From: Mycolicibacterium goodii
GTDB lineage: Bacteria > Actinomycetota > Actinomycetes > Mycobacteriales > Mycobacteriaceae
Reading direction: 5' to 3'
NCBI RefSeq assembly: GCF_022370755.2
Contig: NZ_CP092364.2
Span: 3,224,001 to 3,288,000 of the forward strand
DNA length: 64,000 nt
A model generated the notes under the pieces. The model saw only the letters and a program-made list of their open reading frames with translations, was not told where the DNA came from and searched no databases. Numbering within the stretch: the first letter of the stretch is position 1; every line of letters starts with the position of its first letter. Both the position numbers and the translations under genes were made by a program. Positions 1 through 64,000 of the stretch are shown one piece after another.

Positions 1-572
1 AGCGTCGCGACGACGGTCGGTACGTGATCGGCCGCCTCGTCTGGCAGGCGGGTCTGCTCGCGCCCGTGGAAGGTCCGCTCCGGCAGGTGGCCGAACCGTA
101 TCTGCACGACGTGTACGCCATGACGATGGCCACCGTGCACCTGGCCGTCCGCGACGGTGACGAGGTGCTCTACCTGTTGCGGATCCGCGGGCGCGCCTCG
201 GTGCCGATCGTCAGCACCGTCGGCAGCAGGCTCCCCATGCACTGCACGGGTGTCGGCAAGGTGCTCCTGGCACACGCACCCCCTGAGGTCCAAGACCGCG
301 TGCTGTCCAACCTGCGCCCCGTCACGCCGAGGACGATCACACAACCGGTCATGCTGCAGCAACAGCTACGCCGCATCCGCGCCGACGGCATCGCCACGAC
401 CAGTGAGGAGATGTCGATCGGTGCACATTCATTGGCGGTACCGGTGATCCGCGCCTCGGACAACGCCGTCGTCGCATCGATCGGCGTCGTCGTGCCGTCG
501 CTCCGACGCGACCGCCAGCGGTCGGTGCAGGCCTTGCAGAGTGCGGCCCGCGGTATCGGGCGCGTCCTTTGA
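1..572 (+). CDS. IclR-family transcriptional regulator, C-terminal part (5' end outside window)
   Basis: The frame is open from the first bases of the window, so the N-terminal winged-helix domain lies upstream. What is visible is the end of the linker (RDDGRYVIGRL) followed by the IclR effector-binding domain: a VHLAVRDGDEVLYL strand segment, the conserved LPMHCTGVGKVLLA block and the C-terminal SIGVVVPSLR strand. IclR proteins usually repress or activate a neighbouring catabolic operon on binding a small carboxylate or aromatic. It converges on the GntR regulator with only five bases between the stops, so its target is probably on the left, outside the window. Ligand unknown. Confidence 0.85.
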   Translation, partial: RRDDGRYVIGRLVWQAGLLAPVEGPLRQVAEPYLHDVYAMTMATVHLAVRDGDEVLYLLRIRGRASVPIVSTVGSRLPMHCTGVGKVLLAHAPPEVQDRVLSNLRPVTPRTITQPVMLQQQLRRIRADGIATTSEEMSIGAHSLAVPVIRASDNAVVASIGVVVPSLRRDRQRSVQALQSAARGIGRVL

Positions 573-577
573 GGTGC

Positions 578-1312
578 TCAATCCAGGAAGCCGTGCAGCA
601 GTGCGGCCGAACCCGACACGTGGTCGAGCATCGCCGCGGCCGCGCGGTCGGCGTCGCCGGCGAGGATCGCCATCACTATGGCTTCGTGCTGCTCGTCGGA
701 GTGGTCGATGTTGCGGCGCAACAACGGGATCCGGTCGAGCAGTGCGTTGATCCGCATGCGGTTCTCGGCCACCAACGGCACCAGGGACGGTGACCCGGCG
801 GCCTCGGCGATCGCCAGGTGCAGCCGCGAGTCCAGGCGGCGGTAGTCGTCGGTGCCCTCCGCGGCACGCACGTCGGCCAGCCGCGACCACAGGCCGTCAC
901 GTTCGGCGGCACTCAGTGTGCGACCCGCCGCCATGCGCGCGGCCCCCACCTCGAGGATCTCGCGCAGACGCAGCGCGTCGTCGATGTCCTCGCGCGCCGG
1001 ATGTGGGGTGTTTGCGGTGTGGCTCGGGAGCTCGTCGGCCAGGAACGTGCCGCCGTAGCGTCCACGCCGCGACACCAGGTAGCCCGCGTCGGCCAGCGAC
1101 TTGATCGCCTCCCGCACGGTGTCGCGACTGACACCGAGGCGGGTGGCGAGTTCGCGCTCGGGCGGCAGGGAGTCGCCGGGCCCGAGCACCCCGAGCCGGA
1201 TGGTCTCCAGCAGCCGGCCCACGGTGTCCTCGAAGGCGTTGCCGAGGCGCACCGGCCGCAGCAGCGCGTCGGCCGCCTCCGGGGCGGGCTGGGGGTCGGG
1301 TTCGGCAGTCAT
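578..1312 (-). CDS. FadR-subfamily GntR transcriptional regulator
   Basis: The 244-residue protein has an N-terminal GntR winged helix (about residues 25-90, with PPERELATRLGVSRDTVREA as the recognition segment) followed by an all-helical FCD ligand domain (about 100-235) in which Asp and His residues for metal or carboxylate binding can be picked out (DSRLHLAIAEAAGS, DEQHEAIVMAI). It is the last gene of the minus-strand run that starts at glnA4, 42 bases after the SDR stop, and is probably the operon's own regulator. FCD regulators typically sense an organic acid intermediate of the pathway they control. The ATG start is the only good candidate. Confidence 0.85.
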   Translation of the reverse strand: MTAEPDPQPAPEAADALLRPVRLGNAFEDTVGRLLETIRLGVLGPGDSLPPERELATRLGVSRDTVREAIKSLADAGYLVSRRGRYGGTFLADELPSHTANTPHPAREDIDDALRLREILEVGAARMAAGRTLSAAERDGLWSRLADVRAAEGTDDYRRLDSRLHLAIAEAAGSPSLVPLVAENRMRINALLDRIPLLRRNIDHSDEQHEAIVMAILAGDADRAAAAMLDHVSGSAALLHGFLD

Positions 1313-1354
1313 GGTGACCTAAAGGCGTATCACACAATCGCTACAGCGGCGTGG

Positions 1355-2128
1355 CTAAAGGGGTGTCACGTAGGCGGAGCTGATCCCGCCGTCGACCAGG
1401 AACGTGGATCCGGTGATGAACGACGCGTCGTCACTGGCCAGGAACGCGACCGCGGCGGCGAGTTCCTCCGGTTCGGCGAACCGGCCCAGCGGGATGTGCA
1501 CGAGCCTGCGGGCCGCGCGCTCGGGATCCTTGGCGAACAACTCCTGCAGCAACGGTGTGTTGACCGGCCCCGGGCACAGTGCGTTGACCCGGATGCCCTG
1601 CCGGGCATACTGCACGCCCAGTTCGCGCGACATGGCCAGCACCCCGCCCTTGGACGCGGTGTAGGAGATCTGCGATGTCGCCGAGCCCATCACCGCGACG
1701 AACGACGCGGTGTTGATGATCGACCCCTTGCCTGCGGGCACCATGTGCCGCAGCGCCGCGCGGCACGACAGGTACACCGACTTGAGGTTGATGTCCTGGA
1801 CGCGCTGCCACGCCGGCAGCTCGGTGTTCTCGATCAGGTCGTCCTCAGGGGGCGAGATGCCCGCGTTGTTGAACGCGATGTCGATCCGCCCGAAAGTCGA
1901 AGCGGCGGTGTCGAACAGGTTGTCGACGGCCTCTTGTTCGGAGACGTCCACAGGCACGAACAGGCCTTCGAGTTCGTCGGCGGCGGCCTTGCCGGTGGTG
2001 GGGTCGATGTCGCCCACCACGACGGTGGCGCCTTCGGCACGCAGCCGGCGACCGGTGGCCAGGCCGATACCGCTTGCGCCGCCGGTGATCACGGCGACCT
2101 TGTCGGCGAGTCGTTGGGTCAGGTCCAT
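1355..2128 (-). CDS. Short-chain dehydrogenase/reductase (Rv2857c-like)
   Basis: A classical SDR of 257 residues. The cofactor motif is TGGASGIG near residue 16, the NNAG motif is at about 88-91 (AFNNAGIS), and the catalytic Tyr/Lys lie in the YTASKGG segment (about 160), preceded by the serine-containing INTAS strand. An Asp after the second strand (GDID) favours NAD(H) over NADP(H). It sits in the glnA4-amidotransferase-aldehyde dehydrogenase operon, 37 bases after the aldehyde dehydrogenase stop. In that context it may oxidise or reduce a hydroxylated intermediate of the same pathway, but the substrate cannot be read from sequence. Confidence 0.85.
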   Translation of the reverse strand: MDLTQRLADKVAVITGGASGIGLATGRRLRAEGATVVVGDIDPTTGKAAADELEGLFVPVDVSEQEAVDNLFDTAASTFGRIDIAFNNAGISPPEDDLIENTELPAWQRVQDINLKSVYLSCRAALRHMVPAGKGSIINTASFVAVMGSATSQISYTASKGGVLAMSRELGVQYARQGIRVNALCPGPVNTPLLQELFAKDPERAARRLVHIPLGRFAEPEELAAAVAFLASDDASFITGSTFLVDGGISSAYVTPL

Positions 2129-2165
2129 CAGGGGGCCTCCTTGGGCTGCGAGGGTCTTACGGCTT

Positions 2166-3521
2166 TCATACGGCTATGAAGACGTTCTTGGTCTCGGTGA
2201 ACGACAATGGCGCGTCCGGGCCGAGTTCGCGTCCGAGACCCGACTGCTTGAACCCGCCGAACGGCGTGTTGTATCGCACCGAGGAGTGTGAATTGACGCT
2301 GAGGTTGCCCGCTTCCACCGCGCGGGACACGCGAATCGCCCGCGAGACGTTGTCGGTCCAGATCGACCCGGACAGCCCGTATGCGGTGTCGTTGGCCAGC
2401 CCGATGGCGTCGGCCTCGTCGTCGAACGGGAGCACCGTGACCACCGGACCGAAGATTTCCTCGGTCACCGTGCGGTCGGTGCGCGAGGGGGTCAACACCG
2501 TCGGAGGGAACCAGAAACCCGGACCGGCGGGGGCCGACCCGCGGAAAGCGACCGCAGCGTCGTCCGGAACGTAGGAGCGCACCGATTCCCAGTGTGGACG
2601 TGACACCAGCGGGCCCATCTCGGTGTCACGCACGGCGGGGTCTCCCACCACCACACCTTTCACCGCGGGCTCGAGCAGTTCCATGAAACGGTCATACACA
2701 CTGCGTTGCACCAGGATCCGGCTGCGTGAGCAGCAATCCTGCCCGGCGTTGTCGAAGACCCCGTACGGGGCGGTCGCGGCGGCCTTCTCCAGATCGCAGT
2801 CGTCGAAGATGATGTTCGCGCTCTTGCCGCCGAGCTCGAGGGTGACGCGCTTGATGTGCGCCGCAGCGCCCGCCATCACGCGTCGGCCCACCTCGGTGGA
2901 TCCGGTGAACACCACCTTGCGGATACCTGGATGGCTGACGAACCGCTCGCCGACCACCGAGCCCCTGCCCGGCAGCACCTGGAACAGATCCTCGGGCAGC
3001 CCCGATCCGCGGGCGATCTCGCCGAGCCTGATCGTGGTCAGCGGTGTCCACTCGGCCGGTTTGAGCAGCACCGCGCAACCGGCGGCGAGCGCGGGCGCGA
3101 AACCCCACGCCGCGATCGTCATCGGGAAGTTCCACGGCGTGATGACCCCGACGACGCCCAGTGGCTCGTTGAAGGTCACGTCCAGCCCGCCGGCGACCGG
3201 GATCTGCTTGCCCGACAACCGTTCCGGGGTCGCCGCGTAGAAGTTCAGCACGTCACGGACGTGCCCCGCCTCCCACTCGGCCTGCCCGATGGGATGCCCA
3301 GAGTTGGCCACCTCCAACGCCGCGAGTTCGTCGATGTGCTGCTCGACGGCGACGGCGAACGCGCGCAAGGCCGCGGCCCGGTCGGCAGGGGCGAGCGCGG
3401 CCCAGCGGCGCTGCGCCACCGCCGCACGCGCCACGGCATCGTCGACGGCCGCCTCGTCGAGCAGATCGATTGTCGTCAGTACCTGCTCGGTCGCCGGGTT
3501 GATCACCTCGCACGCGGTCAT
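2166..3521 (-). CDS. aldC: NAD(P)-dependent aldehyde dehydrogenase (AldC-like)
   Basis: A 451-residue aldehyde dehydrogenase. It shows the cofactor-site PWNFPM motif (about 129-134), FTGSTEVG, the general base Glu229 in LELGGKS and the catalytic Cys263 in GQDC. The ATG start was chosen because it overlaps the upstream amidotransferase stop as ATGA; the frame stays open further upstream but there it only shadows the amidotransferase. In gamma-glutamyl routes such as Puu, an aldehyde dehydrogenase oxidises the gamma-glutamyl aldehyde before the amidotransferase-like hydrolase frees glutamate. The same gene order occurs in M. tuberculosis (Rv2858c). Substrate is inferred from context only. Confidence 0.9.
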   Translation of the reverse strand: MTACEVINPATEQVLTTIDLLDEAAVDDAVARAAVAQRRWAALAPADRAAALRAFAVAVEQHIDELAALEVANSGHPIGQAEWEAGHVRDVLNFYAATPERLSGKQIPVAGGLDVTFNEPLGVVGVITPWNFPMTIAAWGFAPALAAGCAVLLKPAEWTPLTTIRLGEIARGSGLPEDLFQVLPGRGSVVGERFVSHPGIRKVVFTGSTEVGRRVMAGAAAHIKRVTLELGGKSANIIFDDCDLEKAAATAPYGVFDNAGQDCCSRSRILVQRSVYDRFMELLEPAVKGVVVGDPAVRDTEMGPLVSRPHWESVRSYVPDDAAVAFRGSAPAGPGFWFPPTVLTPSRTDRTVTEEIFGPVVTVLPFDDEADAIGLANDTAYGLSGSIWTDNVSRAIRVSRAVEAGNLSVNSHSSVRYNTPFGGFKQSGLGRELGPDAPLSFTETKNVFIAV

Positions 3522-4273
3522 GAGACCCTTTCTGTCACATAGGCTTTGGCCGCCTCCACCACGGCCCTGAACAGCCGTAGATCGTCCAGGCGTTCTTCGG
3601 GATGCCACTGCACGCCCAGCACGAAGTGTTCGCCGGGCACCTCGACCGCCTCGATCACCCCGTCGGCGTCTCGTGCACTGACCACGAGTCCGTCGCCGAG
3701 CCGGTCGATCGCCTGGTGGTGGTAGCACTGCGCGTCGGAGCGCTCCCCGATCAGCGACGCGAGCCTGGTGCCGGGGACGGTCCGCACATCGGAGGTGCCG
3801 AAGATCGCGTTGCCCTTCTGGTGGTGGGTGTGGCCGATGACATCGGGCAGGTGCTGGTGCAGCGTGCCTCCGAGCGCGGTGTTGAGCACCTGGGCGCCCC
3901 GGCACACGCCGAGCACCGGGATGCCGCGCGCCAACGCGCCCGTGAGCAACGCGAACTCCCATTCGTCGCGCTCACGCGCAGGCTCGTTGGTCTGCGGATG
4001 CGGTTGCTGGCCGTAGCGGGACGGGTCGACGTCGGGTCCACCGGTGATAACCAGACCGTCGAGCCGGTCCAGCACGCGGTCTGCGACGTCGCCGTCGACG
4101 GGCTGCGGCGGCAACAGCACCGCGATGCCGCCTGCCAGATTCACGCCGGTGAAGTAGATCTGCGGCAGGAAACTCGCGCGCACATCCCACACGCCGGTCT
4201 GCGCCTGCTGCAGATATGTGGTCATGCCGATGACCGGACGCACGTCGCTCACACCGAGATCAGAGCCGCTCAA
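3518..4273 (-). CDS. Class I glutamine amidotransferase / gamma-glutamyl hydrolase, PuuD-like (Rv2859c-like)
   Basis: The 251-residue protein belongs to the stand-alone class I GATase (peptidase C26) family. The nucleophile is the Cys of GVCRGAQ, and the His and Glu of the triad are in QWHPEE near the C-terminus. There is no synthetase domain, so hydrolysis of a gamma-glutamyl amide is likelier than ammonia transfer, as in E. coli PuuD. A TTG at 4273 is called as start because a GGGAGAGGG Shine-Dalgarno lies about 9 bases upstream inside glnA4; a GTG at 4252 is the alternative. It overlaps glnA4 by 14 bases and aldC by 4, so the three are translationally coupled. Confidence 0.85.
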   Translation of the reverse strand: MSGSDLGVSDVRPVIGMTTYLQQAQTGVWDVRASFLPQIYFTGVNLAGGIAVLLPPQPVDGDVADRVLDRLDGLVITGGPDVDPSRYGQQPHPQTNEPARERDEWEFALLTGALARGIPVLGVCRGAQVLNTALGGTLHQHLPDVIGHTHHQKGNAIFGTSDVRTVPGTRLASLIGERSDAQCYHHQAIDRLGDGLVVSARDADGVIEAVEVPGEHFVLGVQWHPEERLDDLRLFRAVVEAAKAYVTERVS

Positions 4274-5633
4274 AACCGCGCACCCTCTCCCAGTCCGTCA
4301 CGGCCGCGTTGAATGCCGCCAACTCGACCCGCGCGTAGTTGAGGTAGTGCTCGACGACCTCGTCGCCGAACGCCGCACGCGCCACCTCCGACTTCGCGAA
4401 GAGATCGGCCGCCTCGGCCAGGGTCGTCGGCAGCCGTTCGGCCCCACTGGTGTAGGCGTTCCCCGTCATCGGCTCGGGCAGCTCGAGGTCGCGCTGGATG
4501 CCGTAGAGCCCTCCCGCGATCAGTGCCGACACCGCGAGGTACTGGTTGACGTCGCCCCCTGGGGCGCGGCATTCGACGCGCATCGCGTGGCCGTGTCCCA
4601 CCACACGCAACGCGCACGTGCGGTTGTCGAACCCCCATGCCACCGCGGTGGGCGCGAAACTCCCGTCGACGAACCGCTTGTAGGAGTTGACGTTCGGCGC
4701 ATAGAACAGCGTGAGCTCGCGCAGGGTCGCAAGGATTCCGGCGATGAAGCTGCGGAACAACGGCGACATGCCGTGCGGATCGGAGTCGTCTGCGAAGACC
4801 GCGGCACCGTCTTCGTCCGCGCCACGCAGCGAGATGTGGATGTGGCAGCTGTTGCCTTCGCGTTCGTCGAATTTCGCCATGAACGTGAGGCTCTTGCCAT
4901 GCTGGTCGGCGATCTCCTTGGCGCCGTTGCGGTAGATCGTGTGGTTGTCACACGTCACCCGGGCGTGGTCATAGCGGAAGGCGATCTCCTGCTGCCCCAG
5001 GTTGCACTCGCCCTTGACCCCCTCGCAGTACATGCCCGCACCCTCCATGCCGCGGCGGATGTCGCGCAGCAACGGTTCCATGCGGGTGGACGCGTGGATG
5101 GCGTAGTCGACGTTGTAGTCGGTGGCCGGGGTGAGGTTGTGGTACCCGGACGACCAGGCCTGCCGGAAGCTGTCGTCGAAGACCATGAACTCCAACTCGG
5201 TGCCCACATACGGCACGAGGCCGCGTTCGGCGAGGCGGTCGATCTGGTGGTTGAGGATGCTGCGGGGTGCGACCGCGACGGGTTTGCCGTCCAACCACGA
5301 CAGGTCGGCCATCACCAGCGCCGTACCGGGCAACCACGGAATGCGGCGCAACGTCGAGAAGTCCGGCGTCATGACCATGTCGCCGTAGCCGGTCTCCCAA
5401 CTCGAGACCGCGTACCCGTCGACGGTGTTCATATCGACGTCGACGGCCAAGAGGTAGTTGCAACACTCGCAACCGTTGGCGGCTACCTCTTCGACGAACA
5501 ACCGAGCCGACACCCGTTTACCGGTCAGCCTGCCCTGCATGTCGCAGAACGCCACGATCACCGTGTCGATCTCGCCGTCTGTGACCAGCTGCACAAGTCG
5601 GTCCTGTGTCAGCATGCCCGGGTTGGGGCTCAT
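4260..5633 (-). CDS. glnA4: GlnA4, glutamine synthetase-like gamma-glutamyl ligase
   Basis: A 457-residue GS-I-fold protein. It has an N-terminal beta-grasp part (QGRLTGKRV) and a catalytic barrel with the metal-binding Glu of GTELEFMV, the EVKGE-like segment (EGVKGECNLGQQE), the NSCHIHISL signature and the C-terminal NRTCALRVV and RVECRAPGGDVNQYL motifs. The ATG at 5633 has a strong GAGGAAGG site upstream. True ammonium-assimilating GS enzymes are found elsewhere in mycobacteria; GlnA3/GlnA4-type proteins in Streptomyces ligate glutamate to polyamines or ethanolamine. With the following amidotransferase and aldehyde dehydrogenase this is the likely role: activating an amine as its gamma-glutamyl derivative. 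Substrate unproven. Confidence 0.9.
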   Translation of the reverse strand: MSPNPGMLTQDRLVQLVTDGEIDTVIVAFCDMQGRLTGKRVSARLFVEEVAANGCECCNYLLAVDVDMNTVDGYAVSSWETGYGDMVMTPDFSTLRRIPWLPGTALVMADLSWLDGKPVAVAPRSILNHQIDRLAERGLVPYVGTELEFMVFDDSFRQAWSSGYHNLTPATDYNVDYAIHASTRMEPLLRDIRRGMEGAGMYCEGVKGECNLGQQEIAFRYDHARVTCDNHTIYRNGAKEIADQHGKSLTFMAKFDEREGNSCHIHISLRGADEDGAAVFADDSDPHGMSPLFRSFIAGILATLRELTLFYAPNVNSYKRFVDGSFAPTAVAWGFDNRTCALRVVGHGHAMRVECRAPGGDVNQYLAVSALIAGGLYGIQRDLELPEPMTGNAYTSGAERLPTTLAEAADLFAKSEVARAAFGDEVVEHYLNYARVELAAFNAAVTDWERVRGFERL

Positions 5634-5690
5634 CGTGCACCTTCCTCTCGGTGCTCTCGGGTGCTTGAGCGTCCACACTGCTGACGACAA

Positions 5691-5774
5691 GCCGACCTTT
5701 GCACCCGTACTTACACGCAACGACCTCAAGATCGTCCCTCGAATGTGCGCGAATGTCACGCATCAAAGGTCGGC
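5691..5774. repeat. 11-bp perfect inverted repeat GCCGACCTTTG / CAAAGGTCGGC
   Basis: The left arm is 5691-5701 and the right arm 5764-5774, with 62 bases between them. The arms lie 58-141 bases upstream of the glnA4 start. Widely spaced arms suggest either two operator half sites bridged by a looping regulator or the ends of an intergenic repeat. The left arm with its flank (ACAAGCCGACC) resembles the repeat at 48742-48798. Confidence 0.5.
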
Positions 5775-5947
5775 GAACCGACCAATAAGGCGTCGACGAC
5801 GCATCCCGGCGCGCTGAGGCCACGCTGACTCGCAACTGTGGCAAACACCGCGTGAAACGCGGGTTTAACAACTTGGTCAAAAAGGTAAATATCGGTCGTG
5901 AAGTGCTCTGAGATGGCAGCTGCGCCGATCCCGACAGTCCGACACGT

Positions 5948-5976
5948 GAGACATCACGCCTCCCGCCTTGTAGGGT
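5948..5976 (+). promoter_or_regulatory. Predicted promoter of the NAGGN operon, leaderless type
   Basis: A -35-like GAGACA (5948-5953) and a -10 TAGGGT (5971-5976, fits TANNNT) are separated by 17 bases. Seven bases follow before the ATG at 5984, so transcription would start at or next to the start codon. No Shine-Dalgarno is visible, in keeping with a leaderless message. Confidence 0.5.
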
Positions 5977-5983
5977 CGAACTG

Positions 5984-7789
5984 ATGTGTGGAGCCACCGG
6001 AGAGGTGCGTCTCGATGGCCGGTCACCAGATATTGGCGCGGTGTCGGCCATGGCGGAGACGATGGCGCCCAGGGGACCCGATGCGGCGGGCGTGTGGTCG
6101 CAGGGGCGGGTCGCGCTGGGCCACCGACGACTGAAAATCATCGACCTGACCGAAGCGGGCGCACAGCCGATGGTCGACTCCGAACTGGGGTTGTCGATCT
6201 GCTGGAACGGCTGCATCTACAACTACAAGCAACTGCGGACCGAGCTGTCCGGGCACGGGTACCGCTTCTTCTCCCACAGCGACACCGAGGTGCTGGTCAA
6301 GGCGTATCACCACTGGGGCGATCGCTTCGTGGAACACCTCAAGGGGATGTTCGCGTTCGCGATCGCCGAACGTGACACCGGCCGCGTGCTGCTGGGCCGC
6401 GACCGGCTCGGGATCAAACCGCTGTACCTGAGCGAGACGGGCAACCGCATCCGGTTCGCCTCGTCGCTGCCCGCACTGCTGGCCGGCGGTGACGTCGACA
6501 CCCGGATCGACGCCGTCGCGCTGCACCACTACCTGACGTTCCACTCGGTGGTCCCGCCGCCTCGGACGATCCTGCGCGGGGTCAAGAAGGTCCCGCCCGC
6601 GTCCATCATCGCGATCGAGCCCGATGGCACACAGCGCACCACCGTCTACTGGTCGCCGGATTTCAGGCGGCACGCCGACCGGACCGACTGGTCCGAACGG
6701 GACTGGGAAGACGCAGTGCTGCAGTCACTTCGGGAGTCGGTCGAACGGCGTCTGGTCGCCGACGTGCCGGTCGGGTGCCTGCTGTCCGGCGGCGTCGATT
6801 CGAGCCTGATCGTGGGCCTGCTCGCCGAGGCCGGTCAGCACGGCCTCAAGACCTTCTCGATCGGATTCGAATCCGTCAACGGCGTCGCCGGTGACGAGTT
6901 CAAATACTCCGACATCGTCGCCGACCACTTCGGCACCGACCACCATCAGATCCGGATCGACACAGCCCGCATGCTGCCCGCGCTGGACGGCGCGATCGCG
7001 GCGATGAGCGAGCCGATGGTCAGCCACGACTGCGTGGCCTTCTACCTGCTGAGCCAGGAGGTGGCACGCCACGTCAAGGTGGTGCAGTCCGGTCAGGGCG
7101 CCGACGAGGTGTTCGCGGGCTACCACTGGTATCCGCCGATGGCCGAACCGGGCGCGGCGTCGCTCGACGGTGCGGTGGGAAGCTACCGCAGTGCCTTCTT
7201 CGACCGCGACAGCGCGGGCGTTGCGGCTCTCATCAGCGACGCATACCGGGCCGACGGGGACCCCAGCGGCGCGTTCGTCACCGACCACTTCGCCGCGCCG
7301 GGCGCCGAGACCGGCGTGGACCGGGCGCTGCGCCTGGACACCACGGTGATGCTCGTCGACGACCCGGTCAAGCGCGTCGACAACATGACCATGGCGTGGG
7401 GTCTGGAAGGCCGCGTGCCGTTCCTCGACCATGAACTCGTCGAACTCGCGGCCACGTGCCCGCCCGAGCTGAAGACCGCACACGGCGGTAAGGGTGTGCT
7501 CAAACAGGCTGCGCGACGGGTGATCCCGGCCGCGGTGATCGACCGGCCAAAGGGTTATTTCCCAGTGCCCGCGCTGACCCACCTCGAAGGGCCGTACCTG
7601 AACATGGTGCGCGACGCGCTCTACGCACCGGAGGCCAAGGAACGCGGCCTGTTCCGGCCCGAAGCCGTGGAACGGCTGCTCGCCGATCCCAACGGCAGGC
7701 TGACCCCGCTGCGCGGCAACGAGTTGTGGCAGATCGGGCTGCTGGAGTTGTGGTTGCAACGTCACGGCATCGCCGGGAGTGCTGCATGA
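5984..7789 (+). CDS. asnO: N-acetylglutaminylglutamine amidotransferase (asparagine synthetase-like)
   Basis: A 601-residue protein of the asparagine synthetase B family. The N-terminal Ntn glutaminase domain starts with the nucleophile Cys2 (MCGATGE) and contains RGPDAAG and GHRRL motifs. The synthetase domain has the PP-loop SGGVDSS at 268-274 and the GQGADEVFAGYHW segment. The adjacent gene encodes an acetyltransferase/ATP-grasp fusion that is specific to the N-acetylglutaminylglutamine amide (NAGGN) pathway, so this is the enzyme that amidates the dipeptide, not a true asparagine synthetase. NAGGN is an osmoprotectant known from Sinorhizobium and Pseudomonas. Its stop overlaps the next start (ATGA). 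Confidence 0.85.
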   Translation: MCGATGEVRLDGRSPDIGAVSAMAETMAPRGPDAAGVWSQGRVALGHRRLKIIDLTEAGAQPMVDSELGLSICWNGCIYNYKQLRTELSGHGYRFFSHSDTEVLVKAYHHWGDRFVEHLKGMFAFAIAERDTGRVLLGRDRLGIKPLYLSETGNRIRFASSLPALLAGGDVDTRIDAVALHHYLTFHSVVPPPRTILRGVKKVPPASIIAIEPDGTQRTTVYWSPDFRRHADRTDWSERDWEDAVLQSLRESVERRLVADVPVGCLLSGGVDSSLIVGLLAEAGQHGLKTFSIGFESVNGVAGDEFKYSDIVADHFGTDHHQIRIDTARMLPALDGAIAAMSEPMVSHDCVAFYLLSQEVARHVKVVQSGQGADEVFAGYHWYPPMAEPGAASLDGAVGSYRSAFFDRDSAGVAALISDAYRADGDPSGAFVTDHFAAPGAETGVDRALRLDTTVMLVDDPVKRVDNMTMAWGLEGRVPFLDHELVELAATCPPELKTAHGGKGVLKQAARRVIPAAVIDRPKGYFPVPALTHLEGPYLNMVRDALYAPEAKERGLFRPEAVERLLADPNGRLTPLRGNELWQIGLLELWLQRHGIAGSAA

Positions 7790-9582
7790 CCGCGCTCGAG
7801 CCGGACGCGGCACCGGTACCGCAGGCCGAAGACCACACCGAGGCCATCACGATGGGGCTGCACGACGCCTCACCGCAGCATCTCGTCGATGCGATGGCCG
7901 ACGACGTCGAGCTCGAACTCGGTTGGGGTCGGCTGATATTCGGCCAGACCTTCGCCGATCCCGAGAAGCTCGCCGAGGCCCTCCAGCAGGAGCGGCCAGG
8001 GCGCCGCGACATCTGCATCTATGCGCGGGAATCGCACGTGCTCGTGGCGCGCTCCCCCGCCGAGTTGTTCATCGATCCAAGCCACACCTACCGCAAGCGG
8101 TTCACCGATGAGCTACCGCCCGCCGAACCGATCGGGTTCTCGGTGCGCACGCTGGAATCACCGGACGACGCCGACTCGATGAACCGCGTGTACGTGCGGT
8201 GCGGCATGGTGCCCGCCCCGGTGGATGTCATCTGGCGCAACCACACCGAGAACCCCGCGGTGATCTACCTCGTCGCGGTGCGCGACGACGACGGCAGCAT
8301 CGTCGGCACGGTGACCGGTGTGGATCACAAGCAGTTGTTCAACGACCCCGAGGACGGCTCGAGCCTGTGGAGCCTCGCGGTGGATCCCGCTGCCAGCCTG
8401 CCCGGTGTGGGCGCCGCGCTCACCCGGACGCTGGCCCGCATGCTCCATGCGCGGGGGCGCGCTTATCTGGACCTGTCGGTGGCGCACGACAACACAGCCG
8501 CGATCGCGTTGTACGAAAAGCTCGGCTTCCAGCGGGTTCCGGTGCTGGCCGTCAAACGCAAGAACGCGATCAACGAACCCCTGTTCACGCATCCACCCGA
8601 GACGGTCGACGATCTCAACCCGTACGCGCGCATCATCGCCGACGAGGCGATCCGCCGCGGCATCTGGGTCGAGGTGCTCGACGCGGGCGCCGGTGAGATG
8701 CGGCTGTCGCACGGCGGCCGTACCGTCGTCACGCGGGAATCGTTGTCGGAGTTCACCTCCGCCGTGGCGATGAGCCGCTGCGACGACAAGCGCCAGACCC
8801 GCCGGATCGTCGCCGAGGCCGGGATCACGGTGCCGAAGGGCCGGCTGGCGACGTTCGACGACGAGGACCACAAGTTCCTGGCCGACGTCGGCGACGTCGT
8901 GGTGAAACCGACCCGCGGCGAGCAGGGCAAGGGCATCACGGTGGGTGTGAGCAGCCCCGAGGAGCTGGACGCGGCCCTGCACCGGGCGCGCGAGCAGCAC
9001 CCCGAGGTGCTCATCGAACAACGGGCCAAGGGCGACGATCTGCGACTTGTCGTGATCGACGGCAAGGTCGTGGCCGCGGCGATCCGCAGGCCGGCCGAGA
9101 TCATCGGCACCGGTGCGCACACCATTCGAGAGTTGATCGAGACCCAGAGTCGGCGTCGCGCGGCGGCCACCGGCGGCGAGTCACGCATCCCGATGGACGA
9201 TGTGACCGCCTCGACGGTCGCCGAAGCCGGGTGGTCGCTGGACGACGTGTTGCCCGAGGGAGAACGGCTGCGGGTGCGCCGCACGGCGAATCTGCATCAG
9301 GGCGGCACCATTCACGACGTGACCGCCGAGGTGAACCCGGAGCTGTGCCGGGTGGGCGTGCGCGCTGCCGAGGCGATCGGCATCCCGGTCACCGGCATCG
9401 ACCTGCTGGTGCCGGATGTGACCGGCACCGAGTACGTGTTCATCGAGGCCAACGAACGGCCAGGGCTGGCCAACCACGAACCACAGCCCACGGCCGCGGC
9501 GTTCGTCGACTTCCTGTTCCCGCAACAGCCGGGTCTGCCGCAGGCGTGGACGCCGTCCGAGACGCCGGTCCGGTCCGACTGA
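7786..9582 (+). CDS. ngg: N-acetylglutaminylglutamine synthetase (GNAT / ATP-grasp fusion)
   Basis: A two-domain protein of 598 residues. A GNAT acetyltransferase domain lies at about 115-260 (SLAVDPAASLPGVGAALTR is the acetyl-CoA loop and ALYEKLGFQRV its end). An ATP-grasp ligase domain covers about 320-590, with DDKRQTRRI, VVKPTRGEQGKGI and EANERPGLANHEP as nucleotide and metal motifs. The order acetyltransferase plus ligase fits acetylation of glutamine followed by joining a second glutamine. The ATG at 7786 overlaps the previous stop by 4 bases; the frame is open a little further upstream but within the previous gene. Together the pair should give an osmolyte-making operon. Confidence 0.88.
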   Translation: MTALEPDAAPVPQAEDHTEAITMGLHDASPQHLVDAMADDVELELGWGRLIFGQTFADPEKLAEALQQERPGRRDICIYARESHVLVARSPAELFIDPSHTYRKRFTDELPPAEPIGFSVRTLESPDDADSMNRVYVRCGMVPAPVDVIWRNHTENPAVIYLVAVRDDDGSIVGTVTGVDHKQLFNDPEDGSSLWSLAVDPAASLPGVGAALTRTLARMLHARGRAYLDLSVAHDNTAAIALYEKLGFQRVPVLAVKRKNAINEPLFTHPPETVDDLNPYARIIADEAIRRGIWVEVLDAGAGEMRLSHGGRTVVTRESLSEFTSAVAMSRCDDKRQTRRIVAEAGITVPKGRLATFDDEDHKFLADVGDVVVKPTRGEQGKGITVGVSSPEELDAALHRAREQHPEVLIEQRAKGDDLRLVVIDGKVVAAAIRRPAEIIGTGAHTIRELIETQSRRRAAATGGESRIPMDDVTASTVAEAGWSLDDVLPEGERLRVRRTANLHQGGTIHDVTAEVNPELCRVGVRAAEAIGIPVTGIDLLVPDVTGTEYVFIEANERPGLANHEPQPTAAAFVDFLFPQQPGLPQAWTPSETPVRSD

Positions 9583-10146
9583 TCACCAGGTGCTGGTGCG
9601 CAGCACGATCTCGGCGGCCAATTGCGCGGTCGTGTCCTGCGCATTGCGCCGCCCGAGCATCTCGACGAGCCGGAAGTCGCCGTACACATAGCGCTGGCTG
9701 GCCTTGGCCACCGCGCGTGAGGCGGGTGTGCTGACCAACGCGGTCGTGTTCATCTCGACGGGCGGACAGTGCGCGTCGCGGATCACGCCGGTGGGGTCGG
9801 CGACGCGGGGATGCCCGCGGTCCACCACGACCAGCCCGATGAACTTGTCGAGCCGCGTGGCGGCCAGCTCCCAGGCGAGTTCGCCGCCCAACCGGTCACC
9901 CACCAGCAAAGACCACTTGATTCCCAACGCATCGAGGATGCCGACAACGGACTTGGCGGTGAGGCGGGGATCCGGGCCGATGACGACGGTGCGCAACGAT
10001 GCGGTGTGCAGCCGCTGGCAGATGCCCTCGTAGGCCGCGGGGCCGTGGTGACCGGCGCTGAGCAGCACCACTGTCGAACCCTTGTCGGGCCCGGCGACGT
10101 CGACGGCAATCGGGAAGCCATCAATCGTTTCCACGGTGGTCAGCAT
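9583..10146 (-). CDS. Small alpha/beta-hydrolase-fold protein
   Basis: A 187-residue protein with the start of an alpha/beta hydrolase: a STVVLLSAGHHG oxyanion strand, the YEGICQRLH helix, and LLVGDRLGGELAWELA where the nucleophile elbow G-x-S-x-G should be. Here the elbow reads GDRLGG, so Asp replaces Ser. The protein is also shorter than usual (250-300 residues) and shows no clear cap. Either Asp is the nucleophile (as in haloalkane dehalogenase and epoxide hydrolase) or the protein is non-catalytic. It abuts the ngg stop with no gap and is transcribed toward it. Confidence 0.65.
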   Translation of the reverse strand: MLTTVETIDGFPIAVDVAGPDKGSTVVLLSAGHHGPAAYEGICQRLHTASLRTVVIGPDPRLTAKSVVGILDALGIKWSLLVGDRLGGELAWELAATRLDKFIGLVVVDRGHPRVADPTGVIRDAHCPPVEMNTTALVSTPASRAVAKASQRYVYGDFRLVEMLGRRNAQDTTAQLAAEIVLRTSTW

Positions 10147-10220
10147 TCGGCCAACCTACCGTCTCGAGAAAGGTTAGGGGACCCAAATCAGGTTGTCCCC
10201 ACGCAAGCGTCAGCGGTCGC

Positions 10221-10898
10221 TCAGCGGGCGTCCACGCGTTCGACCTGTTTGTAGAAGGCCTCGAGGAACGTGTCGGGCAGCGTGGCCTTGGCCGTGATCG
10301 ACGGGTTCGGCGTGGGGAACGCGATGCCGAAAACCGACCAGCCGCCGACGTTTTCGAAGCCGAAGTACACGCTCTCGTCGCTGCGGTTGAGCCGCATGGT
10401 CTGTTGGTACACCAACGCTGACGACCGCGGTGACGGCAGCCGCGTCGTGGTGATCGGGATGCCCTCGTCGGACGGGTCGAAAAAGGCCCGGAACTCCGCG
10501 CACCGCTGCGCGGTGGCGTCGAGTCGGTCCAGGGGCAGCGGCGAGCTCAGCACCGTCACGACCATCCGGGCCCCGTCGTAGGCCGCGATGAACTTGCCCG
10601 CGGCACCCGGCCCGCGCTCGGCGGAATCGGCGATCACGCGGGTGAGACCGTCGGTGCAGCCCTCCGGTGCGGACAGCATCGCGGGCGGTCCCCCGGTTCC
10701 GTCGGGCTCCCCCGCGTCCTCGACGATACGTTCGTACTGCACACCCGACGGGAAATCCGATGCGGTGAGCAAAACCCGGTCCATGGTCGCTCCCGGCCAG
10801 GTGGGCGTGCCCGAGACCACGGTGGCGCACGCGCTCAGCGTGCACGCGGCCGCGAGCACCACAACCGGCCACCACGTCCCCCGCCGCAGGCTGGTCAT
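10221..10898 (-). CDS. Putative lipoprotein, mycobacterial ATVVSGTP type
   Basis: The 225-residue product has a lipoprotein signal: positively charged start, hydrophobic run VVVLAAACTL and lipobox LSAC with Cys at about 24. The mature start ATVVSGTPTWPG is common in mycobacterial sensor-like lipoproteins. The rest is a soluble domain with two cysteines outside the lipobox (APEGCTDG, AQRCAEF) that may form a disulfide. The function is unknown; it would sit on the outer face of the plasma membrane. It runs in the same direction as the hydrolase downstream, with 74 bases between them. Confidence 0.75.
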   Translation of the reverse strand: MTSLRRGTWWPVVVLAAACTLSACATVVSGTPTWPGATMDRVLLTASDFPSGVQYERIVEDAGEPDGTGGPPAMLSAPEGCTDGLTRVIADSAERGPGAAGKFIAAYDGARMVVTVLSSPLPLDRLDATAQRCAEFRAFFDPSDEGIPITTTRLPSPRSSALVYQQTMRLNRSDESVYFGFENVGGWSVFGIAFPTPNPSITAKATLPDTFLEAFYKQVERVDAR

Positions 10899-10907
10899 TG
10901 CACCAGG

Positions 10908-11717
10908 CTACCGAGAATCACCGAAGTCGGTCCGGCCGCCGCGCGCGAAGCGCGCGGGCGTGGTGCCCAGCATCTTCCTGAAGTGGCGATGAAGATGTGA
11001 CTGATCGTGGAAGCCGACCGCCGCCGCGACGTCGGCGGGGCGCATGCCATCCAGGAGCAAACGGCGGGCCGCGTCGACCCTGCGGCCGGTGAGGTACCGG
11101 TGCGGTGGCAGACCGAACTCACTGCTGAAGGTGCGTACGAGGTGGACCGGATCGGCGTGCAGCGTCGCACCGGCCTCCTCCAGCGTCAGGCCGGTCGTGA
11201 TCCGGCTGTCGATCAGCTCGCGCAGCCGGGTGGCCAGGCGCCGGTCACGCACCCGCACCGGCGGGGGTACCGCGCCCGCCAGATGTCCTTGCAGGCGTTC
11301 GACGATGAACGCCAGCCTGCTGGCGGCTTCCAGTTCGTCCTCCGGGCTCAGGGCGTGGTGCAGAGATGCGATGCGCTCACGCAACGTCGGATCGACCAGG
11401 GTCGGCGTGTCCACGGCCGCACCGATTCCGGTGAGCACATCGGGTTCGAGATAGACCACGCGCTTGCCGAACCCACCGGGACGCACCGCACAGCCGTTGT
11501 GTGGCACGTGCGGTGGCAGCAGCGTGACGACATCGGCGGTGCTGCCGTGCGCCCTCCGGTCGAGTTCATACCCGATCGTGCCGAAGTCAACGATGAGCAG
11601 CGTCCACGCGTCGTGTGTGTGCTGCGGATAGGCGTGGTCGAAGAACCGCGCGTGGAAGACCTCTCTGATCCCCGCCACGTGCGGCCGCCACGCGGTGGTC
11701 TCCGCGACTGCAACCAC
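10908..11717 (-). CDS. AraC-family transcriptional regulator with cupin sensor domain
   Basis: An N-terminal cupin-like AraC_binding domain carries HARFFDHAYPQHTHDAWTL, and a C-terminal double helix-turn-helix includes TGLTLEEAGATLHADPVHL and the RRLLLDGMRPADVAAAVGF plus DQSHLHRHF pattern of AraC proteins. The gene is divergent from a DUF2000 gene. The start is uncertain: the GTG at 11717 puts the N-terminus where family members usually begin, whereas ATGs at 11768 and 11801 would run into the divergent coding region. The ligand cannot be read; the partner gene next door is the likely target. Confidence 0.8.
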   Translation of the reverse strand: MVAVAETTAWRPHVAGIREVFHARFFDHAYPQHTHDAWTLLIVDFGTIGYELDRRAHGSTADVVTLLPPHVPHNGCAVRPGGFGKRVVYLEPDVLTGIGAAVDTPTLVDPTLRERIASLHHALSPEDELEAASRLAFIVERLQGHLAGAVPPPVRVRDRRLATRLRELIDSRITTGLTLEEAGATLHADPVHLVRTFSSEFGLPPHRYLTGRRVDAARRLLLDGMRPADVAAAVGFHDQSHLHRHFRKMLGTTPARFARGGRTDFGDSR

Positions 11718-11766
11718 ATCAAAAACGTACAAGACCGAGTCCGCCGCGCGCTCGCAGCATGGGGTC

Positions 11767-12198
11767 ATGCCAATCGATGACTCCCCCGTGCGTTTCCACA
11801 CGAAGATCGCGGTGCTGCTGCGCGACGACCTCGAGAACTGGCAACGGTTGAACGTGTGCGCGTTCCTGGCGAGCGGTATCGCCGCGGCTCACCCGGACAC
11901 CATCGGTGATCCCTATGTCGACGCCGACGACACCCGGTATCTCGCGATGTTCGGCCAACCCGTGCTGGTGTTCGAGGGATCGAAGGAGATGCTGCGTGAG
12001 GCGCACACCCGCGCGGTCTCCCGGGGACTGACGCCGTCGATCTTCACTGCCGAGTTGTTCGCCACCGGCAACGATCGCGCCAACCGTGCCGCGGTACGGG
12101 CCGTGGGCCGAGAGGATCTCGACCTGGTGGGACTGGCGGTCCATGCCGGTCGCAACGTGGTCGACAAGGTGCTCAAGGGTGCCCGGATGCACCCCTGA
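11767..12198 (+). CDS. DUF2000 family protein
   Basis: A 143-residue protein matching the DUF2000 pattern: an N-terminal FHTKIAVLLRDDLENWQRLNV strand-helix, a middle LAMFGQPVLVFEGSKEML segment and a C-terminal ATGNDRANRAAV block. Family members are single-domain, peptidyl-tRNA hydrolase 2-like folds with no settled function. The ATG at 11767 follows a weak GGGG and begins at the family's usual N-terminus. It is divergent from the AraC regulator, which probably controls it, and converges on cobQ with a six-base gap. Confidence 0.75.
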   Translation: MPIDDSPVRFHTKIAVLLRDDLENWQRLNVCAFLASGIAAAHPDTIGDPYVDADDTRYLAMFGQPVLVFEGSKEMLREAHTRAVSRGLTPSIFTAELFATGNDRANRAAVRAVGREDLDLVGLAVHAGRNVVDKVLKGARMHP

Positions 12199-12204
12199 GC
12201 ACCG

Positions 12205-13692
12205 TCAGGCCTGCAGCGTGGTGGACATGATCGGCCGGCGTGGCACGCCGTGTTCGAGCAGGTCGAGGATCGCGCCGACGTCGAGGTGGTCGGCGATCAG
12301 ATCGGCCATGAGGTCCAGTTGGGCATCGCGGCGCCCCGGCACGTCGACGTCGTCGGCGACGACGAACCCGTCACGGCCGGCCGCGGTGGCGACCTCGGTG
12401 AGCCAGGCCCGCCGCAACGCGTCGTTGTCGAGCAGTCCGTGCCAGTGGGTGCCGTACACGGCGTCGCGACGCAGCCCGATGCCCAGCCAGTCCGCCTCGG
12501 TCGCGCGCGTCACCTGGCCGTGGTGGATCTCGTATCCACGCAGCGGGTTTTCCCAGTGCCGCAACGTCTTCTCCGGTGCGAACTCGATGTCGGCATCGAG
12601 CAGGCCGAGCCCCTCGACCCGGCCGGCCCGCGACTCCACCGGATCGTCGATCTGCCGGCACAGCATCTGGAACCCACCGCACACGCCGAGCACGGCGCGC
12701 CCGCTCGCGGCGTGCTCGGCGATGCCCGCGGCGAGTCCACGGTGGCGCAGCCACTGCAGATCGGTGACCGTGGATTTGCTGCCGGGAATCACCACCAGGT
12801 CCGCACCGACGAGATCGGCGGCGTCGGTCACCCATCGCACCACCACACCGGGCTCGCACGCCAGCGCCTCGATGTCGGTCGAGTTGGAGATGCGGGGCAG
12901 CCGGATGGCGGCCACGGTCAGCGCCTGCTCACCACGCGGTGGCTCGGGCGTGCCGACCAGTCCGCCGGGCCGCACCGACACCGAATCCTCGGTGTCCAAC
13001 CAGATGTCGTCGTGGAACGGGATGACGCCGTAGGTCGGGCGCCCGGTGAGTTCGGCGAGTTGGCGCAGCCCTGGCGCCAGCAACGACGGATCGCCGCGGA
13101 ATTTGTTGACCACGAAACCCGCGATCAGTGCCTGGTCGGCGGGCTCCAGCACCGCCACCGTGCCGTGCAGGTGGGCCAGCAGGCCGCCCCGGTCGATGTC
13201 GCCGACGACGACCACAGGCAGTTCGGCGGCCCGGGCCAGTCCCATGTTGGCCAGGTCGGTGGCGCGCAGGTTGATCTCGGCGGGTGAGCCTGCGCCCTCA
13301 CAGATCACGGCGTCGAATTCACTTCGCAGCGAGGCCAGTTCGTCGGCGACAACGGCCGCGAGGTGTTCGCGGTGGTTGATGTAGTCGGCGGCGGCCACCG
13401 AGCCGGTGACCTGCCCGCGCACGACGAGTTGCGACGTGCGGTCACCGCCGGGTTTGAGCAGTATCGGGTTGAAGCGCACGCTGGGCGCCAGACCCGCGGC
13501 GCGTGCCTGCATGGCCTGGGCGCGACCGATCTCACCGCCCTCGACGGTCACCGCCGAGTTGTTCGACATGTTCTGCGCCTTGAACGGCGCCACCGACAAC
13601 CCCTTGCGGGTCAGCAGCCGACACAACCCGCCGACCAGCATGGACTTGCCGGCATCCGACGTGGTACCGGCGACCAGCAGTGCTCCACTCAC
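12205..13692 (-). CDS. cobQ: Cobyric acid synthase (CobQ)
   Basis: A 495-residue protein with the CobQ architecture. The N-terminal dethiobiotin-synthetase-like ATPase domain begins with the P-loop variant [15 protein letters not shown] and has the [11 protein letters not shown] motif. The C-terminal class I GATase domain has the nucleophile Cys in [11 protein letters not shown] and the His region near [10 protein letters not shown]. It amidates four carboxylates of adenosyl-cobyrinic acid a,c-diamide in B12 synthesis. The stop of the downstream (upstream-transcribed) map gene start region is 10 bases away: map is at 13703-14560 and is transcribed first, so the two may be cotranscribed. No cobalamin riboswitch fits in the gap. 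Confidence 0.93.
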
Positions 13693-13702
13693 TTGTCGAG
13701 CA

Positions 13703-14560
13703 TCACGGCAGGGTCAGGATGTCGGCGCCGTCGTCGGTCACCACGAGGGTGTGCTCGAACTGCGCGGTCCACTTGCCGTCGGTGGTGGCCACGGTCCAGC
13801 CGTCGTCCCAGATCTCGTAATCCAGCGACCCCAGGTTGATCATGGGTTCGATCGTGAACGTCATCCCGGGCTCCAGGACGGTCTCGACCGCGGGCTGATC
13901 GTAGTGCAGTACCACCAGGCCGTTGTGGAACGTGGTGCCGATGCCGTGCCCGGTGAAATCGCGAACGACGTTGTAGCCGAACCGGTTCGCGTACGCCTCG
14001 ATGACCCGGCCGACCACCGACAGGGCGCGCCCTGGCTTGACGGCCTTGATGGCGCGCATGGTCGCCTCATGCGTGCGCTCGACGAGCAGGCGGTGCTCCT
14101 CGGAGACGTCGCCCGCCAGGAACGTGGCGTTGGTGTCGCCGTGTACGCCGTCGATGTAGGCCGTGACGTCGATGTTGACGATGTCACCGTCCTCGATCAC
14201 GGTCGAGTCCGGGATGCCGTGGCAGATGATCTCGTTGAGCGACGTGCAGCACGACTTCGGAAAGCCCTTGTAGCCCAAGGTCGACGGGTAGGCGCCGTGG
14301 TCGATCATGTACTCGTGCGCGATGCGGTCGAGCTCGTCGGTGGTGACGCCGGGGGCGACGGCCTTGCCGGCCTCGGCCAGCGCTCCCGCTGCGATCCGGC
14401 TCGCCACCCGCATCTTCTCGATGACCTCGGGCGTCTGCACCCAGGGTTCGCTGCCCTCACGCACGGTCGGCTTCCACGCGTATTCGGGACGCGCGATCGA
14501 TTTGGGCACCGGACGGGTGGGCGAGAGCACGCCGGGGCGCAGGGCACTACGAACGGACAT
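13703..14560 (-). CDS. mapB: Type I methionine aminopeptidase (MapB)
   Basis: The 285-residue enzyme removes the initiator methionine from nascent proteins. An N-terminal extension of about 40 residues, rich in Pro and Arg ([18 protein letters not shown]), is typical of mycobacterial MapB and may dock on the ribosome. The catalytic domain has the metal ligands of the pita-bread fold: Asp in [10 protein letters not shown], Asp in HGDTNATF, His in GHGIGTTFH, and Glu in TIEPMINLG and QFEHTLVV. The ATG at 14560 gives the same length as the M. tuberculosis protein. Confidence 0.95.
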
Positions 14561-14651
14561 AACGGTCAGGGTACCGATCGACGGGCCTGCGACCTGCATC
14601 AGGCGATGCCCGCCCCAGCGAGAATGCCACTCTCAATTCAAGAGAATGGTG

Positions 14652-14657
14652 TAACGT
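14652..14657 (+). promoter_or_regulatory. -10 element TAACGT of the thioesterase remnant
   Basis: TAACGT fits TANNNT and stands six bases before the ATG at 14664, the spacing of a leaderless promoter. An imperfect inverted pair (TCTC..GAGA) surrounds position 14635, which may be an operator. The promoter seems preserved although the gene is broken. Confidence 0.4.
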
Positions 14658-14663
14658 GTCGCC

Positions 14664-14880
14664 ATGCTCACCGAGCCTTTGCATGTCCTCCGTCAGATGG
14701 GTTCGCGTGACGTCGAGGAGACCGACGAGCGAATGGTCATCGAGATGGACAACCGCCCGGACCTCGCCAACGTTCGCGGTGCGCTGCAGGGCGGGCTCGT
14801 CGCCACCCTGATGACATCGCCGCGGGCCGGCTTGCGGGCCGCGCCACGCTGAGCTTCGCGGTACTGGACCGCCGGTAGGC
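14664..14880 (+). pseudogene. Hotdog-fold (PaaI-type) thioesterase, frameshifted and truncated
   Basis: The first 50 codons read like the N-terminal half of a hotdog thioesterase, ending in RPDLANVRGALQGGLVATLM. The frame then goes to TSPRAGL and stops at 14852. Restoring one base after the ATG codon at about 14811-14813 gives MDIAAGRLAGRATLSFAVLDRR, the expected central helix and strand, followed by a TAG at 14878-14880. So there is one apparent 1-base deletion and then a stop that removes the C-terminal half. It could be a true pseudogene or partly a sequencing error at a single base, but the second stop would remain either way. Confidence 0.7.
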
Positions 14881-14884
14881 CCGG

Positions 14885-15472
14885 CTAGGGAGTCTTGCCC
14901 CGGCCGAACAGGCCTTTGCGCGGGCCACGGATGTCCACCGAACCGCACACCACGCGGCCGGTCAGGATCACGTGCGGGGTCCCGTCCGCGGGAGCGTCGC
15001 GACGGCGGTCGGTCGCGCTGCCGACGATCACCTCGACATCGTCGATCGAGGCGCTCGCCCCGTCCGGCAACCGCATGTCCAGTGAGCCGAACTTCATGTC
15101 GATCTCGATCACCACGATCGGCCCCGCGAACCGGGCGCGTGTGAGATCCAGATCCACCGAGCCCATGCGGCGAACGAGCGCGAGCCGCGTCGGCACCGTC
15201 CACTCCCCTTGACGCTTCAGCGATCCGAGTACGCCCCGCAACTCGACGCGGTCGGCCGCAGAGGTGACGATGGCGCCGGGCCCGGGAAGGTCGCCGACGA
15301 GGGTGGCGAGATCGGAGTGCAAGCGCGCCTGAGAGACGAGGGCCGAACGCTCCTCGAACTCGGCGATGTCGATCAGTCCGAGCGCGACGGCGTTGTGAAG
15401 ACGGCGCAACGTCCCATTGCGGTCGGCATCCGACACCCGCATCTCCACGGATTGCTCGTTGATCCCCGTCAT
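14885..15472 (-). CDS. DUF1707 and LiaF-like C-terminal domain protein
   Basis: The 195-residue protein opens with the DUF1707 (SHOCT-like) motif: MRVSDADRNGTLRRLHNAVALG, with the characteristic RVSDADR and an L..EFEER segment. The C-terminal half has repeating short strands of the cell-wall-stress LiaF C-terminal (DUF2154) type, LGSLKRQGEW, MGSVDLDL, FGSLDMRL and CGSVDIRG. There is no membrane helix, so it should be cytoplasmic or peripheral. It lies just downstream of the PBP gene in the same direction, with 48 bases between. Function unknown; a role in envelope-stress signalling is plausible by family. Confidence 0.75.
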   Translation of the reverse strand: MTGINEQSVEMRVSDADRNGTLRRLHNAVALGLIDIAEFEERSALVSQARLHSDLATLVGDLPGPGAIVTSAADRVELRGVLGSLKRQGEWTVPTRLALVRRMGSVDLDLTRARFAGPIVVIEIDMKFGSLDMRLPDGASASIDDVEVIVGSATDRRRDAPADGTPHVILTGRVVCGSVDIRGPRKGLFGRGKTP

Positions 15473-15520
15473 GGCGGTTTCAGGTTACCGCCACCGGACG
15501 ACAGTCGGGATCAGACGAGA

Positions 15521-17341
15521 TCACACGAGGTAGTCGGCGGGCATGCTGTCGAACATGGTCTTGCACATGCGGACCGCGTACTCCGAACTGCCGCCGCCGA
15601 CGATCAACGCGGCGAACGCCAGATCGCCGCGGTACCCCGCGAACCACGAGTGCGATCCGCCGGCGAACTCCGCCTCTCCGGTCTTGCCCCGCACGTCGCC
15701 GACGCCTTTGAGATCTTTGGCGGTGCCGTTGGTGACGACGAGTTGCATCATCGGGCGCAGCCCGTCGACCACCTTGGGGCTGATCGGGGTCGCCTCGCCG
15801 TCGACGGCGGTCTCGTGCCCCTCGATGAGGTGCGGCACCGGGGTGCGGCCCGCGGCGACGGTCGCGGCGACCATGGCCATACCGAACGGGCTCGCGAGCA
15901 CCTTGCCCTGTCCGAAACCGTCCTCGGTGCGTTCGGCGAGGTTCACGGTCGGAGGGACCGATCCGGAGACGGTCGGCAGGCCCGCAACCTGGTAGTCGAG
16001 CCCGAGACCGTACTGTGCGGCGGCCTGTGTGAGACCGCGCGGCGGCATCCGGCTCGCGAGTTCGGCGAACGTCGTGTTGCACGAACTGGCGAACGCGCGT
16101 GACATCGGCACGACCCCGAGGTCGAAGCCGCCGTAGTTGGGCACCGTACGGTGGCCGATGTCGAGCTTGCCCGGGCAGCCCAACAACGTGTTGGGCGTTG
16201 CCATGTCGCGGTCGATGGCCGCCCCCGCGGTGACGATCTTGAAGGTCGAGCCGGGCGGATACAGACCCATGGTCGCGAGCGGACCTCCGGCGTCGGCGGC
16301 GGCGTTCTGCGCCACCGCGAGGATCTCCCCGGTGGACGGCTTGATCGCCACGATCATCGCCTGCTTGCCGGTGGTGTTGACCGCGTTCTGCGCGGCGTTC
16401 TGCACGGCGCGGTCCAAACTGATGGTGACCGACGGTGCGGGTTGTCCGGGAACCTCGTTGAGCACGTCGACGTCGACGCCGTTCTGGTTGACCGTGACGA
16501 TGCGCCAGCCCGGCTGGCCGTCGAGGTCGTCGATCACGGCCTTCTTGACCTCGTTGACGATCGCCGGCGCGAAAGTCTCGTCCGTGGGCAACAATTCGGC
16601 CTGCGGGGTGACGACGACACCGGCGAGCCCGGCGATCGCCGGTGCCACGCGATCGTGGTCGGCCTGCTTGAGCGTGATGAGGCTCAACGGCTGCGCCGAG
16701 GAACTCGCCTGCTCGGCCAACCGCTGCGGGTCCAGGCCGGGATCGAACGGGCGCAACGCCTCGGCGACCGCGCGTGCCGCCGTCATCAGCCCCGCACCGG
16801 CGGCCCTGGCGTCGAGGGCGTAGTGGTAGATCTGGCCGGGTACCAACACGTCGGTTCCGCCGCGCTCGTTCACCGACGCCCGTCGCGGCGGATCGGCGCG
16901 CAAGGCGAAGGTCTGATGCTCGCCGAGTCGCGGGTGCAGACCCGTTGCGCTCCAGCGCACTTCCCAACGTCCTTCGTCGCGCACCATGTTGAGCTGACCG
17001 TCATAGGACCAGGTGCGGTTCTTGGGCAGATGCCACGTGTAGCGGTAGGCGACGCTGCCGGTGTCCTGGTTGTACTTCGATCCGAGGATCTGCGCGTCGA
17101 GGCGCAGCGCCTGCAGGCCGTTCCATGCCTCGTTGAGCGCGGTCTTGGCCTCTGCCGGGCGGTCGGACAGTTCGGCGGCCCTGGCGGTGTCGCCGGTCGC
17201 CAGTGCCGCGAAGAACATCTCGGCGGCCGGTTCGGGTCCGTTGGGGCGCGGTGTGCAACCGCTCAGCGCCGAAGCCGCGACCACACCGATGACGGTGAGC
17301 AGACCGGCAGTCCGTGTGACTGATGATGTTCGAGTTGCCAT
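15521..17341 (-). CDS. Penicillin-binding lipoprotein, class B PBP with MecA-like NTF2 domain (Rv2864c-like)
   Basis: The 606-residue protein has a lipobox LSGC (Cys29), an NTF2-like MecA_N domain (about 40-145), a dimerisation/linker region and a transpeptidase domain. The active-site motifs are present: nucleophile Ser365 in PPGSTFK, SCN at 420-422 and KTG at 553-555. It should cross-link peptidoglycan on the outside of the plasma membrane and is a likely beta-lactam target. The gene order with map, GNAT and ispG matches M. tuberculosis, where the orthologue is PbpLipo-like. The ATG start begins a proper signal sequence. Confidence 0.93.
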   Translation of the reverse strand: MATRTSSVTRTAGLLTVIGVVAASALSGCTPRPNGPEPAAEMFFAALATGDTARAAELSDRPAEAKTALNEAWNGLQALRLDAQILGSKYNQDTGSVAYRYTWHLPKNRTWSYDGQLNMVRDEGRWEVRWSATGLHPRLGEHQTFALRADPPRRASVNERGGTDVLVPGQIYHYALDARAAGAGLMTAARAVAEALRPFDPGLDPQRLAEQASSSAQPLSLITLKQADHDRVAPAIAGLAGVVVTPQAELLPTDETFAPAIVNEVKKAVIDDLDGQPGWRIVTVNQNGVDVDVLNEVPGQPAPSVTISLDRAVQNAAQNAVNTTGKQAMIVAIKPSTGEILAVAQNAAADAGGPLATMGLYPPGSTFKIVTAGAAIDRDMATPNTLLGCPGKLDIGHRTVPNYGGFDLGVVPMSRAFASSCNTTFAELASRMPPRGLTQAAAQYGLGLDYQVAGLPTVSGSVPPTVNLAERTEDGFGQGKVLASPFGMAMVAATVAAGRTPVPHLIEGHETAVDGEATPISPKVVDGLRPMMQLVVTNGTAKDLKGVGDVRGKTGEAEFAGGSHSWFAGYRGDLAFAALIVGGGSSEYAVRMCKTMFDSMPADYLV

Positions 17342-17469
17342 TGAGACTGATGGTACGAACGATGCGGTGGTTTCTTCGGAGGCGCACCGATACCGGATCG
17401 AGACACCGGTGAGGTCGTCCGGTGATCTGGGGTGGAGGGCGCCCGACGGGCGCCGTCAACGCCTCGCGG

Positions 17470-18078
17470 TCAGATCGCCAGGCCCCGCAGCACGATCTCC
17501 AGGCCGCGCCGGAACTCGTCGTCCGCGGTGATCCGGCGCGCCACGGAGGCGGTCTCCGACAGGTGCGGGAACTCGTCCGCGGGCAGTTCGGCGAGCGCCT
17601 GCGTACCCGGGCCCGACAACGCGCTGTAGTGCTCGACCTCCAGCGCCCCGAAGACATAGGCGAGCAGGGCACGGAACGCGTACACCCGGCGCTTCCCGGT
17701 ATGGCCGGCCTCGGCAAGCACACCGAGCACCGTCTCTCCCCACCGCAACGATGCCGGTGCGTGGTGCCGGTGTGCGAGCACGAGAGGGACGACGGCCGGA
17801 TGCTGCGCCGTGGCGTGACGCACCCGTTCGGCCAGCACGAAGATCCGATGGCGCGCCGACCGGTCCGGCAATGCCAGGTCGACCGTCTCCAGTACGAGGT
17901 CGACCACCATCGCCTCGAGTTCGTCGCGGTCGGCGACGTACCGGTACAGCGACATCGTGCCGGTCCCGAGCCTGCGTGCCACGGTGCGCATCGACAGCGC
18001 AGCCAGGCCGTCGACGTCGACGACCTCGAGCGCGGCGGCGGCGATCTGGTGAGGGCTGAGCGAGCGTTGGCGTGGCAT
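17470..18078 (-). CDS. TetR-family transcriptional regulator
   Basis: A 202-residue TetR protein with an N-terminal helix-turn-helix (IAAAALEVVDVDGLAALSM then VARRLGTGTMSLYRYVADR) and a C-terminal TetR_C-type helical domain. The ATG at 18078 starts PRQRSLS and was preferred to one 54 bases upstream, which would place coding sequence over the operator. It is divergent from the peroxiredoxin-like gene and a 25-bp palindrome lies between them. It probably represses that gene and itself. Confidence 0.85.
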   Translation of the reverse strand: MPRQRSLSPHQIAAAALEVVDVDGLAALSMRTVARRLGTGTMSLYRYVADRDELEAMVVDLVLETVDLALPDRSARHRIFVLAERVRHATAQHPAVVPLVLAHRHHAPASLRWGETVLGVLAEAGHTGKRRVYAFRALLAYVFGALEVEHYSALSGPGTQALAELPADEFPHLSETASVARRITADDEFRRGLEIVLRGLAI

Positions 18079-18114
18079 GACGTTGACAGCGTACGCCGTA
18101 CACCATAGCGTCGA

Positions 18115-18139
18115 CGTTAGCGTACAGCGCACGCTAACG
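18115..18139. promoter_or_regulatory. TetR operator candidate, CGTTAGCGT-N7-ACGCTAACG
   Basis: A perfect inverted repeat with 9-bp arms lies in the 77-bp gap between the divergent TetR and peroxiredoxin-like genes. Half-site-like GTACGCC and TAGCGTCGAC sequences occur just to its left. The size and position are typical for an autoregulating TetR protein. Confidence 0.65.
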
Positions 18140-18155
18140 AACCCGAGGAGTTGCG

Positions 18156-18692
18156 ATGCCCCCTCCCACCACCATCACCACATCCGAATTCCACAGCATC
18201 ACAGGCGAACTCATAGCTGTTCCGGATCCGCAACGCCTGGTGCACCTGCAGTTCCGCCGGTTCGCCGGATGCCCGATCTGCAATCTGCATCTGCAGTCGT
18301 TCGTCGCACGCCACGACGAGATCGAACGCGCCTCGATCCGTGAGGTCGTGTTCTTCCATTCGCCCGCCGACGAACTGGCCGAGCACACAGCGGATCTGCC
18401 GTTCGCGACCGTCGCCGACCCGGACAAGGTCGTCTACCGCAGATTCGGCGTCGAGACGGGCGCTCGCGCCCTGCTCGATCCCCGTAGTTGGCCGGCCATC
18501 GTCCGCGGAGGCGCCTTGACGACTTTCGGGCGGTTCCGCGCGCCGGCGCTGCGGCAGCCCGGTGGGCGGCTCGGTCTCCCCGCGGACTTCCTCATCGGGC
18601 CGGACGGAACCGTGCTGGCCGCCAAGTACGGTCGACATGCCGACGATCAGTGGTCGGTGGACGAGGTGCTGGCGCACGCCGCGCGGCGGTGA
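18156..18692 (+). CDS. AhpC/TSA-like thioredoxin-fold protein with CPIC motif
   Basis: A 178-residue single-domain protein of the thioredoxin fold. The active-site segment is RRFAGCPICNLHL (Cys near 39 and 42), followed by strands REVVFFHSP and a C-terminal DFLIGPDGTVLAAKYG, which is the usual cis-Pro to C-terminal strand layout of peroxiredoxin-like proteins. Two Cys in a CxxC arrangement at the peroxidatic position suggest a redox activity rather than a classical 2-Cys Prx. A GAGGAG ribosome site precedes the ATG. It is divergent from a TetR regulator over a palindrome, so it is likely induced by a small molecule. Confidence 0.75.
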   Translation: MPPPTTITTSEFHSITGELIAVPDPQRLVHLQFRRFAGCPICNLHLQSFVARHDEIERASIREVVFFHSPADELAEHTADLPFATVADPDKVVYRRFGVETGARALLDPRSWPAIVRGGALTTFGRFRAPALRQPGGRLGLPADFLIGPDGTVLAAKYGRHADDQWSVDEVLAHAARR

Positions 18693-18701
18693 CGCCGGAC
18701 G

Positions 18702-19556
18702 TCAGTCCAGCAGCACCGTGGCGAACGTGCCGACCTGCTCGAATCCGATGCGGTCGTAGGTGGCCCGGGCGACGGTGTTGTAATCGTTGACGTAGAGGCT
18801 GGCGGTGCGTCCTCCGGCGACCACCGCGGCCGCCAACGCCGCCGTACCCGCCGTGCCGAGGCCGTGGCCACGCCATTCGGGGTGCACCCACACCCCCTGG
18901 ATCTGCCCGACGGCCGGTGACTGCGCACCGACCTCGGCCTTGAACACCACCTCGCCGCGTTCGAACCGGGCCCACGCGCGTCCCGTGGCGATCAGACCTG
19001 CGATGCGCCGCCGGTAGCCGCGTCCACCGTCACCCACACGCGGGTCGACCCCGACCTCGCCGATGAACATGTCGATGGCCGCCACGAGGTAGGCGTCGAT
19101 CTCGTCCATGCGCACAGGCCGTACCGCCGGGTCGATCGCGCACTGCGGCATCGCATTCAACGCCATCAGCGGCTGCTGGGCCCGCACATCACGCGCCGGA
19201 CCCCACAACGACTGGAGGCGCTCCCACATCGGCAGCACGAGTTCGGCGCGTCCGACCAGCGACGAGCACCGTCGCGCCATGCTCATCGCCTTGTCGGAGA
19301 ACGCCTTCAGATCGTCGAGGCTGCCGCGCAGCGGAATCATGTTGGGCCCCGCATAACACAGCGACTCGCTGGGCTTGCGCCGCGTCCAGAGCTCACCTCC
19401 GATGGCCCCCGGTTCGGCGCCGAACTCCGCGACGCGGGCAGCCACCATGCAGCCGGCGACCGGATCCTCGTCGAGTACACGCATCACCGCGGCGGTGTCA
19501 CGCACCACGGACACCCGTCGCTCATCGACCAGGCGGAAAAGGGGCGGCGCCGACAT
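18702..19556 (-). CDS. GNAT-family N-acetyltransferase with DUF4081 domain (Rv2867c-like)
   Basis: The 284-residue protein has an N-terminal DUF4081 domain (about 15-130) and a C-terminal GNAT domain (about 145-280) with the acetyl-CoA loop HPEWRGHGLGTAG and the closing ATYDRIGFEQVG strand. The acceptor is unknown. It follows ispG in the same direction; the 57-base gap contains a small TGACCC-N8-GGGTCA inverted repeat (19590-19609). Mycobacterial gene order is conserved here. Confidence 0.85.
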   Translation of the reverse strand: MSAPPLFRLVDERRVSVVRDTAAVMRVLDEDPVAGCMVAARVAEFGAEPGAIGGELWTRRKPSESLCYAGPNMIPLRGSLDDLKAFSDKAMSMARRCSSLVGRAELVLPMWERLQSLWGPARDVRAQQPLMALNAMPQCAIDPAVRPVRMDEIDAYLVAAIDMFIGEVGVDPRVGDGGRGYRRRIAGLIATGRAWARFERGEVVFKAEVGAQSPAVGQIQGVWVHPEWRGHGLGTAGTAALAAAVVAGGRTASLYVNDYNTVARATYDRIGFEQVGTFATVLLD

Positions 19557-19613
19557 CGGTGACTCTCTCTGCTCAACCCGGGGGTGTGGTGACCCGGCTC
19601 ACAGGGTCATCAC

Positions 19614-20780
19614 TCAGCTTACGGTCACCACGGGCGAACCGCCGGATTCAGACGAACCCCGCGCCGTGCCGATTTCTTCGGCGAGCCGCATGGCCTCTTC
19701 GATCAGCGTCTCGACGATTTGCGCCTCGGGCACCGTCTTGATGACCTCACCCTTGACGAAGATCTGACCTTTGCCGTTACCGGAGGCCACACCGAGGTCG
19801 GCCTCGCGGGCCTCACCCGGACCGTTGACCACGCAACCCATCACCGCGACACGCAGCGGGACGTCGAGCCCGTCGAGACCCGCGGTGACCGCGTTGGCCA
19901 GCGTGTAGACGTCCACCTGGGCGCGCCCGCACGACGGGCACGACACGATCTCCAGCCCGCGCGGACGCAGGTTCAGCGACTCCAGGATCTGGTTGCCCAC
20001 CTTGACCTCTTCAGCGGGCGGCGCCGACAGCGAGACGCGGATGGTGTCGCCGATGCCCTTGGACAGCAATGCCCCGAACGCGACCGCAGACTTGATCGTG
20101 CCCTGGAAGGCCGGACCGGCCTCGGTGACGCCGAGGTGCAGCGGATAGTCGCACTGGGCGGCCAGCAGCTCGTAGGCGGCGACCATGATCACCGGATCGT
20201 TGTGCTTGACACTGATCTTGATGTCGCCGAAGCCGTGCTCCTCGAACAGCGACGCCTCCCACAGGGCCGACTCGACGAGGGCCTCGGGCGTGGCCTTGCC
20301 GTACTTCTCCAGGAACCGCTTGTCGAGCGAGCCGGCGTTGACCCCGATGCGGATCGGGATGCCCGCATCCCCGGCGGCCTTGGCGACCTCGGCGACCCGC
20401 CCGTCGAACTCCTTGATGTTGCCTGGGTTCACGCGCACCGCGGCACATCCGGCGTCGATCGCGGCGAAGATGTACTTGGGCTGGAAGTGGATGTCGGCGA
20501 TCACCGGGATCTGGCTGTGCCGTGCGATCTCGGCCAGCGCGTCGGCGTCCTCCTGGCGCGGGCACGCCACGCGCACGATGTCACAACCCGACGCGGTCAG
20601 CTCGGCGATCTGCTGCAGCGTGGCGTTGACGTCGTGGGTCTTGGTGGTGCACATCGACTGCACCGCGATCGGGTGCTCGCTGCCGATGCCGACACCGCCC
20701 ACGTTCAGCTGACGGGTCTTGCGCCGGGGGGCCAGCGTGGGCGCGGGCGGAGCCGGCATACCCAGACCGATGGAAGTCAC
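19614..20780 (-). CDS. ispG: 4-hydroxy-3-methylbut-2-enyl diphosphate synthase (IspG/GcpE)
   Basis: A 388-residue enzyme of the MEP isoprenoid pathway that converts methylerythritol cyclodiphosphate to HMBPP using a [4Fe-4S] cluster. The cluster ligands are visible as Cys281 and Cys284 (SCPSCGR), Cys316 ([10 protein letters not shown]) and Glu323. The N-terminal TIM barrel has the [12 protein letters not shown] and RVNPGNI motifs. It is third in a dxr-rip1-ispG run, so two MEP enzymes flank the site-2 protease. Confidence 0.96.
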
Positions 20781-20798
20781 AGTGTCTCTCCTCGAAGG

Positions 20799-22019
20799 CT
20801 ATTGGAAGATGCTCAGTGGGTTGACGAGGTCCGCGGTCACCGTCAGCAGCATGTAGCCGGCCACGACCGCGAGCACCACATAGGTGGCGGGCATGAGCTT
20901 GAGGTAGTTGACCGGGCCCGCCGCGACCATGCCGCGCGCGGAACGGATCATGTCGCGGATCTTCTCGTATGTGGCGACTGCGATGTGCCCGCCGTCGAAC
21001 GGCAGCAGCGGCACCAGGTTGATCGCGCCCAACACGAAGTTCAGCTGCGCGAGAAAGAACCAGAACGCCACCCACAGCCCGGCGTCGACGGTCTCGCCGC
21101 CGATGATGCTGGCGCCGACGACGCTGATGGGCGTCTCCTTGTCGCGCTCCCCGCCACCGATGGCCTCCACGAGAGCGCCGATCTTGGTGGGGATCTTCGC
21201 CAGGGCTTTGCCGAGTTCGACCGCGAGATCGCCGGTGAACGCGAACGTCGCAGGCACCGCGGTGATGGGGTTGTACTGCGCGGGCGGTGCTACCGGCACC
21301 GCACTCACCCCGATCGCGCCGACCGTGCTCGGCGCCGACGCGTCGGCGTCGGTGAAGCGTTGTGTCTGGGTGACGTCGACGACGGTGTCCATGAGGCGCC
21401 CGTCGCGCTTGAATTCGACCGTGACCGGACCGTCGAGCTTGCGGACGGCCGCGGCCATCCCGGCGAAGTCCTTGACCTCGGTGTCACCGACCTTGACGAT
21501 CTCGTCGCCCGCCTGGATGCCCGCCAGAGCCGCCGGGCCGGGGCCCGTGCACTCCCCCATCTTCTCGAGGCTGATCTGCGGTGCGACGCAACCGGTCTCG
21601 CCGACGATGGCGGTGGTGGGCTGATGCAGGTTGGGCAGGCCCCACACGATCGCGATGCCGTAGATGAGCACCAGTCCGATGATGAAGTTCATCGCGGGTC
21701 CGGCGAACAGCACCGCGACGCGCTTCCACACCTTCTGCTTGTACATCGCGTAGGGCCGGTCCTCGGGCGCGATTTCGTCGACCGACGTCATGCCCGCGAT
21801 GTCGCAGAATCCGCCCAGCGGGATCGCCTTGATGCCGTACTCGGTCTGGCCGAGTCGGTTGGCCCGGCGCGTGGACCACAGGGTCGGCCCGAACCCGACG
21901 AAGTAGCGACGGACCTTCATCCCGGTGGCGCGCGCCACCCACATGTGGCCGCATTCGTGCAGTGCCACTGAAACCAGGATGGCCAGTGCGAACAGCACGA
22001 TGCCGATTCCGAACATCAT
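20799..22019 (-). CDS. rip1: Site-2 protease Rip1 (RseP-like zinc metalloprotease)
   Basis: A 406-residue multi-pass membrane protease. The zinc site HECGH (residues 21-25) lies in the first transmembrane segment, a PDZ domain occupies about 120-230 ([17 protein letters not shown]), and the third zinc ligand is in the FDGGH motif of the C-terminal membrane segment. Rip1 cuts membrane-embedded anti-sigma factors after a first cleavage and so controls envelope and metal responses. Two ATGs occur at the start; the first overlaps the dxr stop as ATGA. Confidence 0.94.
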
Positions 22020-23197
22020 TTGGTGACGAGCCCTCTTCTGACGGATTTCTGCTCGACGACCCGCCCGGCCTGCTCCCGGGCCCAGCGTTGTGCGTCGAGT
22101 ACGTCATCCACGGTAGCCGGTTCGGCGGCCCACCGGTCGGCGGCGTGCAACACGTCACCCACGGTTTCGACGATGTCGGGGAACCCGATGCGCCCGTCGA
22201 GGAAGGCCTCGGCGGCCTCCTCGTTGGCCGAGTTGTAGACCGCGGTGAGGCAGCCGCCCTTCTGCCCGGCGTGTCGGGCCAGGTCCACCGCGGGGAACAC
22301 CTCGTTGTCCAGGGGCAGGAACTCCCATGTCGAGGCCGTGGAGAAGTCGCAGGCCGCCGCGGCTCCGGGGATGCGGTCGGGCCAGCCCAGGGCCAGCGCG
22401 ATCGGCAGTTTCATATCGGGCGGGCTGGCCTGCGCGAGCGTCGAGCCGTCGGTGAACGTCGCCATGGAGTGCACGATCGACTGCGGATGCACGACGACCT
22501 CGATGTCGTCGTAGTCGACGCCGAACAACAGGTGCGTCTCGATGAGCTCCAGCCCCTTGTTGACCAGAGTCGCCGAGTTCAGGGTGTTCATCGGACCCAT
22601 GGACCAGGTCGGGTGTTTGCCGGCCTGCTCGGGCGTGACGTGCCTGAGGTCCTCGGCCGACCAGCCGAGGAACGGGCCACCCGAGGCGGTCAGCACGATC
22701 TTGGCCAGTTCGGCCGCGGTACCCCCGCGCAGGCACTGGGCCATCGCGGAGTGTTCGGAGTCCACCGGCACGATCTGTCCGGGGGCGGCGGCTTTGAGGA
22801 CCAGCGGGCCGCCCGCGACGAGCGATTCCTTGTTGGCCAGAGCCAGCCGTGCGCCGGTGGCCAGCGCCGCGAGCGTCGGCTGCAGACCAAGCGCCCCGAC
22901 CAGCGCGTTGAGCACCACGTCGGCCTCGGTTTCCTCGACCAACCGGGTGACCGCGTCGCGACCGGCATAGGGCACGCCGCCCATCTTCTCGGCGGCGCCC
23001 GGGTCGGCGACGGCGATGTTGGTGACGCCGGTGGCGGCGCGCTGGGCGGCGAGCAGCTCGGGGTTGCCGCCCCCGGCTGCCAGGCCGACGACCTCGAACC
23101 GGTCGGGATTGGCGGCGATGACGTCGAGCGCCTGGGTGCCGATCGATCCGGTGCTTCCGAGGATCAGCACGCGCCGTCGCGCCGGGGAGTCGCTCAC
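22016..23197 (-). CDS. dxr: 1-deoxy-D-xylulose 5-phosphate reductoisomerase (Dxr/IspC)
   Basis: The second MEP-pathway enzyme, NADPH-dependent. It has the N-terminal Rossmann motif [13 protein letters not shown], the ALVGALG and LANKESLV motifs, the metal/substrate residues in VDSEHSA (Asp, Glu), the flexible loop GKHPTWSMG and the [12 protein letters not shown]-terminal element. The GTG at 23197 was chosen: it lies six bases after a CACAAT -10-like box, so it may be a leaderless start, and the length (393) is normal. An ATG at 23233 would add 12 residues. It is coupled to rip1 by a 4-base overlap. Confidence 0.95.
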
Positions 23198-23239
23198 CCG
23201 TCTATTGTGCCGCGCTGCGGGCGCCCGACCCAATCAGCG

Positions 23240-24067
23240 TCATCCGCGCCGGGAGGACCGGTCTGCGGTCACCGGTCCGACCGCGCGGCGCACCGAGATG
23301 TCCCCCGAACCGGTACGGGCATGCACGATGAAGGTCTCGTCGCCGTCGGCCGGACCGTCCGAGGACTGCAGGCCGTTGTCGACGGCGCCGGAATGGGTCT
23401 TGAGGTCCAGCCGCGCCGCGGTGCCCTCGGGAATCCCGACCTCGACGTCGCCGCTGCCGGTCTGTGCCCGCAGCGCACCGGTGACCGCGGCTACGACGGT
23501 GACCGCACCCGACGCCGTCTGATGCCTGAGATTTCCGCGCAGGGTGCCGATGGTCAGGCTGCCGCTGGCCGCCTGGAATTTCGCGTCGCCGTCGATCCGG
23601 TCGATCGCCGCGTCGCCGGACGCCGTGGCGATCCGGGCGTCACCCGTCACCTCGCCGATGGTGATCTCGCCGGATGCGGTGTCCGCCTTGATGTTTCCGT
23701 AAACCGCGGCCACCCGCAGAGCACCGCTCGCCGAGGCGAATCGGCAATCCGAATAGACGCCGTCGGCATCGATATCGGCCGATGCCGATGAGAGGTCGAG
23801 GCGGGAGCGGGTGGGCAGCGCGATGTCGACGCGGACGGCTCCCCCTCGCCCCAACGACAGGATCTTCCTGCCCGCGGTCACCACGAGCGTGCCGTTGTGG
23901 AAATCGATCCGGGCCTGTTCGGCCGCCCGCACGTCGGAGGCGCGTTCGGGGTCACGCGGCCGGATCTCGACGACGGTGTCGTCGCGGTCGGAGGCCGCCA
24001 GGTGCACTGCACCGGCGACCACCTCGACCACGGCCGTGATCGGTACGGGCGTACGGAAGGTGGGCAT
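23240..24067 (-). CDS. DUF4097 family beta-repeat protein
   Basis: The 275-residue protein is built of short repeated beta units (SASADIDADG, TASGEITIGEV, TASGDAAIDRI, AASGSLTIGTL, TASGAVTVVA, GSGDVEVGI, GSGDISVRR) typical of DUF4097 solenoids. No signal peptide or membrane helix is seen. It follows the ribbon-helix-helix gene by 22 bases in the same direction, a pairing seen in other actinobacteria. The family is often linked to envelope-stress operons, but the role is unknown. Confidence 0.8.
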   Translation of the reverse strand: MPTFRTPVPITAVVEVVAGAVHLAASDRDDTVVEIRPRDPERASDVRAAEQARIDFHNGTLVVTAGRKILSLGRGGAVRVDIALPTRSRLDLSSASADIDADGVYSDCRFASASGALRVAAVYGNIKADTASGEITIGEVTGDARIATASGDAAIDRIDGDAKFQAASGSLTIGTLRGNLRHQTASGAVTVVAAVTGALRAQTGSGDVEVGIPEGTAARLDLKTHSGAVDNGLQSSDGPADGDETFIVHARTGSGDISVRRAVGPVTADRSSRRG

Positions 24068-24089
24068 CGGATCCTCCTATCGGTCGATC

Positions 24090-24590
24090 TCAGCGGACCC
24101 AGCCGCTGAAGGTCTTGCCTCCGGGTCCGGCGTGGCGAGCGGTGCCCGCGAGTGCCGCCGAGGCCGCCCGCACCAGCCACGCGTTCACCGAGACGCCGTC
24201 GCGACGGGCGGCGGCCTCCACCCCGGCGCGCAGGCTTTCCGGGAGCCGCAGCGACACGCGCCACGTACCGCCGTCATCGGTGTCACGACCGCGAGAACCG
24301 AGTTCGGGCCCGGCGACGTCGATGGCGGACACCGGGGCCGGCTCGGGCTCGGCGGGCTGGACCGCGAATTCGGGATCGCGTCCGGACAGCCGGACATGGA
24401 CCGATCCTGGAGCGAGCTCCCGGGTGATCAGCTCGGCCGCCTCGGACAGCACCTCGAGCAACGCCAGCCGGAGTGCGGATTCGAGCGGGGCGGTCAAGCG
24501 TTCGGCCAGCGCCTGTGCTTCGGCGCCACCCGCGCCCGCGGCAACCCCCAGTTCGTGCCGGACGGCGTCCACGTATGGCTGCAGGTCCAT
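24090..24590 (-). CDS. Ribbon-helix-helix (HicB/Arc-like) regulator
   Basis: The 166-residue protein ends in a ribbon-helix-helix-like segment (WRVSLRLPESLRAGVEAAARR then GVSVNAWLVRAASAAL), the DNA-binding form of HicB/Arc proteins. The N-terminal half is helical and rich in Ala and Glu, with no known domain. A tandem TTGACATCA repeat stands 10-29 bases upstream of its ATG and is the obvious candidate for its own operator. It is first in an operon with the DUF4097 gene. It has no HicA toxin partner nearby, so a toxin-antitoxin role is not supported. Confidence 0.7.
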   Translation of the reverse strand: MDLQPYVDAVRHELGVAAGAGGAEAQALAERLTAPLESALRLALLEVLSEAAELITRELAPGSVHVRLSGRDPEFAVQPAEPEPAPVSAIDVAGPELGSRGRDTDDGGTWRVSLRLPESLRAGVEAAARRDGVSVNAWLVRAASAALAGTARHAGPGGKTFSGWVR

Positions 24591-24599
24591 GACGCCATG

Positions 24600-24619
24600 T
24601 TGACATCACTTTGACATCA
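24600..24619. promoter_or_regulatory. Tandem TTGACATCA direct repeat upstream of the RHH regulator
   Basis: Two identical 9-mers (24600-24608 and 24611-24619) are spaced 11 bases apart, one helical turn. Ribbon-helix-helix proteins bind adjacent half sites on one DNA face, so this may be an autoregulatory operator. It also lies between the RHH gene and the plus-strand gene at 24687. Confidence 0.5.
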
Positions 24620-24686
24620 TCGCAAGCGTCAAGAATGGTGTCCTCGCCGTCACGACGGCGCTCCATCCGCGGGTTGAGGTGGCCCT

Positions 24687-25790
24687 ATGCTGAGTCGGAT
24701 GAACGCCGCCGAGGATGCGCCGGTCGTCCCCGTGACCGCTCGGACCGAGTATCTGACCGGCCGTCACCGGCTGACCGCCACCACATCAGGCGTCGCGCTG
24801 GTGGCGGCCATGGTCGCGCTCGTCGCGCTCAGCTACGCCGAGGTTCCCGCGTCCGCGACCGCGGCCACCGTGATGGCCCTCATCACCGTCTCGCTCGGTG
24901 CTATGACCTTGGGCCGTCTCACCAGGCCGGGCGCGGTGCTGATCACGGTCGACAGCGACACCGTCCACCTCGGTGACGAGACGGTGGGGGTCACCGGCTA
25001 TCCGTTGTCGTCGCTCATCGCGGTGAACCAGGCGGGCCCGGCAGACGAGACGACCTCGCACGGGCGGCGCCTGACCGTCCGTGGGCGGAAATACCTGACG
25101 CTCACCTTCGCCACCGAAGGGACCGCGACCGATGAATGGCGCCTCGCCGTGGTCGAATCCGATCCGGCGGCGGCGGAGATACTGCGCCGCTTGAAGGCGA
25201 CCGTCCACGCCACCGACGCCGAGCCCGGCGCCGAGGACGTCGTCGCGGCGGCACGCATTGCCGACGCGGGCACCGACGAGGCCGCGAAACGACTGTGGGA
25301 GGAGGCCGTCCGGCGCCACGACGACATTCTCGGCGCGTACGGCGCCTATGAACTCGATCCCGCGATGATGCTGCGCTACCCCGCCATCACCGATGTCACC
25401 GTCGAGCCCACGCAGACGTTCCACGTCGCACTCGACGAGGCCCGCGCGTTGCGCACCGAGGCCTACCCCGGCAACCGCGGACTGGCCGACGCCTATCAAC
25501 AGACAATCGTCACGCTCCGACGGGCCTGGATCGCGTGCGAATCACACGGCAAGCGGGTGGGCACGTCCTACCTGGCGCCGGCCGACCGGAATGATCTCGA
25601 CACCGCGCTCAAGCTCTACAACCACGCAGCGTCGAGCACCGCCGCGGCCGAGCAGGCCACCTACTACGGCCGTGTGCGCGAAATCGTCACCAGACTCACC
25701 GACCGCGGTGTCCTGCATCCGCCCAGGGCTCAACTGGCGCAACTGGAGGGTGTCACACGCCGGGCCATCGAGGCGGCCCGGTCGAGCTGA
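24687..25790 (+). CDS. Hypothetical membrane protein, two transmembrane helices
   Basis: I do not recognise this 367-residue protein. Residues 30-75 form two hydrophobic segments (TTSGVALVAAMVALVALSY and TVMALITVSLGAMTLG) with a short loop. A beta-rich stretch of about 80-170 resembling a small PH-like membrane-associated domain follows (GAVLITVDSDTVHL, RGRKYLTLTFA), then a helical C-terminal part of about 190 residues. A GAGGTGG site lies four bases before the ATG. It converges on another unknown membrane protein with a four-base gap. Confidence 0.7.
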   Translation: MLSRMNAAEDAPVVPVTARTEYLTGRHRLTATTSGVALVAAMVALVALSYAEVPASATAATVMALITVSLGAMTLGRLTRPGAVLITVDSDTVHLGDETVGVTGYPLSSLIAVNQAGPADETTSHGRRLTVRGRKYLTLTFATEGTATDEWRLAVVESDPAAAEILRRLKATVHATDAEPGAEDVVAAARIADAGTDEAAKRLWEEAVRRHDDILGAYGAYELDPAMMLRYPAITDVTVEPTQTFHVALDEARALRTEAYPGNRGLADAYQQTIVTLRRAWIACESHGKRVGTSYLAPADRNDLDTALKLYNHAASSTAAAEQATYYGRVREIVTRLTDRGVLHPPRAQLAQLEGVTRRAIEAARSS

Positions 25791-25794
25791 CCGG

Positions 25795-27291
25795 TCAGCG
25801 CGTACCCGGCGCGAGGAACTCCCCGGTGACCGAGTAGGTACCGGCCGCGGCCGCCACGCCGGCGAGTTCGATCCGGATTGCCAGCCGGTACGGATCGATC
25901 TCCCGGTCCGTCATCCAGATTTCGACGGCTTGGCGTTCGTACGGTTCGAGGTCCCCCCGCTGCATCGCCTGTGCACGAACGGACTCGAAGACGTCCAGCG
26001 CGATGTCGTCGAACGAGAACGTCTGTTGCCGCGAGTGACGGGAACCGTCGGTGATCTCGGGGAGCTCCCCGGGCACGATGACGATCTGGCCGGACCGGTC
26101 ACCGGTTTGGAATTCCAGAAGCACGCCTCCGCTGATCTGCAGTTCGGACGCGTGCGCGATCGGTGTCGCCCTGTGCGTGCCGCGGATCTCGAAGTTCGTC
26201 AGCACCGGGTCCGACGTCGCGATTCCCGCCCGCGCCAACGCATCTCGCGCCCGCTGGAACGACACCGCGAAGTCTGCCGGATCGAAGACCTCTCCCACGG
26301 TGCCATCCGGGAGAGCGTTGATGGTCTTGCCGCCGAAGGTACCGGTGATGATCAGCGGAGCTCCCGGCCCCGAACGCTTGATCTGCAGTGTGTCGAGATC
26401 GCGGGGAGCGCTGGCGGATTCGGCGTGCTGCGCCATCTTCTCGGTGATCGCGGTCAGGTCGGTGGACGCGATGTCAGACGCGAGGAAGGTGCTGTCCTTC
26501 CGCCGCACCTGTGCGGAAGGCGTGGTGAACGCGTCCCCGCCGTTGTTGACGTAGACGATCGTCGTATCGCCGTTGGTCGGGTCGAGCACCGTGCCGTAGT
26601 CGGACCCGCTCCCGGTGAAGCGGAGATCGAGCAGATTGTTGGCCGCGGCGGGCCCGAACTGCTCGGTGATGGCACGGAGCATGCCGTCCCGGCGGGAGTT
26701 CAGGTCCATCGCCTTGGCAGTGGTGCCGTCGGCCGGCGGCGCGGGTGCTGCGGGGCGATCGAATGAGATGTGCCAGGCGTCGCCGACGCCCAACGACACC
26801 GACAGCGCCACCAGGATGGTGACAACCGGGTAGACGACGGTCCACCTGCCGGGTTGATCGCCGAAGTCGGGTGCACGGGAACCGTCCCTCGGCGGCAGCC
26901 GATCCGGAGCCAGCGCGGTGGCCGGACTCGCGGTCAGCGAGCGAAACTGAGCACTCGACATGGGCGCGATCCACCGCGCCCGGTATTCGGTGTCGTGTGG
27001 CGGGCTGACCGTCGCCGTGACCAACGTCGGCTGCAGGTCCTCGTCGGTGAGGCTACTTCTGGTCAGTGCGTCGACACGGATCGGCACCGCGTGCTCGCGC
27101 GGCCCGGGTTCGAACGCATCGAGGTCGGAGACACGGGAAGGCCGGGGCGCCACCCACAGTCCCACCATGACGAGCGGAACCGACAGACACAGTGCCAGCC
27201 ACCACGCGTTGTAGGCACCGACGCCGACACCGATCCCTATGACGACGCCGGACACACCGGCCCGGACGACCCGCACCGCGGTCCGATCCAT
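25795..27291 (-). CDS. Hypothetical membrane-anchored protein
   Basis: A protein of 498 residues with no family that I recognise. The N-terminus has two transmembrane segments (VSGVVIGIGVGVGAYNAWW, LALCLSVPLVMVGLWVA), a cytoplasmic stretch, a third helix near 155-175 (VVYPVVTILVALSVSLGV), then a large region that should face the outside. The start at 27291 follows a GGGGGGC ribosome site; an ATG 36 bases earlier is possible. It and the 24687 gene converge with four bases between stops; both carry membrane segments. Confidence 0.7.
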   Translation of the reverse strand: MDRTAVRVVRAGVSGVVIGIGVGVGAYNAWWLALCLSVPLVMVGLWVAPRPSRVSDLDAFEPGPREHAVPIRVDALTRSSLTDEDLQPTLVTATVSPPHDTEYRARWIAPMSSAQFRSLTASPATALAPDRLPPRDGSRAPDFGDQPGRWTVVYPVVTILVALSVSLGVGDAWHISFDRPAAPAPPADGTTAKAMDLNSRRDGMLRAITEQFGPAAANNLLDLRFTGSGSDYGTVLDPTNGDTTIVYVNNGGDAFTTPSAQVRRKDSTFLASDIASTDLTAITEKMAQHAESASAPRDLDTLQIKRSGPGAPLIITGTFGGKTINALPDGTVGEVFDPADFAVSFQRARDALARAGIATSDPVLTNFEIRGTHRATPIAHASELQISGGVLLEFQTGDRSGQIVIVPGELPEITDGSRHSRQQTFSFDDIALDVFESVRAQAMQRGDLEPYERQAVEIWMTDREIDPYRLAIRIELAGVAAAAGTYSVTGEFLAPGTR

Positions 27292-27351
27292 CAAGCCCCC
27301 CTGTTCACGCGGGTTTCGCGTGATCATAGTGACGGCGCGCCGGCGGTCTGG

Positions 27352-28221
27352 CTAACCCATGTTCGCCATGACCGATTCCGCGAACCGCTCGATGGGTCCG
27401 CGGAATCGGTCGGCACCCGTTGCGCCGTCGGGCATGGCGAGCCAAGGCGCGACCATCACCGCGGTGATGCCCACGTCCTCGGCGCGTTTGTAGAGATCGG
27501 GAGACGGCGGGTCGAGCAGGGCCAGCAGGATCTCGAACGGCTCGTGCTCGCGCCCGTACTCGCGGCGCAGTTCGGCCAGCCGCTTGGCGTACGGTGTGGC
27601 CTGCTCCAGGGTGTATGCGTAGCCGACCCAACCGTCACCCAGGCGGGCCGCGCGGCGCAGCGCGGTCTCGGACTCGCCGCCGCACAGGATGGGCACGGGC
27701 GCTGCCGGGTGCGGCTCGATCATCAGCTCGGGCACCAGGTAATAGCGCCCCTCGAAGGACACCCAACCGCCGCGCCACAGTTCCCGCAGCGCCGGGATCA
27801 TCTCGTCGAGTCGTCTGCCCCGGGTGGCGAAGTCCTGACCCATCAGTTCGAACTCCTCGCGCATCCAGCCGACCCCGACTCCGAGCGAGACCCGCCCACC
27901 GGAGATCACCGACGCGGTGGCGACCTGTTTGGCGACCTCCAGCAGCGGGCGGGCCGGGGCGACATAGACCGCATTGGAAAGCCGCACCCGCTGGGTGAGT
28001 GCCGCGAGCGCACCGATCAGCACCCAGCTGTCGGGCCATGGCGTGTCCGGCGCCCACCCTGGCCTGCCGGTGTCGGAGTCCGGATACGGCGACCACAGCT
28101 CACGCGGGTAGACCATGTGATCCGAGCACACGATCCCGTCGAATCCGGCCTCGTCGAGCATCGGCGCGACCGCGAGCGCATCCCCGGTGTCCATGAAGGC
28201 CGTACCGCTCCAGAACTGCAT
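27352..28221 (-). CDS. LLM-class F420-dependent oxidoreductase
   Basis: A 289-residue TIM-barrel protein of the luciferase-like family in its F420 subclass. Visible features are FDGIVCSDHMVYP, the ISGGRVSLGVGVGW segment that holds the deazaflavin, WREEFE-like MREEFELMG and the C-terminal PVPILCGGESETALRRAARLGDGWVG block. Mycobacteria use many such enzymes for hydride transfer to varied substrates; the substrate is unknown. The ATG at 28221 has a strong GGAAAGGGAA site. A longer start would run into the divergent promoter region. Confidence 0.85.
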   Translation of the reverse strand: MQFWSGTAFMDTGDALAVAPMLDEAGFDGIVCSDHMVYPRELWSPYPDSDTGRPGWAPDTPWPDSWVLIGALAALTQRVRLSNAVYVAPARPLLEVAKQVATASVISGGRVSLGVGVGWMREEFELMGQDFATRGRRLDEMIPALRELWRGGWVSFEGRYYLVPELMIEPHPAAPVPILCGGESETALRRAARLGDGWVGYAYTLEQATPYAKRLAELRREYGREHEPFEILLALLDPPSPDLYKRAEDVGITAVMVAPWLAMPDGATGADRFRGPIERFAESVMANMG

Positions 28222-28332
28222 GTGTTCCCTTTCCGGACTGCTGGTTGTGGCGTTCGAGCGCACCGGGCCAATACCCACACCGCTACCCACACCGCTGTGG
28301 TCGCCGTGCGCCGTTGCGGCGCGTCGTCCTGA

Positions 28333-28695
<363 letters not shown>

Positions 28696-28758
28696 TCGCA
28701 CCACCTATGACATCCGCGGCGCCGAGCGCGTCGAGCGGACCGCTGGCTCGCACCGCCA

Positions 28759-29415
28759 TCAGGAGCTGACCAGCTCGGAACCCAGTACGCGCACCGTCGC
28801 TTCACCGCAATAGACCGTTTCCGCGTCGCCCACGCTCACGATGTCGCACGCCCCTGCCGCCACCAACGCATGTGCCTTGAATGCGCGCGCCGCGGCGCTG
28901 GGCCGGTAATCGGTCCGTCGAAGTTGTCCGCCCATGAGTCGAGGACACTCGGACCCCCAGAAGGCGATCACACCGTCGCACATCCCGCCGTGCGCGAGTC
29001 GGCGGCGCACGGCGGGATCGTCCTCGAAGCGGTCGGTGGCGATCGCGGTCAGGGTGACGCGCTCGGCGCTCCCACGCGCCGCCGGGCCACTCACGCACGC
29101 CGGCCACAACTCGGTCACCTCAGCAGCTTTCAGGCCCAGCACCCGCAACGCACGGTGATCGTCCGGTTCGTCCGGCGCTCCCGGTAGTGCCACGCTCACG
29201 TCCCACCCGGCCATCCGCATGTCGAAGAGCCAGCCCCCGATCCGGGACACCACATCGAGAACGCCCGACGCGACGACGATGATTTCGTACTGCATGACCC
29301 GCATGTGCCCGGGCGAGACGAGCTTCCGATCCGGTTCGGTGGGCCGGGAAATCGGCAGGACTGTCCGGCCGCCACCGGCGCGGAGCACTTGCGCGTTCAA
29401 ACCGCTGGTCGTCAT
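28759..29415 (-). CDS. Hypothetical protein
   Basis: The 218-residue product matches nothing I recognise. The N-terminal 40 residues are polar; a possible core starts at MQYEIIVVASGVLDVV and shows alternating strands and helices (WDVSVALPG, ALRVLGLKAAEV, DIVSVGDAETVYCG), with six cysteines and no membrane segment or signal. The ATG at 29415 has a good GGAGGTGG site. It is divergent from the DUF427 gene across one of the five shared promoter motifs, which suggests joint control with the catabolic cluster. Confidence 0.65.
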   Translation of the reverse strand: MTTSGLNAQVLRAGGGRTVLPISRPTEPDRKLVSPGHMRVMQYEIIVVASGVLDVVSRIGGWLFDMRMAGWDVSVALPGAPDEPDDHRALRVLGLKAAEVTELWPACVSGPAARGSAERVTLTAIATDRFEDDPAVRRRLAHGGMCDGVIAFWGSECPRLMGGQLRRTDYRPSAAARAFKAHALVAAGACDIVSVGDAETVYCGEATVRVLGSELVSS

Positions 29416-29452
29416 GTCGCCACCTCCGCTACCGGACCCGTCACATAACAGC

Positions 29453-29481
29453 GTGACATTTGTCAGATAATCTGTAAAGCT
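29453..29481 (+). promoter_or_regulatory. Shared promoter/operator motif, copy 1 (before DUF427 gene)
   Basis: GTGACA (29453-29458) and AAAGCT (29476-29481) are 17 bases apart and enclose TGACA-N14-TGTAA (29454-29477). This is the first of five copies. Here the start codon is 76 bases away and has its own Shine-Dalgarno, so only this copy gives a leadered message. Confidence 0.65.
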
Positions 29482-29556
29482 CCTACATGTGACTCGGCCA
29501 CCACCTCCCTTCGGCGTACGGCGTCGCGGTGTGATGACGAAAGTGAAGGTGGCGCA

Positions 29557-30264
29557 ATGAGTCTCGTCGCGGGCCACGGACCCCTGAGTGGCCGACCGGC
29601 TGGTTGGTTCACGCCACCGCTCGCAGGGCCCACCGTGTACGTCGAGCCCCACCCTCGACGCATCCAGGCATTCGTCGGCGGCATCGCGAAGATCGACACC
29701 GAACGTGCGCTGATGGTGCACCGCGCCGGGAGCCCGTTGAGCTACGCCTTCCCCGCCGAGGAGGTCGGCGATCTGCCTGCCCAGGATGTACCGGAGGCAC
29801 CCGGTTACGTCGCGGTGCCGTGGGACGCGGTCGACGTGTGGACGGAAGAGGGGCGCCGGCTGGTGCACTATCCGCCGAACCCGTATCACCGCATCGACTG
29901 CAGGCCCACCAAACGCAGGCTGCGGGTCACGGTCGGTGACATCGTGCTCGTCGACACCGACGACACGATCATCGTGTTCGAGACCGCCCTGGAACCTCGT
30001 CTCTACGTGAGCCCGGCGCTTGTCCGCACCGATCTGCTGCACCGCACGGACACGACCACCTACTGCAACTACAAAGGCGTCGCCACGTACTGGGCTGCCG
30101 TGGCCGGCGACACGGTGATCAGCGACGTGGCGTGGAGCTACCCGGACACCCCGCCCGAGGCCGAACCGCTACGGGGACATCTGAGCTTCGACGCGACACG
30201 CGTGCACGTGCTGGCCGAACTACCCGCATCAGGGAACGTCCCGGCCTGCGGCTGCACCATGTGA
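29557..30264 (+). CDS. DUF427 domain protein (two copies of the domain)
   Basis: A 235-residue protein with two DUF427 units, about residues 27-110 and 120-205. The second has the well-conserved TYCNYKGVATYW motif. The family is found next to many metabolic genes but has no assigned reaction. An AAGGTGG site precedes the ATG. The SRPBCC gene starts 20 bases after its stop, so they probably form an operon under motif copy 1. Confidence 0.85.
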   Translation: MSLVAGHGPLSGRPAGWFTPPLAGPTVYVEPHPRRIQAFVGGIAKIDTERALMVHRAGSPLSYAFPAEEVGDLPAQDVPEAPGYVAVPWDAVDVWTEEGRRLVHYPPNPYHRIDCRPTKRRLRVTVGDIVLVDTDDTIIVFETALEPRLYVSPALVRTDLLHRTDTTTYCNYKGVATYWAAVAGDTVISDVAWSYPDTPPEAEPLRGHLSFDATRVHVLAELPASGNVPACGCTM

Positions 30265-30284
30265 TCACCAGAAAGGCAACGCAA

Positions 30285-30758
30285 TTGGGCATCGTGACCA
30301 CCAGCTCGGAGACGGCGTTCACCCAATCCGCGGAAACTGTCTACGATTTCGTCACCGACCCGGCGAACTGGACCAAGACGTATCCGGGCAGCGCGCACAT
30401 CGAGGGTCTGCCGGACCGGCTGCCGTTACAGGTGGGCGACACCTGGAGCGAGACGGGCCCCGACGGCAGGCAGATCTACACTTGGCATCTCGCGATCGCG
30501 ATGCGTCCCCGGCTGTGGGTGTTCAACTCGGTCGGCCGCCTCGGTCACGATCGTGACGGCAACGGCGGTATGGACGGCCGGATCACCGTGCAGTACCAGT
30601 TCACCCGCCCCGGTCCGGACATCACGCTGTTCGGCCGGACCATGACCATCGAGGCCTACAAGGACTCGCCGTTGCCCGACGGGCTGTTCCGCATCGTCAA
30701 CCCGGCTCACATCGACTCCTACCACGCCGCGGTGGCGCGGGAACTGGCGAAAGTCTGA
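30285..30758 (+). CDS. SRPBCC (START/Bet v1-like) protein
   Basis: A 157-residue SRPBCC-type protein: the first strand ETAFTQSAETVYDFVTDPANWTK is diagnostic, followed by LQVGDTWSETG and later TVQYQFTRPGPDI. These helix-grip folds bind hydrophobic ligands or act as cyclases or hydrolases. The TTG at 30285 was chosen because GAAAGG lies just upstream and the N-terminus fits the family; a GTG nine bases later is possible. It is 20 bases downstream of DUF427. Confidence 0.75.
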   Translation: MGIVTTSSETAFTQSAETVYDFVTDPANWTKTYPGSAHIEGLPDRLPLQVGDTWSETGPDGRQIYTWHLAIAMRPRLWVFNSVGRLGHDRDGNGGMDGRITVQYQFTRPGPDITLFGRTMTIEAYKDSPLPDGLFRIVNPAHIDSYHAAVARELAKV

Positions 30759-30762
30759 AGCG

Positions 30763-31059
30763 TCAGAGCCGCTCGACTTCGACGAAGACGATCGTGTCGA
30801 CCGCCCCGCGGTTCTCGACGCGGTGTTCGACACCGGCGATCCTGGTGTAGCTCTCGCCGATGCGCAGTTCGGCGACGGTGTCGGTGCCGTCGGGTGCGAC
30901 GACGTGCATGGTGGCGTTGACCAGCGGCACGACGACATAGTCGTGCTCATGCCGGTGCATCGGGATGGCACCGCCGGGCTCGATGGTCCAGCGGGTGACG
31001 CGGAACCGTCCGTCGTCCTGCTGCAGTTCGCCGTGTGACCCTGTGTCCAGTTCGTCCAA
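30763..31059 (-). CDS. Small cupin-domain protein
   Basis: The 98-residue single cupin has the metal-binding motif 1 (GAIPMHRHEHDYVVVPL) and motif 2 (GVEHRVENRG). It is too small for more than one barrel. It converges on the SRPBCC gene with four bases between them. It could be a metal-dependent enzyme or a binding protein; substrate unknown. Confidence 0.8.
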   Translation of the reverse strand: MDELDTGSHGELQQDDGRFRVTRWTIEPGGAIPMHRHEHDYVVVPLVNATMHVVAPDGTDTVAELRIGESYTRIAGVEHRVENRGAVDTIVFVEVERL

Positions 31060-31293
31060 CGTCGCCTCCCGCGACTCGGGGCCCGCGAGGGCCGCGCCGC
31101 AGTGAGCCTAACGGCCGAACTCGGCCGAACAACAGATTTTCGAAGTCGCCGCAGAGCGCGGCGGCGAGCCCGAAGGTCCAGCGCAGGAACTCGCCGGACC
31201 CCGCGGACTTCCGCCAGATGTCCCCACCGCGGCTGGTCAGCATTGCCGCGTGTGGTCGGCCCGCGTGGGACCGAACCGGTCGGCGAACGCCCG

Positions 31294-32217
31294 TCAATGC
31301 AATGCGCGGCAAAGGGCCGCGCCCTGCAAGCTGAACAGTTCACGACTGACCTCCCACTCGGGCAACAGCGAGTCGAACCCGTGGCAGGTGCCTGCGAACA
31401 CATGCAGTTCGGTGGACACACCACCGTCGATCAGCCGACGTGCGTAGTCGAGCGCCTCATCCCGCAGCGGGTCCAGTTCGGAGCAGCTGATGAACGCCTC
31501 CGGCAGACCGATTGTTTCGGGGATACGCGCCGGGACGGCGGCATCCGGTGCCGCGCGTCCGCCCAGCCAGTGCCGCCACATGGCCTCGGTGGCCGGGCCG
31601 TCGAAGCCGGGGGTGTCGACGAATTCCCGCTTGGAACGCGTCGGGCGGTCGTCGAGCACGGGCTGGTGCAGGAGCTGGAACACGACCGGCGGCGCCGTCC
31701 CTGCCGCGGACCGCTGCGCCAACAACGCGGCCAACGCCCCGCCTGCGCTGCTGCCCGCGACGGCGATCCGATGGTGGTCCACGTCGAGTTCGTCGGCGTT
31801 GGCCGCCACCCAGCCCAGCACCATCGCGGCGTCATCCAGGGCTGCCGGGTACGGGTGTTCGGGGGCGAGCCGATAGTCCATCGCCACGACCGTGCACTGA
31901 CCCCGACGCGCCAGTTCCACGCATTGCAGCTGGTCCACGTCGAGGTTGCCCAGTACGAACGCGCCCGAATGGCAGTACACGACCGCCGGTGCCGGGGACG
32001 GGCCGCCGCGGTAGATGCGCACCGGTACGCTGCGCCGACCGAGCGCGGCCCGGCCGCCGGCAACGGCCACGCCGAACGTGTCGAGGGCCTGCGCCGATTC
32101 CCGGCGGCGCCGGTCGAGCGCAACCCGCATCCCACCGAGGGTTTCGGGTGACAGATCGGTGCGGGCGTCGGCGAACTCCCGCAGCGCGGGGTACAGCCGC
32201 TCGGTCCAGGCGGACAC
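31294..32217 (-). CDS. Alpha/beta-hydrolase esterase of the HSL/lipase family
   Basis: The 307-residue protein has the hormone-sensitive-lipase type oxyanion segment (YCHSGAFVLGN, a variant of HGGG), the nucleophile elbow GSSAGGALAA, and the acid/base end with His in AGTCHGFD. It is the last gene of the seven-gene operon and its GTG starts one base after the stop of the Baeyer-Villiger monooxygenase gene. In that setting it would hydrolyse the ester or lactone that the monooxygenase makes. Confidence 0.85.
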   Translation of the reverse strand: MSAWTERLYPALREFADARTDLSPETLGGMRVALDRRRRESAQALDTFGVAVAGGRAALGRRSVPVRIYRGGPSPAPAVVYCHSGAFVLGNLDVDQLQCVELARRGQCTVVAMDYRLAPEHPYPAALDDAAMVLGWVAANADELDVDHHRIAVAGSSAGGALAALLAQRSAAGTAPPVVFQLLHQPVLDDRPTRSKREFVDTPGFDGPATEAMWRHWLGGRAAPDAAVPARIPETIGLPEAFISCSELDPLRDEALDYARRLIDGGVSTELHVFAGTCHGFDSLLPEWEVSRELFSLQGAALCRALH

Positions 32218-32218
32218 G

Positions 32219-33718
32219 TCAGCCGACCGTACGGTGTGCCGCCACCGAGGCCACCGGCGCGGGGCCGTCGGCCGGCGGGGTGAAGATGTAGTCCGCGGTG
32301 CGGAACCGGCGCGTCATCGCCCACAGCGTGCGGGCACTGCGCGGCCATTGCGTGACCACGCGTCCGTTGGGGGCACGGAAGTAGCTGCTGCACCGGGTCA
32401 GCCACACCGTGCCCCGCATCCAACGGTCGATGTCGGCGATGAACCGGGACATCACCTCGGGTTTCACCGCCACATAGGTCTTCTGCCTGCGCCGCAGGTG
32501 TTTCAGCGCGCGTACGACGTAGCGTGCCTGGGCCTCAAGGACGAAGATCACGCTGTTGGACCCGACATTGGTGTTCGGCCCGTAGAGCATGAAGAAGTTC
32601 GGGAAACCGGGCACTGTCATGCCGAGGTAGGCGTAGGCCCCGTCGCGCCACACCTCGCGCAGACGCAGGCCGCCCTCCCCTGTCACATCGATCTGTCCCA
32701 GGTAGTCGGCGGCGGCGTATCCGGTTGCGCAGGCGACGATGTCGACCTCGAGTTCACGGCCGTCCTCGGTGATCAGGGATCTCGACCGCAGCGCGCGTGC
32801 GGGACTCGACACCACCTCGACGTTCGGCCGAATGAGTGCCGGGATGAAATCGGAGGAGAACACAAGTCGCTTACATCCCAGCGGATGATCCGGGGTGAGC
32901 CGCTCGCGCAACCCGTCGTCGGTGACGGTGGCGTGCAGCATGTCGAGGGCGACGGCCTTGAACTCCTGCGTCTTGTCGCTGCCGTGTTCGATGACCGAGA
33001 TGTTCGATTCGCTGCGCAGCCACAAGCGGGTGCGGTAGATCTTCTTGGCCAGCGGCACGTGGGCGAAGATCCAGCGCTCGCGTGCGGTGTAGGAGCGGTC
33101 CGGTTTCGGCAGGATCCACGTGGGTGACCGCTGCACCGAGTACACCGTGTCCGCGACCTTCGCCAGTTGCGGGACCAGTTGCGCGGCCGTAGATCCCGTG
33201 CCGAGTACTGCGATCTTCCTGCCCGCCAGTGGGATCGAGTGATCCCAGCGGGACGTGTGCATCACGGTTCCGGTGAACGGTTCCTCCTCGACGAGGTCTG
33301 GCAGCAGCGGGCGGGTGAACAGCCCTACCGCCGACACCACGACGTCGAACCGGTATTGGTCGCCACCCGAGGTGGTCAGTACCCAGCCGTCGGTGTCCCA
33401 GCGCGCCGAGCACACCTCGGTGTTCAGCAACAGGTGCGGTTCGAGCCGGTGCCGCCGCGCACACCGTTCGAAGTACGCGAGGATTTCGGGTTGTTCGGAC
33501 CACAACCGTGTCCACTCGGCATTGAGGTCGAACGAGTAGGAGTACAGGTGCGACTTCACGTCGCACGCCAGGCCCGGGTAGGTGTTGATGCGCCATGTCC
33601 CGCCGACCCCGTCTTCGCGGTCGAAGATCGTGAAATCGCGAAACCCCGCCTTTTTCAGGAAGATTCCGAGGGCGAGGCCTCCCGGTCCGGCACCGATGAT
33701 CCCGACCGACATACTCAT
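32219..33718 (-). CDS. Flavin-dependent Baeyer-Villiger monooxygenase
   Basis: A 499-residue two-dinucleotide-binding-domain flavoprotein. It has an N-terminal FAD motif GAGPGG (9-14), the Baeyer-Villiger fingerprint FxGxxxHxxxW at 148-158 (FTGTVMHTSRW), followed by D159, and an NADPH-binding GTGSTA (173-178). The type I BVMO class inserts oxygen into a ketone to give an ester or lactone. The ATG at 33718 overlaps the SDR stop as ATGA and the downstream esterase follows by one base, which supports ketone to ester to acid processing in one operon. Confidence 0.92.
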   Translation of the reverse strand: MSMSVGIIGAGPGGLALGIFLKKAGFRDFTIFDREDGVGGTWRINTYPGLACDVKSHLYSYSFDLNAEWTRLWSEQPEILAYFERCARRHRLEPHLLLNTEVCSARWDTDGWVLTTSGGDQYRFDVVVSAVGLFTRPLLPDLVEEEPFTGTVMHTSRWDHSIPLAGRKIAVLGTGSTAAQLVPQLAKVADTVYSVQRSPTWILPKPDRSYTARERWIFAHVPLAKKIYRTRLWLRSESNISVIEHGSDKTQEFKAVALDMLHATVTDDGLRERLTPDHPLGCKRLVFSSDFIPALIRPNVEVVSSPARALRSRSLITEDGRELEVDIVACATGYAAADYLGQIDVTGEGGLRLREVWRDGAYAYLGMTVPGFPNFFMLYGPNTNVGSNSVIFVLEAQARYVVRALKHLRRRQKTYVAVKPEVMSRFIADIDRWMRGTVWLTRCSSYFRAPNGRVVTQWPRSARTLWAMTRRFRTADYIFTPPADGPAPVASVAAHRTVG

Positions 33719-34449
33719 CCGATCTGCAGGCATTGCCCGCCGTCGACGACGAGTTCGGATCCGGTGATGAACGACGCGCGCTCGGAGAGCAGGAATTCGA
33801 CGGCGTCGGCGATCTCGGTGGGCCTGCCGAGCCGCCCGGTGACGGCCCTGGCCGCGAGCCGTTCCTGCGTGGTCTCGTCGAGCATCGGGGTGGCGACGGG
33901 CCCGGGGAATACCGCGTTGACACGGATACCTTCGGGGGCCAACTCGGCCGCGGCGACCTGTGTGAGCCCGCGCAGCGCCCATTTCGACGAGCCGTAGGCG
34001 GCATGGTTCGGGAACGGGCGGATCGCGCCGGTGCTACAGGTGTTGACGATCGCCGCCCCCGCGGCGCGACGCAGACAAGGCAGTGCGGTGCGGATCCCGA
34101 GGAACGGGCCGAGGCAGTTCACCCGCCAACTGCCCTCGAAACCGTCCTGGGTCTCGTCGTCGAACGATGCACGGTGCAGTACACCGGCGTTGTTCACCAG
34201 GGCGCTCAGCGATCCGAACTGCTCCACCACGGTGTGCACGGCGCGCTGCCACTGCTCGGCCGAGGTCACGTCGAGCTCGAGCGCGATGACGGCATCGCCG
34301 TGATCGGCCGTCGACCGACGGAGGTCGCCGATCACCAGATCGGTTGCAGCGACCCGGAAACCGTCCGACACCAGCTTCGCCACGATCGCAGCGCCCTGGC
34401 CTCGTGCGGCACCGGTGACGAGTGCGACACGGTCGGTGGTCACTTTCAC
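33715..34449 (-). CDS. Short-chain dehydrogenase/reductase
   Basis: A 244-residue SDR: cofactor loop TGAARGQGAAI, NNAGVL, the catalytic Tyr/Lys in YGSSKWALRG and the C-terminal FITGSELVVDGG. The Asp after the second strand (ATDLV) suggests NAD preference. It is in the middle of the seven-gene operon between the aldolase and the BVMO and may oxidise a ring or side-chain hydroxyl to the ketone that the BVMO uses. Start is GTG; another GTG six bases downstream has a better spaced GGGAGA site. Confidence 0.87.
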   Translation of the reverse strand: MKVTTDRVALVTGAARGQGAAIVAKLVSDGFRVAATDLVIGDLRRSTADHGDAVIALELDVTSAEQWQRAVHTVVEQFGSLSALVNNAGVLHRASFDDETQDGFEGSWRVNCLGPFLGIRTALPCLRRAAGAAIVNTCSTGAIRPFPNHAAYGSSKWALRGLTQVAAAELAPEGIRVNAVFPGPVATPMLDETTQERLAARAVTGRLGRPTEIADAVEFLLSERASFITGSELVVDGGQCLQIG

Positions 34450-34457
34450 TCTCCCAC

Positions 34458-35240
34458 TCAGAGGTATCCCCTTTGCTCCGGACCGCCGGCGGCGCCGGTG
34501 GCCTCATCGAGGTGTTCGCGCGCGCCACGGCGCAGGGCCTGGGATTCGGAGGTCAGCGTGATCATCCGAAAACCCATGCCGGCCGCGGCCTTACCGCACT
34601 GTCCCGCTCCGGCGTGGATACCGCTGACCAGAGCGGCCTTGCGCGCCGCCTGCTGCACGGTCGCGAACGCCGCGCGGACCTCGGGATGCGTCCATGCGTC
34701 GGCGACCCGGTGACCCATCGAGATCGCCAGGTCCGCGGGTCCGACGTAGAGACCGGTCAGGTCGGGGACCGCGCAGATCTCCTCAACGGCCGCAACGCCT
34801 CTCGCGGTTTCGATCATGGCGAATACACTCGCGCGGTCCTGCAGCGCCACGGTGTCATGGCCGAGGTTCGCCCGCAGGGGGCCGAAGCTTCGCACACCCT
34901 CGGGGGCATAACGGGTGGCGGCCACCGCGGCCGCGGCCTGTTCGGGTGTCTCCACCATGGCGATGATCACCGCGTCGGCACCGGCGTCGAGGACTCGCCC
35001 GATGGGTGCGGCATCAGCAGTGGGAAGGCGCACCGCGGTCGCGACCGGCACGTGTTCGAGGCGACGCAGCAACAGGGCCACGTCGGCGTCGTCGAGATAA
35101 CCGTGTTGGACGTCGAACCCGACGTAGTGATAACCGGCGGCGGCAAATTCTTCCGGTGCCAGGATGGTCGGTCCGACAACCCAACCACCCCATATGGTCT
35201 CGTGGTGGGCCAGGGCATGGCGCAGTCGGCTCTCGGTCAT
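34458..35240 (-). CDS. HpcH/HpaI-type aldolase
   Basis: A 260-residue class II pyruvate aldolase of the HpaI family: GWVVGPTILAPEEFAAAG, the DVQHGYLDD segment, metal-binding Glu of AMIETARGVA and Asp of GLYVGPADLAISMG. The family cleaves 4-hydroxy-2-keto acids or similar to pyruvate and an aldehyde. Its start overlaps the alcohol dehydrogenase stop as ATGA and the SDR start is nine bases after its stop. It may give the final C-C cleavage of the pathway. Confidence 0.87.
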   Translation of the reverse strand: MTESRLRHALAHHETIWGGWVVGPTILAPEEFAAAGYHYVGFDVQHGYLDDADVALLLRRLEHVPVATAVRLPTADAAPIGRVLDAGADAVIIAMVETPEQAAAAVAATRYAPEGVRSFGPLRANLGHDTVALQDRASVFAMIETARGVAAVEEICAVPDLTGLYVGPADLAISMGHRVADAWTHPEVRAAFATVQQAARKAALVSGIHAGAGQCGKAAAGMGFRMITLTSESQALRRGAREHLDEATGAAGGPEQRGYL

Positions 35241-36205
35241 CGTGCCACTGCGATCTTGACCCGGTCCGGCACCGGGCGGCAGGCCAGTTCGAAGGCGGCC
35301 TGCGCGTCGTCGATGCCGAACGTGTGGGTGACGTAATTGTGCAGCAGTCCGGGGTGGTCGCGCGCGAACTCGTCCGCGCGGCGCAGGACCCGCTGCCGGT
35401 CCAGCGTCACACCGGATTTCAGCGTGAGGTTGTTGCGCAGCATGGTGCGCATGCTGATCGGATAGCTGTCGTCGTCGGGGACGCCGAAGTAGAAGACGGT
35501 GCCGCCGAACGCGGCCGCGGCCAGCCCGTGGTTGAGCGTGGCGACCTGGTGGCCGACGGCTTCGATCACGACGTCGGCGCGGTCGGCCGGATCGAGATAG
35601 GTGATCCAGCGGTCGCTCGTGGCGCGCACCGCGGCGTCGACGCCGAAACGCGAGGCGATCCCGGAGCGGTCGACGGGGTCGACACCGGTGATCCGCGCGG
35701 CGCCGAGAGCCTTTGCCACATAGGAGAACAACAGGCCGATCGAACCCTGTCCGATGATCGCGACATGGCGCCCGGCGAGGTCGGGCAACTGTTCGACGGC
35801 GTAGAGCACGCACGCCAGGGGTTGCAACGCTACGGCCAACCGGGGCGGTAGAGCCGGGTCGTAGGAGCTCAGACCGTTCCCGTCAGCGACGACCTGTTCC
35901 ATCAGACCGTCGAAGCCCGACGCCCAGCCCACCACGTGGTCCCCCACGCGGTGATCCGGATGGCTGCTCGCCAGGACCTCGCCGACGATCTCGTGGATCG
36001 GGAACCCTGGTATCCCGGCGGCGCACGGCCCGGTGTCCCCCGGCAACTTGCCCTGTGTGCCGCGGAATCCGGGAATGTCACTGCCGCAGATACCCGCGGC
36101 CGAGAAGCTCAGCAGCACCTGGCCGTCCGCCAGCGCATCCGGCGATGGTGGGGCGATGTCGGAGCGCTCGAAGGTGTACGGCGCGACGAGTCGGTAGGAC
36201 CACAC
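35237..36205 (-). CDS. Zinc-dependent MDR alcohol dehydrogenase
   Basis: The 322-residue medium-chain dehydrogenase has a catalytic zinc Cys (ICGSD), the conserved HE of FPIHEIVGEV and the NAD Rossmann motif HVAIIGQGSIGLLF. The four-Cys structural zinc loop of classical ADHs is not seen. The GTG at 36205 is one base after the P450 stop and preceded by GAGGTG. It probably oxidises the alcohol made by the P450 gene just upstream. Confidence 0.87.
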   Translation of the reverse strand: MWSYRLVAPYTFERSDIAPPSPDALADGQVLLSFSAAGICGSDIPGFRGTQGKLPGDTGPCAAGIPGFPIHEIVGEVLASSHPDHRVGDHVVGWASGFDGLMEQVVADGNGLSSYDPALPPRLAVALQPLACVLYAVEQLPDLAGRHVAIIGQGSIGLLFSYVAKALGAARITGVDPVDRSGIASRFGVDAAVRATSDRWITYLDPADRADVVIEAVGHQVATLNHGLAAAAFGGTVFYFGVPDDDSYPISMRTMLRNNLTLKSGVTLDRQRVLRRADEFARDHPGLLHNYVTHTFGIDDAQAAFELACRPVPDRVKIAVAR

Positions 36206-36206
36206 G

Positions 36207-37445
36207 TCACACCTCGACGGGCAGGTTGTTCCAGCCCCACTGGAAGCTCGACGGCGGTCGGTGGGCGGCATGTTCGTCGATCCGGTAGTCGCTCACGCGC
36301 TTGAGCCATTCGGTCACCATGATCGTGATCTCCAACCGGGCCAGGTGTACGCCGAGACAGAAGTGCTGCCCACGGCCGAACGCCAGCAACCGTTCGATAC
36401 GACGATCCCAGATGAACGACTCAGGGTCCGGGTATTCGCGTTCGTCACGGGCGGCCGACGCCAGGAGCGTGATGATGCGTTGCCCCGGCTGCAACGTGGT
36501 GCCGTGCAGCGTGAACGGTTTGCGTACCGTGCGCGCGAACCACTGTGCGGGCGCGCAGAACCGGATCATCTCCTCGCGCACGATCGGCACGTTGGCATCC
36601 AGATCGGCGCGCACGGTCGCGAGTTGCCCGGGATGTCTTCGGAGTTCCCACAGCCCGTGTGCCACGATCTTCGGCACGGTCTCGGTGCCGCCGATGAACA
36701 CGCCGAGCATCTGCGCAGCCGCTTCGGAGTCGCTGAAGGCAGACCCGTCGGGCAGTCGGTACCGCAGCAGGTTGTCGACGATCGGCAGTTCGTCGCCGTC
36801 GCCGGCGCGGCGACGGCGCACCACCGGGGTCAGGTACTCCAGGTAGCCCGGGCGCGCGTCGGCCACCTCGACGCCGCTGCCCGGTTGCGCGAGGCTGCCC
36901 GCGTTGACGGCGGCCAGCACATCGGCCGCGAGATCGACCGGCAGCCCGACCAGTTCGCACACCACCGCGGCCGCGACCATACCGCCGTAGTCCTGCGTGA
37001 GGTCGAAATGGCCGCGCGGCAGCAGTTCGTCGAGGCGCTCGTTGGCCAGCGTGCGGATGCGGTCGGCCAGTTTCGTCACCGAACGCGGCCGCAACGGCGG
37101 CGAGGTGCACCGACGCACGCTCTCGTAAACCGGGTTGTCGAAGTTCGCGTGGAACGGCATGGGATGCCACGGCGGGTCCGGCACGGCACCGTCGTTGCGC
37201 TGCGCCAGAACCGTTGCGGCGGGAAGGGTTCCCTCGGAGGCGACGAACGTCCCGTCGTTGACCTCGAGCACCCTCCAGATGTCGGAGAACCGCGACACGG
37301 CCCAGGTGTCCCACTTCTCGATGTGGTACACCGGATATCGGTCGCGCAGCACACGGTAGTACGGTGCCGGATCGGCCATCACGTCCGGGTCGAACGGATC
37401 GTACGAAAAGTTCCCCGTCACAGGCGGCCTCACCGACGCGGTCAT
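36207..37445 (-). CDS. Cytochrome P450 (1)
   Basis: A 412-residue class I-type bacterial P450. Visible are the I-helix GGTET (252-256, with Glu in place of the usual Asp), the K-helix EMIR (292-295) and the heme-binding FGRGQHFCLG with Cys363. Soluble, so it needs a ferredoxin and reductase from elsewhere; none is in the window. The ATG overlaps the upstream stop as ATGA. It is second in the seven-gene operon. Substrate class is open; mycobacterial P450s of this form act on terpenoid, steroid or fatty compounds. Confidence 0.93.
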   Translation of the reverse strand: MTASVRPPVTGNFSYDPFDPDVMADPAPYYRVLRDRYPVYHIEKWDTWAVSRFSDIWRVLEVNDGTFVASEGTLPAATVLAQRNDGAVPDPPWHPMPFHANFDNPVYESVRRCTSPPLRPRSVTKLADRIRTLANERLDELLPRGHFDLTQDYGGMVAAAVVCELVGLPVDLAADVLAAVNAGSLAQPGSGVEVADARPGYLEYLTPVVRRRRAGDGDELPIVDNLLRYRLPDGSAFSDSEAAAQMLGVFIGGTETVPKIVAHGLWELRRHPGQLATVRADLDANVPIVREEMIRFCAPAQWFARTVRKPFTLHGTTLQPGQRIITLLASAARDEREYPDPESFIWDRRIERLLAFGRGQHFCLGVHLARLEITIMVTEWLKRVSDYRIDEHAAHRPPSSFQWGWNNLPVEV

Positions 37446-38146
37446 CGCAGCGGGGACGGGGGCAGAGCCGACAGGATCGAGTCCTCCCAGCCGTCGCGCA
37501 GCGCGGGTGCCACGCTCATCCACGTGACGATCTCCGCAGGCGGGCTGTCCTTCCATGACGGGTAGTGGTTCTCGAAGCAGTCCCAGTCATCGTCGAGCGC
37601 CCAGTAGTGGATCACCTCGTTGAAGCGGAACGTCGTGATGAACGACCCGAGCCAGCGCTTGCCGGTGCGCTCGGACCACGGCACGTACAGGCGTTCGAGT
37701 TCACGGATGTAGTCGTCCTGGCGGCCCGGTTTGGTCTGCATGATCTCCTGTATCACCAGGCCGGCCTTGAAGTCATCCTGCCGCAGTTGCGCAAGCGTCC
37801 GGTTGTGCCTGCCCGCGTACATGATTCGGCCCTCGCCACGGGCTCCGATCTCCGACAGGTATGCGGCCCACCCGGACGCCTGCTTCTCGTGGCTACCGCC
37901 GAGGGCCCTGGCTCTGCCGATTCGCGCGTAGTCGGCGAATGCGTCGAGCTCCCAGATGACGGTCACCTGCGGCCAGTGCCCGTTGTACGGCGTGGTTTCC
38001 CACACGGCGAACAGCCGCGCCCCGAGGTCTTGCATCATCGGTTGGTAGACCTCGCCGAAGACCTCGGTGAACTCGTCGGCGCGGCCCGTTCCCAGGTCGA
38101 CCGTCTCGTGGAGATACAGCAACGTGTGGCTGAAGTACTTCTTCAT
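37442..38146 (-). CDS. Dimeric alpha/beta-barrel (NIPSNAP-like) protein, tandem domain
   Basis: The 234-residue product seems to be two ferredoxin-like alpha/beta-barrel units, about residues 5-75 (TLLYLHETVDLG through VTVIWELDAFADY) and 108-190 (GLVIQEIMQTKPGRQDDY through EVIHYWALDDDWDCFE). Such NIPSNAP-type proteins occur in catabolic operons and sometimes act as cyclases or monooxygenases without cofactor. It is the first gene of the seven-gene operon. ATG at 38146; the divergent SMP-30 gene starts 76 bases away across motif copy 2. Role unknown. Confidence 0.7.
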   Translation of the reverse strand: MKKYFSHTLLYLHETVDLGTGRADEFTEVFGEVYQPMMQDLGARLFAVWETTPYNGHWPQVTVIWELDAFADYARIGRARALGGSHEKQASGWAAYLSEIGARGEGRIMYAGRHNRTLAQLRQDDFKAGLVIQEIMQTKPGRQDDYIRELERLYVPWSERTGKRWLGSFITTFRFNEVIHYWALDDDWDCFENHYPSWKDSPPAEIVTWMSVAPALRDGWEDSILSALPPSPLR

Positions 38147-38184
38147 CACGGCGCTCCGGCGGTTGACAGTGACACCTTGCGAGC

Positions 38185-38213
38185 GTGACACTTGGTGCGT
38201 GTTTTGTAAAGAT
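38185..38213 (+). promoter_or_regulatory. Shared promoter/operator motif, copy 2 (between operon and SMP-30 gene)
   Basis: GTGACA (38185-38190) and AAAGAT (38208-38213) are 17 bases apart around TGACA-N14-TGTAA (38186-38209). Eight bases follow before the GTG at 38222. A second GTGACAC occurs 16 bases upstream, making a direct repeat. The seven-gene operon starts on the other side, so a regulator bound here could control both directions. Confidence 0.7.
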
Positions 38214-38221
38214 AGGCCGCT

Positions 38222-39106
38222 GTGACGATCCGAGCCGGGTCTCTCCGCACGACAGAACTGGCCAACGGGTTCTGCTTCGGTGAGGGGCCTCGGTGGTTCG
38301 AGGGCCTGCTGTGGTTCTCCGACATGCTCGGCGAGGCCGTGCACACCGTCACCTCGGGCGGGTCCATGACCACGCTGTCCCTACCCGGACATGCGCCGTC
38401 CGGCTTGGGTTTTCGCCCCGACGGAACCTTGTGCATCGTCTCCACCGAGAAGTGTCAGGTGCTGTGCTACGACGGCGAGACGGTCGAACTGCTGGCCGAT
38501 CTGCGGGACGTCGCACCCGCGCCGCTCGGCGACATGGTGCTCGACCGCATGGGCCGCGCCTACGTCGGATCCCAGGCCCGCAGCGGCGGCATGATCGTGC
38601 GGATCGACCCCGACGACACGGTCGAACCGATCCGCGTCGTGGCCGACGGGCTCGACTTCCCCAACGGCATGGCGTTCACTTCCGACGGCGACACCCTCGT
38701 CGTCGCGGAGTCGACAGCCCGCAGGCTCACCGCGTACACCGTCGACGAGGAGGGTGATCTGTCCGATCGCCGGATCTTCGCCGAGGGGCTCGACGGTCCG
38801 CCCGACGGCATCGCGATCGACGCACGGGGCGGCGTCTGGGCCGCGCTGACCCTCGCCCACGAGTTCTGCCGCATAGTCGACAGCGGACCCGGCCCCCCGG
38901 CCGTCACCGACCGCGTCGACGCGAACGGCCGCACCGCGATCGCGTGCGCGCTGGGCGGTGCCGAGGGCCGCACACTGTTCATGGTGACCAGCACCGACGC
39001 GTATCCGCAGCGGCTCATGGGCACCCGGCTCTCCCGAGTCGACGCGCTCGACGTCGACATCCCGGCGCCTGGGCATTCCATCACGGCCGACCATCACCAC
39101 CACTGA
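38222..39106 (+). CDS. SMP-30/gluconolactonase family lactone hydrolase
   Basis: The 294-residue protein is a six-bladed beta-propeller of the SMP-30/gluconolactonase family: FCFGEGPRWFEGLLWFSDM with the metal-binding Glu, DFPNGMAFTSDGDTLVVAES, and DGPPDGIAIDARGGVWAAL with the Asn/Asp ligands. It hydrolyses lactones using a divalent metal. The GTG start lies eight bases past a -10 box, without a Shine-Dalgarno, so a leaderless message is likely. The C-terminus has a natural run of four His. In context it may open a lactone made by the Baeyer-Villiger enzyme. Confidence 0.87.
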   Translation: MTIRAGSLRTTELANGFCFGEGPRWFEGLLWFSDMLGEAVHTVTSGGSMTTLSLPGHAPSGLGFRPDGTLCIVSTEKCQVLCYDGETVELLADLRDVAPAPLGDMVLDRMGRAYVGSQARSGGMIVRIDPDDTVEPIRVVADGLDFPNGMAFTSDGDTLVVAESTARRLTAYTVDEEGDLSDRRIFAEGLDGPPDGIAIDARGGVWAALTLAHEFCRIVDSGPGPPAVTDRVDANGRTAIACALGGAEGRTLFMVTSTDAYPQRLMGTRLSRVDALDVDIPAPGHSITADHHHH

Positions 39107-39119
39107 CGGGCAGGCGGGC

Positions 39120-39938
39120 ATGTCGGACTCCTACTACGAACTGCTCGATGCGTTCGATCCGCTCGGCGAGAAGTTCGCCGCCACCGACATGGTGCGCGGC
39201 ACGTGGTCGGCCGGCATCCAACATGCCGCGCCGGTGTCGGCACTGCTGGTCCGCGCCCTGGAGCGGTGTGAGCGGCGGGCCGACACCCGGCTGAGCCGCG
39301 CCGCGATCGACCTGATGGGCGGGGTGCCGTCCGAGGGCGGCCTGTGGGTGCGCGCCGAAATGCAGCGGCCCGGTAGGCAGATCGAACTCGTCGGCGCCGA
39401 GATGCTGGCCGCGGGCCCCGACGGCGCGCCGCGAACGGTCGCACGCGCGTCGGGTTGGCGCATGTCGACGCTCGACACGTCAGCACTGCAGTACACGGGC
39501 GAACCACCGCTGCCGCCGCTGGAGCAGGCCCACAGCCGCGACATGGCCAAGGACTGGGAGCCGAACTACGTGCACAGCCTCGACTGGCGCTGGCTCACGG
39601 TGCCGCAGGCCCCCGGGCGGGGAGAGTCGTGGCTCAAGCCCACGGTCGACCTCGTCAAGGGCGAGGTCATGACGCCGCTGCAGAGATTGTTCGCGGTCGC
39701 CGACGACGCCAATGGCATCGGCTCCAAGATCGACATCCGCACATGGACCTTTCTCAACACCGATCTCGTGGTCCATGTGCACCGGATCCCCGAGGGCGAG
39801 TGGATCGGGATCCGTGCCGACACCAACTACGGCCCAGACGGCGTCGGCACCACGGTCGGAACCCTGTTCGACGCGTCCGGTGCCGTCGGCGCGATCCAGC
39901 AGTCCGTGCTGGTGCGGCCCCGCCCGTCCCGTTCCTGA
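39120..39938 (+). CDS. Thioesterase-like (TesB-type double hotdog) protein
   Basis: A 272-residue protein with the acyl-CoA thioesterase-like layout: N-terminal GTWSAGIQHAAPVSALLVRALE helix, VRAEMQRPGRQIELVGAEML strand pair, and a second hotdog with DIRTWTFLNTDLVVHVHR and WIGIRADTNYG. TesB-like proteins of this type act on CoA thioesters or simply bind acyl groups. It follows the SMP-30 gene by 13 bases in the same operon. A 21-bp-arm palindrome ends the unit. Confidence 0.8.
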   Translation: MSDSYYELLDAFDPLGEKFAATDMVRGTWSAGIQHAAPVSALLVRALERCERRADTRLSRAAIDLMGGVPSEGGLWVRAEMQRPGRQIELVGAEMLAAGPDGAPRTVARASGWRMSTLDTSALQYTGEPPLPPLEQAHSRDMAKDWEPNYVHSLDWRWLTVPQAPGRGESWLKPTVDLVKGEVMTPLQRLFAVADDANGIGSKIDIRTWTFLNTDLVVHVHRIPEGEWIGIRADTNYGPDGVGTTVGTLFDASGAVGAIQQSVLVRPRPSRS

Positions 39939-39953
39939 GGGCTCGTCTTCCCT

Positions 39954-40015
39954 CGCGAGCAGACGCAAAACTGCCCTTTCTCCGCATGAATTGTGCAGTT
40001 ATGCGTCTGCTCGCG
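39954..40015. repeat. Long intergenic palindrome, 21-bp arms (CGCGAGCAGACGCAAAACTGC)
   Basis: The arms 39954-39974 and 39995-40015 match at 20 of 21 positions with a 20-base loop. It stands between the convergent ends of the thioesterase-like gene and a P450 gene, so as RNA it would form a strong stem on either strand. No U-tract follows. The CGCGAGCAGACGCAAAA core is, as I recall, a recurrent intergenic motif in mycobacteria. Confidence 0.75.
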
Positions 40016-40036
40016 GAGGTTTGTCGCATCTCCCCG

Positions 40037-41293
40037 CTACCGGATGTACGCCGGAACCCGTTTGATGCCGTGCACGAAGCTGCTGTACAGCAGTTCCGGC
40101 TCCCCGAACTCGACCGTCTTGAGTCGGGTCAGCAATTGGCGGAACAGGTTTCGCAACTCCGCCTTGGCCAGCTGGTTGCCGAGGCAGAAGTGCGGGCCCC
40201 CACCACCGAAGCCCAGGTGCGGGTTCGGCGAGCGGCTCAGGTCGAACCGATGCGGATCGGTGAACACCGTCTCGTCGCGATTCGCCGAACAGTAGAAGAG
40301 TCCGACCTTCTCCCCCGCCCTGACCGTCTGGCCCGCGACCTCGACATCCTCGGTGGCGAAGCGCGCAAACTGGATCACCGGGGTGGCCCAGCGCACGAAC
40401 TCCTCGACGGCCAGGCCGATGCGACCGTCGAAATCCTCGATGAGCCAATCGCGTTGGTCCGGGTTGGCGGCCAGCGCCATCATCGCGTGGGTGGTGGTCT
40501 GCTTGGTGGTGTCGTTGCCTGCGGATGCGAGCAGGATGAGGAACGCGCCGATCTCGTCGTCGGTCAACCGATGGCCGTCGACCTCGGCGTTGACGATGCT
40601 CGTCATCAGGTCGTCGCCCGGATTGGCGCGCCGGAACTTCGCCAGTTCCACACCGGTGTCGGAGATCAGCATGATCTCGTTGATCGTGGCCATGGCGCGT
40701 TCTTCGAGCGTCGCGTACTCGTCGTCGCTCATGCTGAAGAGCTTCTCGGCGGCCTTGGCCAGCGCAGGCTGATCAGCCTTGGGCACACCCAGCATGTCTG
40801 AGATCGTCCGCATCGGCAGCTGGGCCGAGCATGTCTCGACGAAGTCGACGTTGCCCGCACCGATCAGTTGGTCGACGATGTCGACGGCGTTGGCGTGAAT
40901 CTGCTCCTCGATGCGGCGCACATTGCGCGGCGTGAACGCCGAGCTGATCAACCGGCGGTACACCGTGTGCTCGGGCGGATCCATCATCAGGAAGAACGTC
41001 GCGAACTTCTGCACATCGGCGGGCATCGGATCCAGCGCGACGCCCTGCGCCGAGGTGAACAGCTCCGGATGCTGGCTGACGAATTGGATGTCGGCGCGGC
41101 GGGTCACCGCCCAGAAACCGGGCTCCTCGACGTCGAACAGCGACGACAGCGGCTGGTGCCAACTCAGGCCCTCTGCCGCCCGCAGTTGCGCGAACGTCTC
41201 ATCGCGCACACTGAACGGCTGACTCCAGAAATCGTGTGACGTGATGTCGAACGGGCTGTGTTCGCGTGCCTGCGCTGAGCTGGCGACTGTCAC
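40037..41293 (-). CDS. Cytochrome P450 (2), CYP124/125/142-like
   Basis: The 418-residue P450 has the I-helix AGNDT (258-262), the K-helix EFVR (298-301) and the heme loop FGGGGPHFCLG with Cys370. The heme loop and the HTVYRRLISSAFTPR segment are most like the mycobacterial CYP124/CYP142 group that hydroxylates methyl-branched or sterol side chains; exact family not assigned. It is divergent from the TetR gene across motif copy 3. Confidence 0.93.
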   Translation of the reverse strand: MTVASSAQAREHSPFDITSHDFWSQPFSVRDETFAQLRAAEGLSWHQPLSSLFDVEEPGFWAVTRRADIQFVSQHPELFTSAQGVALDPMPADVQKFATFFLMMDPPEHTVYRRLISSAFTPRNVRRIEEQIHANAVDIVDQLIGAGNVDFVETCSAQLPMRTISDMLGVPKADQPALAKAAEKLFSMSDDEYATLEERAMATINEIMLISDTGVELAKFRRANPGDDLMTSIVNAEVDGHRLTDDEIGAFLILLASAGNDTTKQTTTHAMMALAANPDQRDWLIEDFDGRIGLAVEEFVRWATPVIQFARFATEDVEVAGQTVRAGEKVGLFYCSANRDETVFTDPHRFDLSRSPNPHLGFGGGGPHFCLGNQLAKAELRNLFRQLLTRLKTVEFGEPELLYSSFVHGIKRVPAYIR

Positions 41294-41345
41294 GTTCCGA
41301 TCCCTCCCACGAGGCGTGCGACGGTAGGCCGCGCCGAGGTTTAGC

Positions 41346-41374
41346 GTGACACTTGCTCGATAGTTTGTAAAGCT
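41346..41374 (+). promoter_or_regulatory. Shared promoter/operator motif, copy 3 (P450-2 / TetR divergent)
   Basis: GTGACA (41346-41351) and AAAGCT (41369-41374) are 17 bases apart around TGACA-N14-TGTAA (41347-41370). Six bases follow before the ATG at 41381, the exact distance for a leaderless start. The first 9 and last 9 bases of the 26-bp block are identical to copy 2. Confidence 0.7.
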
Positions 41375-41380
41375 CGTGTC

Positions 41381-41959
41381 ATGACCGGAACCGACGCGGG
41401 GACCGACGCTGACAGCACCCGCGAGCGCATACTCGCCGCCACCGCGCAGGTTCTCGGCGACAACGGGATGACAAAACTGAGCCTGTCACGGGTCGCGTCG
41501 CAGGCCGGGGTGTCCCGCCCCACGTTGTATCGCTGGTTCTCGTCGAAACAGGATCTGCTCGACGCGTTCGTGGCGTGGGAGCGTGGCGCCTATGAGCAGG
41601 CCGTCGCGCAGGCCACCACCGCGCTGCCCGCGTCCGAGCGCCTCGACGCGGCACTGCGCGTCATCGCCGAGTACCAGCAGTCCTATCCGGGTCTGCGGAT
41701 GGTCGACATCGAACCCGAGCACGTCATCAGACGTCTCGCCCAGATCATGCCGCTGCTGCGTGAACGTCTCGAGCGCCTCACCACCGGTCCGGACAGCGAC
41801 GTGGCAGCGGCGACCGCGGTGCGCGTCGCGGTCTCGCACTACCTGGTACGCAGCGACGACGGCGACGACTTCTTGCCCCAGCTGTGGCATGCGGTCCGGG
41901 AGAGGCGGCGAGACCCCGATCGGAAGCCCGCGACACACGGCTACCCTGGGGAAGGGTGA
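41381..41959 (+). CDS. TetR-family regulator A of the catabolic cluster
   Basis: A 192-residue TetR protein. The helix-turn-helix is LSRVASQAGVSRPTLYRWF, followed by a ligand domain with YQQSYPGLRMVDIEPEHV and RVAVSHYLVRSDDGDDF. It is closely related to the TetR at 46173, including shared QAGVSRPTLYRWF and VRSDDGD blocks. It lies directly under motif copy 3 and its stop overlaps the start of the beta-glucosidase gene (GTGA). It is a good candidate to bind the shared motif. Confidence 0.9.
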   Translation: MTGTDAGTDADSTRERILAATAQVLGDNGMTKLSLSRVASQAGVSRPTLYRWFSSKQDLLDAFVAWERGAYEQAVAQATTALPASERLDAALRVIAEYQQSYPGLRMVDIEPEHVIRRLAQIMPLLRERLERLTTGPDSDVAAATAVRVAVSHYLVRSDDGDDFLPQLWHAVRERRRDPDRKPATHGYPGEG

Positions 41960-44211
41960 CCGACCCACTCGCGCAGATCTCCACCCTCACACTGATCCAG
42001 CAGGCCGCACTCGGCAGTGGCGCGAGCTTCTGGACCACCGAGGCCGTCGGGGACATCCCGTCGATCGTGCTCACCGACGGTCCGCACGGTGTCCGCAAGC
42101 AAAGCGGCGCATCGGACCATCTCGGCATCGGCAGCAGTGAACCCGCGACGTGTTTCCCTCCCGCGGCGGCGCTGAGCCAGACCTGGGATCCGGATCTGAT
42201 CGAGCGCGTCGGCGCGGCACTGGGCGCCGAGAGCCGCGCGTTGGGCGTCCACGTCCTGCTCGGCCCCGGCATCAACATCAAGCGGGATCCGCGTTGTGGC
42301 CGCAACTTCGAGTACTTCTCGGAGGATCCGCTGCTGTCGGGCGCGCTGGGCGCTGCCTGGGTGCGTGGGGTGCAGAGCCGCGGTGTCGGCGCATCGCTGA
42401 AACACTTCGCGGCCAACAACTCCGAGCACGACCGCATGCGCGCCAGTTCCGATGTCGACGACAGGACGCTGCGGGAGATCTATCTGCGGGCCTTCGAGCA
42501 CGTCGTGCGGGAGGCCGCACCGTGGACGGTGATGTGCTCGTACAACCGGATCAACGGGGTGTACGCCTCTGAGAACACCTGGTTGCTCACCGACGTGCTG
42601 CGCGGGGAGTGGGGGTTCGACGGCGTCGTCGTGAGCGACTGGGGAGCCGTACGAGACCGCGTGGCCGCTGTCGCGGCCGGTCTGGACCTGGAGATGCCCT
42701 CGTCGGGCGGCTTCGGCGACAGCGAGGTGGTTGCCGCGGTGACCACCGGTGCCCTCGACGCGGCGGCAGTGGCCACGGCCGCCGAACGGGTGGCGCGCCT
42801 GGCGCTGCGTGCGCACGGAAGCTCCTGGGCCGCAGAGACATTCGACATGGAGGATCTGATCGACGCCCATCATCGTCTGGCGCGGCAGGCCGCCGGCCTG
42901 GCCGTGGTGCTGCTGAAGAACGATCTGATCGACTCCGAGCCGATTCTGCCGCTCGCGCCGTCACGACTCGCGGTCATCGGGCCGTTCGCACAGGAACCCC
43001 GCTATCAGGGCGGCGGGAGTTCTCATGTCAACCCGACCCGTCTTGATGTCCCGCTGGACGAGATCCGGACATCCAACCTCGAGCATCCGGTGACCTACTT
43101 CCCCGGTCTGCCAGCGCATCCCGACGATGACGCCGAGCGACTGCGCGCGCACGCGGTGCGCGGCGCCGCCGAGGCCGACACCGCGGTGCTGTTCCTCGGC
43201 CTGCCCGCGGACGAGGACTCGGAGGGCTACGACCGTGAGCACATCGATCTGCCGCCCGAGCAGTTGGCGCTGCTGCGCGCGGTGGTCGAGGCGCAACCCC
43301 GCACGGTCGTCGTCCTGTCCCATGGCGGCGTCGTACGTCTGGATGCCGTTGCGGAACTGGCTCCGGCGATCCTCGACGGTGCGCTGCTGGGTCAGGCCGG
43401 CGGCGGCGCACTCGCCGATATCCTGTTCGGCGCCGTGAACCCGTCGGGGCGGCTCGCCGAGACCGTGCCCGCGCGCCTGCACGACACTCCGGCCTATCTG
43501 AACTTCCCGTCCGAGAACGGCCACACTGTCTACGGGGAACGCATTTTCGTGGGGTACCGCTGGTATGACGTCCGAGATCTGGAGGTCACGTTTCCGTTCG
43601 GGCACGGCCTGTCCTACACGGCGTTCGCATACTCCGACCTCGAGGTCGACGCCGGTCCCGACGGGTTGACGGTGCGCGTGGTGGTGGCGAACGTCGGTCC
43701 GCGTCCCGGCCGCGAGGTGGTGCAGGTGTACGCGTCCAAACCGGATTCCCGGATCAGCCGGGCGCCCCGCTGGCTGGCCGGGTTCGGCAGCCTGAGTTTG
43801 GACAGCGGTGAGCGGCGCGGTATCGAAATCCCAATCCGGCGTGCGGACCTCGCGTTCTGGGATGTCAGAAGTCGCCGGTGGTTGGTCGAATCCGGTGACC
43901 ACACGGCATCGGTGGGCGCATCCAGCCGGGACCTGAGACTGCATGCCACGGTGGCGGTCGACGGTGACGTTCCGAGGATCGTGTTCACCAGGGAGTCGAC
44001 GCTGGGCGAGATCCTCGCCGACCCGGCCGCCGCGCCATTGCTTTTCGAGACGCTCGGCACCGCGGCGGCGAGCACACCTGCGATGGGGACCGACCTGCTG
44101 CGGATGCTGGCGTCGGTGCCGATCGAGCGGATGGTCTCGCTTTCCGGCGGCCGGGTGACACCCGAACGGCTCGATGATCTGCTCGCGGCGCTCAACGCCG
44201 TGCGTCCTTGA
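41956..44211 (+). CDS. Glycoside hydrolase family 3 beta-glucosidase-like enzyme
   Basis: A 751-residue GH3 enzyme: N-terminal barrel with the KHFAANNSEHDR substrate-binding block (Lys149-His150) and the nucleophile Asp228 in VVVSDWGAV, an alpha/beta sandwich (about 300-520) and a fibronectin type III-like domain (about 570-640) ending the core. A C-terminal extension of about 100 residues follows. No signal peptide is seen, so it should act in the cytoplasm on an imported glycoside. The GTG start overlaps the TetR stop by 4 bases. It may free the aglycone that the P450/BVMO operon degrades. Confidence 0.9.
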   Translation: MTDPLAQISTLTLIQQAALGSGASFWTTEAVGDIPSIVLTDGPHGVRKQSGASDHLGIGSSEPATCFPPAAALSQTWDPDLIERVGAALGAESRALGVHVLLGPGINIKRDPRCGRNFEYFSEDPLLSGALGAAWVRGVQSRGVGASLKHFAANNSEHDRMRASSDVDDRTLREIYLRAFEHVVREAAPWTVMCSYNRINGVYASENTWLLTDVLRGEWGFDGVVVSDWGAVRDRVAAVAAGLDLEMPSSGGFGDSEVVAAVTTGALDAAAVATAAERVARLALRAHGSSWAAETFDMEDLIDAHHRLARQAAGLAVVLLKNDLIDSEPILPLAPSRLAVIGPFAQEPRYQGGGSSHVNPTRLDVPLDEIRTSNLEHPVTYFPGLPAHPDDDAERLRAHAVRGAAEADTAVLFLGLPADEDSEGYDREHIDLPPEQLALLRAVVEAQPRTVVVLSHGGVVRLDAVAELAPAILDGALLGQAGGGALADILFGAVNPSGRLAETVPARLHDTPAYLNFPSENGHTVYGERIFVGYRWYDVRDLEVTFPFGHGLSYTAFAYSDLEVDAGPDGLTVRVVVANVGPRPGREVVQVYASKPDSRISRAPRWLAGFGSLSLDSGERRGIEIPIRRADLAFWDVRSRRWLVESGDHTASVGASSRDLRLHATVAVDGDVPRIVFTRESTLGEILADPAAAPLLFETLGTAAASTPAMGTDLLRMLASVPIERMVSLSGGRVTPERLDDLLAALNAVRP

Positions 44212-44217
44212 ACCGCC

Positions 44218-44790
44218 TTACTGCCACCGGCGGAACCCGCGACCCGGATCCCGCTCGAAGCCCGCGATCAGCGGTTCGAACCAGATGTCGGGTTCGTCCG
44301 CGACGCGGCGGGCCAGTCGGGACGCCGGATCGTGGAGGTCGCGTACGAGCGTGGTGTCGATCAGCGATCCGCGCAGGACCTGGATCGCGACGGGTTCCAG
44401 CAGTCCGTGGCTGTCGTCGATGATGAGCGACAGGGCCAGGTGCTCGCCGATCGTCCGGGGATGGACGAAGCCGATCTCCAACTCCTCGGCGAGGTCGTCG
44501 AACGACCGGGCCGCCATCATGCGCCACACCGAGGTCATCGTGCGGGTCACCACAGGGAAGCGTTGGAACATCCCCCAGTGCGCGTGCGTGGTCACCGGGT
44601 TGTCGCCATTGGCGCTGACGTCCTCGTAGGCCACCGCCGCCAACCTGCGTGCGTGAGCGGCCACCCGCGCCAACTGCGGAGCAGGTACCGGAAGCCTGCC
44701 GGGGAACAGGACGATCTCGGCGCCGTCGGCCGACTCCCCGCCGGGAAGACCCTTGCGTACCGAATTCACATGCAACCCATCGAAATCCAT
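44218..44790 (-). CDS. Hypothetical protein
   Basis: I do not recognise this 190-residue protein. It is mostly helical (LARVAAHARRLAAVAYEDV, TMTSVWRMMAARSFDDLAEEL, LEPVAIQVLRGSLIDTTL), has no signal or membrane segment and no obvious catalytic pattern. It converges on the GH3 gene with six bases between the stops and is divergent from the phosphotransferase gene across motif copy 4. The ATG start is preceded by TGGTGAG. Confidence 0.65.
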   Translation of the reverse strand: MDFDGLHVNSVRKGLPGGESADGAEIVLFPGRLPVPAPQLARVAAHARRLAAVAYEDVSANGDNPVTTHAHWGMFQRFPVVTRTMTSVWRMMAARSFDDLAEELEIGFVHPRTIGEHLALSLIIDDSHGLLEPVAIQVLRGSLIDTTLVRDLHDPASRLARRVADEPDIWFEPLIAGFERDPGRGFRRWQ

Positions 44791-44955
44791 CTCACCACGC
44801 GCCCACCGATGCGCTCCACGTCACTTCTCGGTGTCTCACCGACTCAGCCTCACGTCCTTCCGCGGCCACCTGGTGTCTATCCGCACCTCTCCAACCTCAA
44901 ACGCCCAGCACACCACGACCGCTTCGCGCCCACGCGTCACCAGTGCGCATTTGCA

Positions 44956-44984
44956 TTTACAAAATCGCAGCTCTTTGTAAACTT
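44956..44984 (+). promoter_or_regulatory. Shared promoter/operator motif, copy 4, best palindrome (TTTACAAA-N10-TTTGTAAA)
   Basis: TTTACAAA (44956-44963) and TTTGTAAA (44974-44981) form a perfect 8-bp-arm palindrome that contains TTACA-N14-TGTAA. Read as a promoter it is TTTACA-N17-AAACTT (-10 at 44979-44984), five bases before the ATG at 44990. This copy shows the symmetry that is partly hidden in the other four. Confidence 0.7.
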
Positions 44985-44989
44985 GGCTG

Positions 44990-46129
44990 ATGCTCTCGAC
45001 GGTCCGTCGCCTCCGACCAGCCCTCGGACTGGCCGCCCACATCGGCCACGGCGTGCAACGCGTTGCCACCGATGCCGCGCTAGGCAGGTTGCGGCGGTTC
45101 CCGCGTCGTATCTCCGAGCTCGACGCCGGTCACCTCAGCACCGTCATGGGACGGACGGTACGCACGCTATCAGTACTGGGCGGCGACGCCGGAACCTCGT
45201 CCCGGGCCCGGCTCTCGCTGACCGGCGACGGAGTTCCGGAAACGGTGTTCGTCAAGCTGCCCGCCGAGGCCGCCGCCACCCGGCTGATCGGAGAGCTCGG
45301 CAGGCTCGCCCACACGGAGGTGCGGTTCTATCAGCAGCTCGCCGAGGGCCTGCCCGGTGCCCCCCGGTCCCACGGCTCGGCGTTCGACGCGCCGACGGGA
45401 CGCTTCGTGCTCGTCCTGGAGGATCTGGCGGAGCAGCATTGTGAGTTCCCCGACACCCTGCACCCGCTCGACAAGGATCGCGCGGCGCTGACGGTCGAAC
45501 TGCTCGCCCGGGTGCACGCGTGCTTCTGGGGCCGCCTTCCCGCACGCAGCGGCCAGGGACCGCTGGGCTGGCTGTACTCGGCGTCCGGTGACGACACGTC
45601 GCTGCTGACCGGCTCGCTGCTGAAGATGTCGAGCCGACGACTGGCCGAGCGCACCGACATCCCGGTGCAGGACGGCCGGTTCGTCGACGAGAACTACCGG
45701 GCGGCCGCAGCGCTGCTCGATCGGCCACCCCACACCGTCATGCACGGCGACGCCCACCCGGGAAACCTGTTCTTCCGCAACGGCGAGGCGGGACTCTTGG
45801 ACTGGCAGGCGGTGCGCCGCGGGCACCCGGGGCGGGAACTCGCGTATACCCTGATCACCAGCATGACGACCACCGACCGACAAGCCGCGGAGCGCGACCT
45901 CCTCGAGGAGTATCGCCGCGCGCTGACCGCCGCCGGCGGCCCCACGCTGCATTCCGGCGAGTTGTGGGAGCGCTACCGCCTCGGCGCGGTGTACGCGTAC
46001 ACGGCGCCAGTGATCACCGCGGGCCTTGGCGGCATGCAGGACGACCGCATCGCGATGGAGGGCGCCCGGCGCGGCGTCGCGGCGCTGGCGGACCTGGAAA
46101 CCGTGGCTTTACTCAAGAAGCTGCTGTGA
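44990..46129 (+). CDS. APH-family phosphotransferase (aminoglycoside/choline kinase-like fold)
   Basis: The 379-residue protein has the APH-type kinase motifs: a Lys-bearing strand in TVFVKLP, the Brenner/catalytic motif HGDAHPGNLFF and the DFG-like LLDWQAVRRGHPGRELAY. Such proteins phosphorylate small molecules; in mycobacterial and pseudomonad catabolic clusters they sit next to acyl-CoA or P450 genes and may act on alcohol groups. No Shine-Dalgarno is visible before the ATG, in line with leaderless expression from motif copy 4. It precedes TetR B by 43 bases. Confidence 0.85.
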   Translation: MLSTVRRLRPALGLAAHIGHGVQRVATDAALGRLRRFPRRISELDAGHLSTVMGRTVRTLSVLGGDAGTSSRARLSLTGDGVPETVFVKLPAEAAATRLIGELGRLAHTEVRFYQQLAEGLPGAPRSHGSAFDAPTGRFVLVLEDLAEQHCEFPDTLHPLDKDRAALTVELLARVHACFWGRLPARSGQGPLGWLYSASGDDTSLLTGSLLKMSSRRLAERTDIPVQDGRFVDENYRAAAALLDRPPHTVMHGDAHPGNLFFRNGEAGLLDWQAVRRGHPGRELAYTLITSMTTTDRQAAERDLLEEYRRALTAAGGPTLHSGELWERYRLGAVYAYTAPVITAGLGGMQDDRIAMEGARRGVAALADLETVALLKKLL

Positions 46130-46172
46130 TGACCCTAGGATTTGGTAAACCACGACCAACCGAGGCTCGACT

Positions 46173-46721
46173 GTGAACGAAGCTCTGCCCGCAGGCCCGG
46201 GTGCGGACACCTCGACCCGCCACCGGATCCTGGTGGCCACGGCCGAGGTACTCGCACGCAGTGGCCAGACCAAGCTGAGCCTGTCGGAGGTGGCACTGCA
46301 GGCCGGGGTCTCGCGGCCCACGCTGTACCGGTGGTTCGCCGACAAGCAGGAGCTCCTCGACGCGTTCGGCAACTACGAGCGTGAGATGTTCGACCACGGG
46401 ATCGGCCGCGCCACCGCGGGCCTTCGCGGCAACGAAAAGCTCGACGCGGCTTTGCGGTTCATCGTGCAGTACCAACAGTCGTATTCCGGGGTGCGACTGG
46501 TGGACATCGAACCCGAGGTGGTCATCGCCCAGCTGTCCCACGTCATCCCGATCATGCGGGCCCGCCTGCTCAAGTTGCTCTCGGGCCCCAATGCGGCGGT
46601 CAAGGCCGCGACGGCGATCCGCGTGGCCGTCTCGCACTACATCGTGCGCAGCGACGACGGTGACCAGTTCCTCGCCCAGCTTCGCCACGCGGTCGGCATC
46701 AGGCAGACCGAGCCGAACTGA
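46173..46721 (+). CDS. TetR-family regulator B of the catabolic cluster
   Basis: A 182-residue TetR protein, a paralogue of the regulator at 41381: helix-turn-helix LSEVALQAGVSRPTLYRWF, then YQQSYSGVRLVDIEPEVV and RVAVSHYIVRSDDGDQF. The GTG at 46173 starts at the family's usual position. It is between the phosphotransferase and the aldehyde dehydrogenase gene, each under its own motif copy. Near-identical recognition helices suggest that both TetR proteins read the same site. Confidence 0.9.
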   Translation: MNEALPAGPGADTSTRHRILVATAEVLARSGQTKLSLSEVALQAGVSRPTLYRWFADKQELLDAFGNYEREMFDHGIGRATAGLRGNEKLDAALRFIVQYQQSYSGVRLVDIEPEVVIAQLSHVIPIMRARLLKLLSGPNAAVKAATAIRVAVSHYIVRSDDGDQFLAQLRHAVGIRQTEPN

Positions 46722-46750
46722 TCGATCGCCCAAGAATTTGTACCAAGCTC

Positions 46751-46779
46751 CTGACACTAAGACGCATTTTTGTAAAGCT
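46751..46779 (+). promoter_or_regulatory. Shared promoter/operator motif, copy 5 (before aldehyde dehydrogenase)
   Basis: CTGACA (46751-46756) and AAAGCT (46774-46779) are 17 bases apart around TGACA-N14-TGTAA (46752-46775). Seven bases follow before the ATG at 46787, so the start is leaderless-like. Confidence 0.7.
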
Positions 46780-46786
46780 GTACGGC

Positions 46787-48271
46787 ATGACTCAGGTGCA
46801 GGACGAGACAGGTGTGCTCGCCGGCGACGAACGCATGCTCATCGATGGTGAACTGCAAACCACCGGCAGCGGTTCCACATTCGACGTGATCCACCCGGCC
46901 TCCGAACAGGTCGCCGGGCAGGCCACCGACGGCACCGTCGACGACATGTCGCGTGCCGTGGCCGCGGCGCGGCGGGCGTTCGACGAGACGGACTGGTCGC
47001 GCGATCTGGAATTCCGCTACCACTGCCTGACCCAACTGCACGAGGCGCTGGAACGGAACAAGGAGCGCCTGCGGCGGATCCTCGTCACCGAGGTCGGCTG
47101 CCCTGTCACGGTCACAGGCAGCCAGATCGAGAGCCCGATCGAAGAAGTCAAACACTGGGCCGAGCACGGGAGGAACTTCGACTACCTCGTCGACACGGGG
47201 GTGCACCCGACGCAGCTCGGTCCGGCCCGGCGCAAGATCCATTACGAAGCGGTGGGTGTGGTCGGTGCGATCACGCCGTGGAACGTGCCGTTCTACCTCA
47301 ACATCGCCGAGACGGTGCCCGCGCTGATGGCCGGTAACACCGTGGTGCTCAAGCCCGCCCAGCTCACGCCGTGGTCGGGTACCGAGTACGGCCGCATCGT
47401 CGCCGAGGAGACCGACATCCCGGCCGGCGTGTTCAACGTCGTCGTCTCGAACGCCAACGAGGTGGGTGCGGCGCTGTCGGCCGACGCCAGAGTCGACATG
47501 ATCACCTTCACCGGCTCGACCTCGACCGGGCGGGCGATCCTGGCCGCCGGTGCGCCCACCGTGAAGAAGACGCTGCTCGAGCTCGGTGGCAAGTCAGCGC
47601 ACATCGTGCTCGACGACGCCGATTTCAAATCGGCCCTGTCGATGGCGGCGATGATGGCGTGCGTCATGAGCGGGCAGTCCTGCATCCTGCCCAGCCGGAT
47701 CCTGCTGCCGCGCAGCCGTTACGACGAGGGCATCGAGATCCTCAAGAACATGATGGACAACTTCCCGGTCGGCGACCCGTGGACGCCGGGCATCATGCAG
47801 GGCCCGCAGATCAGCGAGACGCAACGCCAGAAGGTGCTGGGACTCATCAAGAGCGGCATCGACTCCGGCGCGCGTCTGGTCACCGGTGGCGGCATCCCGG
47901 AGAACCTTCGGGTCGGCTACTACACGCAGGCCACCCTGCTCGCCGACGTCGATCCCGATTCCCAAGTGGCGCAGGAGGAGATCTTCGGGCCGGTGCTCAC
48001 CGTGACGCCGTACGACACCGACGACGAGGCCGTCGGAATCGCCAACAACACCATTTACGGACTGTCCGGCGAGGTGTCCGGCGGCGACCTGGACCGCGCC
48101 TTCGCGATCGCGTGCCGCATGCGCACCGGCAACGTCACCATCAACGGCAAGAGCCACTTCGGGATCACCAGCCCGTTCGGCGGCACCAAGCAGTCCGGTC
48201 TCGGTTACCGCAACGGCGAAGAGGGTTATCGGCAGTATCTGGAGGCCAAGACCATCGGCATGCCCGAATGA
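46787..48271 (+). CDS. NAD-dependent aldehyde dehydrogenase
   Basis: A 494-residue aldehyde dehydrogenase with PWNVPF (cofactor site), FTGSTSTG, general base Glu265 in LELGGKS and catalytic Cys299 in GQSC, plus the IFGPVLTV motif. It has its own copy of the shared promoter and its stop overlaps the start of a SnoaL-like gene. It would oxidise an aldehyde from the cluster, such as one released by the HpaI-type aldolase or by P450/ADH action on a side chain. Substrate unproven. Confidence 0.92.
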   Translation: MTQVQDETGVLAGDERMLIDGELQTTGSGSTFDVIHPASEQVAGQATDGTVDDMSRAVAAARRAFDETDWSRDLEFRYHCLTQLHEALERNKERLRRILVTEVGCPVTVTGSQIESPIEEVKHWAEHGRNFDYLVDTGVHPTQLGPARRKIHYEAVGVVGAITPWNVPFYLNIAETVPALMAGNTVVLKPAQLTPWSGTEYGRIVAEETDIPAGVFNVVVSNANEVGAALSADARVDMITFTGSTSTGRAILAAGAPTVKKTLLELGGKSAHIVLDDADFKSALSMAAMMACVMSGQSCILPSRILLPRSRYDEGIEILKNMMDNFPVGDPWTPGIMQGPQISETQRQKVLGLIKSGIDSGARLVTGGGIPENLRVGYYTQATLLADVDPDSQVAQEEIFGPVLTVTPYDTDDEAVGIANNTIYGLSGEVSGGDLDRAFAIACRMRTGNVTINGKSHFGITSPFGGTKQSGLGYRNGEEGYRQYLEAKTIGMPE

Positions 48272-48729
48272 GCTCGCAGGGCCGGGGTCCCGGCGAACTG
48301 CGGGGGCTGGCCGACCAGCTGGAGATCGCCGAGTTGCTGACCCGGTACGCGCGCGGCGTCGACAGCAAGGACTGGGAACTGTACAGGTCGGTGTTCACCG
48401 AGGACGCCCACATCGACTACACGTCGGCGGGCGCCATCGCGGGGGGTCGTGACGCGGTGATCGACTGGCTCGCAACGGGTTTCGCCGCCATCCCGTGGAC
48501 GATGCACTACATCACCAACATCGACGCGCAGATCGACGGAGACACCGCGACGGTGCGGGCGATGTTCTACAACCCCATGCAGCTACCGGGGATGTCCGAG
48601 CAGAGCGCGTGCGGAGGCTACTTTCACCACGAGTTGGTACGCACACCCGGCGGGTGGCGCAGCCGCAGCCTGCGCGAGGAGAACGTGTGGTTCACCAACG
48701 CGCCGGCCGCCGTTGACACCGCCGGCTGA
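48268..48729 (+). CDS. SnoaL-like (NTF2-fold) protein
   Basis: The 153-residue protein matches the SnoaL-like group of the NTF2 fold: LADQLEIAELLTRYARGVDSKDWELYRSVFTEDAHIDY at the start with the Tyr/Asp pocket residues, and HHELVRTPGGWRSRSLREENVW at the end. Members are isomerases, dehydratases or cyclases in ring-compound pathways, or binding proteins. ATG overlaps the aldehyde dehydrogenase stop (ATGA). It closes the catabolic cluster on the right. Confidence 0.85.
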   Translation: MSSQGRGPGELRGLADQLEIAELLTRYARGVDSKDWELYRSVFTEDAHIDYTSAGAIAGGRDAVIDWLATGFAAIPWTMHYITNIDAQIDGDTATVRAMFYNPMQLPGMSEQSACGGYFHHELVRTPGGWRSRSLREENVWFTNAPAAVDTAG

Positions 48730-48741
48730 TCGGGCCCGCAT

Positions 48742-48798
48742 CGAACGTCGGCTTGTGTGCGTGTTTTCGCCGAAAGTTCGACCACAAGCCCACGTTCG
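48742..48798. repeat. 16-bp-arm inverted repeat between convergent genes
   Basis: CGAACGTCGGCTTGTG (48742-48757) pairs with CACAAGCCCACGTTCG (48783-48798) at 15 of 16 positions, with a 25-base loop that holds a smaller TTTTCGCCGAAA hairpin. It could act as a bidirectional terminator between the SnoaL-like gene and the hydroxyacid dehydrogenase gene. A related sequence occurs near 5686-5701. Confidence 0.65.
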
Positions 48799-48811
48799 CG
48801 CCGGAGAAAAA

Positions 48812-48841
48812 TCAGCCCTCGGCAGTCAATTGCCCGCACGC
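48812..48841. repeat. Left copy of a 30-bp direct repeat of the rlmN 3' end
   Basis: The 30 bases from 48812 match those from 54245 (the stop codon and last codons of rlmN) at 26 of 30 positions in the same orientation and the same reading frame. Flanking bases on the left side do not match. See the linked finding. Confidence 0.6.
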
Positions 48842-49876
48842 CTCGGCGGCGGCCCTCCCCCGCCATGTCCGCTCATCGAGCGCATCGCGCCCCAGTGCTG
48901 TCTCGGGGATCTCGTTGCGTGACACCGCGATCAGGGCATCTATGACGGATCGGGAGACGTCACGGGTGAATTCCGCGGTCCAGCACAGTGCATGCGGTGT
49001 GCAGATCACGTTGTCCATCGCGAAGAGGGGGTCGTCGGCCGCTGGGGGTTCCGGATCGTATACGTCCAGCGCCGCCCCGGCGATTCGACCGGCGCGCAGC
49101 GCCCGGGTCAGCGCCGGCTGGTCGACCAGCCCGCCGCGGGCGATGTTGATGAAGTAGGCACTCGGCCGCATCGCCGCGAAGAACGACTCGTCGAGCATGC
49201 CGCGATTCTCATCGGTCAGGGCCGCGGTCACGACGACGAAATCCGACTGCGCCGCCAGTGTGTGGCGATCGACGAGTTCGACACCCAGTTGTGCCGCCCG
49301 TTCCGAACGCCCCGACCTGGTGGTCGCGATCACCTCGACACCCAAAGGTGCGAGCATCTCGGCGAGTTCGGACCCGACCGACCCGAATCCCAGGATCCCG
49401 ACCGTTCTGCCGTCCACCCCTATGCCTCGGTAGGCGCCCCGCTCGAGCGCCCACCTTCCGGAGACGGTGACACGATGGTTCTCCAGCAGACGATGTGCGC
49501 ACGCCAGCAGCAGCGTGAGCCCCGACAACGCGAGCGGCCGTCGCACCGCTCCGGGGGTGTTGGTGAGCACCACCCCCTCACGGGCCAGCGCGACCGGGTC
49601 GATCCCGTCATAACCTGCACCGAACCGGGCGATGTGCCGCAGCCGGGGCACCTGCCGTACCAGTTCGGCGCTGAACGGGATGTGGCCGAACGAGACCACT
49701 GCGTCGACACCCGCCAGTGCGGCCGGATCCACCGGACCGTGCGCGGGAATCGGCGGAAGCAGGCGCCAAGAGATGCCGGCCTCCTCCATCCGGTGCAAAC
49801 CGATGTCGCCGAATATCGTGGCACCGGTGGCGTCCGCGCCGTCGGCGGTGAGACCCACCACGTAATCGTCACTCAT
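48812..49876 (-). CDS. D-isomer-specific 2-hydroxyacid dehydrogenase
   Basis: A 354-residue enzyme with the NAD Rossmann motif GILGFGSVGSELAE, the catalytic Arg in NIARGGLVD, Glu in YDPEPPAADD and His in CTPHALCW. It interconverts a 2-hydroxy and a 2-keto acid. It is third in the SDR/MFS/dehydrogenase operon, three bases after the transporter stop with a GAGAGGTGA site. Its last nine residues, ACGQLTAEG, nearly copy the C-terminus of RlmN 5.4 kb away, an odd tail for this family. Confidence 0.9.
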   Translation of the reverse strand: MSDDYVVGLTADGADATGATIFGDIGLHRMEEAGISWRLLPPIPAHGPVDPAALAGVDAVVSFGHIPFSAELVRQVPRLRHIARFGAGYDGIDPVALAREGVVLTNTPGAVRRPLALSGLTLLLACAHRLLENHRVTVSGRWALERGAYRGIGVDGRTVGILGFGSVGSELAEMLAPLGVEVIATTRSGRSERAAQLGVELVDRHTLAAQSDFVVVTAALTDENRGMLDESFFAAMRPSAYFINIARGGLVDQPALTRALRAGRIAGAALDVYDPEPPAADDPLFAMDNVICTPHALCWTAEFTRDVSRSVIDALIAVSRNEIPETALGRDALDERTWRGRAAAEACGQLTAEG

Positions 49877-49879
49877 GGT

Positions 49880-51208
49880 TCACCTCTCCGAGATGACGGC
49901 GGCAGATTCGTGGACGGGACGACGGACCATGAACCCGTAGACACAGGCACCGAGCACGGCGATCACACCGGACACCAGGAAGGACGGCGTGTAGGAACCG
50001 GTCTTGTCGACGATGACGCCGGTGACCAGCGGGGCCAGCGCACCGCCGAAGTAACCGCCGAAGTTCATGATCCCACCGAACTGGGCGGCGTGCGTGTCGG
50101 GCACGATATCGCTTGTGAGCGCCCATGACTGGGATTGAACCGCGGCCACCAGACCGAGGGCTGCGCACAGCACCACGATCGCCAAGACGGGGTTGTGTAC
50201 GAGCGGCACCACTGCAAGCAGGATTCCGAGGCCGACGGACCCGCCGATCAGTACCGTCTTCTTCGACCCGAAAGCGCTCATCCCCCGACGGCGCACCAGG
50301 GTTAGTGTGAGCCGACCTGCGTAGATCCCGGTGATCGCCGAAGCCAGATACGGGATCGCGGCGACCCAGCCGGTTTGGGCGATCGAGACATCCAAGGTGT
50401 CCTGAAGGAACAGCGGCAGGAACGTGATGAAGATGTTCCAGATCCAGATCGAACTGAAGAAGCCGAGCATCATGCCCCACGTCTGCGGATAGGTGAAGAA
50501 CTTGCCCCAGGGCAGGTGGGCCTTCGGTTGCGTGGTGTCGTCACGGCCGGCGACGATGTACCGGTACTCCTCCTCTGACAGGTGCCTGGACGACTCAGGT
50601 GCACGATAGTAGGCCCAGAAGGCCAGTGCCAGAACGAGACCCGCCAAGCCGATGATGAGGAACATCGCGCGCCACCCGAATGCCAGCGACAACACGGTGA
50701 GAACCGGAGGAGCGATCGCCGAACCCCATTTCGACCCGGAGTCCCAGATGCCTGCGGCCTGGCCACGTTCCTCGCGGGGGAACCATTCCGTGGTGATCTT
50801 GCTGGAGTTCGGTGAGTTGGGCGATTCGCCGACGCCCAGCAGGAAGCGGAAGGTGAGGAAGTGCGCCATCGTCTGCCCGACGGACATCAGCGCGGTCGCG
50901 ACCGACCAGATACCGACCGCCGCGAAATACATTCTGCGAGCGCCAAGTTTGTCGATCAGATAGCCAGCGGGCAACTGACACAACGCGTAGGTCCACGAGA
51001 ACACCGCACCCATGAGCCCGATGTCGGTCTTGGTCAGCCCGAGTTCGGCGATCATGTGCGGAGCGGCGATGGAGACCGACGAGCGGTCCATGTAGTTGAG
51101 GATCCCGGCCAGCAGCAACCAACCGAGAATCCAGTAACGCAGGTTCTTCACCTTCTTGGCGTCACGCTGACGACGAGCCTGGCGCGGCGACTCAGACTGT
51201 AGATCCAT
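49880..51208 (-). CDS. MFS transporter, anion:cation symporter (sugar-acid) type
   Basis: The 442-residue protein has 12 predicted membrane segments. The N-terminal motif LNYMDRSSVSIAAPHM and the GVGESPNSPNSSKITTEWFP segment are typical of ACS-family transporters such as those for galactonate, glucarate or tartrate. The ATG at 51208 follows AAAGGAGTG. It lies between an SDR and a 2-hydroxyacid dehydrogenase gene, so the imported compound is likely a hydroxy or sugar acid. Confidence 0.9.
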   Translation of the reverse strand: MDLQSESPRQARRQRDAKKVKNLRYWILGWLLLAGILNYMDRSSVSIAAPHMIAELGLTKTDIGLMGAVFSWTYALCQLPAGYLIDKLGARRMYFAAVGIWSVATALMSVGQTMAHFLTFRFLLGVGESPNSPNSSKITTEWFPREERGQAAGIWDSGSKWGSAIAPPVLTVLSLAFGWRAMFLIIGLAGLVLALAFWAYYRAPESSRHLSEEEYRYIVAGRDDTTQPKAHLPWGKFFTYPQTWGMMLGFFSSIWIWNIFITFLPLFLQDTLDVSIAQTGWVAAIPYLASAITGIYAGRLTLTLVRRRGMSAFGSKKTVLIGGSVGLGILLAVVPLVHNPVLAIVVLCAALGLVAAVQSQSWALTSDIVPDTHAAQFGGIMNFGGYFGGALAPLVTGVIVDKTGSYTPSFLVSGVIAVLGACVYGFMVRRPVHESAAVISER

Positions 51209-51252
51209 GGCACTCCTTTGTGCGTGAGCGGGAATTCGTGCTGGGGCCGAAC

Positions 51253-52029
51253 TCAATTGACGACGAGGCCACCGTTGACGTTGTAGACGGCCGCGGTGAT
51301 GAAGCCGGCGTCCTCGGACAGCAGGAACTCGATCGTTGCCGCGATGTCCTCGGTTCGGCCGACCCGATCGACGAGCAGGCCCTCGACAATCTCGGCCTTG
51401 CGCTCCTCCGTGAGAGTGCCACCCATGATGTCGGTGTCGATGGGACCGGGACTCACCACGTTGACGGTGACCCCGAACTTGCCGACCTCGCGTGCAACGG
51501 CTCGACTGAGACCGATGACGGAAGCTTTCGATGCCGAGTACGGCACCTTGCTGTAGGTACCGCCGCCCAGTTGGGCCGATGCAGACGACAGGTTGACCAC
51601 ACGTCCGACGCCGCGCCGCACCATGCTGCGCACCGCACGCTGATTGACGATGAAGGTGCCGGTGCTGTTGATGTCGAGCACCCTGTTCCATTCGGCGAGC
51701 GTCAGTTCCAGGAATGGGACGGGTGAGGCGACACCTGCCGCGTGCGCCAGTCCGACGACCGGCGGGAGTTCGGCCTCGATCGCGGCGAATGCGCGATCGA
51801 CCGATTCGGCGTCCACGACGTCGACGCCGTAACCGAAAATAGTGGTGCGCGAATCCTTGTCGACCTCTCGCGCGAATTCGACGACCGCCGCTTCGTCGAC
51901 GTCGAGGGCCGCGACATGCCACCCGGCCCGGGCGAGGCGCTGAACTGTCGCACGGCCGATTCCGCGGGCAGAGCCGGCTCCGGTGACCACTGCGGTGCGC
52001 TCGGCCGGAAACGTGTGCAGAGCTGTCAT
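51253..52029 (-). CDS. Short-chain dehydrogenase/reductase
   Basis: An SDR of 258 residues from the ATG chosen: TGAGSARGIGRATV cofactor loop, AHAAGVASP in place of NNAG, catalytic YSASKASVIG and the C-terminal FITAAVYNVNGG. An Asp after strand two (ALDVD) suggests NAD. Two ATGs are possible; the second (52029) has GAAAGAAG at the better distance. It is the first gene of the SDR/MFS/hydroxyacid dehydrogenase operon and probably oxidises the imported substrate. Confidence 0.87.
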   Translation of the reverse strand: MTALHTFPAERTAVVTGAGSARGIGRATVQRLARAGWHVAALDVDEAAVVEFAREVDKDSRTTIFGYGVDVVDAESVDRAFAAIEAELPPVVGLAHAAGVASPVPFLELTLAEWNRVLDINSTGTFIVNQRAVRSMVRRGVGRVVNLSSASAQLGGGTYSKVPYSASKASVIGLSRAVAREVGKFGVTVNVVSPGPIDTDIMGGTLTEERKAEIVEGLLVDRVGRTEDIAATIEFLLSEDAGFITAAVYNVNGGLVVN

Positions 52030-52381
52030 GTGCATCTTCTTTCGGTGACGTGGGCGGGTTGAGGTGCGGAATCAGCACATGGCCGAGGTGATCGCGGTTC
52101 CCTGATGCCGAGCGGTTCGACAGGTGATGAGCGGTCGAACCACCGTCACCAGGGCAAGCGGGTCGCGAGCTTTGGCGCAGCTGACAATGCTTGTCCGACG
52201 TGATCTGGGTAACACAGGCTCCTATAGGATATAGGTATAGGTGTTGGCAGCGTCAATGGAGGAAAGCCGCTACATTTTCCCGACCTATCTTCGGAATCGC
52301 TGCATTTTGAGCCAGGTGGCGGGAATATGATTCACAGCCAGGCGGCACAGATGCCCGCACATGGAAGTGAGGTGGGGACCG
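52030..52381. other. Divergent intergenic region between SDR operon and SorC-type regulator
   Basis: About 350 bases without a convincing gene. It holds a likely minus-strand promoter with a triple TATAGG repeat (listed separately) and a direct repeat CGCTACATTTT (52268-52278) / CGCTGCATTTT (52298-52308) that may belong to the plus-strand promoter. Base composition is lower in GC between 52220 and 52330 than in the flanking genes. Confidence 0.6.
52223..52256 (-). promoter_or_regulatory. SDR/MFS operon promoter with triple TATAGG repeat
   Basis: TATAGG occurs three times at 52223, 52230 and 52236. On the minus strand TTGACG (complement of 52251-52256) and TATATC (complement of 52228-52233) are 17 bases apart, so the repeats overlap the -10 region. 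This is a natural operator for the divergent SorC-type regulator. Confidence 0.55.
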
Positions 52382-53389
52382 ATGGTGGTGGATGCGGTTG
52401 ATCCGGCTGCTCATAGCCGTGCAACAGATACCGAGGATCTCACGGATGAGGAACGGCGCCGCGTTGCCGACGCCGCAGAGCTCTACTACGCACAGGGGCT
52501 GAAGGTCGAAGATGTCGGCAAGCGCCTGCACCTTTCCCGGTCGACCGTTTCTCGAATGCTCGCCAGGGCCCGTCAGCACGGCATCGTCGAGTTCGTGCTG
52601 CATCGCACGCCGGACCGGTCGTCACACCTGGCGGCCCAGCTCAACCAGCGCTTCGGCGTTCGCACGTTGATCGCTGACAGCGTGGATGCCGCTCAGTTCG
52701 CGGCTCGGCTCGAGGTGGTCGCCGAGTTCGCGGCACGCCGGCTCGCCGCTGTGGTCGGCACCAACATGACGATCGCCGTTGCTTGGGGCGCCACGGTCGA
52801 GGCGGTGTCCCGGCACCTGATCTTCAGCCCCACCCGCGGGGCACGGGTTGTTCAGCTGAACGGTTCGGCCAACGCGTCCGCGTCGAACATCCTCAACGCC
52901 GGCCAACTGCTCGACAGGTTCGCCTGCGCGTTTTCCGCCTCGGCACACCACTTTCCGGCGCCGGCATTCTTCGACTCCGCGACAACTCGTGAGGCCATGT
53001 GGCAGGAGCGGTCCATTCAGCGCGTGCTCGGGATCCGTCGAAACGCTGATGTGGCGCTGTTCTCGGTCGGCGCATTGGACAGCGACGTTCCCGACCACCT
53101 GTACCGGTCGGGCTACCTCGATGCGGTCGATCTCCAGGACCTGCGACGGGACGGGATCGTCGGACACATCGGCACCGTTTTCGTACGCGCAGACGGCACC
53201 TCGGAGGGCATTGCGATCAACCGGCGCAGCACCGGCATGCCGCTGTCCGAGTTGCGCAGTGTACGAACGCGGATCCTGGTCGCAAGCGGTCCAGCGAAAA
53301 CAACAGCCGTCCTCGGGGCATTGCGCGCAGGCGCCGCGACCGACCTTGTGCTCGATGAGATCACGGCGCAGGCCTTGCTCGACGCATGA
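52382..53389 (+). CDS. SorC/DeoR-type sugar-binding transcriptional regulator
   Basis: The 335-residue protein has an N-terminal helix-turn-helix (YYAQGLKVEDVGKRLHLSRSTVSRMLARAR) and a large SorC-type sugar-phosphate-isomerase-like effector domain (about 85-330) with TIAVAWGATVEAVS, VVQLNGS and DVALFSVGALDSD. The ATG at 52382 has GAGGTGGGG upstream; another ATG lies 21 bases earlier. It is divergent from the SDR/MFS operon and most likely controls it in response to a phosphorylated sugar or sugar acid. Confidence 0.88.
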   Translation: MVVDAVDPAAHSRATDTEDLTDEERRRVADAAELYYAQGLKVEDVGKRLHLSRSTVSRMLARARQHGIVEFVLHRTPDRSSHLAAQLNQRFGVRTLIADSVDAAQFAARLEVVAEFAARRLAAVVGTNMTIAVAWGATVEAVSRHLIFSPTRGARVVQLNGSANASASNILNAGQLLDRFACAFSASAHHFPAPAFFDSATTREAMWQERSIQRVLGIRRNADVALFSVGALDSDVPDHLYRSGYLDAVDLQDLRRDGIVGHIGTVFVRADGTSEGIAINRRSTGMPLSELRSVRTRILVASGPAKTTAVLGALRAGAATDLVLDEITAQALLDA

Positions 53390-53451
53390 TCACCACCGAG
53401 GGCGAAACGGCGGGATCGCAGCATCCCGGCGTCGCATGAAAGGATTTGACT

Positions 53452-54165
53452 GTGGATGTCCCTGTGAGCCCGCCTATTCCTCGCCTGCGGCGAGCCATGC
53501 GGGACGAAGTGCGCGACGCGCTGCTCGCGATGCTCATAACCGGACGACTTGCCGCCGGGACATCGGTGAGCATCGACCAACTCTCCCGCGATCTCGGCGT
53601 CTCACAGACTCCGGTCCGAGAGGCCCTCGTCGAGATCGAGGCGACCGGGCTGGTCCACCGAGTCGCCCATCGCGGCTACCAGGTGGCACCACCGATGACT
53701 GCCCAGCAGGCCGCAGAACTCGCCGACGCCCGCCTTGTCGTAGAGACGACTGCCGCCCATTGGGCGACCCGGCTCCTGGATCCCGAGTTGCTCCCAAACC
53801 TGCGTGCCGCACATCGCGCGCACGAGGAGGCCGCGTGGGCAGTGCGCGAGTGGGACGGGGTGACGCGCGACCGAAACGGCCTACCGGTCCCGTTGAAGCC
53901 GTATTTCGAAGCCGACTGGCGTTTCCATCAGACGATCCTCGACCACTGCGGCAACGGTTTCCTGCGCCGGATGGTCGGAAGCCTGGGCGCCTCGGTGCAA
54001 CGCATGCGACAGAATGTGCATCGCGGGCCGGTGGACACCGAGCTGGCGGTTGCCGAACACGGCCGCGTGCTGGCCGCTGTCGAAACCGGTGATCCACAAG
54101 CTGCCGCGGACGCAATGCGTGCCCACATCGAAGCGGTCCGCGAGCGTTCCATCGCCGACGCCTGA
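53452..54165 (+). CDS. FadR-type GntR transcriptional regulator
   Basis: The 237-residue protein has a GntR winged helix (LRRAMRDEVRDALLAMLITG through VSIDQLSRDLGVSQTPVREALVEIEATG) and an FCD effector domain with FEADWRFHQTIL, LAVAEHGRVLAAVE and MRAHIEAVRERS. The GTG at 53452 was picked because GAAAGGA lies seven bases upstream; a TTG six bases earlier is too close to that site. It follows the SorC-type gene by 62 bases. Two regulators for one small operon is unusual and may mean layered control. Confidence 0.85.
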   Translation: MDVPVSPPIPRLRRAMRDEVRDALLAMLITGRLAAGTSVSIDQLSRDLGVSQTPVREALVEIEATGLVHRVAHRGYQVAPPMTAQQAAELADARLVVETTAAHWATRLLDPELLPNLRAAHRAHEEAAWAVREWDGVTRDRNGLPVPLKPYFEADWRFHQTILDHCGNGFLRRMVGSLGASVQRMRQNVHRGPVDTELAVAEHGRVLAAVETGDPQAAADAMRAHIEAVRERSIADA

Positions 54166-54187
54166 GCGGGCCCGGCATCGACATTGC

Positions 54188-54225
54188 ACTGAGGGACAAA
54201 AAACGCGCCGGAGCTGTCCCTCAGT
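54188..54225. terminator. Bidirectional hairpin terminator candidate
   Basis: ACTGAGGGACA (54188-54198) and TGTCCCTCAGT (54215-54225) are perfect 11-bp arms around a 16-base loop. It stands between the convergent GntR and rlmN genes. No clear U-tract follows, as is common for mycobacterial terminators. Confidence 0.65.
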
Positions 54226-54244
54226 TCAATCTCGGTGAGGGCGG

Positions 54245-54274
54245 TCAGCCCTCAGCGGCCAATTGGCCGCACGC
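54245..54274. repeat. Right copy of the 30-bp direct repeat (rlmN 3' end)
   Basis: The 30 bases comprise the rlmN stop codon and last nine codons (ACGQLAAEG). They match 48812-48841 at 26 positions. As rlmN is the conserved host gene, this copy is probably the original. Confidence 0.6.
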
Positions 54275-55336
54275 GGCGGCGATTTCGCGGCCGCGTGTGT
54301 CGCGGACCGTGCAGGAGACACCACGCTCGCGCACGCGCTTGACGAATTCCCGCTCTGCGGGCTTGGGGCTGGCGTCCCACTCGCTGCCGGGCGTCGGGTT
54401 GAGCGGGATGACGTTGACGTGTGCCAGCGGGCCCAGCGCGCCGTGCAGCTTCTTGCCGAGAAGGTCTGCGCGCCAGGGCTGGTCGTTGACATCGCGAATC
54501 AATGCGTATTCGATCGAGACGCGCCGGCCGGTGGTGTCGGCGTAGTAGCGCGCCGCGTCGAGCACCTCGCTCACCTTCCACCGGTTGTTCACCGGCACCA
54601 GGGTGTCGCGCAGTTCGTCGTCGGGTGCGTGCAGCGACAGCGCCAGGGTGACGCCGAGGCGCTCGTCGGCGAGCTTGCGGATCGCCGGTGCCAGCCCCAC
54701 CGTGGACACCGTCACCGAACGTGCGCTGATACCGAAGCCGTTGGGCGGCGGCGCGATGATGCGGCGCACCGCGCCGAGCACCCGGTTGTAGTTGGCCAGC
54801 GGTTCACCCATGCCCATGAACACGATGTTGGACAGCCTGCCGTCATGTTCGGCGCGCATGGTCGACGACGCCGCGCGCACCTGCTCGAGGATCTCGGCGG
54901 TGGTCAGGTTGCGCTGGAGCCCACCCTGTCCGGTCGCGCAGAACGGGCACGCCATGCCGCAGCCCGCCTGCGACGAGATGCACACGGTGTTGCGCTGCGG
55001 GTACCGCATGAGCACTGATTCGAACGTCGACCCGTCCACCGCGCGCCACAGTGTCTTACGGGTCTCCCCCGCATCACACTGGATCTCGCGAACGGGGTTG
55101 ATCAACGCGGGGAACAACTTCTCGGCGACCTGGTTCCGCACGGCCGCGGGGAGGTCGGTCATCTGCTGCGGATCGGCGATGAGCCGGCCGTAGTACTGGT
55201 TGGCCAGCTGCTTGGCCCGGAACGCGGGCAGCCCGAGTTCGGCGACGGCCGCGGCGCGACCGGCCTCATCGAGATCGGCCAGGTGCTGCGGCGGCATGGC
55301 CCGCCGCGGTGCTTCGAAGACGAGCTGTTGTTTCAT
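54245..55336 (-). CDS. rlmN: Dual-specificity 23S rRNA/tRNA m2A methyltransferase RlmN
   Basis: A 363-residue radical-SAM methyltransferase. The cluster motif CxxxCxxC is Cys126, Cys130 and Cys133 (CGMACPFC), the methyl-carrier Cys lies in [11 protein letters not shown] and the SAM motif is [10 protein letters not shown]. It methylates A2503 of 23S rRNA and A37 of some tRNAs. The ATG at 55336 overlaps the LysR stop (ATGA). In M. tuberculosis the neighbour is cdsA directly, so the LysR/EamA pair is extra here. Confidence 0.95.
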
Positions 55337-56211
55337 GCCGATACCTTCACTGATGTCTTTCCGACCGTGCGGTCGTCGCCGAGGAGTTCGCCCACCGCCC
55401 TGTCGACGGTGGCCAGCAGGTCGGGGTCGACGCCCGCGCGGCCGCGGACGAACACCGATGCGCGGTTGGCCTCGGGCATGTCGTCGGCGACCACGAGGCC
55501 GTCGGGCAGCCGGCCGATCATCGGCAGCAGCGCGACGCCGAGCCCCGAGCGCACCGCGGCCACCAGGCCGGACAGGTCCGCGCATTCGACGACGATCCGG
55601 TAGTCGATGTCGAGTTTCTCCAGCGCCGCGAAGGCCGGCTCGCGCAGCGTGCAGGGCTCGGCGTACACCACCACAGGAAGCGGACCATCGGGCGTGAAGG
55701 TGCGTGCCGAGATCCATTTCAGCGCGACCATTCCCGACGCGTTCGCGCGGTCCCATCCCGAGCCGTCGAGCATCACGGCGACATCCACGGTGCCGTGTTC
55801 GATCGCGTCGGCCAGTGCGACGTTGCGGTCCAACCGGAACCGCACGCGCCAGTCCGGCAGGCATTCGCCGAGCGCATCGGTCAATCCGGGCAGCATGACG
55901 TCGGCACCGTGTTCGGTGGCCCCGATCAGCAGAGTCTTCTCCTCCGCCGCCCCGAGGTCGGCGAGCGCCGCGTCGTGCGCGGCGAGGATCCGACGGGCGT
56001 GTGTGACGACGCGGTGGCCGAGTTCGGTGAAGGCCATGCCGCGCCCGGACCGCTGGACGATCGGGCCGCCGACGACACCCTCGAGACGACGCACGTGTTG
56101 GCTGACCGCGGACTGGGTCAGGTGCAGAACCGCCGCCGCGCGGTGAAATCCACCACAGTCGGCGACGGCGACCAGACTGCGCAGTGGCGCGATGTCCAAG
56201 ACCTGTCCCAC
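55333..56211 (-). CDS. LysR-family transcriptional regulator
   Basis: The 292-residue LysR protein has an N-terminal helix-turn-helix ([35 protein letters not shown]) and a periplasmic-binding-like effector domain with [16 protein letters not shown] as the linker helix. The GTG at 56211 is the start chosen; a TTG nine bases downstream would also fit the family. It is divergent from an EamA transporter gene, with T-N11-A type palindromic sequence (GCAATTGTGATCG) in the gap, so it probably controls that exporter. Its stop overlaps the rlmN start. Confidence 0.87.
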
Positions 56212-56357
56212 CGGCCGTACGGTACTCCGATCAGCACTGACGATCAATTTCGTCGCGTTGCACCGGTGGCCGTGGACGATCCGATAAGCAATTGTGATCG
56301 AACCGCGGCCCGATTGTTCGTTGGACTTGGCCGTCCCGCACACCACACGATGGCCCC

Positions 56358-57263
56358 ATGTCCGACACCCTTGACCGGATGCCCGCCCGCACCGCGTCGG
56401 CGGTGACATTCCTGTACGCGTTGGGCTATCCGATCGGCAACGCCGCGGTGGCGGCCATGTCGCCGATGGCGGTGCTGGTGTTCCGCTTCGGCCTGGCGGC
56501 CGCGATCCTCGGCGCATGGGCGCGGTTCGCGGGTGTGCGGTGGCCACGAGGCGGCAAGCTGGGCCATGTCGCTGTCGCCGGACTGCTCATGCAGGGCGTG
56601 CAGTTCTGCTTCCTGTACCTTGCCATCGAGCGTGGTGCGCCTGCCGTGCTGTGCGCGGTGGTGATCGCGATGAACCCGGTCACCACGGCCATGCTCACCG
56701 CGGCGTTCCTGCGCGACCGGCTCGGGCTGCGGCGCATCCTGGCCCTGGTGCTCGGCATCGCCGCGGTGCTCGCGGCCTGCGCGAGCCGGCTCGCCGCAGA
56801 GAACGGCGTCGACCCCGTCATGCTGCTGTTGCTCGCGGCGCTGCTCGGCCTGTCCGCCGGGGGCGTCTACCAACAGCGGTTCTGCGCGGATGTGGATTTC
56901 CGTGCCGCTACGGCCGTGCAGAACGCGGTGGCGTTGATCCCGGCTGCGGTGTTCGCGGCGCTCACTCCGTTCGCTGTGCACGACCCCAAGCACGCGGTGG
57001 CGGCCGTGGCCGGGGTGGTGCTGCTCAACGCGGCGCTCGGGGTGTCGATGTACGTGCGCGCGATCAGCCGACACGGCGCGCCCGCCGTCACGATGCTGTT
57101 CTGCGTGATCCCCGCGGTCGCGGGGGTGCTGTCGTGGCTGATGCTCGGCGAGCGGCCCGATGTGGGAATCGCCGTCGGGCTTGTGGTCGGGGCGGCGGCC
57201 TGCTGGCTCAACAGCTCCGGGTCACGCCAGCAGCGTCAGCACGATCCAGGTCGCGACGGCTGA
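56358..57263 (+). CDS. EamA/DMT-family membrane transporter
   Basis: A 301-residue protein with ten membrane segments in two EamA repeats (about 13-140 and 150-285). Motifs of the family are GYPIGNAAVAAM, FLYLAIERGAPAVLCAVVIAMNPVTTAM and ISRHGAPAVTMLFCVIPAVAGVLSWLMLGE. EamA proteins export amino acids or other metabolites, and LysR genes divergent from them commonly sense the exported compound. Its 3' end overlaps the convergent cdsA end by 42 bases. Confidence 0.85.
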   Translation: MSDTLDRMPARTASAVTFLYALGYPIGNAAVAAMSPMAVLVFRFGLAAAILGAWARFAGVRWPRGGKLGHVAVAGLLMQGVQFCFLYLAIERGAPAVLCAVVIAMNPVTTAMLTAAFLRDRLGLRRILALVLGIAAVLAACASRLAAENGVDPVMLLLLAALLGLSAGGVYQQRFCADVDFRAATAVQNAVALIPAAVFAALTPFAVHDPKHAVAAVAGVVLLNAALGVSMYVRAISRHGAPAVTMLFCVIPAVAGVLSWLMLGERPDVGIAVGLVVGAAACWLNSSGSRQQRQHDPGRDG

Positions 57264-58100
57264 CGGCAGCACCGAGTCGATGCGGTCCATGAGGCCGCCG
57301 TGGCCGGGTAGCAGGGTGCCCATGTCCTTGATTCCCAGATCGCGTTTGACCTGAGATTCGACCAGATCGCCGAGCGTTCCGGTGATCACCAGCATGATGC
57401 CGAGCGGCACACCCACCCAGGCCGGCTTGTCCAGCAGGAACGTCACGGCCAGGACCGAGACGACGATGCCGAGCACCAGCGAGCCGGCCAGGCCCTCCCA
57501 GGATTTCTTGGGGCTTATCGCGGGCACCATCGGGTGCTTGCCGAACAGCACGCCTGCGGTGTAACCGCCGACGTCGGACGCCACCACGCCCAGCATCAGA
57601 CAGAACACGCGGCCGGCGCCGTCGTCGGGATAGATCAGCAGCGCTCCGAACGCGCCGAACAGCGGGATCCAGGCGGCCAGGAACACCGTCACGGACACGT
57701 CGCGCAGGTAGTTGTCCGGCGCCGCGGACAGCCCGCCGGACAACAGGCGCCAGATCAGGCACAGCACCACGGTGCCGCCGAATCCGCCGAGTGCACCGGC
57801 AGGACCGAACGGCAGGGTCAGCCACACCATGGCCTGCCCGCCGATCAGCAACGGGAGGACGGGGATCGAGAAACCCCCGGTGCGCAGCCGTCGCACGACC
57901 TCGTGTGTAGCGACAGCCATCGCGACCGCGACGACGCCGACCCACACGAGGGGCGCGAACAGCAGGATCGCGATGACGCCGCCGCCGAGGCCCACACCGA
58001 CGCCGATGGCCGCCGGAAGGTCACGACCGGCGCGGGACTGCTTCTTCTGCGGTTCTCCGACCGGTTTGCTTGCCACGAGACTCGCTTGCTGATCGGTCAC
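57222..58100 (-). CDS. cdsA: Phosphatidate cytidylyltransferase (CdsA)
   Basis: The 292-residue integral membrane enzyme makes CDP-diacylglycerol for phospholipid and phosphatidylinositol synthesis. About eight membrane helices are visible after a polar N-terminus of 30 residues. The CDS signature near the C-terminus reads SQVKRDLGIKDMG then GHGGLMDRIDS. The GTG start is next to the frr stop with no gap. The 3' end overlaps the convergent EamA gene. Confidence 0.94.
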   Translation of the reverse strand: MTDQQASLVASKPVGEPQKKQSRAGRDLPAAIGVGVGLGGGVIAILLFAPLVWVGVVAVAMAVATHEVVRRLRTGGFSIPVLPLLIGGQAMVWLTLPFGPAGALGGFGGTVVLCLIWRLLSGGLSAAPDNYLRDVSVTVFLAAWIPLFGAFGALLIYPDDGAGRVFCLMLGVVASDVGGYTAGVLFGKHPMVPAISPKKSWEGLAGSLVLGIVVSVLAVTFLLDKPAWVGVPLGIMLVITGTLGDLVESQVKRDLGIKDMGTLLPGHGGLMDRIDSVLPSAVATWIVLTLLA

Positions 58101-58658
58101 TCAGACCTCCAGCAACTCGCCTTCCTTGTGTTTGACGAGTTCATCGATCTGCGCGGTGTAGGTGTGCGTCGACTTCTCGAGGTCCTTCTCGGCACGACTG
58201 ACCTCGTCCTCGCCGGCCTCGCCGTCCTTCTTGATGCGGCTGAGCTCTTCCATGGCCTTGCGCCGGATGTTGCGCACGGAGACCTTGGCGTCCTCACCCT
58301 TGGCCTTGGCCTGCTTGACCAGCTCGCGGCGACGCTCCTCGGTGAGCTGTGGGATCGCGACGCGGATGATGGTTCCGTCGTTGCTGGGGTTCACGCCGAG
58401 GTCCGAGTTGCGGATGGCGTCTTCGATCGCCCTGAGCTGCGAAGCCTCGTAGGGCTTGATCACCACGAGGCGCGCCTCGGGGACGTTGATGCTGGCCAGT
58501 TGGGTGATCGGCGTCATCGACCCGTAGTAGTCGATGTTGATGCGCGAGAACATGCCCGGGTTGGCCCGGCCGGTCCGGATCGAGCCGAGCTCGTCCTTGG
58601 CCACGGACACGGCCTTCTCCATCTTCTCCTCGGCATCGAAGAGAGTCTCGTCGATCAC
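58101..58658 (-). CDS. frr: Ribosome recycling factor (Frr)
   Basis: The 185-residue factor splits post-termination ribosomes with EF-G. The tRNA-like fold is clear: long N-terminal helix, [15 protein letters not shown] motif, [22 protein letters not shown] and the C-terminal long helices [28 protein letters not shown] start. It follows pyrH by 47 bases in the conserved pyrH-frr-cdsA order. Confidence 0.96.
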
Positions 58659-58705
58659 TTCACCGTCTCCCGTCGCTGTCGCGTTCGCTCATGTGGCTCC
58701 ACTCC

Positions 58706-59452
58706 TCAGGTGGTGACCAGCGTTCCGATCTTCTCACCCGCCACCGCCCGAGCGATATTGCCACTGGTGAGCAGGTTGAACACAAGGATCGGCATGCCGT
58801 TGTCCATGCAGAGGCTGAAGGCGGTCGCGTCGGCGACCTTGAGCCCGCGGTCGATGACCTCGCGGTGGCTGATCGCGGTGATCAGCTCGGCGTCCGGGTT
58901 GGTCCGGGGGTCGTCGGTGAAGACACCGTCGACCGCCTTTGCCATCAGGACCACTTCCGCACCGATCTCCAGGGCCCGCTGGGCCGCGGTGGTGTCGGTC
59001 GAGAAGTACGGCAGGCCCATGCCCGCGCCGAAGATGACGACGCGCCCCTTCTCCAGGTGCCGCACCGCGCGCAGCGGGATGTAAGGCTCGGCGACCTGCC
59101 CCATGGTGATCGCCGTCTGCACGCGGGTGTCGATGCCTTCCTTCTGCAGGAAGTCTTGCAGCGCAAGGCTGTTCATCACGGTGCCGAGCATGCCCATGTA
59201 GTCCGAGCGGGTGCGTTCCATACCACGCTGCTGCAGCTGGGCACCGCGGAAGAAGTTGCCTCCGCCGATGACGACTGCCACCTGCGCCCCGCTACGGACC
59301 ACTTCGGCGATCTGCCGCGCCACCTGCGCCACGACATCGGGATCCAGACCCACCTGTCCGCCACCGAACATCTCGCCGCCCAGCTTGAGCAGGACGCGGG
59401 TATAGAGCGGACGAATCGGTGCTGCCCGGCCGGCGACATTCGAATCCGCCAT
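58706..59452 (-). CDS. pyrH: UMP kinase (PyrH)
   Basis: The 248-residue UMP kinase of the amino-acid-kinase fold makes UDP. It shows [22 protein letters not shown], the [17 protein letters not shown] block and [20 protein letters not shown]. The ATG at 59452 has GAGGAGACCG upstream and matches the family length; the frame stays open for 25 more codons without a good site. In M. tuberculosis tsf and rpsB lie upstream of this gene; here an accessory region takes that place within the window. Confidence 0.95.
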
Positions 59453-59587
59453 CGGTCTCCTCGGCACTCCTCGCATTAGAGAGCCATCCAGGCGATTGCC
59501 CAGGACGGCAACTCCATCCTGCCTCATGGCAGGCGTCAGGCCATGCCCGGGGCCTCGGGACTTTCGCGTGTCGCCGGCCGGAGCGGC

Positions 59588-60296
<709 letters not shown>

Positions 60297-60313
60297 GTGT
60301 CAATATGCTTGAT

Positions 60314-60733
60314 ATGAGCGACATCCTCGAGGTTCAGCCGCTGGGCTTTCTGATGTACCGCGTGACCGCGGTGCTCCAGCCCGCCGTCGCCGCACAATTG
60401 CAGCCGCTGGGCCTGAAGCTCCCCGAATTCGTCTGCCTGCGAATCCTCTCCACCGCCCCCGGGCAGTCCAACGCCGAACTCGCACGCCACATCAACGTCT
60501 CCCCGCAGGCCATGAACAACGTGCTGCGCGCGCTGGAGGACAAGGGCGCCGTCCGCCGCCCGGACACCGCCTCGTCGGGCCGAGCCCTGCCGGCCGAACT
60601 GACCCCTGACGGCGCCAAGTTGCTCAAGCACGCCGAGGCGGCCGTCCTGACCGCCGAGGAGCAGGTGCTGGCCAACCTCACACCGACGCAACGCCGCGAG
60701 CTCAAGCGACTGCTGGCGCATGCGGTGGACTGA
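60314..60733 (+). CDS. MarR-family transcriptional regulator
   Basis: The 139-residue protein has the MarR winged helix: a dimerisation helix GFLMYRVTAVLQPAV, the helix-turn-helix SNAELARHINVSPQAMNNVLRALEDKGAV and the wing RRPDTASSGRALPAELT. Two ATGs (60305 and 60314) are possible; neither has a Shine-Dalgarno, and the second leaves more room for the operator. It should regulate the divergent methyltransferase gene and itself. Confidence 0.85.
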   Translation: MSDILEVQPLGFLMYRVTAVLQPAVAAQLQPLGLKLPEFVCLRILSTAPGQSNAELARHINVSPQAMNNVLRALEDKGAVRRPDTASSGRALPAELTPDGAKLLKHAEAAVLTAEEQVLANLTPTQRRELKRLLAHAVD

Positions 60734-60746
60734 CCTCGGGTCGAAT

Positions 60747-60785
60747 GCAACAGACCCCCAAACCTGTTGCGGTGAAGGGGGTCTG
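60747..60785. terminator. Overlapping alternative hairpins between convergent genes
   Basis: GCAACAG (60747-60753) can pair with CTGTTGC (60764-60770), and CAGACCCCC (60751-60759) with GGGGGTCTG (60777-60785). The two stems share bases 60751-60753, so they exclude each other. It lies between the MarR and MFS genes and probably ends transcription from both sides. Confidence 0.6.
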
Positions 60786-60799
60786 GCGCAGGTGATGCG

Positions 60800-62131
60800 C
60801 TAACGGATCGGTTCGACCCGCTTGATGAGCAGACCGAAGCACAGCGCACCGCCGACCACAACGGCACCGGTCAACAGGAGGGGCACCTCGAACGAGCCGG
60901 TCGCACCGTAGAGCGCCCCGATCACGATCGGACTCAGCGCGCTGCCGATGTTGGAGAAGAAGTTCTGGGTGGCGCCCAGGCTTCCGACAGTGCTGGAGTC
61001 GACGACGTCTGCGGGCAGGCACCAGATGGTGACGATGGTGAACGCCGAGGCGGCATACGAGATCGACATCAGCACGAGTGCCTGCCAGGCGTGCGGTGCG
61101 ACGGCCGCGAGCGCAATCACCGAGCACACGAGCATGCCGCCGACCAGACAGGTCTTGCGCACGCGGTTCAACGACCACCCCCGCGCGAGCAGGTAATCGC
61201 CCACCAGCCCGCCCACCCAGCTGCCGAGGATCGCCGCCAGCGGCGGGATCATGCCGAACACGCCGAGCTTGAGCAGGTCGAAACCGCGCTCCTCCACCAG
61301 ATAGGACGGGAACCAGGTGAGAAAGAACGTGATCATGAAGTTGAGGCAGAAGAAGCCAAGCATCATGCCCCACACCGTCCGGCGGGCGAACAGCTCCAGG
61401 ATCCGCATCGGCTTGGCGTCCGGATCACGGTTGGCGGCCGCCTGCTCTCGATGACTTTCGTGGATGATCGCGAGCTCGGCCTCGTTGACCGCCGACATCA
61501 CCTCGGGGCGCCGGTACCACGCCCACCAACCGATCGCCCACAGCACACCGAGCGCACCGGCGAACACGAATGCCGCTCGCCAGCCCCAGAGCCCGATCAC
61601 GAGTGCGATCAACGGCGTGGCCGCGGCACTGCCGATACGGGCGCCGCTGTCATAGACGGACGTGGCACGGCTACGCAGGCGCAGCGGGAACCAGTGCGAA
61701 ACCGTCTTCGCCGCAGCGGGATACGCGCCGGCCTCACCGACCCCCAGGCCGAGCCGCAGCCCGAGCAACGCGCCGAAGCTGTTGACCAATCCGGTGGCAC
61801 CGGTGAACACCGACCACACGAGCACCGAGGCGCCGAACATCACGCGTTCTCCGAACCGGTCGATGAGTCGACCGGCCGGGATCTGCATGAGCGCATAACT
61901 CCAGGAGAACGCGCTGAGAATGAGGCCCTTCTCCGTAGGAGTGAGGTGGAAATCCTCGGTCATGAACGGCAGGCTCACCGACACTGCCGAACGGTCGATG
62001 TAATTGATCGCCAAACCGACCGCACAGAACACCGCGACCGCCCACCTGATCCGCGACGCCCGGCTGCTGCCGGATGTCGCCGGATCGGGTTCGGCGGATT
62101 TCCCGTGCGTCACTGCCGGTGTGCTGGTCAT
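60800..62131 (-). CDS. MFS transporter, anion:cation symporter type (2)
   Basis: The 443-residue 12-helix transporter has INYIDRSAVSVSLPFM at the start and GLGVGEAGAYPAAAKTVSHWFP, as in the ACS family. It is similar in layout to the transporter at 49880. The ATG at 62131 has a GGAGG site. It is divergent from a DeoR repressor and lies near a zinc alcohol dehydrogenase gene, so a sugar acid or polyol-type substrate is likely. Confidence 0.9.
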   Translation of the reverse strand: MTSTPAVTHGKSAEPDPATSGSSRASRIRWAVAVFCAVGLAINYIDRSAVSVSLPFMTEDFHLTPTEKGLILSAFSWSYALMQIPAGRLIDRFGERVMFGASVLVWSVFTGATGLVNSFGALLGLRLGLGVGEAGAYPAAAKTVSHWFPLRLRSRATSVYDSGARIGSAAATPLIALVIGLWGWRAAFVFAGALGVLWAIGWWAWYRRPEVMSAVNEAELAIIHESHREQAAANRDPDAKPMRILELFARRTVWGMMLGFFCLNFMITFFLTWFPSYLVEERGFDLLKLGVFGMIPPLAAILGSWVGGLVGDYLLARGWSLNRVRKTCLVGGMLVCSVIALAAVAPHAWQALVLMSISYAASAFTIVTIWCLPADVVDSSTVGSLGATQNFFSNIGSALSPIVIGALYGATGSFEVPLLLTGAVVVGGALCFGLLIKRVEPIR

Positions 62132-62145
62132 CGTCGAGCCTCCAT

Positions 62146-62163
62146 GATCAAGCGATTGTGATC
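62146..62163. promoter_or_regulatory. Operator-like repeat GATCA-N8-TGATC near MFS start
   Basis: The arms are 62146-62150 and 62159-62163, just upstream of the transporter start. Together with the CAAACC-N8-GGTTTG repeat further up, both with an 8-base spacer, it may be part of a two-site operator. Confidence 0.4.
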
Positions 62164-62242
62164 GTTTCGCGCAGTAGAAGTGAGGGGCAGGTCCAGATCC
62201 ACGGAGCTGTGGCGCTCGACACACTCACCGCCTCAGGCCACA

Positions 62243-62271
62243 ATGATCAAACCAATCATCTGGTTTGTCAA
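62243..62271 (-). promoter_or_regulatory. MFS (2) promoter TTGACA-N17-GATCAT with inverted repeat
   Basis: On the minus strand the consensus -35 TTGACA (complement of 62266-62271) and GATCAT (complement of 62243-62248) are 17 bases apart. CAAACC-N8-GGTTTG (62248-62267) overlaps the spacer and would let a repressor block it. The leader to the ATG would be about 100 bases. Confidence 0.6.
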
Positions 62272-62331
62272 TAGCCGAGACATTCCCGTCTTTCTGCGCG
62301 TTATATGCAGCTTCTATCTACACCGGTGGCT

Positions 62332-62354
62332 TATATGCGCGTATCGCGCATATA
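62332..62354. promoter_or_regulatory. DeoR operator candidate, TATATGCGCG-N3-CGCGCATATA
   Basis: A perfect palindrome with 10-bp arms stands just upstream of the DeoR gene's -35 box. A related half site CGCGCATGTA lies in the promoter spacer (62373-62382) and TGCGCGTTATATGCA is found further upstream (about 62295-62309), so up to three related sites span 90 bases. Confidence 0.7.
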
Positions 62355-62357
62355 GCG

Positions 62358-62386
62358 TTGACTTGCGCACATCGCGCATGTAACGT
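62358..62386 (+). promoter_or_regulatory. DeoR gene promoter TTGACT-N17-TAACGT, leaderless
   Basis: The -35 TTGACT (62358-62363) and -10 TAACGT (62381-62386) are 17 bases apart. The GTG start follows after seven bases, which fits transcription from the start codon itself. Confidence 0.65.
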
Positions 62387-62393
62387 CTGGTTC

Positions 62394-63317
62394 GTGACAC
62401 AGCGCACAGACATCGACGTTCAAAACCCCTTCGGCGGTGACAACGACGGCGACGGCGACGACCAGGGTGACGAGCGAGGCGCACGCCGCCGAGACATCCG
62501 CGGAGCACGCCGCCGAGAGCAGATCTTGCAGCTGCTGCAAACCGTCGAATCCGGCTCGATGAGCGTCGAGGAGATCGCTGAACGGTTCAATGTCTCCTTC
62601 GCAACGGTGCGGCGCGATCTGAGTCGGCTGCATCAGGACCGACACATCACCCGTACGTACGGCGGCGTGGCGTTGACGGTTCCCGCCGAGTTGTCGATCC
62701 ATCAGCGTCACCTGGAATTCACCCGTGAAAAGGACGCCATCGGGCGCGTCGCGGCCGAGGCCGTCACAGACGGCGCCGTCGTCATCGTCGATGCGGGCAC
62801 CACCACCGAATTCGTCGCGCGCCACCTCACTGCGGCCGATGTGACCGTGTTCACCAACGGAATCGGTGCGATCAACATCCTTGCGCGCAAAGAGCATGTG
62901 TCGCTGGTGGTGCTGGGTGGCCGGTTGCGGCGCGTCAACGAGACGATCAGCGGTGCGGAGGCAGAGAACATGCTGCGGTCGGTCGTCGCCGATTTCGCCT
63001 TCGTCGGCGCCGACGCCGTGCATCCCGAGTATGGCGTCGCGTCACGGACTCTCGAGCAGAGCCGGCTCAAAACCCTGATGATGCAACGCGCAAGGCAGAC
63101 GGTCGTCGTCGCCGATCATCGAAAGCTCACCACCGACCAGTTCAACTACTGGTCGGAGCTCCCGGCGAACTGGCGGTTCGTCACCGACGACGGCGCCGAG
63201 ACCGAGGCAGGCAGTGCCGCCCTCGAAGAACTTCGCCGCATCGGTGCAGACATCGACCTGGCGCATCCACTGCGAGTCCTGATTGAAACCGCCGAAGAGA
63301 GAGGCACTGAGTCGTGA
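62394..63317 (+). CDS. DeoR-family transcriptional repressor
   Basis: The 307-residue protein starts at a leaderless-type GTG. A polar, Asp-rich N-terminal tail of about 35 residues is unusual. Then follow the DeoR winged helix (REQILQLLQTVESGSMSVEEIAERFNVSFATVRRDLSRL) and the sugar-phosphate sensor domain with VIVDAGTTTEFVARHL, DFAFVGADAVHPEYG and VVVADHRKL. It likely represses itself and the divergent MFS gene, responding to a phosphorylated sugar or polyol. Its stop overlaps the next start as GTGA. Confidence 0.88.
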   Translation: MTQRTDIDVQNPFGGDNDGDGDDQGDERGARRRDIRGARRREQILQLLQTVESGSMSVEEIAERFNVSFATVRRDLSRLHQDRHITRTYGGVALTVPAELSIHQRHLEFTREKDAIGRVAAEAVTDGAVVIVDAGTTTEFVARHLTAADVTVFTNGIGAINILARKEHVSLVVLGGRLRRVNETISGAEAENMLRSVVADFAFVGADAVHPEYGVASRTLEQSRLKTLMMQRARQTVVVADHRKLTTDQFNYWSELPANWRFVTDDGAETEAGSAALEELRRIGADIDLAHPLRVLIETAEERGTES

Positions 63318-64000
63318 CGACCACGATGGCGCAATCCGGAAAAGCCCCCGCACCAACGGATTCAGACGGCTTCCGGCAGGCAGTGCTGTATCAGCCAAAT
63401 GACATGCGCATCGAGCGGGCCGCGATGCCGCGGCTCCAACCCGGGGACGTGTTACTACGGGTCGACGCCGCACTTCTGTGCGGCACCGATGTCCGGATCT
63501 TCGAAGGTCGCAAGCAGAAGAACGTCACGTTCCCGACCGTGCTCGGCCATGAGTTCGCCGGAACCGTCGTCGATGCCAACGGACCGTTGCCGGACGGGGT
63601 GAACATGGGCGACCAGGTCGCCGTCTACCCGCTGGTGACCTGCGGCAACTGCACGGCGTGCCGGCGTGGGCACGAGAACATCTGCCGCAACCGCAGTGCA
63701 TTCGGCTATCAGCTGACCGGTGGCCTGTCGCAGTACGTCCACGTCCCCTCGGTGGCACGACAGAATCTTGTGCCGGTACCGGGCGTACCCGCGACCCAGG
63801 CGGCGATCATCGAACCGGTGGCCTGCGCGTACAACGGACAGAAACTCGCGGGCATGGCAAGGGCTCAGACCGCGCTGATCGTCGGGTGCGGGCCATTGGG
63901 ACTCATCCACACCGGGCTGGCAAAGAGCGTGGGCGTCGAGAAGGTCGCCGCGGTCGACCCGATCGCCGGCCGTCGCGAGATGGCAAAACGATTCGGAGCA
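63314..64000 (+). CDS. Zinc-containing alcohol (polyol) dehydrogenase, 3' end outside window
   Basis: The frame is open from a GTG overlapping the DeoR stop to the window end (229 codons). It shows the catalytic zinc residues LLCGTD and GHEFAGTV, the four-Cys structural zinc loop CGNCTACRRGHENIC and the start of the Rossmann fold TALIVGCGPLGLIHTG. This layout is that of sorbitol/threonine-type MDR dehydrogenases. It is coupled to the repressor gene and probably encodes the first oxidation of what the MFS protein imports. Confidence 0.9.
   Translation, partial: MTTTMAQSGKAPAPTDSDGFRQAVLYQPNDMRIERAAMPRLQPGDVLLRVDAALLCGTDVRIFEGRKQKNVTFPTVLGHEFAGTVVDANGPLPDGVNMGDQVAVYPLVTCGNCTACRRGHENICRNRSAFGYQLTGGLSQYVHVPSVARQNLVPVPGVPATQAAIIEPVACAYNGQKLAGMARAQTALIVGCGPLGLIHTGLAKSVGVEKVAAVDPIAGRREMAKRFGA

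Follow-up and report, generated by a model that had tools for sequence, protein, structure and literature searches.

A repeated palindromic element predicted to combine a TetR-type operator with leaderless promoters in a mycobacterial catabolic cluster

The gene cluster and its five sites

We analyzed a 64,000-nucleotide stretch of Mycolicibacterium goodii DNA (contig NZ_CP092364.2, positions 3,224,001 to 3,288,000), referred to as the window, which holds a cluster of catabolic genes, two genes for TetR-type regulators (TetR A and TetR B) and five copies of a motif with the core TKACA-N14-TGTAA (Table 1). The name CYP268A2, that of the closest solved structure to one of the P450s, is given for M. 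marinum in the references. Comparison of the two P450s, the monooxygenase, the kinase and a CoA-transferase with the PDB did not settle the pathway, the kinase giving no match there, and an Rfam scan of the window returned no family at its threshold.

Table 1. Sites, predicted mini-ORFs and genes of the cluster, in window coordinates
Feature	Coordinates	Strand	Remarks
218-aa protein	28759..29415	-	No Pfam match
Mini-ORF, site 1 minus side	29412..29444	-	Predicted leaderless, 10 codons; TGA overlaps ATG of 28759..29415 gene
Site 1	29454..29477	+	Putative operator/promoter core TGACA-N14-TGTAA; divergent genes on both sides; profile E 2.6e-4
Mini-ORF, site 1 plus side	29489..29560	+	Predicted leaderless, 23 codons; one base past predicted +1; TGA overlaps DUF427 ATG
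DUF427 (NTP_transf_9) protein	29557..30264	+	Domain match
Alpha/beta hydrolase	31294..32217	-	Nearest NCBIfam model hormone-sensitive lipase, below cut-off
Baeyer-Villiger-type flavin monooxygenase	32219..33982	-	
Short-chain dehydrogenase	33715..34449	-	
HpcH/HpaI aldolase	34458..35813	-	Domain in second half; true start probably further downstream
Zinc-type alcohol dehydrogenase	35237..36271	-	
Cytochrome P450	36207..37556	-	Start codon uncertain
NIPSNAP-like protein	37442..38149	-	Pfam run on 37442..38146; likely minus-strand operon, of which it is the first main gene
Mini-ORF, site 2 minus side	38146..38175	-	Predicted leaderless, 9 codons (VSLSTAGAP); TGA overlaps NIPSNAP GTG
Site 2	38186..38209	+	Putative operator/promoter core; SMP30 (+) vs NIPSNAP-headed operon (-); profile E 0.002
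SMP-30/gluconolactonase-like protein	38222..39106	+	GTG at offset 12 past site 2
4HBT_3 acyl-CoA thioesterase	39120..39938	+	
CYP268-like cytochrome P450	40037..41293	-	Closest solved structure CYP268A2; leadered, upstream Shine-Dalgarno-like GGGAGGG
Site 3	41347..41370	+	Putative operator/promoter core; TetR A (+) vs CYP268-like P450 (-); profile E 8.1e-5
TetR A	41381..41959	+	192 aa; likely repressor, probably autoregulated; ATG at predicted +1
GH3 glycosidase	41884..44211	+	Nearest NCBIfam model exo-alpha-(1->6)-L-arabinopyranosidase, below cut-off; uncertain ORF start overlaps TetR A
Site 4	44957..44980	+	Symmetric putative operator/promoter core 5' of APH/EcKL-type kinase; profile E 1.75 genome-wide, 0.016 within window
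APH/ecdysteroid-kinase-like phosphotransferase	44990..46129	+	
TetR B	46173..46721	+	182 aa; TetR A paralogue (61% identical); probably within kinase operon
Site 5	46752..46775	+	Putative operator/promoter core 5' of aldehyde dehydrogenase; other side without gene start; profile E 0.003
Aldehyde dehydrogenase	46787..48271	+	

An earlier sequence-only reading had put the five cores on the plus strand, each with its arms exactly 14 bases apart, and all five stand as placed, as do the identity of sites 2 and 3 over 18 of 18 flank bases and the perfect palindrome TTTACAAA-N10-TTTGTAAA at site 4 (44956-44981). The promoter block that it proposed, GTGACA-N17-AAAGCT, is exact at sites 1 and 3 only: site 2 ends in AAAGAT, site 5 begins with CTGACA, and site 4 reads TTTACA with AAACTT, or with TAAACT one base earlier. 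It had also put every site upstream of a plus-strand gene. Such genes are present, but a divergent gene pair flanks each of sites 1, 2 and 3, and the reading had not noticed that several sites have genes facing away on both sides.

The two TetR genes, taken in that reading as paralogues, indeed encode proteins of 61% identity. Both carry an N-terminal TetR_N helix-turn-helix domain (56.1 bits in TetR A and 44.6 bits in TetR B; cut-off 24), and the recognition segment QAGVSRPTLYRWF is common to them. In the homologue search, every named protein among the best 120 of 2775 was annotated as just a TetR or AcrR family regulator. AlphaFold modelled TetR A with middling confidence (mean pLDDT 67).

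Specificity of the motif and its co-occurrence with TetR genes

The exact pattern TKACA-N14-TGTAA occurs at six places in the 6.74-Mb genome, and five of the six are the present sites, within a 17-kb stretch; the same pattern read backwards gave one forward and no reverse match. Searching the whole genome with an 18-position pattern and at most three mismatches returned sites 1, 2, 3 and 5 only, against none for the control. The same four sites were the only genome matches at E<0.01 to a profile built without window sequences, from 50 sites in other species (the first 50 of 90 sites listed, out of a diversity-filtered random set of 113). The exact-pattern and profile scans, which the sequence-only reading had suggested as a check, thus favour a regulon, and the genome counts together with the reversed-pattern controls rule out a chance occurrence of the motif.

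Comparison of the intergenic regions of related loci agreed with this. We selected 77 mycobacterial loci by their relative of TetR A (from the best 80 of 325 such relatives). All 77 contained the motif, with 290 sites and no match to the reversed pattern in 1.42 Mb; these counts are not independent, because the species are related and several of the loci belong to sister strains. The palindrome lies directly 5' of a TetR gene at 56 TetR A-type and 16 further sites. Across 61 genomes, a relative of the TetR (E<=1.6e-56) was found in 29 and the motif (profile E<=0.1) in exactly the same 29, at 1 to 7 profile copies per genome, while both were absent from 8 genomes of the same genus and 24 of other genera. 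Among the genomes examined, the operator-linked TetR family was found in mycobacteria only.

The regulon had been proposed to be local. This holds in the present genome, but in relatives it appears partly dispersed: measured from the 41 listed TetR matches (down to E 3.4e-38), 30 of 126 motif matches lay more than 25 kb from any TetR or on a different contig. We inspected 10 of these 30, in eight regions. In one genome (G004) the sites are 4.5 Mb from the TetR in contig coordinates, or ~1.4 Mb if the contig is circular, and in another (G018) the sites and target genes are on a different contig from the TetR; in both, the distal sites precede SMP30-thioesterase and alcohol dehydrogenase (ADH)-short-chain dehydrogenase (SDR)-monooxygenase-esterase genes. 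Other distal matches fall within a called ORF (L191, L194), precede a weakly related SDR (31%; L190) or have the end, not the start, of a related gene at the site (cluster 24; L193).

KstR and KstR2 are TetR repressors of multi-gene lipid and steroid catabolic clusters in mycobacteria, the KstR operators being shorter palindromes, and Mce3R is a tandem TetR in one chain. The P450 and Baeyer-Villiger content of the cluster would suit a regulon already described, that of KstR, KstR2, Mce3R or Rv0767c with its motif X, and we consider such membership very unlikely. The sequence-only reading could not match the sites to KstR, and the KstR equivalog model NF033703 excludes that identity, with scores of 31.9 and 23.5 bits for the two TetRs, far under its cut-off of 280. 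Mce3R (9b7y) is the closest solved structure to TetR A by sequence (E 2.7e-9, in the HTH region only), but it is a 406-aa chain matched in its second half, whereas TetR A and TetR B have one TetR_N each in 192 and 182 aa.

The nearest published candidate is motif X, which the accessible text of PMC6593523 attributes to Rv0767c, a TetR differing from TetR A and TetR B, and describes as preceding phytosterol-induced P450 and dehydrogenase genes. Judged by the accessible portions of PMC6593523 and PMC4482099, the likeness extends to a mycobacterial TetR, a site at the regulator's own gene, palindromes upstream of genes for P450s and for alcohol and aldehyde dehydrogenases, and an inference made by comparison. 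Orthology of TetR A or TetR B to Rv0767c nevertheless failed on sequence, position and motif. An Rv0768-type gene is present in this genome above cut-off (C1:90898; 953.7 bits, cut-off 775), and its syntenic TetR neighbour, assigned by position as the Rv0767c relative, shares only 32% identity over 50 aa with TetR A and 23% with TetR B. The palindromes were compared through the sequence preceding the aldehyde dehydrogenase of Rv0768 type: 20 of 24 loci have GGACA-N2-TGTCC there, and none of the 24 has the present motif. According to the accessible part of PMC10312376, GAC and GTC are enriched in the Rv0767c binding regions, and TAA and TTA are scarce. We conclude that the motif is the putative operator of a mycobacterial TetR family with A and B as paralogues, neither KstR nor the Rv0767c regulator. 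A literature search over titles and abstract openings, with subscription papers mostly outside its scope, found no description of the motif or the regulator. The regulon is apparently undescribed, in a genus important to medicine and industry, and its candidate repressor, operator matrix and target list are directly testable.

Promoter geometry and start codons

The sequence-only reading had proposed leaderless promoters combined with a TetR-type operator, and by computation this holds: the dyad appears to coincide with a promoter of sigma-A-like form, and the start codon is at its predicted +1, offset 10 past TGTAA. ATG or GTG is found at this offset in 54/56 TetR A-type sites and in 16/16 of the further TetR sites, although at 32/56 of the TetR A-type sites the start codon is not unique because a second in-frame ATG or GTG is present at offset 4. 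On the aldehyde dehydrogenase side the start falls at offset 10 (30 sites) or 11 (24 sites), that is at +1 or +2, in 54/54 cases. The NIPSNAP side has a start at offset 10 in all 36 fully assigned sites, and in 61/65 when partly assigned ones are included. The starts at or next to the predicted +1 on the TetR A and aldehyde dehydrogenase sides agree with the claim of leaderless messages, but DUF427 at 29557 is not itself leaderless.

The aldehyde dehydrogenase sites, with a gene on one side and none on the other, offer a natural control for telling the bases that would serve the repressor from those that would serve the polymerase. T at -7 (offset 3) was found on the gene side in 51/54 sites and on the gene-less side in 3/54, whereas the TetR A/P450 sites have it on both sides (55/56 and 56/56). 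At the kinase sites the start is at offset 9 in only 29/48, and T at offset 2 accompanies 28/29 of these starts versus 3/19 of the sites without. That the kinase -10 T shifts as a whole was too strong a reading, with T at offsets 2 and 3 equally common (65% each).

Some sides do not fit. The CoA-transferase side has T at offset 3 in 5/48 sites and a Shine-Dalgarno-like leader, and the cyclase side (nine sites) has its start codon at offset 3 and T there in 0/9. The SMP30 side fits loosely, with T in 23/36 and ATG or GTG at offset 12 in 12/36 and at offset 2 in 19/36. The class tables omit one of the 295 sites, too near the locus end, and the small classes of four sites or fewer, which account for 18 of 294 rows. 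A scan of 29300-46900 for generic E. coli-type promoters found site 4 only, one match against 1.3 expected and hence at chance level, so the promoter reading draws on the comparison between species, not on a consensus match.

Fixed spacing, a near-fixed distance to the start codon and flank bases that track the gene side are what one would expect if the motif were a promoter only, the -35 and -10 of a particular and perhaps alternative sigma factor, with the TetR genes as mere neighbours. We regard this as unlikely. Presence or absence of the motif agrees with that of the TetR gene in 61/61 genomes, the few profile copies per genome are scarce for a general promoter class, and no sigma factor was among the scanned cluster genes. 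The arms mirror each other at 4/5 bases generally and at 5/5 in the 48 kinase/CoA-transferase sites, a symmetry for which a plain promoter has no need. A dyad shuffle test says nothing on the arms, because their columns are invariant by the search pattern; inside the arms, symmetry was at most slightly above shuffles.

The conservation of two paralogues with the same recognition segment and the asymmetry of 232/295 sites could also mean that the TetR is an activator, or that the paralogues form a heterodimer that reads the two unlike arms, TGACA and TTACA. Both ideas look quite improbable: a protein lying over the -35 to -10 region would block the polymerase, the asymmetry is what a -35 (TTGACA) plus a -10 would demand, and G004 and G018 have asymmetric sites with one close TetR each among the matches listed.

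Coupled mini-ORFs and a proposed mechanism

Both sides of site 1 and the minus side of site 2 are predicted to drive leaderless mini-ORFs in place of leaderless main genes. Three predicted transcripts of the window would thus begin with a mini-ORF whose stop overlaps the next start, an arrangement overlooked in the sequence-only reading. The same arrangement recurs across species on the NIPSNAP side, where the offset-10 frame closes with an NTGA that overlaps an ORF of at least 200 codons in 47/60 cases, against 6/60 and 2/60 for the other two frames under the same filter; when the downstream-ORF filter was left off, one other frame ended in NTGA in 35/59. The overlap begins with A or G (RTGA) in 45/60 and reaches 47/60 when T is also counted. 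Five of the 65 NIPSNAP/SMP30-class rows (L093, two of L113 and two of L115) were left out of these counts and of the CTGTCAA conservation figure given below. The coupled mini-ORFs come in eight lengths, ranging from 9 to 24 codons. The ADH-side mini-ORF of G004 and G018 has no overlap with the next start.

Mycobacterial leaderless transcripts with RTG at +1, and small ORFs whose TGA overlaps the next RTG, are described in the accessible text of PMC4633059, and the same TGA/RTG overlap is seen here three times in the window. The difference from the cases in that text is that here both features are tied to one repeated palindromic operator/promoter kept across species, which makes this a conserved example of catabolic genes coupled to predicted leaderless mini-ORFs.

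From the computed motif, conservation, co-occurrence, geometry and overlaps we infer binding, repression, sigma-A use, a ligand and mini-ORF translation, and we give a probability of about 75% to the reading that each site is an operator bound by the mycobacterial TetR family and, over the same bases, a leaderless promoter that the repressor shuts off. The TetR family, with TetR A and TetR B as its two copies here, would bind a 30-bp inverted repeat, AGCKTKACA...TGTMAMGCT. The same bases would form a vegetative-type promoter, with the TGACA arm as the -35 region ([G/T]TGACA), the TGTAA arm and its flank AGCT as an extended -10 (TGT-AAAGCT), a 17-bp spacer and +1 ten bases past TGTAA. When bound, the repressor would cover the entire core promoter and turn it off until released by a ligand, for which a pathway intermediate is the likeliest candidate. 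With symmetric arms, the site would also read as a promoter on the opposite strand, and one copy between divergent genes could therefore serve both. Start codons at or beside +1 would give leaderless mRNAs; alternatively, a leaderless mini-ORF at +1 would pass ribosomes to the next gene through the 4-base stop/start overlap. The predicted regulon comprises a P450, the alcohol dehydrogenase, the Baeyer-Villiger monooxygenase, the esterase, SMP30, the thioesterase, the kinase, the aldehyde dehydrogenase and both TetRs.

The palindromic operator and the two-way promoter could be a single object, the same symmetry fixing the leaderless starts. We offer a fuller version only tentatively, at somewhat less than even odds: the 30-bp element may serve as TetR operator, two-way promoter and ruler that fixes the +1 start codons on both strands, with the leaderless mini-ORFs coupled by design and CTGTCAA acting as a third half-site or a translation-sensing element. 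This heptamer is kept within the NIPSNAP-side mini-ORF at offsets 16-22, six of its seven bases being conserved at 98% or more.

Occurrence of the motif in the genome and across mycobacteria

The five TKACA-N14-TGTAA blocks described by the sequence-only reading were all found in the window, and the whole-genome scan that it had named as a check placed five of the six exact matches in the 6.74-Mb genome within the window cluster, with one match for the backward control pattern. When up to three mismatches were allowed to an 18-base form of the motif, the genome search matched sites 1, 2, 3, and 5 only. Using a profile built from 50 sites of other mycobacteria and excluding those of the window, we found the same four sites to rank top (E 8e-5 to 0.003); site 4 reached E 1.75, behind two weak places outside the window, and E 0.016 in a search restricted to the window. 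Of these two places, the one at C1:1090045 (locus L129), close to where a 147-aa gene begins, is probably a chance match.

For comparison, 77 loci were drawn from the best 80 of 325 TetR relatives in a search with a TetR alignment, and all their records are named Mycobacterium, Mycolicibacterium, or Mycobacteriaceae, on which ground the window was assigned to the same group. The pattern T[GT]ACA-N14-TGT[AC]A occurs 290 times in these TetR-selected loci, at least once in each, and its reversed form is absent from the same 1.42 Mb. Because the TetR itself was the basis of selection and some of the loci come from close strains, a survey of 61 genomes provides the better test. There, 29 genomes carry a relative of TetR A at E≤1.6e-56, the best match in the other 32 having E 1e-11 or worse, and motif matches at E≤0.1 define the identical set of 29, although related species are not independent and the agreement is not a count of events. 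One carrier (G026) has a single motif match, with E 0.019. Eight surveyed genomes of the same genus and all 24 of other genera had neither a TetR A relative nor the motif. We consider the conserved regulon to be real.

The site types of the window recur before the same genes in the compared loci (table). The kinase site of the window has no CoA-transferase opposite, and a 190-aa gene and a GH3 gene lie on that side; the 190-aa protein had no match in Pfam or NCBIfam. Sites of the DUF427 type are less common: five genes make up the DUF427 cluster, and a site is listed directly before the gene in the window and locus L107 only.

Positions of the sites and features (window coordinates unless stated) and numbers of related sites
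Feature	Position	Strand	Related sites	Remark
Site 1	29454	+		
Site 2	38186	+		
Site 3	41347	+		
Site 4	44957	+		
Site 5	46752	+		
SMP30/NIPSNAP sites			36 + 29 partly assigned	window's own included
TetR A/P450 sites			56	window's own included
AldDH sites			54	window's own included
Kinase/CoA-transferase sites			48	
TetR A	41381-41959			
TetR B	46173-46721			
P450 start (GTG)	41293			preceded by GGGAGGG
190-aa protein	44218-44790	-		side taken by CoA-transferase at 48 related kinase sites
GH3 glycosidase	41884-44211			
Window copy of CTGTCAA	in 38146-38175	-		
Weak match, genome G000	C1:1090045			E 0.23
Weak match, genome G000	C1:741805			E 1.28
Motif copy, locus L190	4687			shared with L191
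Motif copy, locus L191	4513			shared with L190

Proposed operator and promoter geometry

In the proposed geometry, the [G/T]TGACA arm would act as the -35 and TGT-AAAGCT as an extended -10 with a spacer of 17 bp, which would put +1 ten bases past TGTAA. With offsets counted from the end of TGTAA, 54 of 56 TetR A-type sites and 16/16 other TetR sites have ATG/GTG at offset 10, and AldDH start codons lie at offset 10 (30/54) or 11 (24/54). A second in-frame ATG/GTG at offset 4, present in 32/56 TetR A-type sites, falls outside the message if the promoter model holds. The kinase starts at offset 9 in 29 of 48 sites, and T occupies offset 2 in 28 of these 29 versus 3 of the 19 others, so the kinase start and the -10 T (elsewhere at offset 3) tend to shift together.

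A natural control comes from the AldDH sites, opposite which no gene begins: the -10 T is present in 51/54 on the gene side versus 3/54 on the gene-less side. On this evidence, the promoter would include the outer flanks, and the arms would serve operator and promoter alike; judged from sequence, the two would occupy the same bases. The TetR A/P450 sites carry the -10 T on both sides (55/56 and 56/56), and in 29/56 ATG/GTG occupies offset 10 in the direction of the P450; the window P450 is instead leadered. On the NIPSNAP side, ATG/GTG is at offset 10 in 36/36 fully assigned sites and 61/65 overall.

Some sides do not fit the promoter model or fit it loosely. The CoA-transferase side has T at offset 3 in 5/48 and a leader with a Shine-Dalgarno-like sequence, the cyclase side has its start codon at offset 3 and T in 0/9, and the SMP30 side fits loosely (T in 23/36). 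Matches in a consensus promoter scan were no better than chance.

Predicted leaderless mini-ORFs

The offset-10 ATG/GTG on the NIPSNAP side begins a short reading frame, V-x-L-S-T.... In 47 of 60 sites the stop codon of this frame overlaps the start codon that follows, compared with 6/60 and 2/60 in the other frames; a second frame count concurs (47/56 assignable sites). The coupled mini-ORFs have 9, 10, 11, 12, 15, 19, 20, or 24 codons, 9 to 12 in 40 of the 47. Among the 13 uncoupled sites, six end in TAG, two in TAA, and one is an in-frame fusion, and four have the overlap without a qualifying downstream ORF. Three mini-ORFs are predicted in the window, on both sides of site 1 and on the minus side of site 2. 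Genomes G004 and G018 have a 12-codon mini-ORF on the ADH side without overlap with the next start, that of G004 ending four bases upstream of the called ADH start.

The stretch CTGTCAA at offset 16-22, within the mini-ORF of the NIPSNAP side, hardly varies (55 distinct sequences; 60 related sites) and repeats the TGTCA arm at a distance of 22 bp. Its constancy while the surrounding codons vary suggests a nucleotide-level role, possibly as a third half-site or a translation-level element. TetR regulons are a known kind of system, as are leaderless mRNAs and RTGA-coupled mini-ORFs; the predicted fusion of TetR operator, leaderless starts, and coupled mini-ORFs in one symmetric repeated element appears to be new.

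Candidate regulators, distal matches, and possible pathway

TetR A and TetR B are 61% identical with the same recognition segment, and hence either or both may bind; the regulon's TetR is likely a repressor. TetR B lies 43 bases downstream of the kinase and probably belongs to its operon. KstR was ruled out as the regulator by model score. PMC6593523 and PMC4482099 ascribe a motif X to the Rv0767c orthologue. In G000, the Rv0768-type gene lies at about 90 kb with a TetR gene beside it; this TetR, 32% identical to TetR A over 50 aa, was rejected as the regulator. Rv0768-type regions contain GGACA-N2-TGTCC in 20/24 loci and the window motif in 0/24. The GGACA-N2-TGTCC palindrome is located in the region that separates the Rv0768-type aldehyde dehydrogenase gene from that of its TetR (L118, L166-L188, L128) and is probably the published motif X. 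We did not find the regulon described in the literature searchable here.

Part of the regulon would be controlled in trans. A TetR relative is present within 25 kb of 96 of the 126 profile matches but not of the other 30; we inspected ten of the 30, in eight regions. The distal sites of G004 and G018 precede, or stand between, catabolic genes that are also found at the window sites (SMP30-thioesterase; ADH-SDR-monooxygenase-esterase). Just past the distal site begins a relative of protein cluster 32 in G034 and of the kinase in G006, and a cluster 24 relative ends at the site in G020. In G022, the match precedes an SDR gene whose product is 31% identical to the SDR of the cluster, and in G016 and G029 it sits within a called ORF. 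In L190 and L191, a motif copy is followed by the nearly identical flank cgcttgcggccg, common to two genomes; it precedes genes without clear relation to the cluster and is possibly a further regulon member.

The gene content suggests that a lipid, terpenoid, or steroid-like compound may undergo hydroxylation, oxidation to a ketone, Baeyer-Villiger insertion, opening of an ester or lactone, and breakdown linked to CoA. The nearest NCBIfam model for the GH3 glycosidase is exo-alpha-(1->6)-L-arabinopyranosidase, and members of its cluster are present in 17 compared loci, the window counted; the gene raises the possibility that the substrate is supplied in glycoside form.
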